From the NCBI RefSeq assembly GCF_039555335.1, contig NC_092637.1, positions 39,520,526 through 39,584,525 on the forward strand: a stretch of DNA of 64,000 bases, in the 5' to 3' direction. Under the pieces are notes generated by a model that saw only the letters and a program-made list of their open reading frames with translations, did no database searches and was not told the origin of the DNA. A program made the position numbers and the translations under genes. Shown one piece after another: positions 1-64,000 of the stretch (the first letter of the stretch is position 1; the number at the start of each line of letters is the position of its first letter). The stretch is from Amphiura filiformis (taxonomy: Eukaryota > Echinodermata > Ophiuroidea > Amphilepidida > Amphiuridae).

Positions 1-176
1 TACTGTATTGTTTGAAAATTGACTCCTATATAAGGTGCAACCGTTTCAAACTGCCTCTTTTTTTACATAATGAACCATTGTGACCGAACGCAATGATGTG
101 TGACACTACAAATTGGTCCAGATTTGTAAAACAAATAAGATTGTGAAGATTATCATTCATCCAGGTAATAACAACT

Positions 177-294
177 ATGAACTGAGATTATAATCTGATC
201 TACTGGACTTACGTTTTGATGAGTGGCAATATTTCACATCCTATCTCGGATGCATCATCAGGCCCACTAATGTTATCGTGGGAAAAGTTCGTTG
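177..294 (-). repeat. Left terminal repeat of the Penelope-like element (inverted copy)
   Basis: Reverse complement of 1551-1668 over 118 bp with two substitutions. Inverted flanking copies of the terminal repeat are a known arrangement in Penelope-like elements. The repeat holds a hammerhead-like motif on the minus strand. Confidence 0.9.
222..268 (-). ncRNA. Hammerhead-ribozyme-like motif, left copy
   Basis: Read on the minus strand: stem I strand AGTGGGC, core CTGATGA, a stem II hairpin of GCATCC/GGATGT with a GAGATA loop, core GAAA, a minimal stem III (A-TA-T) and the closing stem I strand GCCACT. The order is that of the minimal type I hammerheads reported in Penelope-like terminal repeats. 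One unpaired U lies before stem II and one G is bulged in stem I, so activity is uncertain. Confidence 0.6.
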
Positions 295-1522
295 TTCACA
301 TGCGTACCACCGAAAGAAGCAATAGAATGTTTTCGTGAATTTCTACGGAAGGATAACACCTTGAATGAGCGCACAAAACTGAGTCCAGACCAAGTGTGTG
401 AACTTTTGGAACTTTGTCTCAACACCACCTATTTTGTCTATGATGGCAAATTTTACAGACAACGCCATGGATGCGCGATGGGTTCCCCAGTATCACCGAT
501 TGTTGTAAACCTGTTTATGGAACAGTTTGAACGGTTGGCACTTACATCATATACTGGCACCCCCCCCCTACGCACTGGTTTCGATATGTCGACGACACTT
601 GGGTGAAGATACGCAAGGATCAATTAGCCCCCTTCTTCGATCATATAAACAGTGTTAACGAACATATCAAGTTCACCACCCAGGAAGAACTAAAGGAAGA
701 CAAACTCGCCTGTTTGGACTGTTCAGTTACTGTGGCAAGTGAGTGATGGCGGCTTAGCAACATCTGTGTATAGAAAGGACACACACACAGATCAGTATTT
801 GTTATTCGATTCCCATCATCCGCTGATACACAAGTTGGGAGTAATACGGACTCTATTTCATAGAGCGGACGCAAAGGATAAGGAACGAGAACATCTTCGT
901 AAGGCCTTGAACTTTTGCGGCTATCGCGATTGGACATTTCATAACGCACTCTCTCAAACCAAATCAACTGATGAAGTGCCCACCTCACATGTGACACAAG
1001 GTGACGGTGAAAATAAGCGTGGTAAGAACGTCACTATATACCATACGTTTCTGGACTGTCGGAGAAGCTTCGCAGAGTTTTTCGCGATCAAGGAATCCCA
1101 GTGTCAAACCTCAGAACACTTTGCGGCAATCGCTGGTCCACCCTAAGGACAAACAACCAAAGGACAAACAGAGCAACATTGTGTATGCAATTCAGTGTAA
1201 TGACAGTGGATGCGACGACCTGTACATAGGGGAGACAAAACAAACTCAAGCGAAGCGCATATACCAACATAGGAGGGCTAGCACTGGTTGCGGAGACTCG
1301 GCAGTGTACTCGCACTTAGACAGCACTAATCACTCATTTGACAACAAAGACGTCAAGATATTAGATCGCGAAAGTAGATGGTTTGAGAGAGGTGTCAAGG
1401 AAGCGATTTATGTAAAACGGGAGGAGCCTTCACTCAACAAGGGAGGCGGCCTACGACACAACTTGGCAGGGGCCTATTGTTCAGCGATCAAGAAGATCCC
1501 TCAGAGTTTCGGCTCATCTTGA
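295..1522 (+). pseudogene. Penelope-like reverse transcriptase/GIY-YIG endonuclease, frameshifted
   Basis: The first frame (to 606) has an RT block with GCAMGSPVSPIVVNLFMEQF. Near 558-566 a run of C shifts the frame, so the catalytic YVDD motif (about 587-598) reads in another frame. The middle part (739-1146) holds the connector. The last frame (to 1522) contains the endonuclease, with IVY at 1178-1186, YIG at 1223-1231 and the downstream conserved Arg and His. At least two frameshifts separate the pieces, so no intact protein is made. The family copies RNA into DNA at the target and nicks it with the GIY-YIG domain. Confidence 0.85.
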
Positions 1523-1550
1523 CCTGTGACACAACATCCTCATCACAGGT

Positions 1551-1668
1551 CAACGAACTTTTCCCGCGATAACATCAGTGGGCCTGATGATGCATCCGAG
1601 ATAGGATGTGAAATATTGCCACTCATCAAAACGTAAGTCCAGTAGATCAGATTATAATCTCAGTTCAT
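1551..1668 (+). repeat. Right terminal repeat of the Penelope-like element
   Basis: Plus-strand partner of 177-294. It ends immediately before the right copy of the 12-bp target-site duplication at 1669-1680, which fixes the element boundary. Confidence 0.9.
1577..1623 (+). ncRNA. Hammerhead-ribozyme-like motif, right copy
   Basis: CTGATGA at 1584-1590, stem II GCATCC (1592-1597) with GGATGT (1604-1609), GAAA at 1610-1613, a short TATT link, and stem I formed by 1577-1583 with 1618-1623. The predicted cleavage point is just before 1618. This copy is in the sense orientation of the element and could process its transcript. The fold was made by eye; activity was not tested. Confidence 0.6.
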
Positions 1669-1889
1669 AAAACAAATAAGGTTACTCATAACTTTTTACA
1701 ATTTTACATTTCGTTAAATAGTTTTCGATTTCTTTCAAAAAGCATTAGGAGGAACTTATAAGTTGTGTACCCTATATAAGTACTCCCTGAAATTTGGTAT
1801 TACCTACCCTCTCTAGAACGATATCGTCTAAAATTATCTCCGGGAAATTATCTTTACATTACAGTCAGTTGTTGCTGAATTAGTTTTGT

Positions 1890-2522
1890 TCTAATTCTTG
1901 GACGTCATTACATGGTGTTCCCAGTATCATATAATTGGTTTCTGGCATTGACCGATAATGTGTTTGCTCTGAACCCATTACTGACTTCCTTTAGTTCATT
2001 GTGAATTAACCAAAATTTGCTTCTTATATCTTTATGTGAGTAAGAGTATTGTAGTATCGTCTGCAAACAGAATAAAGCTTAATACGTTAGATGTGTTAAC
2101 AATATCATTTATTTAAAGTATTGAAATAGTAGGGGTCCCAATATGGAACCTTGAGGGACACCGCATATAACATGTAACATCTTTCATTTTGGATTCACGC
2201 TAGTTATAATATACATATTGTTTCCTGTTACTTTACTTAAGTAATTCCTAAACCAATCCAGTACAGTGCCTCGGAATCCGTAGTGTTCTAATTTGTGGGC
2301 TAATATGTTATGGTCTATAATAGTATCAAAAGCCTTTGAAAGGTCTAAAATTATTGCAATTGTAGTTTCGTCCTTTTCTATCGCATTATTAATTTTATCC
2401 ACTAAATGTATAATGGCCATACAAGTATAGAGTGATTGTTGCGAAAGCCAAATTGATTATCATTAAGTATTTTATGACTGTCAATATAAGCAATATATCT
2501 GTTAAAAAATAGTTTAAGCTTG
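1890..2522 (-). pseudogene. LINE reverse transcriptase fragment (Jockey/CR1-like)
   Basis: On the minus strand four RT blocks follow in the expected order: NQFGFR near 2455, [10 protein letters not shown] near 2340, GVPQGSILGPLLF near 2150 and FADDT near 2065. Frameshifts lie near 2420 and around 2100, and stops follow the FADDT block. No 5' end, 3' end or endonuclease domain is visible, so this is an internal relic. Confidence 0.85.
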
Positions 2523-3248
2523 CAAAAATAATTTATTAAATCTTACAAAAAATAAATATTCATTTTAAGTTTGCAAAAAAATATTTTTCATTTGTTTGTC
2601 CCTATCTCGTACGCCTTATCGCTGTTGTTGGCCGTTGTCCCTCATGCTATACCGTAAGTATTTCTCTCAGGTTTGTCTATGCACGCATGCGTAAAGTGAA
2701 AAGTGGTGGCTGCTTATGAATTAGTAATCACTTTCATCGATAGCGGTGTGCGCAGCAGGAGACGGGGTTCGAGATAGTCTCTTTTACAGGTGGTTTCTGT
2801 CGTTCTATACACTCATCGTTTAATCCACCTACAGTCGGTCTGGGCCCAAGACTAGAGTCAAGAAAATCTGGCTCTAACCAGCTGGCCAGACTGGGTGAAA
2901 AGAGGTGAAAATAACAAAAAATGTTAATGTTAACATAATTGCACAATACGCCTCGTGTAAAACATCTAGCTAGCGCACCGTGTAAAGGGCAGAGCAATAT
3001 ATGCACCGAGTGTTATTATTTTGATGTGATTTTTCCCAGTATTTAATATTCATGTATTCGGAAGATGTGGTCCAGCGTATATTGCCTGGTTAATTCCTGA
3101 ATTTCACCGAATCAGGAATGGATTTGTGAATTCTATTTCTAGTACACGATCGACGGTGTCTGGCAATTGATATATTTTGATATCAAAGATTTTTAATATA
3201 TTAATCTGCTGTGCTGGAACTGATATTACGTTTGAAAATTGTGGCTGG
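2523..3248. other. AT-rich DNA without recognisable gene
   Basis: No ORF with recognisable domains and no clear repeat structure. It could contain the promoter and 5' UTR of the SLC16-like gene that starts at 3349, but no convincing core element was found apart from the TA-rich tract next to it. Confidence 0.4.
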
Positions 3249-3326
3249 ATATATATGTATCTCTCTATATATATCTATAAGCTTCTATATCTATATATAT
3301 ATATATATATCTATATATAATATAGA
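3249..3326. repeat. TA-rich microsatellite (TATATA/TATCTA)
   Basis: Alternating TA and ATATCT tract ending about 22 bp before the ATG of the transporter gene. It may serve as a TATA-like region or be a plain microsatellite; the sequence does not decide. Confidence 0.8.
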
Positions 3327-3348
3327 TAGTATTTATTGTTAAAAAACA

Positions 3349-3688
3349 ATGGCTCCAAACACTGAAAACACTACCGAGGATGGATTGTTATACATTCGTG
3401 TAACACAGCAGACGACGGACGGCCCTTCACTGCACAACACTCCGACGAACAATTTTGAATATAACCAAATACATGAACAATATCGTGAACGAAGTGGCAG
3501 CCAACATTCAAGATCATCATGTTCACTGAATTCGCAAAAAAAACAATCTTGGATCAAGAAAAATTGGGGCTGGATGATTACGTTCTGCAATTTTGTTTAC
3601 TATTTCATTTTCATAGGATTCCTCTGCTGTTTTACGCTACTCTTTGTGCATTTACAAGAGGATTTCCATAGCAGCGCTACAGAGACAG
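3349..3688 (+). CDS. SLC16-like gene, exon 1 (start codon, TM1)
   Basis: The ATG has a good context (AACAATGG). It encodes a Ser/Thr/Asn-rich N-tail and TM1, with the WGWM element in place of the family's usual D-G-x-x-G-W. It ends at GACAG|GTAAG after the first base of a Gly codon. An untranslated exon further upstream cannot be excluded. Confidence 0.8.
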
Positions 3689-6600
3689 GTAAGTTGCGAG
3701 CTAACGTAATGAACAATGGGGTTGGCACTTTCCACTCGATGCCGGTTTCATTTTCATAGGATTCCTCTGCTGTTTTATTTCACGCTTCGTGCATTTACAC
3801 CAGAATATCCGCAGCAGTGTCACTGAGACGGATAAACTGCGAGCTAGCAATTATAATGTGGTTGGTAATTTCCATTCGCTGCCGGCTGTGCGCTGTCAAA
3901 GTAGTGTTGGGCGACGTGACTTATTGTTTTATTTCGCAATGTACCATGATTGTATATACAGCTGACTGAGGAATAAATTATGAACTGGCTGACTGAGAGA
4001 ACAAAGAGCTGCAACCTAAACTGGTACACCGTCAGTCAATGCCATTGTCAATTATACAATGCGTCACCTAACACCGACCCTGTGGTTTCTAATTTATAAG
4101 CATCGATACCAGATTTTTAATTTTTCCCGCTTTTTAATATAGGCCTACTGTGCAATAATAAGGGAGTGCTCGTATGATTTACGACGGGGGGGCGTTTTGA
4201 GGGGGAATCCGACATTTTTGGGGTCTTGAGGGGGAACGCGAATTTTTCGTTGAACCAGGAGGGGGAATGTTAAGTTTTAAATGGAGAAATTAGGGAAAAC
4301 AAGGGGGGAATCCGAGGGGACGCGAGGGGGGAACGCGAATTTTTTGTCAATTATTTTTTCCAAAACGCCCATTCCCCCTGCCGTAAATAACGATCGGTCC
4401 CTAATATGAACCCTGTGGGAGAGTAAAATTAATGAGGGGGGGATTTTTAGCCATCCAAAAGAGGGGGTGGCAAGCCAAGAGGGAGCAAGCGATTTCTGGC
4501 ACATTCATGGGGCCATGATGGGGTGTACCTTTTAAATAAAACGCTGTAAAAAGCTTAGAAAAACAGTACGAAAACTCTTAAATATGCAAATTTACCTGCT
4601 CGATGCGCTGGCAATATTTATGAATAATAGGCCTAATATTTGGACCATTTTGCACATTGTGACCCCATCAACAATTGGGCTGGGCATGTGCAGGGGAGGC
4701 AAAGGTTTTTTGGCAGGCCGGGGGGGGGGGGTATGGGATTAGGGGCCGTTCACAAACACTTGTAAAGGGGGCTTGGTGCAAAAAGGGCCAGAAAATTTGT
4801 ATCCCTCTGAAGGGGGGGGCTTTAAAAATCACCTCAATTTTTCTTGTAGGACATGATTTTAAACTATTTTCTATGGAGTTTTAGTTTTAGTTTTAGGTCA
4901 TGTGTCTTATGGTGGGACCCAAAAATACCTGATCACGTTACATTTTTCTCTCCTCTTTCAGATTTAACTTGCATTATTGTCCAATTGCATCATTATACAG
5001 CCTGATTATTCTAATTTTCAAATATGTTTCTCAATTTGGAATGCCAATTTGTTTAATTAGTGAAAAATACCAAAATGTTAACGAAGATAAACCTGGTGGA
5101 TAAGCGGTAGTGGATAAGCGGTAGTGGAGTATGTGCATTCTCTATCTATGGGAGACATGGCATCCTTTTGAATTTTAAATTATATCATTGCCAAATTGTG
5201 TGCTATACCTACTTGCAAATCATACCTCAAATGAAAGCTTGATCATTCATTATTCATATTCAGCTATTAATTTTATCTAATCGTGTTAACAAGTATTCAC
5301 TGAGAACCGCAAGTCACAAGAACCTCAATTTTTTCCTATTCACTTACACACAAATGCCAAGATTTTCAGTCACGACATGCGTTTTGGCTTTCAATTGTTG
5401 TGTCTTGAGAATTATACACCCTAAGATAGGAAAAGTATACATTTTTGGAAAGCTTTTTACCCCAGGAATCCAAATATGCAGTTAAAATAAATGTAGGACA
5501 CACTCTAAAGAAAATATCTTCAAAAATGTAATCAACATTTTCTGCGTGAAGTTACGTATATTTTCACACCCTTTGGTCAATAATAACATGGCAAAAGTAT
5601 ACATTTTATTTTAGCTCATAGTGTTGCCTGCCACAAAATTAGATTACATTTGAGGTATTCCATATCAGTAGCAAATGCAATAAATTATGACTTTACTAGT
5701 AAAATTAATTTTTTTCATGATATCACTATATATTTTCTTACGCACCCTGTATATCAACTTCATTTTTGCATAGTTGGATTGCTTGGAACATAAGCTTTCC
5801 AAAAATGTATATAGTTTTGTTGATGTGAGATGTATAGTTTTAGAGATGTAACAATTTAAGTGAAAAGGAGGACAAATGATCAAAATCAGTGCTTGTAACG
5901 CAAATGTGCCCCACCATATATGACACATGACCTTTAGTTTTGTATTTCTATCCAAAAATCTGACATTATTATGTAAAGGGGGTGCGGGAGGTATTTTTAT
6001 TTATTTGGGGTTTCTATCCAAAAATCTGACATGTGTAAAGGGGATGCCGGAGGTATAGATTCGGTTCAGTTTCTTTCTTTTTTTCTGTTGAATAATGGTC
6101 CAAAAAAGTACACCGTTAGTCAGGTCAAGCTAGAGCGATAGGTCTACATATCATGTGTATTTAGGCATAGCCTAAACCCTTTAGGTCCGATTTCTCGAAG
6201 CTTGGCTACTGGTCAGGCTTCCAAAGCCAGCAGCCCAGCAAACACAAAAACGTTTTAAAAATAATAAGTTATATTTTGGCTTTTGGTTTACATAAAAACG
6301 TTTTAATAACATTAAAATGTCGGGTTATATAAAGGTCATGAAAACGTTTTAAAACGTTTTGTATGAAAACACACTACAATAATATTTTTAAAATGTTTTC
6401 AAAAATGTTATTGTAAACTATTTTTGCAAACATTTTTGCCATATATTTTGTCAACACTTCAATAACATTATGTTAAAATATTTGCACCCAGCAAAAACAG
6501 ATATGTTCTTAAAATGTTTTTTTCTAAATGTTTTAATAACATTTAAATGTCGGGTTATAGGTCATGAAAACGTTTTTAAAACGTTATTGCAAATATTTTG

Positions 6601-9600
6601 GGCAAACATTTTTCGCAAAATATTTTTTCAACCCCAAAGTAACATTCTGTTTAGAATGTTTTGTATCAAGTTTTCAAAAATATTTTTGGAATGTTATTAA
6701 AACGTTTTTATACCCTTTATATAACCCGACATTTAAACGTTTTCTGTAAAACATTTTTGATTGCTGAGCAGTAGATGATCAAAAAATGATTTTTAATGTT
6801 ATGAAAACGTTTTATACCCTTAATATACCCTTTATATAACCCGACATTTAAACGTTTTCTGACAACCTTTTATATCCTTTTGCGAATGATGTCGAAAACG
6901 TTTTGTGTTTGCTGGGAGGCTAGCCCGGCCAATGTCGATCCATTTTATTGATTTATCTTTCGATGTGAAAATGCAAGCACTTGTATAGGACTAATTGGGC
7001 TTAAGCCCGATGGCTTAGAAAGCCTGACCACTAGCCATGCTTCGAGAAACCAGCCCATATCGGCCTTCCCCATCAGCAATTGAAACTGATTTCAAGCTTT
7101 GTTTAAGCTTGAATTTGACCTTCCTTTACTTCCATCACATAATTCACCTGTATTGTTTGTTCCCCGGGTTTGTTCTAGATGCACTGTACCAAAGGTTATT
7201 TTGTAATGAATTCCGCTTCAATCGGCATACATTTCCCTGTTTCCACATTTTCCCCCCAAAGACCTAAAAATTTAGGTCTTTTTAGGGGAAAATGCATATC
7301 TTCAGTTCAACTTCAATACAAATATTAAAAGGTCATTTTTATCATTATGATGAACCGTTTTTAATCCCAGCTACATGTACACATTATAAAGGACCGGACA
7401 TGTCACTTGTGAAGTTTAATTCGAGGTCATAATTTTGTAGGCCTATTATATCACAAATTTCGAAAAAAATCGAAATTATTTTATATCAAAAGGATACCGC
7501 TCGTATTGAGAATGCCATTTGGTGTCTTATGCGCTATCACGACCAAAAAAAAATTATTGTGCTAACGTTGCTATCCGAGCCCTTAAACGTCACCGAACTA
7601 AGGAAAGTAGGCCTATAAACAATGGAAAGACTATAGAAACAGATTTGGTAAGAGTTCATGAAAACAGACGGTATACAAAAAGTACACTGGGAGTCAGGTT
7701 TCCGGGGGATGTATGGATAACATTGTGTTGTTCACATGGTTGTCCTTTTTGATTGGGGGGGTGGGGGTATATGACAGCAAACTAAAAGTAATTCGATGGT
7801 CTCCTGTAAACGAAAGTCGTTTTGACAGGTGGGGAGGGGGCCAAATTTACAGTGACGTAGCGTCATATCAATCCCCAATCGATTTGAAAATTAAAAATAT
7901 CCCACAGGAAAATTGTTGGGAAACAGTTTTTGCTACACCACTGAGCAAAAGCAGATTACTTTTGTAAAATACTTAAAGCCATAATGTACGATCTTATAAT
8001 ATGAAATTGGTTAATTTTTTTCAAACCTGATTTTTTTTTTTTTTTTGTAATGTTTACACATGTCCCAACTTGCACCTAAATGGAATCGGCCAAATTTGAT
8101 GTCTTTGTAGGTCAACAGAGCAAAGTTCGACATATTATCATAATTTAAAAATTATGATAATATGTCCTCCCATAGAACATTAGAACTGCATGTTAAATGG
8201 CCAAAATAACCAGTGCGGTTTCTTTCACTTTACCTTGTTATTTCAAACTAAATGGGACAGCAACCCTTCCCGTCAGTTATTACTAATATTATTTCAACAT
8301 TTTGAATAAAGAATAACAAAATCAAAATTTGACGGAAATCGTACATTAAGGCTTTAAAATATCGGTCGCAGTTTCAAGTTTACTTTTCGGGTTGGAATTT
8401 TTAACATTATTTTCACCCTTGCATTCCAGGGAGGGGTCAGCCTCCAACCTCCTAACGAAAGCATTTTCGTTCGTCGAACTTTTGTTTTGTGGACGAAAGA
8501 TTGATTGAAAGGCAATAAAAATAAAACGGTAGATGCGACAACTGATGAGTGAAGCATTTGCAGAAAGTTTCGACAACTGAAATAAAAATTCCTTTAAAAA
8601 GGGAATGGGGCGCCAATGGGAGTTTTGATGTGATATGCTGAAATCCGTGGGGGGGGGGCACTCCCACTTTGGATGTGACGCGTATGTAGGACTGTAAAGA
8701 CCCCTTTTTTCACCATCGCTGTCACCCAAAGACCCCATTACCAGCACATGCTGTGTCATCCCAAGACCCCATATTGTATCACCAAAAGACCTAGACCCAT
8801 ATATTTCCATCAGAACAGCAATCCTCCAGATTCACTTACTTGAATCGATTTTATACTCAACTATATTTCTAACATTTTTCTTTCTCTCGTTTTACAGGAT
8901 GGGTGGGAAATATGGCCTGGGCCCTTTCCAACCTGGCCACACCCTTCGCTAATTACCTGATTTTCAAACTACGTTCTACACGTCTCGTCGTGTTCATCGG
9001 TGTGGTCATGTGTTCTGTAGGTCTTGTCAGTTCGTCTTATGTAACGAACATATACTATCTATACGGAACTATGGGTAAGTTCAGCAATTCAGCCAGCTTT
9101 TTCAACTATACTTATGACTCATGAGCAAGTAATCACTCACTCATGCAATCAATTCATCAAGCAACAAGTAAAATTCCTTGACCACGAGTCAATCAATACT
9201 GCCTCTCATCACTCTCCCCCTTCATACAACTCACTCGCACAATCACTCACTCACTCATTACTCACTCACCCCTCACTCGCTCGCCCTCCCCGCCGGTCAC
9301 TCGATCACATCCCCTCCCCTCTCTCACTCTCCTCTCTCTCTCTCTCTCTCTCTCCTCCTCCTCCTCCTCTTTCACTCTCACTCTCTATCTCTCCCCTCTC
9401 TATTATAATTATATCTCTTCTATACTAGCTCGCACTCTCTATCTCTCCCCACTTATAATTATATCTCTTCTATATATACTCGCACTCCTTCAAGTATAGG
9501 TAAGGTATTTATATTTTTGTCATTGAATGCCAGGCCGTCGGCCGAGGTCCTCGTCTATGCGTTGAAGGCACTAGTGTATCAGAGAGGGCGCTGTGCCACA

Positions 9601-12600
9601 AGTCCAGACAGTGTCATTCAGCATGGTATGTGTAAAACTTATACCTAAGAGGGGGCTGTGTCAAAACACCAGACGGTGTCAGTCAGCTTGGTATGTGTAA
9701 AACTTAAACCTATATTAATTTGAATATTTCAGGAATCTTACTCGGTTTGGGAGGCAACTTCATCTGTCATTCTTCAGCAGTGCTTTTGGTGCAGTATTTC
9801 CCGGGCAACAGTTGCACACGTTGTGTATCACTAATGACCCTCGGCGCACCTATCGGTAAGACTATGAATATTTATTAAAAAGAAAATACCCTATAAAGAA
9901 TAAAAGTGTCCAAAATCATATTTTGTGCCACCTGATGTTAGTTATTATGTTCTCCTCTTTACTACGCCTCATAGCAGTAGCGCAGCTGTTGGCTGCCTTA
10001 ATATTTTGTATTTTTCGGTTTTTATGCCCATATTTGAGATTTCCGTTACATTTGTCCCAACCTAGCACTTGTTCAGTGCCTGTATGGGACCATGACAACC
10101 CCTCTCTGACATTACAAAATCCACCAGTCCTAAAGCGCCTCGTTGGCCGCTTCACGCGCACCTCCCCCCATCACCCTCGAGGAACTAGAACTAGTTACCC
10201 CAACCTTGAAATCCCCACCCCTCATCATGATTGCTACACAACTGCGCCTATATATGGCTCCAACGCTACCCAGCCATTTTGTTTCTCCTCTGAGATACAT
10301 ATTAGCCTATATACCAGGATATGAATGGTGAATAACTGTTAACTTTTTATTGCGCAGGTTTGCTAGTGCTCAGCCAGTTTATGGACATCGCCTTCACATC
10401 CATAGGATGGCGTGTGACTCTGCGATACGGTGGCATCGTCTTCTTCATCGTGTGCTCCTTGCTCTGCATACCTCTAGTTCCAGCTCCACCTACCGCTTAT
10501 CAGCTCCCACAAGACACGTCAGATGACAAACAGGAGGAAGAAGAGGATACGGAGGACAATATGGAACAGAAGGAGACGTTCTTGGAGAAACCGCCACTAC
10601 CGGGTTCAGATGACCAAAAAGGGTTTTCCGTGAAAAACAGAAAGGTTTCCACGGTATCAATGGCGTCGACTATGATGACGTTCAAGTCTTTCATCATGCT
10701 AACCACAGCATGGATAACCAGCGCGGCATTCTTTTTATCTGCTGTGGCACAATCATTCCACAACGTTAACTTCGTAAGTTTTACATCCTTAGCTTTTATT
10801 ACGAAAATTCCCTATAGCTTGGGGAAGTTGCGCAGCGCAGTATCGTCGTAACACATGAACAGGGTCTTTTATCAATTAGTGGGTTTTTAGCGGGTTCGCC
10901 GTCGGACAAGTTTAGAACTGTCAAGCTTTCGTCAGGAGTAGCTCTGACTTCTTCAGGACAAAGTACTTAAGAATGAGACATGTAGACCACCCCTTGCCTA
11001 CTGATGACTCTGAAAAGAGCCGTTCACTGAAGACTGCCCCTTGTCAACAGAGAACAAGCAGATCTCGCCTATCTGCTATAAATATAAATGTTTTGGTGGC
11101 TCTGAAAAGAGCCGTTCACTGAAGACTGCCCCTTGTCTACAGAAACAAGCAGACCTCGCCTATCTGCTAAATTTAAAGGGGTCTTTTATATTGTGATCAA
11201 TTCTACAGCTGCCCGGCCCAGATGGTTTATTTGTCCCATAATAAGTTAACAGACGTAGAGAGGATGTTTGGTGTGCGCGAAGGAAAAAAGGTGCTTTCTA
11301 ATCCAGCCTTTAAGGCTCCCATCAAACATAGAGGGGCCCAGATCATGGTTGCTTGGCCAAGAGCCCAAGCATTTTCCTAACGTCAATGTGGTCACGTTCT
11401 ATATCTCTTATGAACATTCAATATTATAGACCCTTCCTCCGTAGATTGGAGATGGTCTACATGCACGGGTCTTTGAGAGCTGGCGATGTTCCGGTAAAAG
11501 GTGATCTTTAGGGGCTGCGAACGGTCAACATCAGGGTCTTTTTAGACTGCAGGGTGTTTTGGCATACAATTCCAACTCATGAGTCTTTCGTTGCTGCGTG
11601 GTCCAAAACAGAGATCTTTCCGGTAGAACATCGTATGGCCCCGGGGTATGGCCCCCATACCAACTTGACAAAATTGAAACCTTGCTCTTCTTCATCCCTC
11701 CAGGTCGGACATCTTTACGTAATGGGACTCTCCAAGCATAGCACCAGCGTCCTCACTGCATTAGCCATCGGTGAGATAGTCGGCAAGATGAACCTAGGGA
11801 TCGTTGGTCACAAGATCAAATTTCCCAAAGTTTATCTGTTGGCAATCAGTAACATCACGGCAGGAATTTGCACGTTGGCATTAGCATGGATATCGTCAGG
11901 CCCTCTAGCCATAGGGGTGACTGCATGTGAGTAATTACCAGCTTTTCAATTTGGCACTTGCCGCCCGCTGGAAGTTGAGAGTTGTAACCCATCGGACAGG
12001 TATACATGGATGTAACTCGCTCGGTGTCGTGTTGTAAATGTGAGTGAATTATCACCTTATAAACAAAATTTTCTTTCAGTGATTTTATGTTCTAAATATG
12101 GAGTTGTCTACTTTCTGTAAAAACCGGAGGCTATATCCCCATAATTTGGTGGTGGTGGGGGGCTCAATACCCCCTATAAATTCCAGGTGAAGTAAAAAAA
12201 TAGCTGATCAGATAGTCCAGTGTTCTAAATCGGTATGTAAAATAAACCTCTGGTAAAATACCGTAATTTACCGTAAAATTCGGTAAAATAAAAGATATCA
12301 ATGGAAAAGATTTTTTGAATGGCTAGAAAATTGAAAGGTTTCCTTCAGCAAATTCTGTTTTACTTGGAATACGTATTACTAAAAAAAGATTGATAGCTAT
12401 GGCATGACGCATGTGGTTAGAAAATCAAAAGGTTTCCTGCAGACATGCTGTTTTACTTGGAATACATATTTACTAAATGAGATTAATTGGTACTACTATT
12501 CAGAATATCTTAATATAGAACCACACCTTTTGTTTTGATCAAAATTAATAGTTTGCAGTGCGAGGCTAAATGGTTCATTACAGTTATTACAACAAGAGGG

Positions 12601-15600
12601 ATAACAGTGCATGCATTTTACATTTTAGATTGTGGTTACATAAAACACAGGCAGGCCTGTAACCAGGATTTTGAAAAAGTGGACCTTTTTCAAAATTTGG
12701 ACATTTTTGAACTGGGGATTTTGAAAAATGGACTTTACCAAAATTTGGACCTTTTTTGACCATATATTCATAAAAAACCTGTTTTTTTCGCTACGCTCTC
12801 AAATGGGACTTTTGGGGCATTTTGGGATGGGGGGGGGGGGGGCCAAAATACCTAAAGTATTTTCGTCTCAGCAAAAAGCATTATATTAAAAAACCTCAGA
12901 GGTTAAAAGTAACAAATTGGGCAAATAATATAACATTTGGTAATGACATGCACGATACCAGATGTATTATTATTTTTTAAATGCGTATTCTCAAACATCT
13001 CATTTGAATAATATATGCATATATAGGCCTGCTAGCTCTACAAAAGTTCTTTTGGTCTGCAAGTAAATGTTCAAAAGTGCTTGTACAATGTATGTAAACT
13101 AGACATCTTGCAATGCTCATCTTACAATAGGTACATCAAATTGCGATTCATCCTAATCATCAAGATCATAGTTAACTCTATAGCTACAAAATTCAGCACT
13201 TCATTAGAGAATGAATTTGGAGAAAACCTTCTGATAATTACAAACACTCGCTGAGCAGCAAGACCTTCCCTCTAAGCTTTTAATCCGATAAGCTGATTAT
13301 CTATTTGTTTTCATGAATTGGAAGACATTTTTTGATGTATTACTGAGCTCAATCATCTGAATTGGTGCGTGAGCCACCCAGGCTGGTGGCTCAGCATAGT
13401 ATTTTATTACAGAAGGTTTTCTCCAAATTCGTTTGCTAATGTTGACCCTTTCAAAAGATACATCTATCTAAAACACTTACCGGTATTTTACCTAATAATT
13501 TTCGGTAAGTAACATAAAAATTGTGTAAAATACCAGGCAATTACCGATCTAAAATACTGGTATAATTTACCAATTTAGAACTAACACTGTCATCTACTGA
13601 TCTGACTCCCGAGTGGACCCCCCCCCCCTCGGGCACCACAGGACAGGTTATCAACAAAATTTGTTTTTAACCTCCCCCTAATGAAAATCTTCCGGGCCAC
13701 TAACAAACGGTACCTGAATCAATAACTCAATGTGTTTTGTGATTGTAAAATGGTGAAACCTATGGGAATATATGGTTAACATTATTTCGAAATACGATCA
13801 TCTTATTTTTTTATTGCGGCATTTGATCATAGGTGTCCCAGATGATAAATTCCCTATTGGTTTTGATGTGAAATATCATAATTATATGTGTGCAAATATC
13901 AAAACAAAAAACATAACTTTATCAGTCTTGAATTAAGGGTTCATTCATATAATTATTTTCATGACTAAACGGTTGTTTATGCCGAGAGGCCGCTTCGCCC
14001 GTTCATACATACCAGAACATTTTATGACAAAAAATAACAAGTAACATCATTAAAAAAATATGAATTTTCTTCTTTTTCCCTATTCTTACCACATCTCTGA
14101 TTGGCTCAATACATGATACAGCTTTCTTTGTAACCAATCAAAATAGTTCTTAGAAGCCAATAACTCATCCGGTACTAACAAAGAAACAGAGTGCTTCATT
14201 GCCAAAAAGAAATCTAAACTTTTGTCGCTTCCGTAAATGGAGATTTACATTTAAATTCAAGTATAATTTGTCTGTACGTGATGTTGTGTAATTGTTAATA
14301 TTTGATTTTGTGTGACATGTTTTATTTTGTTTTGTTTTATGGCGGTTTAGTGTCCTTTGTATTGGTATATTTATACACCAAAGTTTTGTCTTTTGTGTGT
14401 GTGTGTGTGTGTATTATAATTACTGTAATTGTTGATTTGTTTTTGTTCTTGTTCTTAATTAGGCCTATTAATAAAAACACCGTAAATATTGAAAGACAAA
14501 CAGAAATAAATTTGGAATTGCTTATGCACAAATATTAAATATTTGGTCAAGTTGAAATGAGCAAAGTGTTGTGAGCCACTTGTCGGTCAGGTGGCACATG
14601 TAAACAAGAATTGTCTTTAAAAAAAGACAAAGTTCACGGATCGGGTGTATTTGTTCAACTCTCAATTTTCATATCATAACCTACTCTGCACTGATTTGAC
14701 ACTAGTGATTTGAGGCATAATGATCTGAACAAAATGAAAACATGCAGAGATATCAGGCCAGCATGAGTCACTTTTTCCGAGCGGATACTCAGTCACATTT
14801 TCAGAGTCTTTTGTATTTCAAATCATACTGGAAAATTGCCGAAAAATTGTGCATATCTGAGCGGATGACCCACGCGTGATTATATGATTATGTTTATCAC
14901 TTTCTAATATTTTTGTGTAAAATGTTTTGTTTCTTTCAGTGCTTGGATATTTGCGATCTGGATATCAAACTTTGGGAACACCGGTGCTGGTAGAGACTTA
15001 TGGCATCACACGTATTTATGATGCAGCCACTTCTATGATGCTTGCAAATGGGGTTGGCTTTCTTGTAGGCTCTCTTGCAATGGGTGAGTCATGTTCTTAA
15101 CCTTAACAGTTTTTGGAATTAGTATAGCCCTAGCTGCGTGGAGGGGGTTCTTTTTGGTTCAGATGAGCAGTATATATGTGCACAGGATCCCTAAGGGACC
15201 GTTCACAAACACTTGTAAGGCGGGGGGGGCTGATTCCCAAAAATTTCATCGCGAAAATTTTTCAGGGCCCCCCTTTTACAGACCTCAAAACTTTCAGGCC
15301 CCCCCTTTTTTACATGAAAATTATGGGTCAACCCCATAGAAAAGCATATAAACTCAATTTTTTTCAGGCCCCCCCCACCCCGCCCTTTGGAGAGTCAAAA
15401 ATGTTCAGGTCCCCTTTTTTTGCATCAGGCAAACAAGTGTTTGAGAACGGTCCCCAATTTCAGCAAGTAATATCTTAATTGAAGCCTACAAACTAAAAAG
15501 CAAATGACGTGAATAACCTTAACCTCCTGGACACTACTCATCTAACAGCATTTCTGATTGGTTGATCACTTGAAATGATCATTTCAATTGCCAATTATGA

Positions 15601-16600
15601 TTAGGCTTTTAACTATTTATGGTCAAACATGCATTTGCAGATGATATTATTAATGCCCTCCTTGATTGGTTAAAAATATTATTCACAATATTCATTTTGG
15701 CCAATCGGCAGGTAGTTCTCATGGGGTTAATTCCCCCCGGGCGACTGAAGGACAAGCGTAAGGGACGTTTCCCCTAGTAACCACCCCCCCACCAAGTTGT
15801 GTTTTGTAGTTGTAAGGTTACTGATTTTCTATAACATGCAAGGAGTAGAAATGGTCTTGCAGTGGTTGGGATGACGAAACCGTAATGGGATTAGGACCGA
15901 ACCAGCACTAAAAATTCAGGTCTTTTGGTGAAAAAAATGTGTATCTTCAATATATTTTTCAAATGATGAACGGTTTTTTCTCCCAGCTACAAACACTTTT
16001 AAGTACATATCATTTAATTTAGATTTATAAAGTTTACTTCGAGGACTGTTAAAAGTCAAAAATTAAAAAATATCAATATTTAATAATTAGCCATAAAATT
16101 TGTATTACCGTATATCGCTTTATTATTTGATATCAGAAGGACATTCCTCTTATTCAGAATGCAATTCAATATGCCTGATGTGCTCTCACGTCCCACAAAA
16201 AATACTGTGCAAACGTTGCTATCCGAGCACTTAAATGATAACTTCTCACTGCACTTTTTTTTACACAGGAATGAGCTATGACTACTTCGGCAGCTACCTG
16301 ATATCAATAATCCTGGCCATGTGTCTATTCACCATCGCCGGGGCTCTATTTCTGTCAACAGAACTTCGCCACAAGTGTACCCGAGCTGGGCGGAAGGAAC
16401 AAGCGGAACTCGAGCAAGAAATGGAAATTGCTCAAGTGGTAGGGATGGATCCATCGGCCCAGCAGATTATGCCATGGCCATCCGTACTTCAGCTTGACCA
16501 CACAGATGACCCAGAACATAATGGGAGTACATTCATCGTCCATGTCGGAGATGCAGTTACAGTTGTGGATGTGGAAGTCGAATCACCAACACAGGTTTAG
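3349..16600 (+). CDS. SLC16/monocarboxylate-transporter-like carrier (7 exons)
   Basis: Join of 3349-3688, 8898-9074, 9733-9855, 10358-10773, 11704-11926, 14940-15083 and 16269-16600: 1755 nt, 584 aa. Every intron is GT-AG and the phases fit (1,1,1,0,1,1). The predicted MFS membrane protein has a 70-residue polar N-tail, TM1 at about 75-100, six TMs before an acidic loop (residues ~225-250), six more TMs and a polar C-tail. The WGWM start of TM1 and the E376/K380 pair in TM8 match MCT positions usually held by Asp and Arg; the TM5 YF(K/R)RR signature is lost after YF. Such carriers move monocarboxylates or related small molecules across the plasma membrane; the substrate here is unknown. It is longer than typical MCTs (about 430-520 aa). 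Confidence 0.85.
3604..3887 (+). repeat. Tandem duplication of the exon 1 3' part
   Basis: 3604-3746 (TM1 end, splice donor and the first intron bases) is repeated at 3747-3887 with about 80-85% identity by eye. The second copy still reads FIFIGFLCCF in one frame, but its donor is changed from GGTAAG to GGATAA. It therefore looks like a non-functional duplicated exon segment. Confidence 0.85.
4161..4402. mobile_element. MITE, TIR AGGGA..., 4-bp flanks AATA
   Basis: The ends are inverted repeats (AGGGAGTGCTCGTATGATTT on the left; the right end is the complement of AGGGACCGATCGTTATTTACG in shortened form). The interior is G-rich and has no coding capacity. The same four bases (AATA) flank both ends. 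Confidence 0.65.
4741..4830 (+). mobile_element. Partial MITE, GGGRCCGTTCACAAACACTTGT family
   Basis: Begins with GGGGCCGTTCACAAACACTT, the same terminus as the complete MITE at 15194-15454. No right terminus is found, so this is a fragment in intron 1. Confidence 0.55.
4895..5933. mobile_element. Foldback DNA transposon, 8-bp TSD
   Basis: A 1039-bp element with terminal inverted repeats AGGTCATGTGTC / GACACATGACCT, partly extended inward. It is flanked on both sides by TTAGTTTT (4887-4894, 5934-5941). An 8-bp duplication suggests the hAT superfamily, but the left flank is a short TTTTAG repeat, which weakens the TSD. No transposase is visible. Confidence 0.6.
6234..6916. mobile_element. MITE/foldback with CCCAGCAAACACAAAACG ends (copy 1)
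   Basis: The outer ends are CCCAGCAAACACAAAAACG and the complement at 6916. The interior is full of AAAACGTTTT motifs and copies of ATGTCGGGTTATATAAAGG in both orientations. The same element recurs reversed at 48692-49384, which proves it is mobile or dispersed. Confidence 0.85.
7255..7600. mobile_element. Half copy of a dispersed foldback family
   Basis: Has the family's central hairpin (GACCTAAAAATTTAGGTC) and one arm ending in TTGTGCTAACGTTGCTATCC. It shares blocks (ATCAGAAGGA-like, CTACATACACTT-like) with 15895-16240, 22800-22965, 23218-23850 and 54866-54985. Confidence 0.65.
7972..8357. mobile_element. MITE with TTAAAGCCATAATGTACG ends
   Basis: The left end TTAAAGCCATAATGTACGAT is complementary to the right end near 8335-8357. 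AAAATA flanks both sides. It contains a perfect 34-bp palindrome (about 8131-8164) built from ATATTATCATAATTT. Located in intron 1. Confidence 0.65.
8640..8815. repeat. Fragment of a dispersed repeat (GGGGCACTCCCACTTTGG)
   Basis: A poly-G start followed by GCACTCCCACTTTGGATGTG and repeated 'AAGACCCC' blocks. Its style matches the repeat that begins near 63531, possibly the opposite end of the same family; that link is an inference. Confidence 0.4.
8898..9074 (+). CDS. SLC16-like gene, exon 2 (TM2-TM3)
   Basis: Acceptor TTTTACAG, donor ATGG|GTAAGT. It encodes GWVGNMAWALSNL (TM2) and VVFIGVVMCSVGL (TM3), with the short basic TM2-TM3 loop typical of MFS carriers. Phase 1 at both ends. Confidence 0.85.
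9297..9372 (+). repeat. TC/TCC microsatellite
   Basis: A (TC)n and (CTC)n tract in intron 2, flanked by CACTCACTC-rich sequence at 9118-9300. The apparent ORFs here are simple-sequence artefacts. Confidence 0.9.
9733..9855 (+). CDS. SLC16-like gene, exon 3 (TM4-TM5)
   Basis: Acceptor ATTTCAG, donor ATCG|GTAAG. It encodes a glycine-rich TM4 (ILLGLGGNF) and QYFPGNSCTR. This aligns with the family YF(K/R)RR signature, but the double arginine is not conserved. Confidence 0.85.
10358..10773 (+). CDS. SLC16-like gene, exon 4 (TM5-TM6, cytoplasmic loop, TM7)
   Basis: Acceptor TGCGCAG, donor TTC|GTAAGT. It is the largest internal exon. It carries the rest of TM5, TM6, the long central loop with an acidic run (QEEEEDTEDN) and a Ser/Thr/Lys-rich stretch, then TM7. 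Confidence 0.85.
10918..10961 (-). ncRNA. Second hammerhead-like motif, intron 4
   Basis: On the minus strand: TTGTC, core CTGAAGA (10950-10956), one unpaired A, stem II GTCAG/CTGAC, core GAAA (10927-10930), GCTT, then GACAG pairing with the opening TTGTC. The layout, including the one extra base before stem II and the A-NN-U-H minimal stem III, is the same as at 1577-1623. It is probably a terminal-repeat scrap of another Penelope-like or retrozyme-type element. Confidence 0.5.
11006..11021 (-). promoter_or_regulatory. Histone-mRNA-type 3' stem-loop, copy 1
   Basis: On the minus strand GGCTCT-TTTC-AGAGTC: 6-bp stem with one G-U pair and the canonical UUUC loop, preceded by AAC. No histone coding sequence was found upstream on this strand. 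Confidence 0.5.
11098..11113 (-). promoter_or_regulatory. Histone-mRNA-type 3' stem-loop, copy 2 (perfect consensus)
   Basis: On the minus strand AAC-GGCTCT-TTTC-AGAGCC-ACC: a perfect match to the animal histone stem-loop consensus, with the proper 5' AAC and 3' ACC flanks. There is no purine-rich downstream element and no histone ORF, so it is an orphan motif. Confidence 0.6.
11704..11926 (+). CDS. SLC16-like gene, exon 5 (TM8-TM10)
   Basis: Preceded by a strong pyrimidine tract and CAG; donor CAT|GTGAGT. It encodes IGEIVGKMNLGIVGHKI, where E376 and K380 occupy the places of the Asp and Arg that bind substrate and proton in characterised MCTs, then TM9 and the start of TM10. Confidence 0.85.
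12218..13589. mobile_element. DNA transposon relic with CAGTGTT ends
   Basis: The left end CAGTGTTCTAAATCGGTA and the right end (complement of CAGTGTTAGTTCTAAATTGG) are inverted. Both sides continue with TAAAATACCGG-type sequence. No clear TSD and no transposase. It contains other repeats (12655-12850 and the MITE at 13201-13441). Located in intron 5. Confidence 0.6.
13201..13441. mobile_element. Nested MITE (CATTAGAGAATGAATTTGG ends)
   Basis: The 32-bp arms at 13204-13235 and about 13410-13441 are inverted copies of each other (GGAGAAAACCTTCTG / CAGAAGGTTTTCTCC). A GAGCCACC...GGTGGCTC hairpin lies inside. Confidence 0.7.
13590..14939. other. Rest of intron 5
   Basis: AT-rich non-coding DNA. 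It includes a truncated member (about 13936-14012) of the GGGTTCATTCATA hairpin family seen at 60386-60792 and a short GT microsatellite at 14395-14412. No other gene-like signal. Confidence 0.5.
14940..15083 (+). CDS. SLC16-like gene, exon 6 (TM10-TM11)
   Basis: Acceptor TTTCTTTCAG, donor ATGG|GTGAG. It encodes GYQTLGTPVLVETYGITR followed by the TM11 ANGVGFLVGS segment, as in other MCTs (a YGxxR-like turn before TM11). Confidence 0.85.
15194..15454. mobile_element. Complete MITE, AGGGACCGTTCACAAACACT family
   Basis: Left end AGGGACCGTTCACAAACACT, right end complementary (CAAGTGTTTGAGAACGGTCC). The interior is pyrimidine-rich (runs of C with TTTTTT). It lies in intron 6. A fragment of the family lies at 4741. 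Confidence 0.75.
15895..16240. mobile_element. Half copy of the dispersed foldback family
   Basis: Shares TTGATATCAGAAGGACATTC, GCAATTCAATATGCCTGATG and GCAAACGTTGCTATCCGAG with the full foldback at 23218-23850 and with 7255-7600. It ends about 25 bp before the exon 7 acceptor. Confidence 0.7.
16269..16600 (+). CDS. SLC16-like gene, exon 7 (TM12, C-tail, stop)
   Basis: Acceptor TTACACAG. It encodes TM12 (SIILAMCLFTIAGALFL) and a cytoplasmic tail with basic, then Glu-rich, then hydrophobic/acidic parts, ending at TAG (16598-16600). The TM12 end followed by an acidic tail is usual for the family. Confidence 0.85.
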
Positions 16601-16718
16601 TTGGATGGACCTAGGATTTATGGATATTATAGGCCTATAAAGTTCATCTCATGCTATTGAAGGAAAAGTTTCCTCTGTGTTAAAATCAGCATTACCAAGA
16701 TTACTCGTTTGATAAATA

Positions 16719-17251
16719 CAGTACATTAAGCCAAAAATTAAGGTACCAGTTGTGTTTACCCCTGTATATCCTAAATAAAGACAAATATGTCAAAATTAAA
16801 ACCAGCAGCCAATACCTGTACCTGTACTTATTAGCTCTGATTTAAGACCTTATTTGGTGAAATTGGTTGAGAATTAAAGAAACGGTGATCTAAAACCTAA
16901 TGAAGAAACGAAATCAAAAGTTGCACTTTTGTGTTCTAATCAATGAAAGCACGACGCTAGTTTTAACTTGCTTATCAATGGAAGCACGGCGCTTGTTCTC
17001 TCTTTAGGGAACGCTTTGTGTACAAATCAATATGGCATGCAATGGAGCAAACTGCAACTTCGAAATTGGAATCTTCTTTGGGTTTTTGTATCGTCATGTA
17101 TTTATTTCATGAACAATTTCAACAAATGAGGTCTTAAATTCGAGCTAAAAGATTCAGCTGTTGGCTTCTGGTTCCAATTATGACATATTTGTCTTTGTTT
17201 AGGATATACAGGGGGTGATCATAACTGATACCTTAATTCTTTGGCTTACTG
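16719..17251. mobile_element. Tc1/mariner-like MITE, TA target
   Basis: 533 bp with arms of about 170 bp that are inverted copies (CAGTACATTAAGCC... and CAGTAAGCCAAAGAATT...), flanked by TA on both sides. No transposase. It lies in the 3' UTR/downstream region of the SLC16-like gene. Confidence 0.8.
16774..16779 (+). terminator. Likely poly(A) signal of the SLC16-like gene
   Basis: AATAAA, 174 bp after the stop codon. It is the first canonical signal downstream and lies inside the left arm of the MITE at 16719-17251. Use of this site is inferred. Confidence 0.55.
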
Positions 17252-18734
17252 TATATTATAAGACTTTCACTCAAATTCACCTTATTGAGGCATTAGACAC
17301 GAGTTTTTATTCTGCAGTATAGTCCTCTTATATCATGTATATTGGCATTTTGTTTGAAACGGGTAAACTTATGGGTTCTCAATCCTCATGTGCTTTCTCT
17401 AACTCTTATTTTCAGCCACTTTTTGACAATTCAGACTGATTGCACCCCCCCCCCCCCCCATTTCAAGCCGATTTGGCACTAAAAATTATGTGTGTGATAA
17501 CCATGGGATGAGGGGATAAATCTCCCCCAAATTCGACGGGGGGTGGCATATGCCATCATGCACCCCGCCCAATGTTTTGACCAAATTAACCTCATAGACC
17601 TGTCTATTCTACCTTTAAAATTGCAATTTTCGCGCGCGTTTGTTCCAGTTTCGTGTCATATTTGAGCATTTTAGCTTCGAAATGGTATAAAGCCTTGCGC
17701 ACATAATTGGGATGTTAATTTATGAACACCTAAAAAGCTTCACATTTTTTACGTGTTTTAGTGTTTTTTTTAGTGTTTACCTTCACTGTACAAACAAGTG
17801 TTTATTAAGTTTTCGAGTGTTTATTAAGTGTTGCCCTGCTGTTATTGCAGTGAGGAAAGTTATTCTGGGATCTAAAAACGCTCTATTCAGTCTGCTTCGC
17901 GGCTTTTAATCAACCTCCATGGTGATAACGTTGGCAAAAAGTAAGATCATAATGAAGAATTATGATCGAGCCATGTCTTTTGCATGTTAGCTAACTTTTT
18001 CCAAAGAGTAGGCCTATATAGATTTAATGTAGTGTTAGCGTATCTTAAACAATAGGCCAGTTGTTAAAATTGCCAAAATGTATTATACCTATAATAGCCA
18101 TATGTGTGCCAAAAAACAGTTACAGATACCGTATCCGATAAGTGTTCTTCCCTATATTATGATATGTCAAAGTATAGGGGCCCCTTCCAAATTCAGTCGG
18201 TTATTTGTAGTAGGCTATATAGCCTCAAAGCAGATAAAAATGTTAAGTCCACGAAAACCGTTTGGAATTTTGATTTGCGACGTTGTGATTTACTCTCCCT
18301 AACTTCAGGCAGTTGATTTGAACTGCAACATTGTTTTTCAATTTTTGCGTAGAAAGTTAAGTATACAATGTATTTATACATTTTCGAAACTAATGCGCAA
18401 ATGAACAGAGAAAAAAAACCAGCCAAGTTATATACCAAGCTATATACCAAAAGTCACCAAGGCTTAAAGACCAAAGTTTTTTTTTTGTATATCTTGTATA
18501 TAAATTATTTTCGAATAGATATAACTGTATAGTTCTGTTGTGCCATTGGTTTTGTTATTTATTTGAACACATATCCAGGTATTTTTTACAGCGTGTGACT
18601 TTTATGCTATTATGTTTCTGTTGTTGTGGTTTCTCATATTGACGAATCACAGAAAACTACATTCCCTTTGTATTATGGACATTATAAAACTCTATAGAGT
18701 ACGATGCGGTGAATCAAAGGCACTTCGCGTGTTA
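17252..18734. other. Intergenic DNA, no gene recognised
   Basis: Contains a poly-C run near 17446-17459 and AT-rich sequence. The small ORFs have no recognisable domain or splice context. Confidence 0.5.
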
Positions 18735-19104
18735 TGGTGGTACTACACCCCCTGATAAATTGTGTGACTAATTTTGCATTTTTCTCAAAAAATAACTACA
18801 CACTGGTAACAAAAGTTATGTATATTATAGGGGCAAGGAATCCAGTTACTTCACTGAAATTTCAGTGATTCAAGACAAGTGGTTCATTATATATGTTAAG
18901 AAATTTGGTACATTCTAGCGGCACCTCTTAATTCTTATCATAAATAACGTACCGCTTGTCTTGAGTCACTGAAATTCCAGTGTAGTAACTGGATTCCTTG
19001 CCCCTATAATCATGATAATAAGCATAACTTTTGTCAGTGTATTATCATTTTTTGAGAAAAATGCAAAAATAGTCACAAATTTATCAAGGGGTGTAGTACC
19101 ACCT
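18735..19104. mobile_element. Palindromic MITE with GGTGGTACTACACCCC ends
   Basis: Arms of about 140-170 bp form an almost complete inverted repeat (GGCAAGGAATCCAGTTACTT and its complement sit near the centre), with TA on both sides. The right-end sequence recurs at about 61990-62230. Confidence 0.85.
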
Positions 19105-19507
19105 TAATTAAGAAGCCATTCATCTTGCGGAAATCATATACGACATTAGTCCTATTAGGCCTATACTATTCCACGGTTTTTGATAAGAATGTGGAATAGT
19201 ATTGAAGTGATCATTTTCGTACTATGATTATTTGCTGTAATTTCTATACACATCAAAAACAGTGTAAACGCTATTCTAAACATCACATTATCCTCGATTT
19301 GTAAACATGTTTATATGCTAAACATGTTTTGGATTTTGATGCCTTGTGTTTAGATATTAAACAAAAGGATATTTTGAATTTGACATTGGTGATTAAGTTT
19401 TAAACGTGAAGTGAAATCGAGGACAAAAAAGTGTTCGATCTGTAAACACGGTTTTAAACATGTGCTTAAACATGTCCATATTGCTTGCAGATGGGTTTGC
19501 TTCAATA

Positions 19508-19960
19508 TTTTATAATAACATTTTGTCAACATTGATTAAAACATAATCAGAATGGTCATGAAATAATTTTCTTGTAATATTGTACATGCACATTCGTATT
19601 TTTTTTCACTTCGCATGTTTGCAACGTTTTAAAACGGATAGTATAAGGTTTTTATGACATGAACCCGCTATTGCAAAGATATTTGTATTGATACAGATAT
19701 AAACCAGTATGTAATATCAGTCAGAGCATTTGAAATTACACTAAATTAGTGACATTGAGTAAAGTTCGTTAATATTTATTTTTATTATAATGTTTTATCA
19801 ACATTTACTAAAGCATAATCTGAATGAATCTGAGATTATTTCTGTTTTAACGTTTTCATGCAAAATGCATTACCAAATTATATGTGACGTTTTCTTGTAA
19901 TATTGTACGTGCGCTTTCATATTTTTATAAACGTTCACAGAATTGTTCAGTCTAAAACAT
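19508..19960 (+). repeat. Imperfect direct duplication
   Basis: A block starting TTATAATAACATTTTGTC and ending CTTGTAATATTGTACATGC (19508-19600) resembles 19784-19930, which has extra inserted sequence. AT-rich, no coding signal. Confidence 0.5.
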
Positions 19961-20876
19961 GGTAGTAAAGTTTTGAAATTTTTTTAAAGTCAGCGGTGTC
20001 ATTACTCGTTATGTTTAAAAATTATTGATTATTATGAACAATAGATCTTGTATACATGCAAATCACAGTACATATAAATATAGTGACATTGATACAGTAA
20101 ATTGTGTTTTGTGTTAAATTAAGTAGAGAGTTTATTAACAGATTCACTGATAGCTATTATTATAGAGTTTAGATACAAAAGGCGATATATAATGCCATCG
20201 TTGCCTTGTGTTTTTAGTTTTGATATAATAATTTATTACGGTAGTTTTACGATAAATATCATGATAATAATCGATTTCCCCAAAACAGGTTAGACCTAGC
20301 CTATTCATTATATTGAAATAGACGATATATTGAAACAAAAAAACTAATAACACAAAAATATCTGAGCTTTGATAGTTTCTTGATTCGTGTAAAATTGTAG
20401 ATCGAGCGCTAACAATATACATCATATTCATGTTAATGATACAATAGTCGTAGGTTCCAAATGTACATTTTAAAATGTAAAGTTACAAGATATAATTACT
20501 GATACTGCACACGCCAATAATATAATTATGAAACGTGTGAAAATTCGGGTTTTTTCTTTCTTTTTATGAATAAACTCGAAGCGGTTTTATTCAAAAATAA
20601 ATAATATAGTATATCCTGCCAACAGTTATGACAGTTAAATAATATGATAAATATGATAAGAAATATAAGTTATTATAATAATATTATTAAAGATATATGA
20701 TTGATATTGAAAAAAAAGTGTTCACAATTGTGTAAATCGTATTTAAATAAATCTTTTGTCAATATAGAACGTTATTGCCGTGTCGTTTATACCAGCATGT
20801 CGTTTAATTATGGCCAGCCTTTTAGTGTATGGGCAAAGCCACACTTTCGTCCCCATTTGTCTATTTAGTCCAATTT

Positions 20877-21274
20877 CAGAGGATGATTTTTAAATCATCC
20901 TCTGAAATTAAAAGCACTACCCAACACGCCACTGTGTTGACTTGCGGTTAGCACAGCTGTGTGAGTGAACATGACACCACTGCTTGCACACGTGCATGGT
21001 TAAATTTGAATTTGGACCGATATATTTACAATAAAAAAACATTCAAAATGCTGGTCGATTTCACATTTCATGTTATCTACAGAAGGTGTGAATTATCTTT
21101 TATGCATACATCACTTTTGTTCTGAAATCGACCAAGTAATAATGACACGCACACAATTCTTAAACAACATCTTTTGCACAGAATTCAATGGGATTTGAAA
21201 AGTAAAGTGGCAGTTGAAACTCTAGTGATAACACTTTTGCAGTGCATGATGGGGCTTCCTTAAATCATCCTCTG
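20877..21274. mobile_element. hAT-like MITE with 9-bp direct repeat flanks
   Basis: TIRs CAGAGGATGATTT / AAATCATCCTCTG, flanked by GTCCAATTT at 20868-20876 and 21275-21283. An 8-bp duplication plus one chance match would suit hAT; a true 9 bp would suit Mutator-like elements. The interior has an inverted pair GGTCGATTTCA/TGAAATCGACC and no ORF. Confidence 0.75.
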
Positions 21275-21283
21275 GTCCAATTT

Positions 21284-22136
21284 GTAATCATTTTACCTAT
21301 TCTGTCGGTCGGACATCCGGGCATGAACCGGCTGACAATAGGATTGGAGTGAAAACAACATTCGCATTCACTGAACTCTGGAGTATATCACAAGCTATCA
21401 CACTATTGTGCCAGGTTCAACTTTCTGCAAATAAAAATATGCGGTCAGTTGTTTTCACTCCAATGTATCAGTGAATGGATGTGACGTGGCCCCGACCGAG
21501 AGAATAGCTACGCCGCTGATTCTGATGGTGTGGGAGACGTTCACTGAGTTATGCACCTTTTCATCACTTAACATGCTTAAAGTTGCAGAAATCTTATTAC
21601 ATTTTGAGAATTTTACGCTACTGTGCGATATGTTATAAGAGATGGTAGGGACACGTGTGCATTTCATTCAACATTAAAATGATAATTCAATTTAATGGAA
21701 TGACATTTTAAATGAAACATACCCTTAAGTAAATCAAAACGTTGTTGTTGGTTTTTTATTAATACATTTTACAGATATTAATGTCGTGCAATTGTAGGCA
21801 CCTGTGTGCATTTTATGCATTTTTGCAGAGATTGTATTCGTTTTTGCATTCTGATTAGCATTGTTTGAACATAATACCCTAATCTTAATGACATTAGTGA
21901 TCCTAGTGTGTACTTTCATGAAGCTGTAGATGATTAAATCTAATAACAAGTCAATTAAATGAATTAGTGAAATACATTAGTGAACCAGACATGTACGTGT
22001 ACTTTCAAGAAGTGGATTGACATTTTATGTGAAACCTACCAAGAAACAGCAACAAGTTCAAGGTCCGTACGATGATATTACGTCAACATTTGGAAACATT
22101 GTAGGCCTATATGAATTATGTTATTAAATTTTAGGT
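21284..22136. other. Intergenic DNA, nothing recognised
   Basis: No domain-bearing ORF, RNA gene or clear repeat was seen. It contains several TGCATTTT and ATTAGTGA short motifs only. Confidence 0.4.
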
Positions 22137-22290
22137 TTTAAAGTATAAGCTCAGGTGTACCACAAGGGTAAATTCTTGGACCCCTATTATTTATATTATA
22201 TATTAACGATAATAAATACATCAAAAAGATTCCCATTTATTCTCTCTGCTGATTACACAGCAAATTATATTATATTCAATTTGGAGAAGG
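22137..22290 (+). pseudogene. LINE reverse transcriptase scrap
   Basis: Reads SSGVPQG, a stop, then ILGPLLFILYIND and a degenerate ADYT in place of the ADD box. This is the palm region of a Jockey/CR1-type RT. It is too short to place in a family. Confidence 0.7.
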
Positions 22291-22319
22291 TTTTTTAACA
22301 CAAGTCTCCACATAGGGCC

Positions 22320-22420
22320 TACATAATGGCAGCTGGTGAGACAATTTCACTGACCATCCAGGATTTGACCAGGACCTGGGACCTTCGGCTCTACCAACTG
22401 AGCTAATGAATCAGATGAAG
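22320..22420 (-). mobile_element. tRNA-derived SINE head or tRNA pseudogene
   Basis: The minus strand shows a box A (TTAGCTCAGTTGGTAGAGC) and, about 30 bp later, a box B-like GGTCAAATCC. The acceptor stem does not close, so a working tRNA is unlikely. Confidence 0.5.
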
Positions 22421-22799
22421 AAGAAAAGTGATGTTAGTATCTATTCAAAGAAGGGTGTGGATGGCAATCATGGTTGTATGAAATCAACAAAGAGCTAAAT
22501 GCTAGTATGTCAACACTCAACAAATGCTCAACGCACCATTCATTTCGTCAGTGACCTACAGTAACAATCATACTGTGGCTGTGGGAAGGGGGAATATGCG
22601 TCCTCGGCTTCAAATACCGAGAAAAAATTTACAAACATTTGCAAGTAGCTTTTAATTTGGTCTGTTTTTTACCCGAATTTTAGCATTAAAATGCGAATAG
22701 AAAATTTCTTGCGTTTCCTGCGCATTTATCTCAGTAAAACTATTTTGATAGTAGGTCAGCGGGGATTTGCAATTCGGATCCTTTTGGCAATTAATTTTT

Positions 22800-22965
22800 C
22801 ATATGTCAAAAATATCATTTTTTAATAATTTGTCATAAAATTTGTATTATATCGCGAATTTCAAAAATTCAAAATTATTTGATATCAGAAGGATATTCCT
22901 CGTATATTCAAAATACAATTTGGTATGTCTGAGTGATATGCTCTCAGGTCCCATCCGAGCCTTTA
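22800..22965. mobile_element. Fragment of the dispersed foldback family
   Basis: Contains TTTGATATCAGAAGGATATTCC and neighbouring blocks shared with 23218-23850, in the orientation of its right arm. The outer end reads CCCATCCGAGCC. Confidence 0.65.
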
Positions 22966-23217
22966 ACGTCAAAAATGAGTCAGTAAAATGCGTGATTTTA
23001 ACGCGTGATTTGTAAAGGTTTACAGAACTCGAGGGTAGACAACCCCTCTGCCAGCATCCCCTTCCCCACAAGTTTGTCTCCGATAGATGATCTTTTAGAT
23101 TTTACGTTTGCTAACGTGCAGTGACTTTTTTCTCATAAAATAGCCCATGTTTGTTCTGTTCAATTTGCTTGTTTTAATCTCGAGATCTGTTTGGTTAAGG
23201 GATCTAGAATGAGCGTT

Positions 23218-23850
23218 TATTGCATTTCGACAGTATTTTTTTGTGGGACATGAGAGCACCTCAGACGTATCGAATTGCATTCTGAATACGAAGCATGTCT
23301 TTCTGGTATCAAATAATTTTCATTTTTTGAAATTCACGATATAATACAAATTTTATGACAAATTATTAAAATTTGATATTTTTCAAATTTTTGATATATA
23401 ACAGCCCTCGAAGTAAATTTTATAAATCTAATGATATATTCTTAAAGTGTATGTAGCTGGGAGGAAAAGCCGACGATCAATTGAAAATTTTGACCTTTTA
23501 TATTGAAGATATGGACTTTTTCCCCCAAAAGACCTAATTTTTTTTGGTGTTTTGGGAAAAAAAATCCATATCTTCAATACGAAAGGTCAAAATTGTCAAT
23601 TGATCGTCGGCTTTTCATCCCACCTACATACACTTTAAGTATAAATCATCAGATTTATAAAGTTTACTTCGAGTACTGTTAAATATCAAAAATATCAATT
23701 TTTAATGATTTGCCATAAAATGTGTATTACATTGCGAATTTAAAAAATCAAAATTATTTGATATCAGAAGGACATTCTTCGTCTTCAGAATGCAATTCGA
23801 TATGTCTGATGTGCTCTAATGTTCCACAATAAATACTGTTCAAACGTTCA
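23218..23850. mobile_element. Complete foldback element (reference copy)
   Basis: The arms 23218-23538 and 23545-23850 are inverted copies of each other, meeting at a central AAGACC...GGT hairpin. Shared blocks are TTTGTGGGACATGAGAGCAC at one end and its complement at the other. Partial copies lie at 7255, 15895, 22800 and 54866, so the family is common here. No ORF, no clear TSD. Confidence 0.85.
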
Positions 23851-24486
23851 TACCCCTTCCGTTAACAACGAAAGGGTAAAATCACAATTGTGCCACATTT
23901 ACTAAGACGAAGAGCTGTACATGTAAATCAATAGCATCAAGTTTATCAACAGTTCCTTCGTGAACTCAACTGAATGCATCGATTACACAACAATACAAAA
24001 AATATTGTTTTTACTGTTTTATCATGATACAGGTATATTGATTCGCTTTTTCCACTGAAAGTCTTGAAACAGGTTAAATAAATATTTCACATTTTTAGTG
24101 CTGTAAAATTAAATGCATTACATGTCAATGATTTTATCATGGTAAATACTGTTCCCTTTGTCATTCATGACATGTTAAATATGTTAAAAGACAACTATTA
24201 CATACTCTGTTATAAAATTTAAAATCATGTCAACGAAATATTGCATATCGTATATAGGGGGCCTATACGTTTGAAATTTTAACTGAGCATGATACATTTT
24301 GTGGACTAAAGCTTCTTTATCTCTACATTTAAACATATTTCCGCCTTTCCGCCATTGTAAGCTCTGGGATATGAGCACCATGTCACCGCAGGCATGGCAG
24401 GTGACACTTTTCATTCCACAATTGATTAGCCTAATTATACGTAATGTGAAATCGACAAGATATTAGATGAATGTTCAATTTACAGT
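23851..24486. other. Intergenic DNA before the satellite
   Basis: AT-rich sequence with no recognised gene. A small minus-strand ORF at 24184-24414 has no known domain. Confidence 0.4.
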
Positions 24487-26130
24487 AGGCCTAGATAGCT
24501 AGCATGATACCACGTATCACTCTCGTCAGCAGTAGATAGCTAGCATGATACCACGTATGTCATCCACACTCTCGTCAGCAGTAGATAGCTAGCATGATAC
24601 CACGTATGTCATCCACACTCTCGTTAGCAGTAGATAGCTAGCATGATACCACGTATGTCAGCAACACTCTCGTCAGTAGTAGATAGCTAGCATTATGCCA
24701 CGTATGCCATCAACCCTCTCGTCAGCAGTAGATAGCTAGCATGATACCACACATGTCATCAACACTCTCGTCAGCAGTAGATAGCTAGCATGATACCGTA
24801 GCACGCATGTCATCCACACTCTCGTCAGCAGTAGATAGCTAATATGATGCCACGTATGTCATCCACACTCTCGTCAGCAGTAGATAGCTAGCATGATACC
24901 ACGTATGTCATCCACACTCCCGTCAGCAGTAGATAGCTAATATGATGCCACGTATGTCATCCACACTCTCGTCAGCAGTAGATAGCTAGCATGATACCAC
25001 GTATGTCATCCACACTCTCGTCAGCAGTAGATAGCTAGCATGATACCACGTATGTCATCCACACTCTCGTTAGCAGTAGATAGCTAGCATGATACCACAT
25101 ATGTCAGCAACACTCTCGTCAGTAGTAGATAGCTAGCATTATGCCACGTATGCCATCAACCCTCTCGTCAGCAGTAGATAGCTAGCATGATACCACACAT
25201 GTCATCAACACTCTCGTCAGCAGTAGATAGCTAGCATCATACCGTACCACGCATGTCATCCACACTCTCGTCAGCAGTAGATAGCTAATATGATGCCACG
25301 TATGTCATCCACACTCTCGTCAGCAGTAGATAGCGAGCATGATACCACGTATGTCATCCACACTCTCGTCAGCAGTAGATAGCTAACATGATACCAAGTA
25401 TGTCATCCACACTCTCGTCAACAGTATAGATAGCTAGCATGATATCACGTATGTCATCAACACTCTCGTTAGCAGTAGATAGCGAGCATGATACCACGTA
25501 TGTCATCATCATTCTCGTCAGCAGTAGATAGCGAGCATGATACCACGTATGTCATCCACACTCTCGTCAGCAGTAGATAGCGAGCATGATACCACGTATG
25601 TCATCCACACTCTCGTCAGCAGTAGATAGCGAGCATGATATCACGTATGTCATCCACACTCTCGTCAGCAGTAGATAGCTAGCATGATACCACGTATGTC
25701 ATCCACACTCTCGTCAGCAGTAGATAGTGAGCATGATATCACGTATGTCATCCACACTCTCGTCAGCAGTAGATAGCTAGCATGATACCACGTATGTCAT
25801 CAACACTCTCGTCAACAGTAGATAGCTAGCATGATATCACGTATGTCATCCACACTCTCGTCAGCAGTAGATAGCTAGCATGATACCACGTATGTCATCA
25901 ACACTCTCGTCAGCAGTAGATAGCTAGCATGATACCACGTATGTCATCCACACTCTCGTCAGCAGTAGATAGTGAGCATGATATCACGTATGTCATCCAC
26001 ACTCTCGTCAGCAGTAGATAGCTAGCATGATACCACGTATGTCATCCACACTCTCGTCAGCAGTAGATAGCTAACATGATATCACGTATGTCATCCACAC
26101 TCTCGTCAGCAGTAGATAGCTAACATGATA
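24487..26130 (+). repeat. 49-bp satellite array, block 1
   Basis: Tandem 49-bp monomers with parts GTATGTCATCCACACTCTCG, TCAGCAGTAGATAGCTAGCA and TGATACCAC; about 33 monomers. Recurrent variants (GATATCACG, CACACATGTC, TAATATGATGCC) show a local higher-order repeat: the variant order at about 24622-24810 recurs at about 25070-25250. The block ends where the mariner-like element inserted. Confidence 0.95.
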
Positions 26131-26329
26131 CAGGGTGTCCCAAAAAAAGAGGCCCCTCATTGTGCCCTCTTTTTCGCCTATTTCTGAAAAGTTGATCAAA
26201 TATATTGGGGTATGTAAAGAAACCTTTAATTGTTAGCTTTAATAAACCAAAACAATTATTTCAATCGGCTCAAAACTTTTGAAGATATGCCCTTTTAAAG
26301 ACAAGTACCCGTTTTTTACTTGGTTGGGA

Positions 26330-27058
26330 TGGGTCATGCTGTGGTGTGGCCTGCAAGATCACCAGACCTCACACCACTTGATTTCTTCATTTGTGGCAAA
26401 ATCCAAGATCTTTGCAAACATATTACTGCTATATTCGCAATTACGGGAGGGCGAGTTAGCGCAGCGGTAATTCCCTCGCTATAGCGCAAGTTAGCGCAGC
26501 GGTAATTTAGGGCGAGTTAGCGCAGCGGTAATTCCCTCGCTTTGCACCACTGAGGTCCCGGGTTCAAGCCCCGGCGCGGCCCAAGGACTCATGTGCACTT
26601 GGTTTATCCCGATTCCATGCTCGCTCTCGCAGGTTTTCTCCGGGATCTCCGGTTTCCTCCTGTTTCGCAAAAATCGGTGATTAGTTGTTTAGTTATCAAA
26701 AACTTCCTTCACCCAATGGAATTTGGGGAACTGCACAGATAATTGGTGGATGTTACAATCTAAATGCGGATAGGTGTGCGCCGTTCGGCAGCAACCTAGT
26801 TGATGCGATCTGATTGTGATGATTCACCATTGCAGCGAAATTACAGCGCTTTGAGTCCTCTAAGATCTGGAGAAAGGCGCTTTATAAATCCAAAATTTAT
26901 TTTATTTTTTTATTTAAATATCCGGCGCACAAGGCTGGTACGCAACGCAATTGATGCAATGAGGACTAGGGCTGAAACCTGTATTCGTCAAGGAGGCAAT
27001 CAGGTAGAGGGCAGAGCAGCATGTAAACTCACTTCAAAAGAACCAAAGACAAACTAAA
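26330..27058 (+). pseudogene. Decayed mariner-family transposase, split by a SINE
   Basis: The motif WPARSPDLTPLDFFICGKI reads at about 26346-26402 and is typical of the region around the third catalytic acid of IS630/Tc1/mariner transposases. After the SINE a C-terminal piece (about 26932-27020) reads NAIDAMRTRAETCIRQGG, matching the usual transposase end. The catalytic N-terminal part is largely missing, so it is not active. Confidence 0.75.
26453..26912 (+). mobile_element. tRNA-derived SINE with L2/CR1-like tail
   Basis: The head has box A (GAGTTAGCGCAGCGGTAA) repeated three times and box B (GGTTCAAGCCC at about 26561). The 3' part has GCGCTTTGAG and GAGAAAGGCGCTTTATAAAT followed by a T/A-rich tail, as in SINEs that borrow an L2-type LINE tail. 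It sits inside the transposase region of the mariner-like element, so it inserted later. Confidence 0.8.
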
Positions 27059-27059
27059 C

Positions 27060-27095
27060 AGCCCTTTTCAGGGCTACCTTTTATTCCAAAAAGAG
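27060..27095 (+). promoter_or_regulatory. Histone-type 3' stem-loop with HDE-like purine tract
   Basis: AAAC-AGCCCT-TTTC-AGGGCT-ACC: a 6-bp perfect stem and UUUC loop at 27060-27075. Only the outermost pair differs from consensus (A-U for G-C, compensated). A purine-rich CAAAAAGAGAAA follows at about 27087, where a U7-binding histone downstream element would be expected. It lies just after the stop of the transposase remnant. Confidence 0.5.
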
Positions 27096-29526
27096 AAATG
27101 ACTTATGTTGTCAATAAAAAGAAAGCAAGAAACAATAAAGTAAGAAAGTAAGAAACATAATAAAACAAAAAGGCATAAAATAACCGAGAAAAACATAAGT
27201 AATTGCAAGCATAGCAAAAAAAGTCCCATCCCACATCAATTTCGCCCAAATTAATGACACTTAACAAAATCCATAACCCATAAACCCACGGGTAAAGCCC
27301 ATTCCCTAAAATAAAGTTGTTATTTTATAAAGTTATCATCGAGGAATGTTTTATATTCATGCATGGTATATGCACTTTTCAATCTTTGAAGTAGCCAAAC
27401 CTCCTCCGTGGACAGAGTGAAAAACGGATACATTTCTTTAAAAGGGCATATCTTCAAAAGTTATGAGCCGATTGAAATAATTGTTTCGGTTTATTAAAGC
27501 TAACGGGTAAAGGCTTCTTCACATACCAACATATGCTTGATCACCTTTTCTAAAATAGGAGAAAAAGAGGACGCAATGAGGGGCCTCATTTTTTGGGACA
27601 TCCTGTATCACGTATGTCATCAACACTCTCGTCAGCAGTAGATAGCTGATATGATACCACGTATGTTATCCACACTCTCGTCAGCAGTAGATAGCTAACA
27701 TGATGCCACGTATGTCATCCACACTCTCGTCAGCAGTAGATAGCTAGCATGAATGTCATCTACACTCTCGTGAGCAGTAGATACCACGTATGTCATCCAC
27801 ACTCTCGTCAGCAGTAGATAGCTAGCATGATACCACGTATGTCATCAACACTCTCGTCAGCAGTAGATAGCTAGCATGATACCACACATGTCATCCACAC
27901 TCTCGTCAGCAGTAGATAGCTAGCATGATACCACACATGTCATCCACACTCTCGTCAGCAGTAGATAGCTAGCATGATACCACGTATGTCATCAACACTC
28001 TCGTCAGAAGTATATATAGCTAATATGATACCACGTATGTCATCTACACTCTCGTCAGCAGTAGATAGCTGACATGATACCACGTATGTTATCCACACTC
28101 TCGTCAACAGTAGATAACGAGCATGATACCACGTATGTCATCCACACTCTCGCCAGCAGTAGATAGCGAGCATGATACCACGTATGTCATCCACACTCTC
28201 GTCAGCAGTAGATAGCGAGCATGATACCACGTATGTCATCCACACTCTCGTCAGCAGTAGATAGCGAGCGCGAGCATGATACCACGTATGTCATCCACAC
28301 TTTCGTCAGCAGTAGATAGCTAGCATGATACCACGTATGTCATTTACAGACTCGTCAGCAGTAGATAGCTAGCATGATGCCAGGTATGTCATCCACACTC
28401 GCGTCAGCAGTAGATAGCTAACATGATACCACGTATGTCATCCACACTCACGTCAGCAGTAGATAGCGAGCATGATATCACGTATGTCATCCACACTCTC
28501 GTCAGCAGTATATAGCTATCATGATACCACACTCTCGTCAGCAGTAGATAGCGAGCATGATACCACGTATGTCATCAACACTCTCGTCAGCAGTAGATAG
28601 CGAGCATGATATCACGTATGTCATCCACACTCTCGTCAGCAGTATATAGCTATCATGATACCACTATGTCATCCACACTCTCGTCAGCAGTAGATAGCTA
28701 ACATGATAAAAAGTATGTCATCCACACTCTCGTCAACAGTAGAAAGCTAGCATGATACCACGTATGTCATCAACACTCTCGTCAGCAGTAGATAGCTAGC
28801 ATGATACCACACATGTCATCCACACTCTCGTCAGCAGTAGATAGCTAGCATGATACCACACATGTCATCCACACTCTCGTCAGCAGTAGATAGCTAGCAT
28901 GATACCACACATGTCATCCACACTCTCGTCAGCAGTAGATAGCTAGCATGATACCACACATGTCATCCACACTCTCGTCAGCAGTAGATAGCTAGCATGA
29001 TACCACGTATGTCATCAACACTCTCGTCAGAAGTAGATAGCTAATATGATACCACGTATGTCATCTACACTCTCGTCAGCAGTAGATAGCTGACATGATA
29101 TCACGTATGTTATCCACACTCTCGTCAACAGTAGATAACGAGCATGATACCACGTATGTCATCCACACTCTCGCCAGCAGTAGATAGCGAGCATGATACC
29201 ACGTATGTCATCCACACTCTCGTCAGCAGTAGATAGCTGATATGATACCACGTATGTTATCCACACTCTCGTCAGCAGTAGATAGCTAACATAATGCCAC
29301 GTATGTCATCCACACTCTCGTCAGCAGTAGATAGCTAGCATGAATGTCATCTACACTCTCGTGAGCAGTAGATACCACGTATGTCATCCACACTCTCGTC
29401 AGCAGTAGATAGCTAGCATGATACCACGTATGTCATCAACACTCTCGTCAGCAGTAGATAGCTAGCATGATACCACACATGTCATCCACACTCTCGTCAG
29501 CAGTAGATAGCTTGCATGATACCACA

Positions 29527-29719
29527 CAAATCGTGTTTAACTATTTGCTTAAGAACGGCACAATGCAGACAAAGCAGACAGATTTACTACATGTGGTACA
29601 TGTATATACATATAGGGAATGTGTGCGAGTATTACCTAATTATAATAGGGGCGTATCCAAAAATGAATTCACGCCCCTTTCAAATGTCGAGCCAAAGTGC
29701 AGGCCCTATGATGATACTA
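29527..29719 (+). repeat. Non-satellite spacer in the higher-order unit, copy 1
   Basis: About 190 bp of unique sequence (AAATCGTGTTTAACTATTTG ... GCAGGCCCTATGATGATAC) between monomers. Copies recur at 31860 and 33237 and mark the higher-order unit. No gene recognised. Confidence 0.9.
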
Positions 29720-29885
29720 CGTATGTCATCAACACTCTCGTCAGCAGTAGATAGCTATCATGATACCACGTATGTCATCAACACTCTCGTCAGTAGTAGA
29801 TAGCGAGCATGATACCACGTATGTCATCAACACTCTCGTCAGCAGTAGATAGCGAGCATGATATCACGTATGTCATCCACACTCT

Positions 29886-29942
29886 AAAATAGGAGAAAAA
29901 GAGGACGCAATGAGGGGCCTCATTTTTTGGGACATCCTGTAT
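29886..29942 (+). repeat. Captured right end of the mariner-like element
   Basis: The last ~55 bp of the transposon (TAAAATAGGAGAAAAAGAGG to the TA) is joined to satellite at CACACTCT. It marks the junction between two higher-order copies, with a CT microhomology. Confidence 0.85.
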
Positions 29943-31859
29943 CACGTATGTCATCAACACTCTCGTCAGCAGTAGATAGCTGATATGATACCACGTATGT
30001 TATCCACACTCTCGTCAGCAGTAGATAGCTAACATGATGCCACGTATGTCATCCACACTCTCGTCAGCAGTAGATAGCTAGCATGAATGTCATCTACACT
30101 CTCGTGAGCAGTAGATACCACGTATGTCATCCACACTCTCGTCAGCAGTAGATAGCTAGCATGATACCACGTATGTCATCAACACTCTCGTCAGCAGTAG
30201 ATAGCTAGCATGATACCACACATGTCATCCACACTCTCGTCAGCAGTAGATAGCTAGCATGATACCACACATGTCATCCACACTCTCGTCAGCAGTAGAT
30301 AGCTAGCATGATACCACGTATGTCATCAACACTCTCGTCAGAAGTATATATAGCTAATATGATACCACGTATGTCATCTACACTCTCGTCAGCAGTAGAT
30401 AGCTGACATGATACCACGTATGTTATCCACACTCTCGTCAACAGTAGATAACGAGCATGATACCACGTATGTCATCCACACTCTCGCCAGCAGTAGATAG
30501 CGAGCATGATACCACGTATGTCATCCACACTCTCGTCAGCAGTAGATAGCGAGCATGATACCACGTATGTCATCCACACTCTCGTCAGCAGTAGATAGCG
30601 AGCGCGAGCATGATACCACGTATGTCATCCACACTTTCGTCAGCAGTAGATAGCTAGCATGATACCACGTATGTCATTTACAGACTCGTCAGCAGTAGAT
30701 AGCTAGCATGATGCCAGGTATGTCATCCACACTCGCGTCAGCAGTAGATAGCTAACATGATACCACGTATGTCATCCACACTCACGTCAGCAGTAGATAG
30801 CGAGCATGATATCACGTATGTCATCCACACTCTCGTCAGCAGTATATAGCTATCATGATACCACACTCTCGTCAGCAGTAGATAGCGAGCATGATACCAC
30901 GTATGTCATCAACACTCTCGTCAGCAGTAGATAGCGAGCATGATATCACGTATGTCATCCACACTCTCGTCAGCAGTATATAGCTATCATGATACCACTA
31001 TGTCATCCACACTCTCGTCAGCAGTAGATAGCTAACATGATAAAAAGTATGTCATCCACACTCTCGTCAACAGTAGAAAGCTAGCATGATACCACGTATG
31101 TCATCAACACTCTCGTCAGCAGTAGATAGCTAGCATGATACCACACATGTCATCCACACTCTCGTCAGCAGTAGATAGCTAGCATGATACCACACATGTC
31201 ATCCACACTCTCGTCAGCAGTAGATAGCTAGCATGATACCACACATGTCATCCACACTCTCGTCAGCAGTAGATAGCTAGCATGATACCACACATGTCAT
31301 CCACACTCTCGTCAGCAGTAGATAGCTAGCATGATACCACGTATGTCATCAACACTCTCGTCAGAAGTAGATAGCTAATATGATACCACGTATGTCATCT
31401 ACACTCTCGTCAGCAGTAGATAGCTGACATGATATCACGTATGTTATCCACACTCTCGTCAACAGTAGATAACGAGCATGATACCACGTATGTCATCCAC
31501 ACTCTCGCCAGCAGTAGATAGCGAGCATGATACCACGTATGTCATCCACACTCTCGTCAGCAGTAGATAGCTGATATGATACCACGTATGTTATCCACAC
31601 TCTCGTCAGCAGTAGATAGCTAACATAATGCCACGTATGTCATCCACACTCTCGTCAGCAGTAGATAGCTAGCATGAATGTCATCTACACTCTCGTGAGC
31701 AGTAGATACCACGTATGTCATCCACACTCTCGTCAGCAGTAGATAGCTAGCATGATACCACGTATGTCATCAACACTCTCGTCAGCAGTAGATAGCTAGC
31801 ATGATACCACACATGTCATCCACACTCTCGTCAGCAGTAGATAGCTTGCATGATACCAC

Positions 31860-32051
31860 ACAAATCGTGTTTAACTATTTGCTTAAGAACGGCACAATGC
31901 AGACAAAGCAGACAGATTTACTACATGTGGTACATGTATATACATATAGGGAATGTGTGCGAGTATTACCTAATTATAATAGGGCGTATCCAAAATGAAT
32001 TCACGCCCCTTTCAAATGTCGAGCCAAAGTGCAGGCCCTATGATGATACTA
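31860..32051 (+). repeat. Non-satellite spacer, copy 2
   Basis: Same sequence as 29527-29719 with two single-base deletions (GGGGCG to GGGCG; AAAAATG to AAAATG). Confidence 0.9.
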
Positions 32052-33236
32052 CGTATGTCATCAACACTCTCGTCAGCAGTAGATAGCTATCATGATACCA
32101 CGTATGTCATCAACACTCTCGTCAGTAGTAGATAGCGAGCATGATACCACGTATGTCATCAACACTCTCGTCAGCAGTAGATAGCGAGCATGATATCACG
32201 TATGTCATCCACACTCTCGTCAGCAGTATATAGCTATCATGATACCACTATGTCATCCACACTCACGTCAGCAGTAGATAGCTAACATGATACAAAGTAT
32301 GTCATCCACACTCTCGTCAACAGTAGATAGCTAGCATGATACCACGTATGTCATCAACACTCTCGTCAGCAGTAGATAGCTAGCATGATACCACACATGT
32401 CATCCACACTCTCGTCAGCAGTAGATAGCTAGCATGATACCACACATGTCATCCACACTCTCGTCAGCAGTAGATAGCTAGCATGATGCCACGTATGTCA
32501 TCAACACTCTCGTCAGAAGTAGATAGCTAATATGATACCACGTATGTCATCTACACTCTCGTCAGCAGTAGATAGCTGACATGATACCACGTATGTTATC
32601 CACACTCTCGTCAACAGTAGATAACGAGCATGATACCACACATGTCATCCACACTCTCGCCAGCAGTAGATAGCGAGCATGATACCACGTATGTCATCCA
32701 CACTCTCGTCAGCAGTAGATAGCTGATATGATACCACGTATGTTATCCACACTCTCGTCAGCAGTAGATAGCTAACATGATGCCACGTATGTCATCCACA
32801 CTCTCGTCAGCAGTAGATAGCTAGCATGAATGTCATCTACACTCTCGTGAGCAGTAGATACCACGTATGTCATCCACACTCTCGTCAGCAGTAGATAGCT
32901 AGCATGATACCACGTATGTCATCAACACTCTCGTCAGCAGTAGATAGCTAGCATGATACCACACATGTCATCCACACTCTCGTCAGCAGTAGATAGCTAG
33001 CATGATACCACGTATGTCATCAACACTCTCGTCAGCAGTAGATAGCTAGCATGAATGTCATCTACACTCTCGTGAGCAGTAGATACCACGTATGTCATCC
33101 ACACTCTCGTCAGCAGTAGATAGCTAGCATGATACCACGTATGTCATCAACACTCTCGTCAGCAGTAGATAGCTAGCATGATACCACACATGTCATCCAC
33201 ACTCTCGTCAGCAGTAGATAGCTTGCATGATACCAC

Positions 33237-33428
33237 ACAAATCGTGTTTAACTATTTGCTTAAGAACGGCACAATGCAGACAAAGCAGACAGATTTACTA
33301 CATGTGGTACATGTATATACATATAGGGAATGTGTGCGAGTATTACCTAATTATAATAGGGGCGTATCCAAAAATGAATTCACGCCCCTTTCAAATGTCG
33401 AGCCAAAGTGCAGGCCCTATGATGATAC
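33237..33428 (+). repeat. Non-satellite spacer, copy 3
   Basis: Like copy 1, without the two deletions of copy 2. So copy 3 did not derive from copy 2 in its present form. Confidence 0.9.
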
Positions 33429-35531
33429 TACGTATGTCATCAACACTCTCGTCAGCAGTAGATAGCTATCATGATACCACGTATGTCATCAACACTCTCG
33501 TCAGTAGTAGATAGCGAGCATGATACCACGTATGTCATCAACACTCTCGTCAGCAGTAGATAGCGAGCATGATATCACGTATGTCATCCACACTCTCGTC
33601 AGCAGTATATAGCTATCATGATACCACTATGTCATCCACACTCACGTCAGCAGTAGATAGCTAACATGATACAAAGTATGTCATCCACACTCTCGTCAAC
33701 AGTAGATAGCTAGCATGATACCACGTATGTCATCAACACTCTCGTCAGCAGTAGATAGCTAGCATGATACCACACATGTCATCCACACTCTCGTCAGCAG
33801 TAGATAGCTAGCATGATACCACACATGTCATCCACACTCTCGTCAGCAGTAGATAGCTAGCATGATGCCACGTATGTCATCAACACTCTCGTCAGAAGTA
33901 GATAGCTAATATGATACCACGTATGTCATCTACACTCTCGTCAGCAGTAGATAGCTGACATGATACCACGTATGTTATCCACACTCTCGTCAACAGTAGA
34001 TAACGAGCATGATACCACACATGTCATCCACACTCTCGCCAGCAGTAGATAGCGAGCATGATACCACGTATGTCATCCACACTCTCGTCAGCAGTAGATA
34101 GCTGATATGATACCACGTATGTTATCCACACTCTCGTCAGCAGTAGATAGCTAACATGATGCCACGTATGTCATCCACACTCTCGTCAGCAGTAGATAGC
34201 TAGCATGAATGTCATCTACACTCTCGTGAGCAGTAGATACCACGTATGTCATCCACACTCTCGTCAGCAGTAGATAGCTAGCATGATACCACGTATGTCA
34301 TCAACACTCTCGTCAGCAGTAGATAGCTAGCATGATACCACACATGTCATCCACACTCTCGTCAGCAGTAGATAGCTAGCATGATACCACGTATGTCATC
34401 AACACTCTCGTCAGAAGTAGATAGCTAATATGATACCACGTATGTCATCTACACTCTCGTCAGCAGTAGATAGCTGACATGATACCACGTATGTTATCCA
34501 CACTCTCGTCAACAGTAGATAACGAGCATGATACCACGTATGTCATCCACACTCTCGTCAGCAGTAGATAGCGAGCATGATACCACGTATGTCATCCACA
34601 CTTTCGTCAGCAGTAGATAGCGAGCATGATACCACGTATGTCATCCACACTCTCGTCAGCAGTAGATAGCGAGCATGATACCACGTATGTCATCCACACT
34701 CTGGTCAGCAGTAGATAGCTAGCATGATACCACGTATGTCATTTACAGACTCGTCAGCAGTAGATAGCTAGCATGATGCCAGGTATGTCATCCACACTCG
34801 CGTCAGCAGTAGATAGCTAACATGATACCACGTATGTCATCCACACTCACGTCAGCAGTAGATAGCGAGCATGATATCACGTATGTCATCCACACTCTCG
34901 TCAGCAGTATATAGCTATCATGATACCACGTATGTCATCAACACTCTCGTCAGCAGTAGATAGCTGACATGATACCACGTATGTCATCCACACTCACTTC
35001 AGCAGTAGATAGCGAGCATGATACCACGTATGTCATCAACACTCTCGTCAGCAGTAGATAGCGAGCATGATATCACGTATGTCATCCACACTCTCGTCAG
35101 CAGTATATAGCTATCATGATACCACTATGTCATCCACACTCTCGTCAGCAGTAGATAGCTAACATGATACAAAGTATGTCATCCACACTCTCGTCAACAG
35201 TAGATAGCTAGCATAGCACGTATGTCATCAACACTCTCGTCAGCAGTAGATAGCTAGCATGATACCACACATGTCATCCACACTCTTGTCAGCAGTAGAT
35301 AGCTAGCATGATACCACGTATGTCATCAACACTCTCGTCAGCAGTAGATAGCTGACATGATATACCACGTATGTCATCCACATTCACGTCAGCAGTAGAT
35401 AGCAAGCATGATACCACGTATGTCATCAACACTCTCGTCAGCAGTAGATAGCTATCATGATACCACGTATGTCATCAACACTCTCGTCAGTAGTACATAG
35501 CGAGCATGATACTGTAACGGGATTTCCCCTC

Positions 35532-35540
35532 TATAAATAG
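35532..35540 (+). promoter_or_regulatory. TATA box in the LTR-like insertion
   Basis: TATAAATAG, 20 bp from the element start. Good match to the animal TATA consensus; transcription from it is inferred. Confidence 0.45.
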
Positions 35541-37526
35541 CGTGTTTTTCCATTATTTTGCAAGCCAAATAATCACGTGTTTTGCGGCTACATCAAGGTA
35601 TTTCTGTTGTGTACAACCCCTGCTCATGTACGGTACTTATTTTATTTTTAGAAGTTTGCATTGTATTCAGCGCGTACTGGTAACGTTGTAAGCTGTTGTA
35701 CAGGAAGCGGCATCGCCTTTGTGAAGATTTAGCAATCGCGGACGCTGATTGGTTGAAAGTCAGCTGATCCAAACTTTGGCGTGGGTTTGGGGTGCGCGAT
35801 TTGAGAAACTTGTCAGACTAGACTAGACCAGGGGACTGATGCAGGACGACCAAGACTGATTCAGGAGACGGAGAGACTGCAGACCGTGTTACGTGATGGA
35901 TAGGCGAGTAGAAAGCGACGAGAGAAGGCAATTTTGACAAATGGACAGATAATATTACTTGTGTGTTTTTCTGGAGGAGTAAGACGAGAGTTTGGAAGAG
36001 ATGGAGATTACCGTGACAATATTTTCGTGTGGAATTGGAAAAGACCAAGTAAATTGACAGCAGCGAATGGACGATACAAATTTACAAGTTGACGAGTTTT
36101 AATTGTGACGACATTCACTTCGTAGTATGAGAAAGATTCACATTTTCCCTTTATATTTGAGTGGATATTATCGCCTGGATTGGAGTTATATCTTCAATGG
36201 AGTTTTGGCAGCTCATGGCGCACGCAATGGACATGATATTTTCAAGTGATTTAGCGAAGACGCCATTTTCTTCCATCGTATGTATTTCTGCAATGGACAT
36301 TTCGCAATTAAAAAGCTGGCCAGCAAAATGTCGGATTTTAATTCAGTGCACTTCGCGAGAACGACAGACAAGCAAGATCGACAGGCGATGACATGGGACA
36401 TTGTGTGTATATTTTTAATGTGAGTTTATGATTTTGATATGCATATTTAAATGTAAACAAACAATTTGTGCTTCTTGTGTGGGGGGATGAGTAAAATAAA
36501 TGTTTGCCAAATTGGGATGTGTTTTGAGCAATGTTTGGGTTTTATTTGTTTTGAACATTGTTTTGAGAGTCAAAATATCTGAAATTGGGTCAGAGTTCAA
36601 GTTCAGGTCATTGTTTGGCAGGGATTGGGACAAAACCTTGTGGAAAGTAAAATGGGTTAAAATATTATGTTTTGTAAAACAAGCAGCACAGATGATTGGA
36701 AATTGTCATGACATTTTGTGTACAGAAAGTCAAACTTGGTGTAAATAAATATTTGAAGCTATTTCATTATGTTATTGACATTTTGTGGCAAAAGTATGGT
36801 GCGCCAAAAGCGTCATAATTGCGATTGTGAACATGGTTCAGATATTGTGCACTTTGCGAAAAAGTAGACCAGGGTAAGATAGTGTGTGACTTTAAATAAC
36901 ATGTAGTTGCATAATTTACCAGATTTGTGCATGCTGATTGCGTAATCATATTTTGATTTGGGCTAAATGCTCTGTGTATATTAAAATATGTAGTGCATCA
37001 TTTGATTCAAGATTTGCATAATCTATCACTGTTATATTGGATATGTGATGGTGTCATATTTTAGGCCTTCCCTTACCTTAAATGGTTGTGGTGGAGACTC
37101 TTGTGCTTCTGGGTCTCTCTTGCTTTAATTAGTTGGAAAGTACAGTAAAATTGTCAACTTAGTAGTTACCTTTAAGCCCAGTAAAGCACCCCTTAATATC
37201 CAATTGTATTTCTGTGTGCATTTTGTGAATTAAAGTCCTTGGTTTATGTAAAATGCTCAATTTGTGAAATGTATAGTAAGCTATTTTCATAAAGATATAA
37301 CTTGGTTATGGCAAGCCATTGTTGACAAAATTAGCATTGAAATTGATGGTTATTGTGTGACAAAAATAGATCATTTTACATTATGTGATAAATGATACAG
37401 CCATTGTTGAAACCTTGTATTTATGTGTGTTGAAATCTGTCAAGTTGAGTATTGGATAAAATTACACGGGATTTGTGTACCAACACAAAATGTGTGTTGA
37501 TGAGTAAACAGGTTGTATTTCATTAA

Positions 37527-37622
37527 AGGCACGCAGAAAACAGAAGAAACCCGATAGTAGTGACACTGACGAGTGGCTACGGCGTATTACTGCTATACCG
37601 GAAGTTTCACTGACTTCTATTT
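37527..37622 (+). pseudogene. Possible C-terminal coding scrap in the LTR-like insertion
   Basis: An open stretch ending in TAG reads KARRKQKKPDSSDTDEWLRR and a hydrophobic end. The charged, acidic/basic composition looks protein-like, and an AG lies just upstream. No family recognised; it may be chance. Confidence 0.25.
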
Positions 37623-38616
37623 AGAGCTATGCAGACTCCTCGTGCACTTTGAAGTCTGTGGTGGCCATAATGTGTCATTGTATAAAAAGCTTGTTTTTAT
37701 ATAAAAAGATTGTCTTTCAAGTGGAAATCTGCGCAGTGGTGCAGAATGTGTTGATGTGGCTCCCAGCATCAACTCCCGAAGGTTGTGCGCAACATAGATC
37801 TCCATGAGGACATTCGTTAAACATGTGTTCAGTGTGTAGGCGTAATATGGTTTCAAAAATAATGCTTGCAGTGTGCATTCATAATGTCATTTTGTGTAAT
37901 AATTGTAAATGTAATATTAATGTTGGCAATTGCGCTTTTGTGGTTTATGCATTTAGGAGTTGCAGATTAGGCGAGTTGTGAGAGAGCTTTTGTGAGAGTT
38001 TAGGGACGCGAAGGTTTGAGGCGCTTAAATTGCGAGTTAACATTTGTGTACAATGTTAGAGTCGTGTATGGTTCAGGATTGTGTGAGATTAAAATAGTTA
38101 GAGAATTGGCGAGTTCATGGTAAAAAGGTGCTCAGGTGATACCAGTAGAAAGAAATAGTGTACAGTTGTAGCAGACAAATAGGATTCAGGAGTAAGGTAA
38201 AAGTCAATTGTTGTAAGGTTTGGCATTTGAAATAGTTTGTGCATGAAGTTAATAGTGCAGTGACCTTTGTTTATAATGTATTTACATGTGTCAGGTGCTT
38301 TGATGAATCCTAAAAAAAGTACCATGTATTACTTGTCATTGTGTAGGATGCTTTGATGAACCATATAAAAAGTATTCTTTGTAATGTAAATTGTGAAACT
38401 TTATGTAAAATGATGTAATGTGTTAAACAACATAAAGTATGACAGGCCATTTGCGTCATAACAGCAGATAAAAACACACTGTTGCTAATTGTTCAATTAA
38501 ACAGCTGTGCATTTTAAAATCAAATCATTCCTTTCAGCCAGGTATGGTAAGCCATTTGTGACATAAACTGTTATTCATGTAGTAGAGTAAGATGCATTTT
38601 GTAGAGTAAGAACTTT

Positions 38617-38622
38617 AATAAA
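38617..38622 (+). terminator. Poly(A) signal in the LTR-like insertion
   Basis: AATAAA followed by a TG/T-rich stretch, 275 bp before the element's right end. Confidence 0.4.
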
Positions 38623-38897
38623 ACTTGTTAACAAATAATAACATTCATTGTTTATTGTCTTTATAAACCTGACCAGGATTCCTTTGACGGATACCTCGGT
38701 GTGTTCTGCCACGCCAACTTACCCTGATGGTGGCAATATTTCTGTTCGCATAAATCTGCGCTTTTAGAAACCAGCCTTCGCTACTTTTATTTATTTTACC
38801 CTAAAAGGAGGGGTGGCGCTGCTCCAAAAATTGTGGCAAATCCGCTCGGCCATTCAACAAAAAGGGTCAGCCAGCCCCACCCCCCGTTCCTTTTACA

Positions 38898-40068
38898 ATA
38901 CCACGTATGTCATCCACACTCTCGTCAACAGTAAATAGCTATCATGATACCACGTATGTCATCAACACTCTCGTCAGCAATAGATAGTGAGCATGATACC
39001 ACGTATGTCATCCACACTCTCGTCAGCAGTAGGCCCTAGATAGCTATCACGATACCACATATGTCATCCACACTCTCGTCAGCAGTAGATAGCTAGCATG
39101 ATACCACGTATGTCATCCACACTCTCGTCAGCAGTAGATATAGCATGATACAACGTATGTCATCCACACTCTCGTCAGCAGTAGATAGCTAACATGATAC
39201 CAAGTATGTCATCCACACTCTCGTCAGCAGTAGATAGCTAGCATGATACCACGTATGTCATCAACACACTCGTCATCAGTAGATAGCTAGCATGATGCCA
39301 CCTATGTCATCCACACTCTCGGCAGCAGTAGATAGCTAGCATGATACCACGTATGTCATCAACACTCTCGTCAGCAGTAGATAGCGAGCATGATATCACG
39401 TATGTCATCAACACTCTCGTCAGCAGTAGATAGCTGACATGATATACCACGTATGTCATCCACATTCACGTCAGCAGTCGGATAGCGAGCATGATACCAC
39501 GTATGTCATCAACACTCTCGTCAGCAGTAGATAGCTAGCATGATACCACGTATGTCATCCACACTCTCGTCAGCAGTAGATATAGCATGATACAACGTAT
39601 GTCATCCACACTCTCGTCAGCAGTAGATAGCTAACATGATACAAGTATGTCATCCACACTCTCGTCAACAGTAGATAGCTAGCATGATACCACGTATGTC
39701 ATCAACACACTCGTCATCAGTAGATAGCTAGCATGATGACACGTATGTCATCCACACTCTCGTCAGCAGTAGATAGCTAGCATGATACCACGTATGTCAT
39801 CAACACTCTCGTCAACAGTAGATAGCTAGCATGATACCAAGTATATGTCATCCACACTCTCGTCAGCAGTAGATAGCTAACATGATACCAAGTATGTCAT
39901 CCACACTCTCGTCAACAGTAGATAGCTAGCATGATACCACGTATGTCATCAACACACTCGTCATCAGTAGATAGCTAGCATGATGCCACGTATGTCATCC
40001 ACACTCTCGTCAGCAGTAGATAGTTAGCATGATGCCACGTATGTCATCAACACACTCGTGAGCAGTAG
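38898..40068 (+). repeat. 49-bp satellite array, block 3
   Basis: About 24 monomers between the LTR-like element and the unique segment at 40069. Variant order matches 42177-42896, so blocks 3 and 4 share a duplicated unit. One monomer carries a GGCCCTA insertion (39032-39038). Confidence 0.95.
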
Positions 40069-40565
40069 AAAGTTAAATATTTTTACTAATTTCGTGAAAA
40101 AAGAGCCAAAAAAAAACACACGCATTTTCGATGATGTTTTCTCACGATCGAGTCAAAAAATCAAGACTTGGAACAAGTCTAAATATTCAAAATCTTTACG
40201 CAATTTTGCTCTAATTTCACCTTTTATGATTATTGCCTTTTCCAAAAATTAGAATGCATAAATTGAAATTAGACTTCGTACAAGTGTTTAAATTTGATTG
40301 TCACAGAATGTGAAAAAAAACCTAAAATCACGTGTTTTTGGCCCTTAATTCATAAATTTAGCCAAATAGTGAAATTTAACTTTTATAGAACTAGGCCTAA
40401 ATGAATAACTAGCTGGGATTGAGCTCTGTTTCATTTGGCAGAAGTTGGTGATATTTTTTTTTAATCTAGAAAATTTAGTGCTGTATTTTTCTGGAATGGA
40501 GGCGAGTAGGCCTAATGTTCCTTTATATCATACCATGTAAGAGTAGTTTCCACTGGGACACCCTG
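40069..40565 (+). repeat. Unique spacer, copy 1, joined to a mariner TIR end
   Basis: About 480 bp, AT-rich, near identical to 42897-43375. At its right end it changes abruptly to GGGACACCCTGTA, the last bases of the mariner-type TIR, and then satellite starts again. No gene. Confidence 0.85.
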
Positions 40566-42896
40566 TATCACGTATGTCATCAACACTCTCGTCAGCAGAA
40601 GATAGCTGATATGATACCACGTATGTTATCCACACTCTCGTCAGCAGTAGATAGCTAACATAATGCCACGTATGTCATCCACACTCTCGTCAACAGTAGA
40701 TAGCTAGCATGATACAACGTATGTCATCTACACTCTCGTGAGCAGTAGATACCACGTATGTCATCCACACTCTCGTCAGCAGTAGATAGCTAGCATGATA
40801 CCACGAATGTCATCAACACTCTCGTCAGCAGTAGATAGCTAGCATGATACCACGTATGTCATCCACACTCTCGTCAGAAGTAGATAGCTAATATGATACC
40901 ACGTATGTCATCTACACTCTCGTCAACAGTAGATAGCTGACATGATACCACGTATGTTATCCACACTCTCGTCAACAGTAGATAACGAGCATGATACCAC
41001 GTATGTCATCCACACTCTCGCCAGCAGTAGATAGCGAGCATGATACCACGTATGTCATCCACACTCTCGTCAACAGTAGATAACGAGCATGATACCACGT
41101 ATGTCATCCACACTCTCGCCAGCAGTAGATACCGAGCATGATACCACGTATGTCATCCACACTCTCGTCAGCAGTAGATAGCGAGCATGATACCACGTAT
41201 GTCATCCACACTCTCGTCAGCAGTAGATAGCGAGCATGATACCACGCATGTCATTCACACTCTCGTCAGCAGTAGATAGCTAGCATGATACCACATATGT
41301 CATTTACAGACTCGTCAGCAGTAGATAGCTAGCATGATGCCACGTATGTCATCCACACTCACGTCAGCAGTAGATAGCGAGCATGATACTACGTATGTCA
41401 TCAACACTCTCGTCAGCAGTAGATAGCGAGCATGATACCAAGTATGTCATCCACACTCGCGTCAGCAGTAGATAGCTAACATGATACCACGTATGTCATC
41501 CACACTCACGTCAGCAGTAGATAGCGAGCATGATACTACGTATGTCATCAACACTCTCGTCAGCAGTATATAGCTAGCATGATACCACGTATGTCATCAA
41601 CACTCTCGTCAGCAGTAGATAGCTGACATGATACCACGTATGTCATCCACACTCACTTCAGCAGTAGATAGCGAGCATGATACCACGTATGTCATCAACA
41701 CTCTCGTCAGCAGTAGATAGCGAGCACGATATCACGTATGTCATCCACACTCTCGTCAGCAGTATATAGCTATCATGATACCACTATGTCATCCACACTC
41801 TCGTCCGCAGTAGATAGCTAACATGATACAAAGTATGTCATCCACACTCTCGTCAACAGTAGATAGCTATCATGATACCACGTATGTCATCAACACTCTC
41901 GTCAGCAGTAGATAGCTAGCATGATACCACACATGTCATCCACACTCTCGTCAGCAGTAGATAGCTAGCATGATACCACGTATGTCATCAACACTCTCGT
42001 CAGCAGTAGATAGCTGACATGATATACCACGTATGTCATCCACATTCACGTCAGCAGTAGATAGCGAGCATGATACCACGTATGTCATCAACACTCTCGT
42101 CAGCATGCAGTAGATAGCTATCATGATACCACGTATGTCATCAACACTCTCGTCAGTAGTAGATATAGCGAGCATGATACCACGTATGTCATCCACACTC
42201 TCGTCAACAGTAAATAGCTATCATGATACCACGTATGTGATCAACACTCTCGTCAGCAGTAGATAGTGAGCATGATACCACGTATGTCATCCACACTCTC
42301 GTCAGCAGTAGATAGCTATCACGATACCACGTATGTCATCCACACTTTCGTCAGCAGTAGATAGCTAGCATGATACCACGTATGTCATCCACACTCTCGT
42401 CAGCAGTAGATATATCATGATACAACGTATGTCATCCACACTCTCGTCAGCAGTAGATAGCTAACATGATACCAAGTATGTCATCCACACTCTCGTCAAC
42501 AGTAGATAGCTAGCATGATACCACGTATGTCATCAACACACTCGTCATTAGTAGATAGCTAGCATGATGCCACGCATGTCATCCACACTCTCGTCAGCAG
42601 TAGATAGCTAGCATGATACCACGTATGTCATCAACACTCTCGTCAACAGTAGATAGCTAGCATGATACCAAGTATGCCATCCACACTCTCGTCAGCAGTA
42701 GATAGCTAACATGATACCAAGTATGTCATCCACACTCTCGTCAACAGTAGATAGCTAGCATGATACCACGTATGTCATCAACACACTCGTCATCAGTAGA
42801 TAGCTAGCATGATGCCACGTATGTCATCCACACTCTCGTCAGCAGTAGATAGCTAGCATGATGCCACGTATGTCATCAACACACTCGTGAGCAGTA
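40566..42896 (+). repeat. 49-bp satellite array, block 4
   Basis: About 48 monomers. The first ones match the order after 27608 and 29940. 42171-42190 is the empty site for the LTR-like insertion (CATGATACCACG intact). Confidence 0.95.
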
Positions 42897-43375
42897 GAAA
42901 GTTAAATATTTTACTAATTTTGTGAAAAAAGAGCAAAAAAAAACACGCATTTTCGATGATGTTTTCTCACGATCGAGTCAAAAAATCAAGACTTGGAACA
43001 AGTCTAAATATTCAAAATCTTTACACAATTTTGCTCTAATTTCACCTTTTATGATTATTGCCTTTTCCAAAAATTACTAATAGAATGCATAAATTGAAAT
43101 TAGACTTCGTACAAGTGTTTAGATTTGATTGTCACAGCATGTGAAAAAAACCCTAAAATCACGTGTTTTTGGCCCTTAATTAATAAATTTGGCCAAATAG
43201 TGAAATTTAACTTTTATAGAACTAAATGAATATCTGGGATTGAGCTCTGTTTCATTTGGCAGAAGTTGGTGATATTTTTTTTAATCTAGAAAATTTAGTG
43301 CTGTATTTTTCTGGAATGGAGGCGAGTAGGCCTAATGTTCCTTTATATCATACCATGAAAGAGTAGTTTCCACTC
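42897..43375 (+). repeat. Unique spacer, copy 2 (right border of the array)
   Basis: Near identical to 40069-40550 with small indels, and lacks its GGCCTA at the position after AACTA. It runs on without a break into single-copy sequence, so it is probably the original flank. Confidence 0.85.
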
Positions 43376-43492
43376 TTTTAGTAGTGGTTTGAATCCTTTT
43401 AGGTATGATTTTCACTCATACTGCAGTGTCCGTTTTCCTATACACAATACACAGTGCTCTTACCATTGACGCGTAACCTCTACAAATAGCGT

Positions 43493-43805
43493 ATGTTAGA
43501 AGTATGGGTAATTGCCTAGTTAACGTCGCTGTGTGAAAAATAACCAGCCAAGTACTCTTCTAAAATTCTAGAAAATATAGATTTGTAACATGTCCTAAAT
43601 TTTTAGCTAATTTAGATGTTTGGAAATATTTGTACTTTGGTGTTTTAGTGTATGTTATAGGTAATAGTACATTGCCTAGTTAACGTCGCTGTGTGAAAAA
43701 TAACCGGCCAATATTAAAAGTATTCTTCTGAAATTCTAGAAAATATAGTTTTGTAACATGTCCTAAATTTTGTTTGGAAATATTCGTACTTTGGTGTTTT
43801 AGGAA
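43493..43805 (+). repeat. Tandem duplication, ~160-bp unit
   Basis: ATTGCCTAGTTAACGTCGCT at 43511 recurs at 43671, and the following sequence to TACTTTGGTGTTTTAG is shared, with small indels. No ORF. Confidence 0.85.
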
Positions 43806-43935
43806 GGATATATAAACGACAGATAACACCAAAAAATATGAAGAAATTATTTCCAAACCGTGTTAAGTCTGCAAACCACCATGCTTCTCATTTTCAAGAA
43901 CGCTGGTTAACAATAAGCAGAGTATTGTCTCATTT

Positions 43936-44337
43936 CGTAAACAAAAGCCCACACAGAATTGTTCTCTAGAGTTCGCTTTATAATCGTTCACCCAACTGAA
44001 ACTATAATACCAGCTCATTGCTCCATTGTAGGCCTACATGTAAAGCAGATACATATGTTGTGTGGATTTAACCAGAGAAGATATGATTTAATCAGTTGAG
44101 CTGTTTTCAATGAGTGTTATCTTAGATGAGTGTTATCGTAAACAAAAGCCCACACAGAATTGTTCTCTAGAGTTCGCTTTATAATCGTTCACCCAACTGA
44201 AACTATAATACCAGCTCATTGCTCCATTGTAGGCCTACATGTAAAGCAGATACATATGTTGTGTGGATTTAACCAGAGAAGATATGATTTAATCAGTTGA
44301 GCTGTTTTCAATGAGTGTTATCTTAGTTTAATAGCTT
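43936..44337 (+). repeat. Tandem duplication, 201-bp unit, almost identical
   Basis: CGTAAACAAAAGCCCACACA at 43936 and 44137. The copies are nearly identical through TGAGTGTTATCTTAG, so the event is recent or homogenised. Confidence 0.9.
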
Positions 44338-44424
44338 TTGGGGTTTAAGTCCTGCAAAGGTCGTGATGGTGAATTCTACTGTAGACATGACTGCATCATG
44401 TCTTTTAAATTGATACAATAGGTC

Positions 44425-44630
44425 TACCACGAATGTCATCCACAACCTCATCAGCAGTATAGTCACGTATACCATCCTGCACACTCGACTCCCATCAGCA
44501 CTGTACATTTCCACGTTTGTTATCCACCCCCTAATAAAGCAATAGATTGCACAATACCACGTATGTCATCCACACCCTTATCAGCAGTAGGCTTAGATAG
44601 GCTAGTATACGATACCACATATATCAAAAG
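44425..44630 (+). repeat. Decayed satellite monomers outside the array
   Basis: Four or so degenerate units with CCACGAATGTCATCCACA, CATCAGCAGTATAG and CCACGTATGTCATCCACACC, diverged and with indels. One more occurs at about 45150-45195. Confidence 0.75.
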
Positions 44631-44884
44631 GATATGCACTTGTCGGCTGCTACATGTGTCTCATTTCAGCTAACAACTGGGAATAAATACCAGACTCATT
44701 TCAAGTGGGGGTCACTTTATACTATCCCCAAGTCACATGGCTCATTAATACAGCGAACATTCCATAACCATGTCACTTGGGGATGATTTGAAGTGACCTC
44801 CACTTGAGTCTGGTATTTATTCCCAGTTGTTAGGTGAAATGAGACACAATCATGTAGCAGCCGACAAGTGCATCCTTTTGATAT
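44631..44884. mobile_element. Hairpin MITE, ~110-bp arms
   Basis: From ATATCAAAAGGATATGCACT to AGTGCATCCTTTTGATAT. The arms are almost perfectly complementary (GGAATAAATACCAGACTCA in both), around a loop of about 45 bp. It lies among decayed satellite monomers. Confidence 0.8.
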
Positions 44885-44891
44885 GGATGTA

Positions 44892-45161
44892 CACATATGT
44901 GATGCGATCAAGCAAAATCAGTCGGAACTCACAAATATTGATTTTGAGATATAGCCAAACAAAGGCAACATTTCCTTTTGTTTCCTCTTGTTTTCGAAAC
45001 TCTTTAATTGCTCATAGGCCTATCTTTGGAACTTGTTGTTCGATTGCAATGGGGTTTTCTGCAAAATACAGCTGTGTAAATGCGTTTTACTATCATGTAA
45101 GAAACTGAAAATTTATTATTGCCGAGTTCCGACTGATTTTGCTTGATCGCATCACATATGT
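44892..45161. mobile_element. MITE with CACATATGTGATGCGATCAA ends
   Basis: About 40-bp arms (GCAAAATCAGTCGGAACTC and complement) at both ends, interior non-coding. It is immediately followed by a decayed satellite monomer. Confidence 0.75.
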
Positions 45162-45654
45162 CACCCACATCCTTATCAGCAAGTATATAGCATGAAGAGT
45201 TTGGTTCCAAAAAAGGCGATAACTCCAAAGGCTGCTGTGTAAAATTCATTTACAGATATTCCTAAGAGCAGCAAGTAACCTTGCCAATTTGATAACATTT
45301 GCATTGGACCACTAGAAAATTAAAAACAACATTTTGGTTATCTTTAAAAAATAACTGCAAATCTCTTTAACCTCCCACGTGCGAAGAAGAAAATAATAAA
45401 TATGAACTAATGAAGAAAATTAGTTTTTTGTTCCAAAAGGACCTAAATCCAATGGCAGCCATTTTAAAACTTTGCATTGGAGAATTTCTAGGTGACAAAA
45501 TGATGTTGAAAATAGTTAGAAAAATAAGCTAGAGTTACAAACATATCCATTCCAATCGTATAAATGTCCGGCATTTAAATGTGGGTAACCTGATTGACAA
45601 CCTCATCCCCTCACTTTACCCCATCAAAATGCTGATTTTGGTATCAGGTGAAAG

Positions 45655-45870
45655 CTCATATTTTTCTCATTAACATATGCTGAAATTAGGCGTTCCAAAT
45701 TGGTAGGCCTATATTTCCGGAGAAATCATCAAAAAACTGTCGAATTAGTCTCAAATGTGGTAGGCCTATACCATATTTTAAACTAATTCAACAGTTTTTT
45801 AATCATATCTTCTGAAATACACCGATTTGGAACTCCTAATTTCAATATGTTAATGAGAAAAATAGGATCT
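45655..45870. mobile_element. Hairpin repeat with TTTTTCTCATTAACATATG arms
   Basis: Arms of about 85 bp at 45655-45740 and 45788-45870 are inverted copies around GAATTAGT. The left arm has an extra AGGCCT-type insertion (about 45706-45713) absent from the right arm. Confidence 0.7.
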
Positions 45871-46489
45871 CACATTTAATATCAATTTATTACATGATCA
45901 TCAGATCATGATGATTATCATTAATAAAAACACTGTAGACTACCAAAATCATGCTGTATAAAATGTTAGTAATTCAATAAGGAATTAGTCACATTTACAA
46001 GGAACATTTACATGTTCTTTATGCATGAATGTTTGAAAGGGACGACATTTTATGTTATAGGTCAGTTTTAAAGAATTTGATTTTCCAAATAGGCCTATAT
46101 CAGGTCACCTTCCTTTAAACTTAAAAATGTTAAAATACCAGAAAATGTGTCATCAACATTTATTGACAAATTAAGTGAAGAAATATGATTAATTTTGTGA
46201 ATTTTAGAGACAAAGAAAACTGGGTTGGCCATGTGTGAAATTAAACGGCCACCCATATTGATGCATCTTCCAATTCATATGATGGGGGTGGGGGCGCTAA
46301 TCACGGCCTGTTTTTACCATTTTTCAGGCTCTTTGGCCCGCAATAATATTTGACTTTCCTAGCTCATATCCTTTGGTGTTATGTAGAAATAACACAATAT
46401 TTAGATTTGTCAAGATCAGTGAATGTCAGTCAAGATTAATAATTAATTCATTAACTCATTTATTTATCCCTATTCCTAAATTTATGTAT
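45871..46489. other. Intergenic DNA, nothing recognised
   Basis: AT-rich sequence with a short palindrome (ATGATCATCAGATCATGATG) at about 45893. No ORF with a known domain. Confidence 0.4.
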
Positions 46490-46590
46490 TTATTTATATT
46501 TTGATTTATTTATTCCTAATTATTCCTGTAATTCTGTGATTTATTCCTAAAGTTATTTATTTATTTACTTATTTTTATTTTTTTAAATAT

Positions 46591-46657
<67 letters not shown>

Positions 46658-46662
46658 CAGAT
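46490..46662 (+). repeat. TTTA microsatellite
   Basis: (TTTA)n, clean from about 46580 to 46660 and degenerate before. Confidence 0.95.
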
Positions 46663-46729
46663 GTTTCCCCCCTGGACATAAACTGCACAAACTCTTAAAC
46701 AGAAATACTGTCAAACTGAGTTATTGTTG

Positions 46730-47241
46730 CATGACCAATGTAAAACAAATCATAACTTCACACAACAGATCAATTTTGCGCAAAGCAGAACCCAAGGAAC
46801 CAGATGGAAAAACTTGCAACTGTAGAGTGAAACTTGACTGTCCCTCCAAGGCAATTGTTTAGCTTCCAGTATAATTTACCAGGCGACGGTAACTCGACTT
46901 GACAATTCACATCATGAAACATATATTGGACTAACCGCTAACTCGTTCAAAACACGCTTTAGTTGCCATAAGAGTGACTTTAATAACAGTGACAAAAGGC
47001 ATTCAACAACATTAAGCGAGTACATTTGGAAATTAAAGGATAAGAAAATACCTTATTCAACTGAATGGAAATTAATCAGTCGGGCTAAGGCCTATTCAAC
47101 TACCAACAAACTATGCAGACTTTGTCTAGAGGAAAAATACTGCATCATATTTAAACCCCATCTCTCTTCACTGAACAAAAGGAATGAGCTAATAAACACT
47201 TGTAGACACAGGAAGAAGCATCTCTTGATCAACTACAACTG
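46730..47241 (+). pseudogene. Second Penelope-like GIY-YIG endonuclease relic
   Basis: In shifting frames it reads a Cys motif CNCRVKLDCP, then YIGLTANSFKTRFSCHK, then KLKDKKIPYSTEWKLISRAK, CRLCLEEKYCI and LNKRNELINTCRHRKKHLL. This is the typical C-terminal region of a different Penelope-like clade that has a CxC zinc-finger-like motif before GIY-YIG. Stops and frameshifts near 46860-46910 show it is dead. The 5' end abuts the TTTA microsatellite. Confidence 0.75.
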
Positions 47242-47539
47242 ATCAATATATCAAGTATTGACTGTCTTCATGAACTTGAATTGCTTATATTATGTTATGT
47301 AACCATTTTTTGACTGTAAATGTATGCCAATTAAACTGTCTAAAGATCTAGCACTAGCTCCGCGCGTTTTACGCTCGGTGATCGCGCTTCGCGCTCGCCG
47401 TCGCCACTTCGCGGCGTGAGCATTCCGCGCTAGAAATAGAAATCAGTTTCCAGTGATAAGCATATTCTGACGAGTGTAGGTCGGCTTCGGCTGGCTTGCA
47501 TGAAACAATATTGTAAATAATGCTTTAATAAATCACCAA

Positions 47540-47612
47540 GTCTATTTTAAATGTATTTATTTATTTATTTATTTATTGTTTGTTTGTTTGTTTGTTTGTT
47601 TGTTTGTTTGTT
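47540..47612 (+). repeat. TTTA/TTTG microsatellite
   Basis: (TTTA)n followed by (TTTG)n at the left edge of the composite repeat region. Phe/Val/Cys-rich ORFs here and in its copies are artefacts. Confidence 0.95.
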
Positions 47613-47637
47613 TTGTTGTTGTTTTTTATCTACCCAA

Positions 47638-47804
47638 GATACCATTTACGGTGTGATTTGCAAATCACCCGTTGCGACATGCATCATCTTCTGTGAACAC
47701 GCGCGAGCCTGTGCTTACGGCATGCATCATTTACGATCTGCATCATTTTCTCGGAACGCGCCCGCAAACGGCTATCTTCTGAAGATAGCATTGCAGGCCT
47801 AATA
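47638..47804 (+). repeat. Short block, copy 1
   Basis: From ACCATTTACGGTGTGATTTG through GCATGCATCATTTACGATCT to GATAGCATTGCAGGCCTAAT. Other copies: 48055-48222, 51089-51262, 51515-51695 and partial 54045-54140. Confidence 0.9.
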
Positions 47805-48054
47805 AATAAATAGCATTTAGAATCTCATCCCGATTCATTGCATCTTTCTACTCTAGAAGTAATGTTTTACATTATTTTCTCTAAATTTTTACTTCATTAT
47901 GTAGCGGCGAATTTTTACCTCTTTTTTTTTTTTTTTTTCTTATAGCTTGGCATATAGGCCGAATGCCGAGAAAGATCATTTGGTATATTTTTTTTATATT
48001 TCATGTTTGTTTGTCTGTCTGTCTGTTTTTTTGGGTTTTTTTTATCTACCCAAG

Positions 48055-48222
48055 ATACCATTTACGGTGCGATTTGCAAATCACCCGTTGCGACATGCAT
48101 CATCTTCTGTGAACACGCGCGAGCCTGTGCTTACGGCATGCATCATTTACGATCTGCATCATTTTCTCGGAACGCGCCCGCAAACGGCTATCTTCTGAAG
48201 ATAGCATTGCAGGCCTAATAAA
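48055..48222 (+). repeat. Short block, copy 2
   Basis: Near identical to copy 1 (one base change, GTGTGA to GTGCGA, at the start). Confidence 0.9.
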
Positions 48223-48691
48223 TAAATGTTTTACATTATTTTCTCTAAATTTTTACTTCATCATGTAGCGGCGAGTTTTTCTTTCTAATACATCAGTCCC
48301 GATCAGAAAGTTTAAAGCGATATTACAGACTCATCACTTTCCGCATCTGCCTGTTTCTCTATTTTTTACCTCCTCCCCCTTTTTTTTTTTTTTAAATAGC
48401 GCGGCATATAGGCCGAATGCCGATTTTTGTTATTCGCGCAGAGTAACCGTGCGCGTTTTAGGATTTTTTCGCTATATCTACTGATATAGGCCTAGCATTT
48501 AGAATCTCATATAGTCCCAAATTAACGCATATAGTCCCAAATTAAACCAAAACAAAATGTCGCAACATTTGCAATTTTAATTTGATTCTCAGTAGATCAT
48601 CACCAGTAGGCCTAATTCGATTCGAAAACATATATCTCGCGCAGGGGACAATGAAAACATAGGCCTGCATTTTATTTCGGCTATATAGCCT

Positions 48692-49384
48692 CCCAGCAAA
48701 CACAAAACGTTTTCGACATCATTCGCAAAAGGTTATAAAAGGTTGTCAGAAAACGTTTAAATGTCGGGTTATATAAAGGGTATATTAAGAGTATTAAACG
48801 TTTTCATAACCTTAAAAAACATTTTTTTGATAATCTACTGCTCAGCAAACAAAATGTTTTACAGAAAACGTTTAAATGTCGGGTAATATAAAGGGTATAA
48901 AAACGTTTTAATAACATTCCAAAAACATTCTTGAAAACTTGATACAAAACATTATAAACAGAATGTTATTTTGGGGTTGAAAAAATATTTTGCGAAAAAT
49001 GTTTGCCCAAAATATTTTCAATAACGTTTTAAAAACGTTTTCATGACCTTTATATAACCCGACATTTAAATGTTATTAAAAGGTTTTGAAAAAACCATTT
49101 TAAGAACATTTCTGTGTTTACTTGGTTCAAATATTTTAACATAATGTTATTTAAGTATTGACACAATATTTGGCAAAAATGTTTGCAAAAATAGTTTACA
49201 ATAACATTTTTTGAAAACATTTAAAAATATTGTTGTAGTGTGTTTTCATACAAAACGTTTTAAAATGTTATCATGACCTTTATATAACCCGACATTTTAA
49301 TGTTATTAAAACGTTTTTACCTAAACCAAAAGCCAAAATATAACTTATTTAAAACGTTTTTAAAACGTTTTTGTGTTTGCTGGG
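48692..49384. mobile_element. MITE/foldback with CCCAGCAAACACAAAACG ends (copy 2)
   Basis: 693 bp, the reverse-orientation relative of 6234-6916, with the same inner blocks (ATGTCGGGTTATATAAAGG). The paralogous locus at about 52215-52250 lacks it (AGCC...TAGAAGAAAAAA), showing a true insertion. Confidence 0.85.
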
Positions 49385-50243
49385 TAGAAGAAAAAACCAC
49401 ATGCAATTAAAATTATAAAGCAAAACAAAATGTAGCAACATTTGACATTTTAATTTGATCTTCAGAAGATAGCAAGCAGTAACATGATTCTCTAAAATAT
49501 CGCTTTTGGGTTCATATACCACTAAATCCGCCTGCGAAGCGGTTTCCGGTAAAAGTTTATCACGCCTATAGGCCTAGTCCCAAACTTTGCATAAAAATTC
49601 TAGAAAATCGGTACAATATTAACAATTTTAGTGTTGAAAATCGTGTTTTACTATAGAACTTGTGAATGTGATCTCTACAAATTTGTAAAGAAAATGCGAA
49701 AATTTGAGTGATATTTACGATTATATGCGCATGAACAAACGAGGTCAGAAAGCGGTTAGCCGTCGGATGTAAACACAGGAAAATGTGACCTTTTTATATA
49801 GCACTAATTTTCATAGCACTAATTTTCTGAAAAATTAGTCGTACCTAAAATGTGTAGTCATTTTCAGAAATGTTATGCAGAATTTTGTTCTAGTTAAGAT
49901 GATATCAAATATATATTTCAAAGTTGGACGTAACTCGTCTTATGGCCAAAACGCGTGACCCCTATTTAGCACGTAAAGTCTCTGGAAAGCTTTTCTGTGG
50001 TATGTACCCTTTATCTCGTTCAGCAAACAAAAACGACAACCAACGGGCATTTAAATTTGAGCTATCTGCAGTTGATAGCAAAATCACACTTATCCGACAA
50101 ACACCAAAATGACATAAAACAGATAGAGAAATGTAAAAGCTTTATTTCAAAGTTTGTTTCAGTGTCATACAGTATTCGGTTCTTGAGATATTTCAATTTT
50201 AATATTACCCTTGTAAATCAATGCAGGAGCTCTATAGACACCG
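49385..50243 (+). repeat. Long block of the composite repeat, copy 1
   Basis: Starts GAAGAAAAAACCACATGCAA, ends at AGGAGCTCTATAGACACCGG. Aligns with 52246-53092 and 54706-55312. The short ORFs in it differ by frameshift between copies, which argues against coding. Confidence 0.9.
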
Positions 50244-51088
50244 GCACCAGAATCGAGCAAATTACGGCATGTCTCGCCGCCACATTTTCTTTTAGTATAA
50301 AAATCGGCACTAGGCCGAATGCAAAGCTATAAAGAAATATTAAAATGACGAAGCTGACCAAAATTGCTATCTTCAAAAGAAAGCAAGCAAAAAAATAAAA
50401 ATAATAATATTTAAAAAAACATTAAAAAAACATTGCCTAGCACGCGTTGTAGATGATGATTCAGTACGGCGCGAAACGGTAAAACTGCATTGAACGGGGT
50501 TACGCGCTCAGAGAAAAATCGGCATGCCGACTGCCGAGCTATAAAGAAATGTAAAAATAGCGAAGCTGACCAAAATTTTAAACGGCACTTATAAAGCAGA
50601 GATTATCATCTGCCTGTTTCTCTATTTTTACCTCTTTTTTTCTCCTTTTTTTTATATATCGTTGCATATAGGCCGAATGCCGATTTTTAATTCGGGCAGA
50701 GTAACCGCGCGAGTTTTAGGAATTTTTCGCTATATCTACTGAAGATAGCATTTAGAATCTCATCACGATTCATTGCATCTTTCTACTCTAGAAGTAATGT
50801 TTTACATTATTTTCTCTAAATTTTTACTTCATCATGTAGCAGCGAATTTTTTCTTTGTAATACATTAGTTCCGATCTGAAAGTTTAAAGCGATATTACAG
50901 ACTCATCACTTTCCGCATCTGACTGTTTCTCTATTTTTGCCTCTTTTTTGCCCCCTTTTTTCTTATAGTTTGGCATATAGGCCGAATGCCGAGAAAGATC
51001 ATTTGGTATATTTTTTTTTATATTTCATGTTTGTTTTTTTGTTTGTTGTCTGTTTGTTTGTTTGTTTGTTTGTTTTTATCTACGCAAG

Positions 51089-51262
51089 ATACCATTTACG
51101 GTGCGATTTGCAAATCACCCGTTGCGACATGCATCTTTGCATCTTCTGTGAACACGCGCGAGCCTGTGCTTACGGCATGCATCATTTACGATCTGCATCA
51201 TTTTCTCGGAACGCGCCCGTAAAAGGCTATCTTCTGAAGATAGCATTGCAGGCCTAATAAAT
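51089..51262 (+). repeat. Short block, copy 3
   Basis: Like copy 1 with an inserted TTTGCATC at about 51133. Confidence 0.9.
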
Positions 51263-51514
51263 AGCATTTAGAATCTCATCCCGATTCATTGCATCTTTCT
51301 ACTCTAGAAGCAATGTTTTACATTATTTTCTCTAAATTTTTACTTCATTATGTAGGCCTAGCGGCGAATTTTTACCTCTTTTTTTGCCCCCTTTTTTCTT
51401 ATAGCTTGGCATATAGGCCGAATGCCGAGAAAGATCATTTGGTGTATTTTTTATATTTCATGTTTGTTTGTCTGTCTGTTTGATTGTTTTTTTTGTTTTT
51501 TTATCTACCCAAGA

Positions 51515-51695
51515 TACCATTTACGGTGCGATTTGCAAATCACCCGTTGCGACATGCATCATCTTCTGTGAACACGCGCGAGCCTGTGCAAGCTTAGGCC
51601 TACGGCATGCATCATTTACGATCTGCATCATTTTCTCGGAACGCCCCCGCAAACGGCTATCTTCTGAAGATAGCATTGCAGGCCTAATAAATAAA
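51515..51695 (+). repeat. Short block, copy 4
   Basis: Like copy 1, but with CAAGCTTAGGCCTA where the others have CTTA (GGCCTA gain at 51597-51602). Confidence 0.9.
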
Positions 51696-52245
51696 TAGCA
51701 TTTAGAATCTCATCCCGATTCATTGCATCTTTCTACTCTAGAAGTAGGCCTAATGTTTTACATTATTTTCTCTAAATTTTTACTTCATCATGTAGCGGCG
51801 AGTTTTTTCTTTCTAATACATCAGTCCCGATCAGAAAGTTTAAAGCGATAATTACAGACTCATCACTTTCCGCATCTGCCTGTTTCTCTATTTTACCTCC
51901 CCCTTTTTTTTTTTTTTTAATAGCGCGGCATATAGGCCGAATGCCGATTTTTGTTATTCGCGCAGAGTAACCGTGCGCGTTTTAGGATTTTTTCGCTATA
52001 TCTACTGATATAGGCCTAGCATTTAGAATCTCATATAGGCCTAGTCCCAAATATATAGGCCTAGTCCCAAATTAAACCAAAACAAAATATCGCAACATTT
52101 GCAATTTTAATTTGATTCTCAGTAGATCATCACCAGTAGGCCTAATTCGATTCGAAAACATATATCTCGCGCAGGGGACAATGAAAACATAGGCCTGCAT
52201 TTTATTTCAGCTATAGGCCTATAGCCTACTAGTATTCAGTAGGTA

Positions 52246-53092
52246 GAAGAAAAAACCACATGCAATTAAAATTATAAAGCAAAACAAAATGTAGCAACAT
52301 TTGACATTTTAATTTGATCTTCAGAAGATAGCAGTTACATGATTCTATAAAATATCGCTTTTGGGTTCATATAGGCCCTACCACTAAATCCGCCTGCGAA
52401 GCGGTTTCCGGTAAAAGTTTATCACGCCTATAGTCCCAAACTCGGCATAAAAATTCTAGAAAATCGGTACAATATTAACAATTTTAGTGTTGAAAATCGT
52501 GTTTTACTATAGAACTTGTGAATGTGATCTCTACAAATTTGTAAAGAAAATGCGAAAATTTGAGTGATATTTACGATTATATGCGCATGAACAAACGAGG
52601 TCAGAAAGCGGTTAGCCATCGGATGTAAACACAGGAAAATGTGACCTTTTAATATAGGCTAGCACTAATTTTCTGAAAAATTAGTCGTACCTAAAATGTG
52701 TAGTCATTTTCAGAAATGTTATGCAGAATTTTGTTCTAGTTAAGATGATATCAAATATATATTTCAAAGTTGGACGTAACTCGTCTTATGGCCAAAACGC
52801 GTGACCCCTATTTAGCACGTAAAGTCTCTGGAAAGCTTTTCTGTGGTATCACCCTTTATCTCGTTCAGCAGACAAAAACGACAACCAACGGGCATTTAAA
52901 TTTGAGCTATCTGCAGTTGATAGCAAAATCACACTTATCCGACAAACACCAAAATGACATAAAACAGATAGAGAAATGTAAAAGCTTTATTTCAAAGTTT
53001 GTTTCAGTGTCATACAGTATTCGGTTCTTGAGATATTTCAATTTTAATTACCCATGTAAATCAATGCAGGAGCTCTATAGACACTAGACTGG
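52246..53092 (+). repeat. Long block of the composite repeat, copy 2
   Basis: Near identical to 49385-50243. It carries GGCCCTA (52374-52380) that copy 1 lacks, and is followed by about 240 bp of unique DNA (53093-53370) before the blocks resume. Confidence 0.9.
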
Positions 53093-54705
53093 CCCCCAGT
53101 CTCGGTTCGGTTCCATCTCTGGATAATGTAACAATAAATAATTACGTAATGCCCTATGAAAAAAATGCCAACTCCCCCCCTTATTTTCTTCAATGCCAAA
53201 ACCCATTCCTCTTCATCCACAAATCGACGCCACTAAATTACACCCACCACAGTCAACCATGCAGCAATATAGAAATATACTCGTATTATAAGTGAACGCG
53301 AAAGTCCATTGAGCGCTGATTCCATGCTATGTAATCTACATTACCAGTCGTTCTCCACGGACCCGAGGGAGGGTCTATAGACACCGGCACCAGATGTCTC
53401 GCCGCCACATTTTCTTTTAGTATAAAAATCGGCACCAGGCCGAATGCAAAGCTATAAAGAAATATTAAAATGACGAAGCTGACCAAAATTGCTATCTTCA
53501 GAAGAAAGCAAGCAAAAAAAAAAAAAAATAATAATATTAAAATCAAAAAAAAAAAAAAACATTGCCTAGCACGCGTTGTAGATGATGATTCAGTACGGCG
53601 CGAAACGGTAAAACTGCATTGAACGGGGTTACGCGCTCAGAGAAAAATCGGCATGTCGACTGCCGAGCTATAAAGAAATGTAAAATTAACGAAGCTGACC
53701 AAAATTTTAAACGGCACTTAGGGCCTATAAAGCAGAGATTATCATCTGCCTGTTTCTCTATTTTTACCTCTTTTTTTCTCCCTTTTTTTTTAAATAGCGC
53801 GGCATATAGGCCGAATGCCGATTTTTAAATTCGGGCAGAGTAACCGTGCGAGTTTTAGGATTTTTTCGCTATAGGGCCTATCTACTGAAGATAGCATTTA
53901 GAATCTCATCCCGATTCATTGCATCTTTCTACTCTAGAATGTTTTACATTATTTTCTCTAAATTTTTACTTCATCATGTAGCGGCGAATTTTTTCTTTCT
54001 AATACATGTCATTAGTTCCGATCTGAAAGTTTAAAGCGATATTAGGCCTACGGCATGCATCATTTACGATCTGCATCATTTTCTCGGAACGCCCCCGCAA
54101 ACGGCTATCTTCTGAAGATAGCATTGCAGGCCTAATAAATAGATAGCATTTAGAATCTCATCCCGATTCATTGCATCTTTCTACTCTAGAAGTAATGTTT
54201 TACATTATTTTCTCTAAATTTTTACTTCAGCGGCGAGTTTTTTCTTTCTAATACATCAGTCCCGATCAGAAAGTTTAAAGCGATAATTACAGACTCATCA
54301 CTTTCCGCATCTGCCTGTTTCTCTATTTTTACCTCCCCCCTTAAAAAAAAAAATTTTAAATAGCGCGGCATATAGGCCGAATGCCGATTTTTGTTATTCG
54401 CGCAGAGTAACCGTGCGCGTTTTAGGATTTTTTTCGCTATATCTACTGATAGGCCTAGCATTTAGAATCTCATATAGTCCCAAATTAACGCATAGGCTAT
54501 AGGCCTAGTCCCAAATTAAACCAAAACAAAATGTCGCAACATTTGCAATTTTAATTTGATTCTCAGTAGATCATCACCAGTAGGCCTAATTCGATTCGAA
54601 AACATAGGCCCTATATCTCGCGCAGGGGACAATGAAAATATAGGCCTGCATTTTATTTCAGCTATAGGCCTATTATAGCCTACTAGTATTCAGTAGGTAG
54701 GCCTA

Positions 54706-55312
54706 GAAGAAAAAACCACATGCAATTAAAATTATAAAGCAAAACAAAATGTAGCAACATTTGACATTTTAATTTGATCTTCAGAAGATAGCAGTTACAT
54801 GATTCTATAAAATATCGCTTTTGGGTTCATATAGGCCTATAGGCCTACCACTAAATCCGCCTGCGAATTTCAAAAAAATCAAAATTATTTGATATCAGAA
54901 GGACATTCTTCGTATTCAGAATGCAATTCGATATGTCTGATGTGCTCTAATGTCCCAAAATAAATACTGTCCAAACGTTCATCAAAGTTGGACGTAACTC
55001 GTCTTATGGCCAAAACGCGTGACCCCCTATTTAGCACGTAAAGTCTCTGGAAAGCTTTTCTGTGGTATGTACAAAATAGACTCGTTCAGCAGACAAAAAC
55101 GACAACCAACGGGCATTTAAATTTGAGCTATCCCGGGTGAGCTATCTGCAGTTGATCACACTCCGACAAACACCAAAATGACATAAAACAGATAGAGAAA
55201 TGTAAAAGCTTTATTTCAAAGTTTGTTTCAGTGTCATACAGTATTCGGTTCTTGAGATATTTCGATTTTAATATTACCAATGTAAAAGTCAATGCAGGAG
55301 CTCTATAGACAC
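54706..55312 (+). repeat. Long block of the composite repeat, copy 3 (recombined)
   Basis: Starts as the other two, but the middle is replaced by a piece of the dispersed foldback family (54866-54985), after which the copy resumes at CAAAGTTGGACGTAACTCG. It carries GGCCTATAGGCCTA at 54834-54847. Confidence 0.85.
54866..54985. mobile_element. Fragment of the dispersed foldback family
   Basis: Contains TTTGATATCAGAAGGACATTC and AATAAATACTGTCCAAACGT, as in the right arm of 23218-23850. It replaces, rather than simply interrupts, the middle of the composite block. Confidence 0.75.
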
Positions 55313-55633
55313 CGGCACCAGAAACGAGCAAATTACGGCATGTCTCGCCACATTTTCTTTTAGTAGGCCTATAAAAATCGGCACTAGGCCGAATGCAAAG
55401 CTATAAAGAAATGTTAAAATGACGAAGCTGACCAAAATTGCTATCTTCAGAAGAAAGCAAGCAAAAAAAAAAAAAAAAAAAATAATAATAATAATATTTA
55501 AAAAAACCAAAAAAAAAAACATTGTCTAGCACGCGTTGTAGATGATGATTCAGTACGGCGCGAAATGGCAAAACTGCATTGAACGGGGTTGCGCGCTCAG
55601 AGAAAAATCGGCATTGGGCCGACTGCAGAGCTA

Positions 55634-56575
55634 TAGTCCAGTCAATCTAAACAAATTAGTGGTGTCACCCACCACAAATTGCAACAGAATTTTTTTCACT
55701 TTTATACATTTTAGAGATGTCCCCTGAACATCATACCAAAAATATACTAAAATATACTTGGTGGAAAGGTAGTTTTTGTCGGGAAAATGTCATACAGGGG
55801 TCAAATTTCAAAATTGCTTTAATCTTTTTAAAAACTATACCAAAGCATTCCTCTAGTCTTAGGGATTCAGAAAAAGTATAGTTTGTCATATCTGTGATGT
55901 ACCATTCTCAATTTATAAGCAAAAAGGTCAAAGGTCAAATTTTGGGCTCCATGTGGGTCAACTTCGAAAAAATGCTCCGATTTCCTTAAAAATGGTCTCA
56001 ATGTGTTCGTCCTTTAAAAACACTCCAAAATAAGAATAGTTTGCCATATCTTGGATGCTTCGTTACCTAGGTAGCAGGGTAAAAGAGGTCATTGACCATT
56101 GAACTCTATTGACCCCGACCTAGTTTTCGATGTTACGCATGTAATTAAACAACCTAAACAGTGCAAATATTATTTAAATGAATTATGTTTGCAAGCCGAA
56201 CAATTTGAGACCATTTTGGTTTAAATCAGACAATTTTTAGTTTTTTGACCTCTGTTGAACCCAACATTTGACCTTTGACCTTTTCGACTATAACTCAAGA
56301 ACCGTACATCACAGGTAGGCCCTATGGCAAACTATATTTTTTCTGAATCCTTATGACTAGAGGAATAATGTGGTATAGTTTTTAAAATGGTTGGAACAAT
56401 TTAAAAATTTGACCCCTGTATGACCTTTTCCCGCCAAAAGCTACCTTTCCACCAAGTATAGGCCTATTTTAGTATACTTTTTGTATGCTGTTCAGGGGAC
56501 ATCTCTGACATTCATAGGAGTGAAAAAAATTCTGTTGCAATTAGTGGTGAGTCAAAACCCACGTTGACTGGACTA
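55634..56575. mobile_element. 942-bp foldback transposon, TSD CTA
   Basis: Perfect 12-bp TIR TAGTCCAGTCAA / TTGACTGGACTA, long imperfect arms (about 300 bp) and flanks CTA at 55631-55633 and 56576-56578. The paralogous empty sites at 50541 and 53668 read GAGCTATAAAG with one CTA. A 3-bp TSD suggests a PIF/Harbinger-like element. No ORF. Confidence 0.85.
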
Positions 56576-56907
56576 CTATAAAGAAATGTAAAAATGACGA
56601 AGCTGACCAAAATTTAAAACGGCACTTATTAAGCAGAGATTATCATATGCCTGTTTCTCTATTTTTACCTCTTTTTTTTCTCCTTTTTTTTTTAAATAAC
56701 GCGGCATAGGCCTATAGGCCGAATGCCGATTTTTAATTCGGGCAGAGTAACGTGCGCGTTTTAGGATTTTTTCGCTATAGGCCTATCTACTGAAGATAGC
56801 ATTTAGAATCTCATCCCGATTCATTGCATCTTTCTACTCTAGAATGTTTTACATTATTTTCTCTAAATTTTTACTTCATCATGTAGCGGCGAATTTTTTC
56901 TTTCTAA

Positions 56908-57300
56908 GGCCGTGTAAAATTAATATTTTGGTTCTCGTCCCCTCCCTCCTCAATTTCTGGGATTTGTCCGATTTTTTTTTTTTTTTTTAGATTTTTCAAT
57001 TTTTTTAGACTTTGGAATGATTTATGAAATCTTCATACATATAAATAAGTTAATTAGAGAACAAGCATCACTTCCAAGTCTTTTTGTGGTAATCTAGGAG
57101 GGTTTATCCCTAAAAAAAAAAAAAAAAAAAAAAAAAAGGGCCTCATCGTTTCCTCGAGCACTGTTGGAGAAGACCGAAAACTACTGACAATGCTATTAAT
57201 TTTACATTGAAAAAAAAAAACAAAAAAAAAAACACCTCCCTCCCTCATCAATTCATGAAAATCCTCTGGACGAGAACCAAAACATTAATTTTATACGGCC
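56908..57300. mobile_element. 393-bp MITE with GGCC termini, TSD TAA
   Basis: TIR GGCCGTGTAAAATTAAT / ATTAATTTTATACGGCC, flanked by TAA on both sides. The empty paralogous site (about 53997) reads TTTCTAATACATG. Poly-A/T and CCTCCC-rich interior. A TAA target duplication fits Harbinger-like MITEs. Confidence 0.85.
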
Positions 57301-57345
57301 TAATACATGTCATTAGTTCCGATCTGAAAGTTTAAAGCGATATTA

Positions 57346-59385
57346 GGGGGCTGGCATTTTCTTCGGAAGGGGGGGGGGGGTCACAAATATACTGGGGATC
57401 ATAGAATTTTCAGACCAAAAATAGGGGGTTATAATTTTGTTAACACCCAAAATAGGGGGTTATAGAATTATTTAGGGCTGGTGACTTAAAATTTTCGCGC
57501 GCTGCGCGCGCATTCTTTAACTTCGCAGTCGAAATGTGCGTACAATCTATGCAAAATTTTTACACGCTCCGCGCGCCTCCTTTACACTTACAATAAAAAA
57601 TTTTACCGCGCTCCACATGCACACAGTCAGTCGTGAGCACGGTCGCTAATGAGCTGAATCAGCTAGTTGTGAAATGAGGATCTCGAAGAATCTCATGGTT
57701 TCTCGCTCGCAATCCGTGTACAATAATTTAGACAAAGACACGCTCAGCACTGGCTGACCCACAGATAAGGTTTATACTGTCATCTGTTTTCCGAAAAACA
57801 TTTCAAAATTGCTTCAAAATTGATAAGGAGGCATGTACATTTAATTATGTGACAAAAAACGAGACCAAGTTTGCTTTATTTTTGTTGTTTTTGATCATTT
57901 AAATGACACTAACTTTTTGTTCAATTTTTCCAAATTGAAAACCTTAGGCGACATTCGTCTACCTCCCCTCCGATTTACCTAATCATGAACTTTTTTGACT
58001 TCATTTTCACGTAGTTCACATAATTCCGCTTCGTTTGGTATATTTATAGATATGTGTTATTTAGATTAAGTGTCTAAATTGTTCTTCAAAAATAATGGAA
58101 AAATGCGAATTTTACTGAATTGCAGGCCTTTCTCGTGGTATTTTTTGCGTCACCTATCAATCAACATTCGGGTTGTACGCGCCCTAACACAAATACCGCG
58201 CCGGCGCGCGGTTAACTTTGCGTGACGCTCGCGCTATGCAAGTGGTGTACAGTGTGATACGCGTTTAAGTTCGCCACAGCATAAATAAGTAAACAAAAAG
58301 TTTTAAAAAACCTGAATATTTTCAAAGCTCATTTTATCATCGCCGATAACTGTCTACCTCCCGGGTGATTTACGTCAATTTGTACAACATTTTCGTGGCA
58401 TTTGTGTACAAAACCGTTTTATCTTTCATATTTGTGATTTTTATGATTGTGTTATTTAAATTACAAATACAAAATTAAGTTTAAGTATGATGCTTTTTTC
58501 CCAACTTTTTACTGAAATTGTTTAGTTCAAAACACACGTTTATTTTTCATCTAAATAATCTTTGATTTCCTTCTTTTTTTGTGACATGCAAGTTCACTAG
58601 TTTGTAATGCTAATTTGAGAGAGTGATAATTTTTCGTGTTAAAATAAAGAAATTAGAGCTCTTCAAACAGGGTAATGTCATGGGCTGATTGTTCTCGAAC
58701 CTCATTTTACCTTCCCAAAAAAGTGTCTACCTCCTGGTCGATTTACGCCAATTCGTACGGATTTTTCGAGGTATTTGTATTCAGAACCTTTGTATCGGTC
58801 AGATTTTTGAATTATACGAATGTGTTATTTCAATTACCGCAGAAAAATGGAATTTAATACTGTGTTTTTCCGACATTTGTACTGAAATGTGCTAGTTCAA
58901 AACACACGCTATTTATTCATCCAAATAAACTTGGATCTACTTCTTTTTTCGCAACGTGCAAGTTCATTGGGTTGGCATGATAATTTGAAAGTTTCGTAAT
59001 TTTTCGTGTTAAAACAAAGAAATAAGAGCTCTTCAAACAGGGGAATGTCATGAGCTAATTAGTATGCATAATCGGTTACGGAGCATTACGCGCACTGGTT
59101 GTTATGCATATTTACTTTCACACAGAGCAGCGTTTGAGCGGGCTCACGACTGACTGCACACACTTTCTTCACTTTTAAGTTTTGACGCGCTCCGCGCCTT
59201 AGTTCCGGCAATGAATAATTTTTCTTGAGTCTGTGTAGTTGGAAGGGGGGGTCATAAAATTTTTCGACCCGCGATAGGGGGGGTCGTAAAATTTTTTTGC
59301 CCGCGATAGGGGGGGTCATAAAAAAATTAACTCCGGTCACCGACATATTTGTGACCCCCCCCTTCCGAAGAAAATGCCAGCCCCC
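57346..59385. mobile_element. 2.0-kb foldback-type transposon, TSD TTA
   Basis: 2040 bp. TIR of about 45 bp starting GGGGGCTGGCATTTTCTTCG, flanked by TTA on both sides. The empty site is seen in the paralogue near 54040 (GCGATATTAGGCC). It has no transposase. The middle is made of about three degenerate direct repeats of 370-395 bp (starts about 57957, 58351, 58721), each with a TGTCTACCTCC box. Confidence 0.85.
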
Positions 59386-59516
59386 TTAGGCCTACAGACT
59401 CACTTTCCGCATCTGACTGTTTCTCTATTTTTACCTCTTTTTTACCCCCTTTTTTCTTTGGCATATAGGCCGAATGCCGAGAAAGATCATTTGGTATATT
59501 TTTTTTATATTTCATG

Positions 59517-59575
59517 TTTGTTTGTCTGTTTGTTTGTTTGTTTGTTTGTTTGTTTGTTTGTTTGTTTGTTTGTTT
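59517..59575 (+). repeat. TTTG microsatellite
   Basis: (TTTG)n, at the right edge of the composite repeat region, mirroring 47577-47612. Confidence 0.95.
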
Positions 59576-59722
59576 TCAATGTGATTCTTTTCTTTATTTT
59601 ATCCCATAAGGGGTATTTTATTCATTTAAAATTTATTTATTTTTGCGAGTTGCCGAGAATCGAGATATAGCGTTCATCAACTTGTAGGAAGGACCGAGAC
59701 TACCAATTAATCAACAACAAAC

Positions 59723-59895
59723 ATGGCTGCGTACCGGCGTGGACACCGGCGATCTCCGTCAGAAATCAGTGATCATTTTCGCTACATAAATGAACAAGAA
59801 GTTGAAGATATTAGTCTAGAATTTTTCTACAAGCCACATACAATTACTCTGCTGCTGATTGCTATCGTAACTACATTTTACTTCGCGTTTACCAA
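59723..59895 (+). CDS. PTDSS1: Phosphatidylserine synthase 1 homologue, first coding exon
   Basis: Starts ATGGCTGCG and ends ACCAA|GTAAGT, 57 codons plus 2 nt. The peptide has [20 protein letters not shown], then a PHTITLLL start of the first membrane segment, ending YFAFTK. This matches the N-terminus of PSS1, which has INEQQVEDI and FFYRPHTITLL at the same place; PSS2 does not. PSS1 is an ER/MAM multipass enzyme that exchanges the choline of phosphatidylcholine for serine. The remaining exons must lie past 64000; none was found in 59896-64000. Confidence 0.87.
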
Positions 59896-60047
59896 GTAAG
59901 TATTTGCCGGTTTCTATGTTCACGTTTTCATGTGTTGAAGGGCGTTACGACTGCGGAATTTGGATCCATTGATAAACAATGAGAAATACAAATATCACCT
60001 GTTCATACATACTCACGATATTACGACGTTTCTGATTGGATTTGCGC

Positions 60048-60083
60048 TCTTTTTTGCTGGTCATAAATACCGTTTATGACCAG
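60048..60083 (+). repeat. Short hairpin (CTGGTCATAAA)
   Basis: GCTGGTCATAAATACCGTTTATGACCAG is an almost perfect stem. It belongs to the same neighbourhood of hairpins, all with a CATAAA(C) stem, as those at 60386, 60525 and 60677. Confidence 0.6.
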
Positions 60084-60385
60084 TACGCAGGGCATAAACA
60101 AGCTGCGTCACGCAGCGTTGGAACCCAATTAACACGATCCACGATTTGCTAGTGTTGCGTGTACGCGCATGTCACCGCGCCCATCTCAAGCGGGCGCAAA
60201 CGATGACGCGTATCACGCGTTGACTCCCGGCCGTTGACCTCATGAGCCGAGCTGCTCCTGCAAGTAGGCCTACTCATTTTCTTCCAATTTATGAAGGAAA
60301 ACGGTATGGAAATGTTATTTAAACTTGTAAACCCTTATTATTTTCATTTATATTGAATTGCTAAGAATGTTGGGTATGTATGAAC

Positions 60386-60471
60386 GGGGTTCATTTATAG
60401 GATTTTGGGCATGATCGCTCACGCCTCGGGCATAAACAGCGATCATGCCCTCAATCCTATGAATGAACCCC
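60386..60471 (+). repeat. Hairpin element, GGGGTTCATT...AATGAACCCC (copy 1)
   Basis: An 86-nt palindrome with ATAGGATT...AATCCTAT and GCATGATCGCT...AGCGATCATGC inner stems and a GGGC loop region. The pairing continues outward (GTATGTATGAA with TTCATACATAC), so the element may run from about 60372 to 60488. Confidence 0.75.
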
Positions 60472-60524
60472 TATTAATTCATACATACACGCTATGTAAC
60501 AGCGCGCGTGATTGGTCGAGAGCC

Positions 60525-60551
60525 GGGCATAAACAGCGTTTATGCCCGGTA
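60525..60551 (+). repeat. Hairpin (GCCGGGCATAAACAGCGTTTATGCCCGG)
   Basis: Short perfect stem with CAG loop between the two larger hairpins. A diverged relative lies at 62568-62600. Confidence 0.6.
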
Positions 60552-60676
60552 TCCCGATGTGCGATCACTGGGTAGGGAAAATGAAGGAAAATCGTGTTTT
60601 TTAATAATGTTACTTGTAATTTTTTGTTATTATTTTGATGAAATAGGAATCACAAAATGTTCTGGTATGTATGAAC

Positions 60677-60792
60677 GGGGTTCATTCATATATTTTCATG
60701 ACTAGTCTAAACAGTTGTTTATGCCCTCGGGCCGCAAGCGGCCCCTCGGGCATAAACAACCGTTTAGTCATGAAAATATATGAATGAACCCC
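60677..60792 (+). repeat. Hairpin element, GGGGTTCATT...AATGAACCCC (copy 2)
   Basis: A 116-nt near-perfect palindrome: TTTCATGACT and AAACAGTTGTTTATGCC stems, closing on GGGCCGC-AA-GCGGCCC. A truncated copy lies at 13936-14012 in intron 5 of the SLC16-like gene. Could be a MITE or a structured RNA precursor. Confidence 0.75.
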
Positions 60793-61985
60793 TAAATCAT
60801 AATTCAGTGAGTCATATGCTGAATTGATCGAATGATTTGATTCATTAGTTTAAGTTACGGTCCGACCCTATGCTATTTATATCACATGATCACATGTTAT
60901 GTATCATTAAATATTTAAAAAAAAATATGCAAAATTGCAAACAAGCTGGGTCGGGACCTGGGAAAATTTTTGATGCATGAATGGTAATTGGTTTGTACAA
61001 TTTTTGTCAGAGAAGAACTGAACGACAGTTGTTTACATTTTGAGAGCATGTAGAGCGTTTAACACAAAACAAGTGGGGTTCTGGTTGGCTGAATCAATCG
61101 TCTGACAATCATAGCAACAGACCGCTAATCTGATTGGCTGATTGTGCATCAAAACGTTGCTCGGTGTAGATCGGTGCCCTTGAAGGGAACAAAAAGCTCT
61201 GCGTATGTCACTCATTAACAGGGCACTCACCACTCGCGTCAATCTGAGCAAGGGACTGCCATTCATCTCTGAAACCAATTTTGAAAAAAAATTTCTTCCT
61301 ATGTGCTATTACACAGGTTCTACAAATTTCGAACGTTTGAGGACTTGTTCTCAAGTTGTAGGGTGCCTCCAGGGTTTTATTTTGGCAAGTTTGCATTAGT
61401 ATAGGCCTATCTGGTAAATACTCACTTTAGAAACCTGTGTCACTGATGTATACATGTCATCTATGATTGCTAAACTTATTCTATGCATCAGCTTTTGTCC
61501 AAAGAAATATTTAAAAAGATGATTTTCAGCGATTTTTATGAGCAGCGGAAAGTCCACTCCACGACTATGTACATGTGAATATGGTAATGAATGCACACTA
61601 AATCGCGGCGACACATACACATAGCTCCATGGAACTCGCGGTCGGAGCCGTGAGTTCCAATTATTGGATATTACACCTGCTTTTGTGTGCTTTTTAGTTC
61701 AAGTTTGCATAATTTTGATTCGTTTTTAGGGAGTGTTCATAAATACCGTACTTTAGTTGTGGGACTGGGCACTTGATTTGGCACTTTTTTGACCCCCCCC
61801 CTTCATAGACATGTACGCAGAACTTTTCTGAAAATTCAGCAACTCAAGGCAAGTAGTTATTGATTTATTTATCAAATATTGGGTTTCCCTCATTTTTGAC
61901 TGTAACTTCACACCACAACTGTTGTCTGTGCTGAAATAACATTTTCAGTGCAGTAGTTGTAGTCAAGCCCTATATATCTTACCGT
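60793..61985. other. PTDSS1 intron 1 sequence, no gene recognised
   Basis: AT-rich, non-coding DNA with a minor hairpin near 61631-61660 (GGAACTCGCGG...CCGTGAGTTCC). Several short ORFs on both strands have no known domains. Confidence 0.4.
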
Positions 61986-61989
61986 ACTT

Positions 61990-62230
61990 GTCACCAATGC
62001 GCTATAATTTTTGAGAAAAATGCAAAAATAGGCACAAAATTGGGCAGGGGTGTAGTACCCCCGGGTACAAGGTCTTAGGCAGGATTTGAAGGTTTGGGTG
62101 TGTAAATTCAAAAACCTGGGTGTGTTAATTTAAGATTTGTGTACAAAGTATGTGGGCAAAAACTGGGTGTGTAAAACACTCCTTACACGGCTGGCTGCCT
62201 AAGTCCTTGCCTGGGTAGTACCCCCTTAAA
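61990..62230. mobile_element. Right-end fragment of the GGTGGTACTACACCCC MITE family
   Basis: TTGAGAAAAATGCAAAAATA and GGGGTGTAGTACC match the right end of the complete element at 18735-19104. It is interrupted by a 155-bp MITE at 62061-62215. Confidence 0.7.
62061..62215. mobile_element. Nested 155-bp MITE, 8-bp TSD TAGTACCC
   Basis: Flanked by TAGTACCC at 62053-62060 and 62216-62223. Its ends are inverted (CAAGGTCTTAGGCAG / CTGCCTAAGTCCTTG). Removing it restores the older MITE end. The 8-bp TSD suggests hAT. Confidence 0.75.
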
Positions 62231-63290
62231 TATCAAAAATATTTAACCTGCGACACCTCAAACAACCTGCCGTGGTTTATAAAAGGAATTTTAATGCAAG
62301 ATTTAAAAACATTACCATTTTTCTAAGTGTAGTGAAAATTATAATAATGGGTGCGACACAATTTTTTTCAAGTAGGCCTACTGCCGATTTATCGTTTTGA
62401 CCCTAATGTACAATGTAAGGCTTGCCCAGCCCCCCACCAAAGTATTTATGAACAAGCGAGTGACTTGCTTACTACATGTAGGTATTTTTTTTTGCATTGT
62501 CATTGCTTGGACAATAAAAAAATGAATTTGTACATACACGCTATTTAACAACGTGTGTGATTGGTCGAGAGCCGGGCATAATCAACCTTCATAATTCTCG
62601 GTTATAATGGTTAAATGCGTGTGAAGCGCATACAATTTTTTATCAATATTGGTTAAAACTTTTTTGACTCCCTCCCCCTTCTATAAGGAGTCACACTTTT
62701 TTGGTCCCTCCTTTATAGACCTCAAACTGACCACCCTCCATTTTTTAAAAACTTAAAGTAGGCCATGGCATTTAAATTTTCGCTGCTTTCTACCAGTATA
62801 GATAGTTACTTCAAATGCGAGCCATGTTCCAACTGATTGCACGTCTGGTTAAGAATGAGTAACATTAAATATCAAAAATATTTCACATTAGAACATTAGA
62901 AACACTATTTGGCCAAGTTTCAGGGCAAAATGTACATGTATTTAAAAAAATAAAAGTATGGTACCATACCCTGAACTAAATTTATGCATTGGTTTTTAAC
63001 AAAACGTTGGTAAAAATTACATATTATTGAGCCTTTCCAGTCCTTTTAGCTCATTAACTATATTGATTATGTTCAATTGATAGAATACAAAACAAATATA
63101 AATTGATGTATGATGGAAACCATATGTCCGATTTGCTCCAAACAAATGGCATATATTGATCAGTGTACTTTACCCTACTCAATTAATCTGTTTAAAACAT
63201 GCTCAAAGCATTTCCTAATTTCTAGAAAATGCCTCCAATACCACCTTACATGTACATTGTAAGACTAAGGGCCCAAATCATGGCCTGTAT
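62231..63290. other. PTDSS1 intron 1 sequence, continued
   Basis: Non-coding, AT-rich. 62530-62600 resembles 60482-60551 (TACATACACGCTAT, GTGATTGGTCGAGAGCCGGG), another degenerate copy of the hairpin cluster. Nothing else recognised. Confidence 0.4.
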
Positions 63291-63460
63291 CAGGGGTGTG
63301 AAATCTCCTCTTTTAAGCTGAATTCCTCTTTTTTGGAAATTTATGTGAGGCATAAATAGCTTTTTCTTTCATTTTCAGCCCATTTTGAGCATATTTCAGT
63401 GCTTTTCCTCTTTTTCCCAATTTTGTGAACAAAGTTCCTCTTTTTTCACTCACACCCCTG
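63291..63460. mobile_element. hAT-like MITE with CAGGGGTGTGA ends
   Basis: 170 bp. Ends CAGGGGTGTGA / TCACACCCCTG, flanked by CTGTAT on both sides (a 6-bp match; an 8-bp TSD may have decayed). Interior has several TTCCTCTTTT units. Confidence 0.65.
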
Positions 63461-63530
63461 CTGTATGTAATTGTAAATGGCCTACAGATATAGTTGTTCA
63501 ATTTGTAGCACTGGTCGGGATGTATGTAGC

Positions 63531-64000
63531 CCGGGGGGTACTCAAGTTTGGTTTTTGTTGGGACGTGCCGCTGAGATTTTGGAAGTAGCAGGGTTGTAGC
63601 TAGGCCAATTTCTATGCCAGGTGGCAAATTATTGCGAAGCCGAGCGCGCGTAGCGCGTGGAGCTCTCGCACTTACGGCCGGGGGTCCAGGGGCCCACTTA
63701 AGGGGTATCACCCCCCTAAAAAATTTTTTTTTTGCTCAGGCATCTCTTATGATGAAAAAATCATTTATTAAAAAAAAACAATAAAAAATTATTTTTTTTT
63801 TTGGTGCCGGGTGCCAGGCGGCCCGTCCGGCAGCGCCAGGCGTGCTACAACCCTGGGAAGTAGACCCATAAATATACCAATTTTTCAAGAAATTTGGACC
63901 CATTGATATACCAAAAGTCAAAATTTTCGGCCGAATTTACCCAAAATTGTCTTAGTTTTTACAAATTTTGAAAATTTTGGCTAGATTAAGGAAAAATTGG
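63531..64000 (+). repeat. Dispersed repeat running off the window
   Basis: Starts CCCGGGGGGTACTCAAGTTTG and continues after the nested MITE with repeated TTTGGACCCATTGATATACC-type units. The end is outside the window. Confidence 0.5.
63589..63855. mobile_element. hAT MITE with 8-bp TSD GGAAGTAG
   Basis: 267 bp, TIR CAGGGTTGTAGC / GCTACAACCCTG, perfect TSD GGAAGTAG at 63581-63588 and 63856-63863. It inserted into the repeat at 63531-64000. A GC-rich GAGCGCGCGTAGCGCG stretch lies inside. No ORF. Confidence 0.88.

Follow-up and report, generated by a model that had tools for sequence, protein, structure and literature searches.

TA-specific GGCC insertions in an Amphiura filiformis repeat cluster and their possible origin as transposon excision scars

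Introduction

Excision of Tc1/mariner elements leaves 2-3 nt of the element as 3' overhangs on the flanks, together with TA duplications (PMC7827188, PMC3878927); the scars of mariner and Stowaway elements are described as retaining terminal bases, and PIF/Harbinger excision as precise (PMC4561436). The Tc1/mariner-type footprints described in PMC7913693 and PMC1925063 are mixed, from 0 to 4 bp, and local hopping has been reported for elements of this type (PMC7913693).

Here we describe duplicated sequences in a 64-kb stretch of the genome of the ophiuroid Amphiura filiformis (the whole of it is called “the window” below) which differ by GGCC, GGGCC or GGCCC gained together with a TA. The likeness to the Tc1/mariner group (Tc1, Sleeping Beauty, ZB, Stowaway/Osmar) lies in a TA duplication enclosing what would be 2-3 terminal element bases (PMC3878927), in several footprint states per site, as described for Triticeae beta-amylase (PMC1925063), and in the local hopping that the hot region described below would reflect (PMC7913693). 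There are also differences: the ends here would be GG(G), whereas those given for Sleeping Beauty are C(A/T)G (PMC3878927); the scars are more uniform than the footprints described in the sources above; and their density is very high, with no copy of an element found in the window. The typical Tc1-like target, ATATATAT, is matched in part, with G frequent at position -1 and position -2 near background.

The ends of mPing (Tourist) start with GGCC, judging from the primers in PMC4561436, but PIF/Harbinger elements as described there make a 3-bp (TWA) duplication and generally excise precisely, whereas a 2-bp duplication and a 4-5 bp scar are seen here, and the group was set aside. Cyanobacteria, too, have a strongly over-represented perfect palindrome of eight bases, HIP1 (PMC4390886), but the word considered here arises by insertion with TA duplication, and in an animal genome. 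Two further candidates were rejected: hAT-type scars, in which palindromic bases come from the flanking DNA, since the same GGCC is found here amid unrelated flanks, and piggyBac, which has a TTAA target and leaves no scar. In Paramecium, eliminated sequences have TA boundaries too and are removed by a domesticated transposase; there, no such scar is left in the somatic nucleus, whereas the scars described here look inherited.

Results

A first-pass annotation of this DNA had proposed a genome-wide count of the octamer TAGGCCTA against shuffled controls; the 64-kb window holds 46 copies where 0.52 are expected (order-2 Markov model). By the same model and over the same window its variants TAGGGCCTA and TAGGCCCTA are present three and four times (0.14 and 0.12 expected). 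The non-satellite sequence (45.5 kb) holds 43 copies of TAGGCCTA, and the maxima reached in simulated sequence of that length, with 40 simulations per Markov order, were 3 (orders 1 and 2), 6 (order 3) and 19 (order 4). One-mismatch neighbours number 33 compared with 13 expected, and 20 of the 33 are found inside four repeat families; with those families set aside 13 are left, barely an excess, and for this reason the scars look young, and a reading of them as ancient, decaying words was abandoned.

The same annotation had listed 19 filled sites with empty counterparts and took all of them to be a plain TA plus insert. For 18 of the 19 there is a duplicate copy missing exactly GG(G)(C)CC and a TA; the remaining site, 52056, has an unconfirmed empty state because its left flank has diverged. 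Requiring 18-nt flanks with at most 10 mismatches per 40 compared bases, the paralogous place reads plain TA at 15 of the 19, and at eight sites (51353, 51745, 52372, 53719, 54605, 54698, 55364 and 39030) the flanks of such a plain TA show zero mismatches (36/36 bases). Three more listed sites were confirmed as aligned gaps: 52036, the double insert at 54832, and 51595 with an extra AAGC adjoining. The three states claimed for the site near 50732 are present, namely empty, GGCC (56778) and GGGCC (53872). Some empty states depart from a clean TA: 45704 has TG, and in the 48487 family there is a further difference of 2-3 bases to the left of the site. Beyond that list, filled sites were found at 49569 (empty 52431) and 54493-54507 (empty 48532), and possibly at 52655 (GGC, compared with 49799), an ambiguous case because an alternative alignment with a 15-bp difference has fewer mismatches. 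Some scars are common to diverged copies (48607, 52137, 54581), and therefore look inherited. Coordinates are collected in Table 1.

Table 1. Filled sites and related features, with the state of paralogous copies (positions in the window)
Feature	Position	Strand	Other copies and remarks
TAGGCCTA, left edge of 49-bp satellite array	24486..24493	.	
TA-GGCCC-TA in one 49-bp satellite unit	39030..39038	.	TA in 233/240 matching units; unit 42309 with 0 mismatches
TA-GGCC-TA	40392..40399	.	empty TA 43223 (6 mismatches)
TAGGCCTA	48487..48494	.	common to 52011 and (2-base difference) 54450; unfilled relative 50745, 2-3 left bases different
TAGGCCTA	48607..48614	.	common to three copies (also 52137, 54581)
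TA-GGCC-TA	49569..49576	.	empty TA 52431; sole private scar tallied in 47.5-51.3 kb block
Hot region	51300..56900	.	25 scars / 476 TA; five other non-satellite stretches, 24 / 3440 TA
TA-GGCC-TA	51353..51360	.	empty TA 47902 (0 flank mismatches) and 5 more copies
TA-GGCC-TA with adjoining 4-bp AAGC filler	51595..51602	.	empty near 48131
TA-GGCC-TA	51745..51752	.	empty TA 47860, 50795, 54193 (0 mismatches each)
TA-GGCC-TA	52036..52043	.	empty near 48515, flanks 27/30
TA-GGCC-TA	52056..52063	.	in first-pass list; empty state unconfirmed, left flank diverged
TA-GGCC-TA	52214..52221	.	empty TA 48684 (7 mismatches); 54665 has same scar plus TTA
TA-GGCCC-TA (2+3)	52372..52380	.	empty TA 49517 (0 mismatches); other state 54832
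Possible TA-GGC-TA, trimmed form	52655..52661	.	compared with TA 49799; ambiguous, 15-bp-difference alignment fits better
TA-GGGCC-TA (3+2)	53719..53727	.	empty TA 50590 (0 mismatches), 56627
TA-GGGCC-TA	53872..53880	.	empty TA 50733; GGCC state at 56778
TAGGCCTA at junction like a ~700-bp deletion	54043..54050	.	left side as 50896, right side as 51597
Double scar TA-GGC-TATA-GGCC-TA	54493..54507	.	empty near 48532
TA-GGCCC-TA	54605..54613	.	empty TA 48631, 52161 (0 mismatches)
TA-GGCC-TA then extra TTA	54665..54672	.	relative to 52214
TA-GGCC-TA	54698..54705	.	empty TA 52244 (0 mismatches)
Tandem TAGGCCTATAGGCCTA	54832..54847	.	empty TA 49517
TA-GGCC-TA	55364..55371	.	empty TA 50296 (0 mismatches), 53421
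TA-GGCCC-TA	56316..56324	.	empty in other arm of foldback, 55890 (5 mismatches)
TA-GGCC-TA	56459..56466	.	empty in other arm of foldback, 55754 (2 mismatches)
TA-GGCC-TA	56707..56714	.	empty TA in 7 other copies, 2 of 7 with 9 mismatches
TA-GGCC-TA	56778..56785	.	empty TA 50733; GGGCC at same site in 53872

Such scars account for much of the mid-sized indel variation in the window. A set of 60 well-flanked aligned indels (3-9 bp) contains 38 that duplicate a dinucleotide. The dinucleotide is TA in 16 cases, and in 14 of the 16 the two TAs enclose GGCC, GGGCC or GGCCC. Counted as uncollapsed alignment rows rather than events, GG(G)(C)CC plus TA accounts for 22 of 59 indels of 4-14 bp and for 16 of 27 of 6-7 bp; collapsing rows by hand into events gives about 18 of 42. 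In ten overlapping pairs of paralogues, 19 of the 33 gaps of 4-14 bp are scars of this kind.

Only TA is strongly enriched as the duplicated dinucleotide: across the 16 possible forms of XYGGCCXY, TA is found 46 times (0.55 expected) and the other 15 between zero and two times each, and with empty sites reading TA and filled ones TA-X-TA this amounts to a 2-bp TA target duplication. Four-base inserts (46 GGCC) outnumber five-base ones (7), in which the fifth base is a G beside GG (3 cases) or a C beside CC (4 cases). GGGCCC is absent, which fits ends that seldom retain a third base; the test is weak, with 0.2 expected at a rate fitted to the same counts. Trimmed forms are barely in excess (TAGGCTA 4 compared with 2.1, TAGCCTA 6 compared with 2.4), and TAGGTA and TACCTA are at background. 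The target preference is symmetric, purine-TA-pyrimidine: over 39 distinct sites a purine precedes TA in 61 of 78 half-sites (A in 36, G in 25; background 52%, p = 2e-6) and T in 10 of 78 (background about 32%).

Individual TAs can be found in several states, as in the series empty (49517), GGCCC (52372) and double (54832), and two TAs that carry an insert in one copy are found where a small deletion begins or ends in other copies (54229; 53938 and 56843); both fit with what recurrent breaks would give. At 54043, GGCC joins two TAs at the deletion-like junction.

The density of filled TAs is far higher at 51.3-56.9 kb than elsewhere in the sequence counted (Fisher p = 3e-11), although the 47.5-51.3 kb block is a paralogue of this hot region; the statistic includes scars shared through duplication. 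Our own tally of private scars gives 15:1 for the hot region over that block (p = 0.004), or 14:1 (p = 0.007) leaving out the ambiguous 52655, with p values that allow for estimated aligned lengths; the copies tallied are related and not independent. Inside single-copy flanks clustering is not significant (p about 0.4).

Discussion

The inserts were probably left behind by the excision of a cut-and-paste transposon that duplicates TA on insertion and has 5'-GG(G)...(C)CC-3' ends. The element would enter at a TA, giving TA-[GG...CC]-TA; its transposase would cut one strand two, rarely three, bases inside each end, and the 3' overhangs GG or GGG would stay on the flanks; end joining would then fill and seal the gap, leaving TA-GG-CC-TA, TA-GGG-CC-TA or TA-GG-CCC-TA. 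The parent may be a mobile, low-copy, locally hopping element with Tc1/mariner (IS630-type) mechanics. These steps are inferred; what is observed is their net result, seen in the pairs of empty and filled sites, the restriction to TA, the forms of the scars, the target preference and the hot region. The footprint reading had been put forward in the first-pass annotation, and the TA specificity, the 2+2 and 2+3 forms, the symmetric preference, the multi-state sites and the hot spot all fit it, while no parental element was found in the window; it is partly supported and, though unproven, the best of the readings considered. Against it, the scars are more uniform than the mixed footprints published, and trimmed forms are few for sloppy repair.

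A search for the transposon family foreseen there, with TA target duplications and GG...CC ends, was run in the 64-kb window by pairing each TAGG with any CCTA up to 5 kb away, with as many as 5 mismatches allowed over 16 bases, and among the best 40 pairs there was no parental element with such ends and terminal inverted repeats, compared with 53 scars. The three pairs with at most 2 mismatches (18828-19006, 45687-45838, 60398-60459) are parts of longer foldbacks, and most others of the 40 are scars paired through their own GGCCTA. The TAGGGG..CCCCTA pair in 18732-19107 is not an element end, because in the alignment complementarity runs on outside the pair. The satellite insertion 26131-27605 is a TA-flanked element, but its ends are CAGGGTGTCCC and not GG; in that at 29525-29748, inspection by eye showed no clear ends. 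The analysis identified no transposase of the required specificity. One exon-like ORF had no homologue at E <= 0.001, and for nine ORFs Pfam gave nothing above the curated cut-offs, the matches below them being two weak ones to reverse transcriptase and one to a membrane domain. A satellite 30-mer had no match in the genome contig collection, nor did a 30-mer taken from one of the window's short repeats in viral contigs; 16 viral matches to the tandem 16-mer were taken as chance, because outside the tandem only 2 of the 16 stretches carry a further TAGGCCTA and five-base variants are absent from all of them.

Break and repair without any element is the first alternative, in our judgement an unlikely one: a nuclease or stalled replication would open the TA, and a host repair polymerase or domesticated transposase would extend each 3' end by GG, after which the ends would be joined. 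It would account for 53 scars in 64 kb in which no parental element was found, for the very uniform product (14 of the 16 TA-duplicating indels) and the few trimmed forms, and a GGCC-joined junction of two TAs needs just two breaks. No enzyme known to us, however, extends both ends by exactly two G, and a purine-TA-pyrimidine preference with a local hot spot is usual for transposition.

It is quite improbable that TAGGCCTA is itself copied into TA, as an ultra-short mobile unit or minimal palindromic insertion sequence. It is a perfect palindrome and tandem doubles exist (54832-54847, 54493-54507), but six bases would leave no room for recognition ends and cargo, the five-base variants are asymmetric, and intermediate-sized relatives are few (TAGGNNCCTA 0, TAGGNNNCCTA 1). 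Slightly less credible still is a maintained functional word, in the manner of HIP1, or an assembly artefact, in place of an insertion trace: one-mismatch neighbours would also be few if the exact word were under selection, yet copies differ through clean insertion with TA duplication and not through substitution, and scars such as those at 48607, 52137 and 54581 look inherited. Addition of G at broken ends by telomerase, which inserts at breaks by priming on TTA, or by terminal transferase, which favours G, can practically be dismissed, for although a TA with GG(G) after it is similar to TTAGGG, the T expected before TA is scarce, and the variable lengths expected of terminal transferase contrast with the 46 to 7 ratio of four- to five-base forms.

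If the inserts are true excision scars, the history of a transposon's jumps, including those of vanished elements, would be largely readable from an 8-base word, the natural germ-line frequencies of each end-joining product after excision would become testable, and one mobile element would lie behind many of the mid-sized indels here; should there be no element, the inserts would point to a new mutational pathway specific to TA. We advance more tentatively, as a possibility we hold somewhat doubtful, that a TA-directed process (a hyperactive low-copy transposon leaving nearly only scars, or element-free break-repair) writes GGCC so often that per TA, in the repeat cluster, insertion is about as frequent as substitution; this would make it one of the chief sources of indels in the lineage, and a recent one.

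No description of TAGGCCTA as a scar or insertion was found among the matches listed in the open-licence literature. The view in the first-pass annotation that either excision footprints or templated palindrome insertion would explain the abundance of the word is borne out for the 64-kb window alone. Among the 16 palindromic TA-N4-TA words, the one with GGCC stands far above the rest, and several others are raised 2- to 6-fold at low counts, including TACATGTA (7 compared with 1.6 expected) and TACTAGTA (3 compared with 0.54).

Insertion at TA dinucleotides

The evidence comes from the window itself and from the literature. Duplicate copies in the window differ repeatedly at sites where one copy is filled, reading TA-GG(G)(C)CC-TA, and another is empty, with a plain TA. 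The first-pass annotation had listed 19 filled sites by eye, and 18 of them were borne out: 15 have a paralogue row of their own with plain TA as the empty state, and those at 51595, 52036 and 54832 were seen as gaps in the paralogue alignments. The sole exception is 52056, where the insert stands in the filled copy but the empty state was not confirmed because the left flank has changed.

The change is an insertion of GG(G)(C)CC at TA. TA was duplicated in 16 of 60 aligned indels (3-9 bp, good flanks). In 14 of the 16 the bases between the TAs are GGCC (n=10), GGCCC (n=2) or GGGCC (n=2), and in the remaining two AT and T; other dinucleotides were duplicated in another 22 (AA commonest, n=9), with inserts lacking a common sequence. 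The 49-bp satellite contains one unit with a GGCCC insert (39030); the TA is plain at 233 of 240 matching places. Where copies are many, comparison supports gain rather than loss, since a single filled copy faces six empty ones at 51353 and seven at 56707.

Excess of the octamer

The octamer TA-GGCC-TA, TAGGCCTA, occurs 46 times against 0.52 expected under an order-2 Markov model, and masking the satellite arrays leaves 45 copies in 48.7 kb. Across 31 kb of single-copy flanks it tops the palindromic octamers (n=13), A/T words coming next (n=11). When GGCC was counted between direct repeats of each of 16 dinucleotides, a strong excess appeared for TA alone; among 16 palindromes tested between two TAs, GGCC was far outlying (46 against 0.55 expected), and TACTAGTA (3 against 0.54) and some A/T-rich words were mildly up. 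So was TACATGTA (7 against 1.6 in the non-satellite part of the window), which we take to be the word expected from Tc1-type 2+2 scars with CA ends.

Distribution, rate and age of the scars

Between 51.3 and 56.9 kb, 25 of 476 TAs are filled, compared with 24 of 3440 in five other stretches (Fisher p = 3e-11), and the adjoining block at 47.5-51.3 kb, a paralogue with much the same sequence, holds three scars. Private scars, tallied by hand from the alignments, number 15 in the right-hand copies (14 without the ambiguous 52655) against one (49569) in the left-hand block; the imbalance (p = 0.004, or 0.007 without 52655) was calculated with estimated lengths of 3.3 and 4.9 kb, for related copies whose events are not fully independent. 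Sister copies are of equal age, so the frequency of scarring appears to have varied with position, a pattern expected from local hopping. Clustering within the single-copy flanks was not significant.

Ten paralogue pairs, which overlap and are thus not independent, and nine of which lie within the 47-57 kb cluster, showed 233 substitutions in 5714 aligned bases; 19 of their 33 gaps of 4-14 bp were of the GG(G)(C)CC plus TA kind. With TA density taken as 3712 TAs in 45,480 bases, these pairs show about 0.04 scar insertions for each TA and 0.04 substitutions for each base. The left flank has 0.5 scars per 100 TAs against 5.25 in the hot region, about tenfold fewer, and the genome-wide rate may therefore be much lower than that of the cluster. 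One-mismatch forms of TAGGCCTA number 33 against 13 expected, four repeat families holding 20 of them; independently decayed octamers are near background, which makes the scars look recent.

Scar forms and proposed mechanism

Our leading reading is that the scars were left by excision of a cut-and-paste, TA-duplicating transposon with 5'-GG(G) ends. A break whose two ends each kept GG, and occasionally a third G, would yield GGCC and sometimes a five-base form. This scheme accounts for the counts of 46 GGCC, seven five-base forms (TAGGGCCTA and TAGGCCCTA, with GGGCC and GGCCC between the TAs) and no GGGCCC, as a consistency check rather than a strong test, because just 0.2 GGGCCC is expected at the fitted third-base rate. 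Trimmed forms barely exceed expectation (TAGGCTA 4 against 2.1; TAGCCTA 6 against 2.4), and one TAGGGGGCCTA (24255) matches no simple scar form.

At two TAs, different copies carry different scar types (50733/53872/56778 and 49517/52372/54832), and two TAs filled in one copy border a deletion of 7 or 4 bp in others. One scar (54043) lies on a junction resembling a ~700-bp deletion with TA at both ends, another (24486) at the left edge of a satellite array, and extra small changes sit beside scars (AAGC near 51588, TTA near 54671). The pattern suits double-strand breaks at TA, usually but not always sealed to GGCC. With the AAGC filler (51588-51593), the adjacent GCTT gains a second copy in inverted orientation.

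Passages of PMC7827188 and PMC3878927 describe Tc1/mariner transposases as nicking 2-3 bases inside the element, so that 3' overhangs stay attached to the flanking DNA; end joining then converts these overhangs into a footprint with a TA on either side. Terminal bases are left by Mariner/Stowaway, and PIF/Harbinger excision is generally precise, according to part of PMC4561436. The uniform GGCC product is unusual beside the rice comparison, as excerpted from PMC4423477, because excision there was perfect in 8 of 94 cases and the rest had deletions or fillers. The scar-making process thus appears to work like Tc1/mariner, and we do not class it as a member because neither element nor transposase was seen. 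An element-free process of break and repair at TA is a less likely alternative, favoured chiefly by the lack of any parent element among the best 40 TAGG..CCTA pairs listed from the 64-kb window.

A purine lies outside the TA in 61 of 78 half-sites (p = 2e-6), possibly a symmetric preference like that around transposon targets, although the scarred TAs match only partially the target ATATATAT that a passage of PMC7913693 gives as favoured by Tc1-like elements. The depletion of T before TA (10 of 78 half-sites) disfavours telomerase addition at breaks, as the too regular insert lengths do addition by terminal transferase. A maintained word is disfavoured because the copies differ through insertion.

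Other elements and repeats

The window also has exon-like transmembrane ORFs, Penelope-like reverse-transcriptase and GIY-YIG-like pieces and a TA-flanked mariner-type element, named from translations by eye, which suggest eukaryotic and most likely animal DNA; Pfam on nine ORFs gave two weak reverse-transcriptase matches, one weak membrane-domain match and nothing else.

Table. Repeats and element-like features, in window positions
Feature	Position (strand)	Ends	Remarks
49-bp satellite arrays	24480-36200, 38900-40080, 40560-42910
Segmental duplication at satellite	about 38.9-40.5 kb and 41.7-43.4 kb
TA-flanked element within satellite	26131-27605	CAGGGTGTCCC../..GGGACATCCTG	tRNA-like SINE-type segments inside (read by eye)
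~700-bp element	6234-6922 (-), 48686-49384 (+)	inverted, CCCAGCAAACAC..GTGTTTGCTGGG	two copies, 93% identical
Long foldback inserted in one repeat-cluster copy	55637-56575		uninterrupted counterpart near 50545; CTA or TA duplicated at the target (read by eye)
120-bp repeat at two distant places	23733-23851, 54862-54982		95% identical; second breaks into cluster copy
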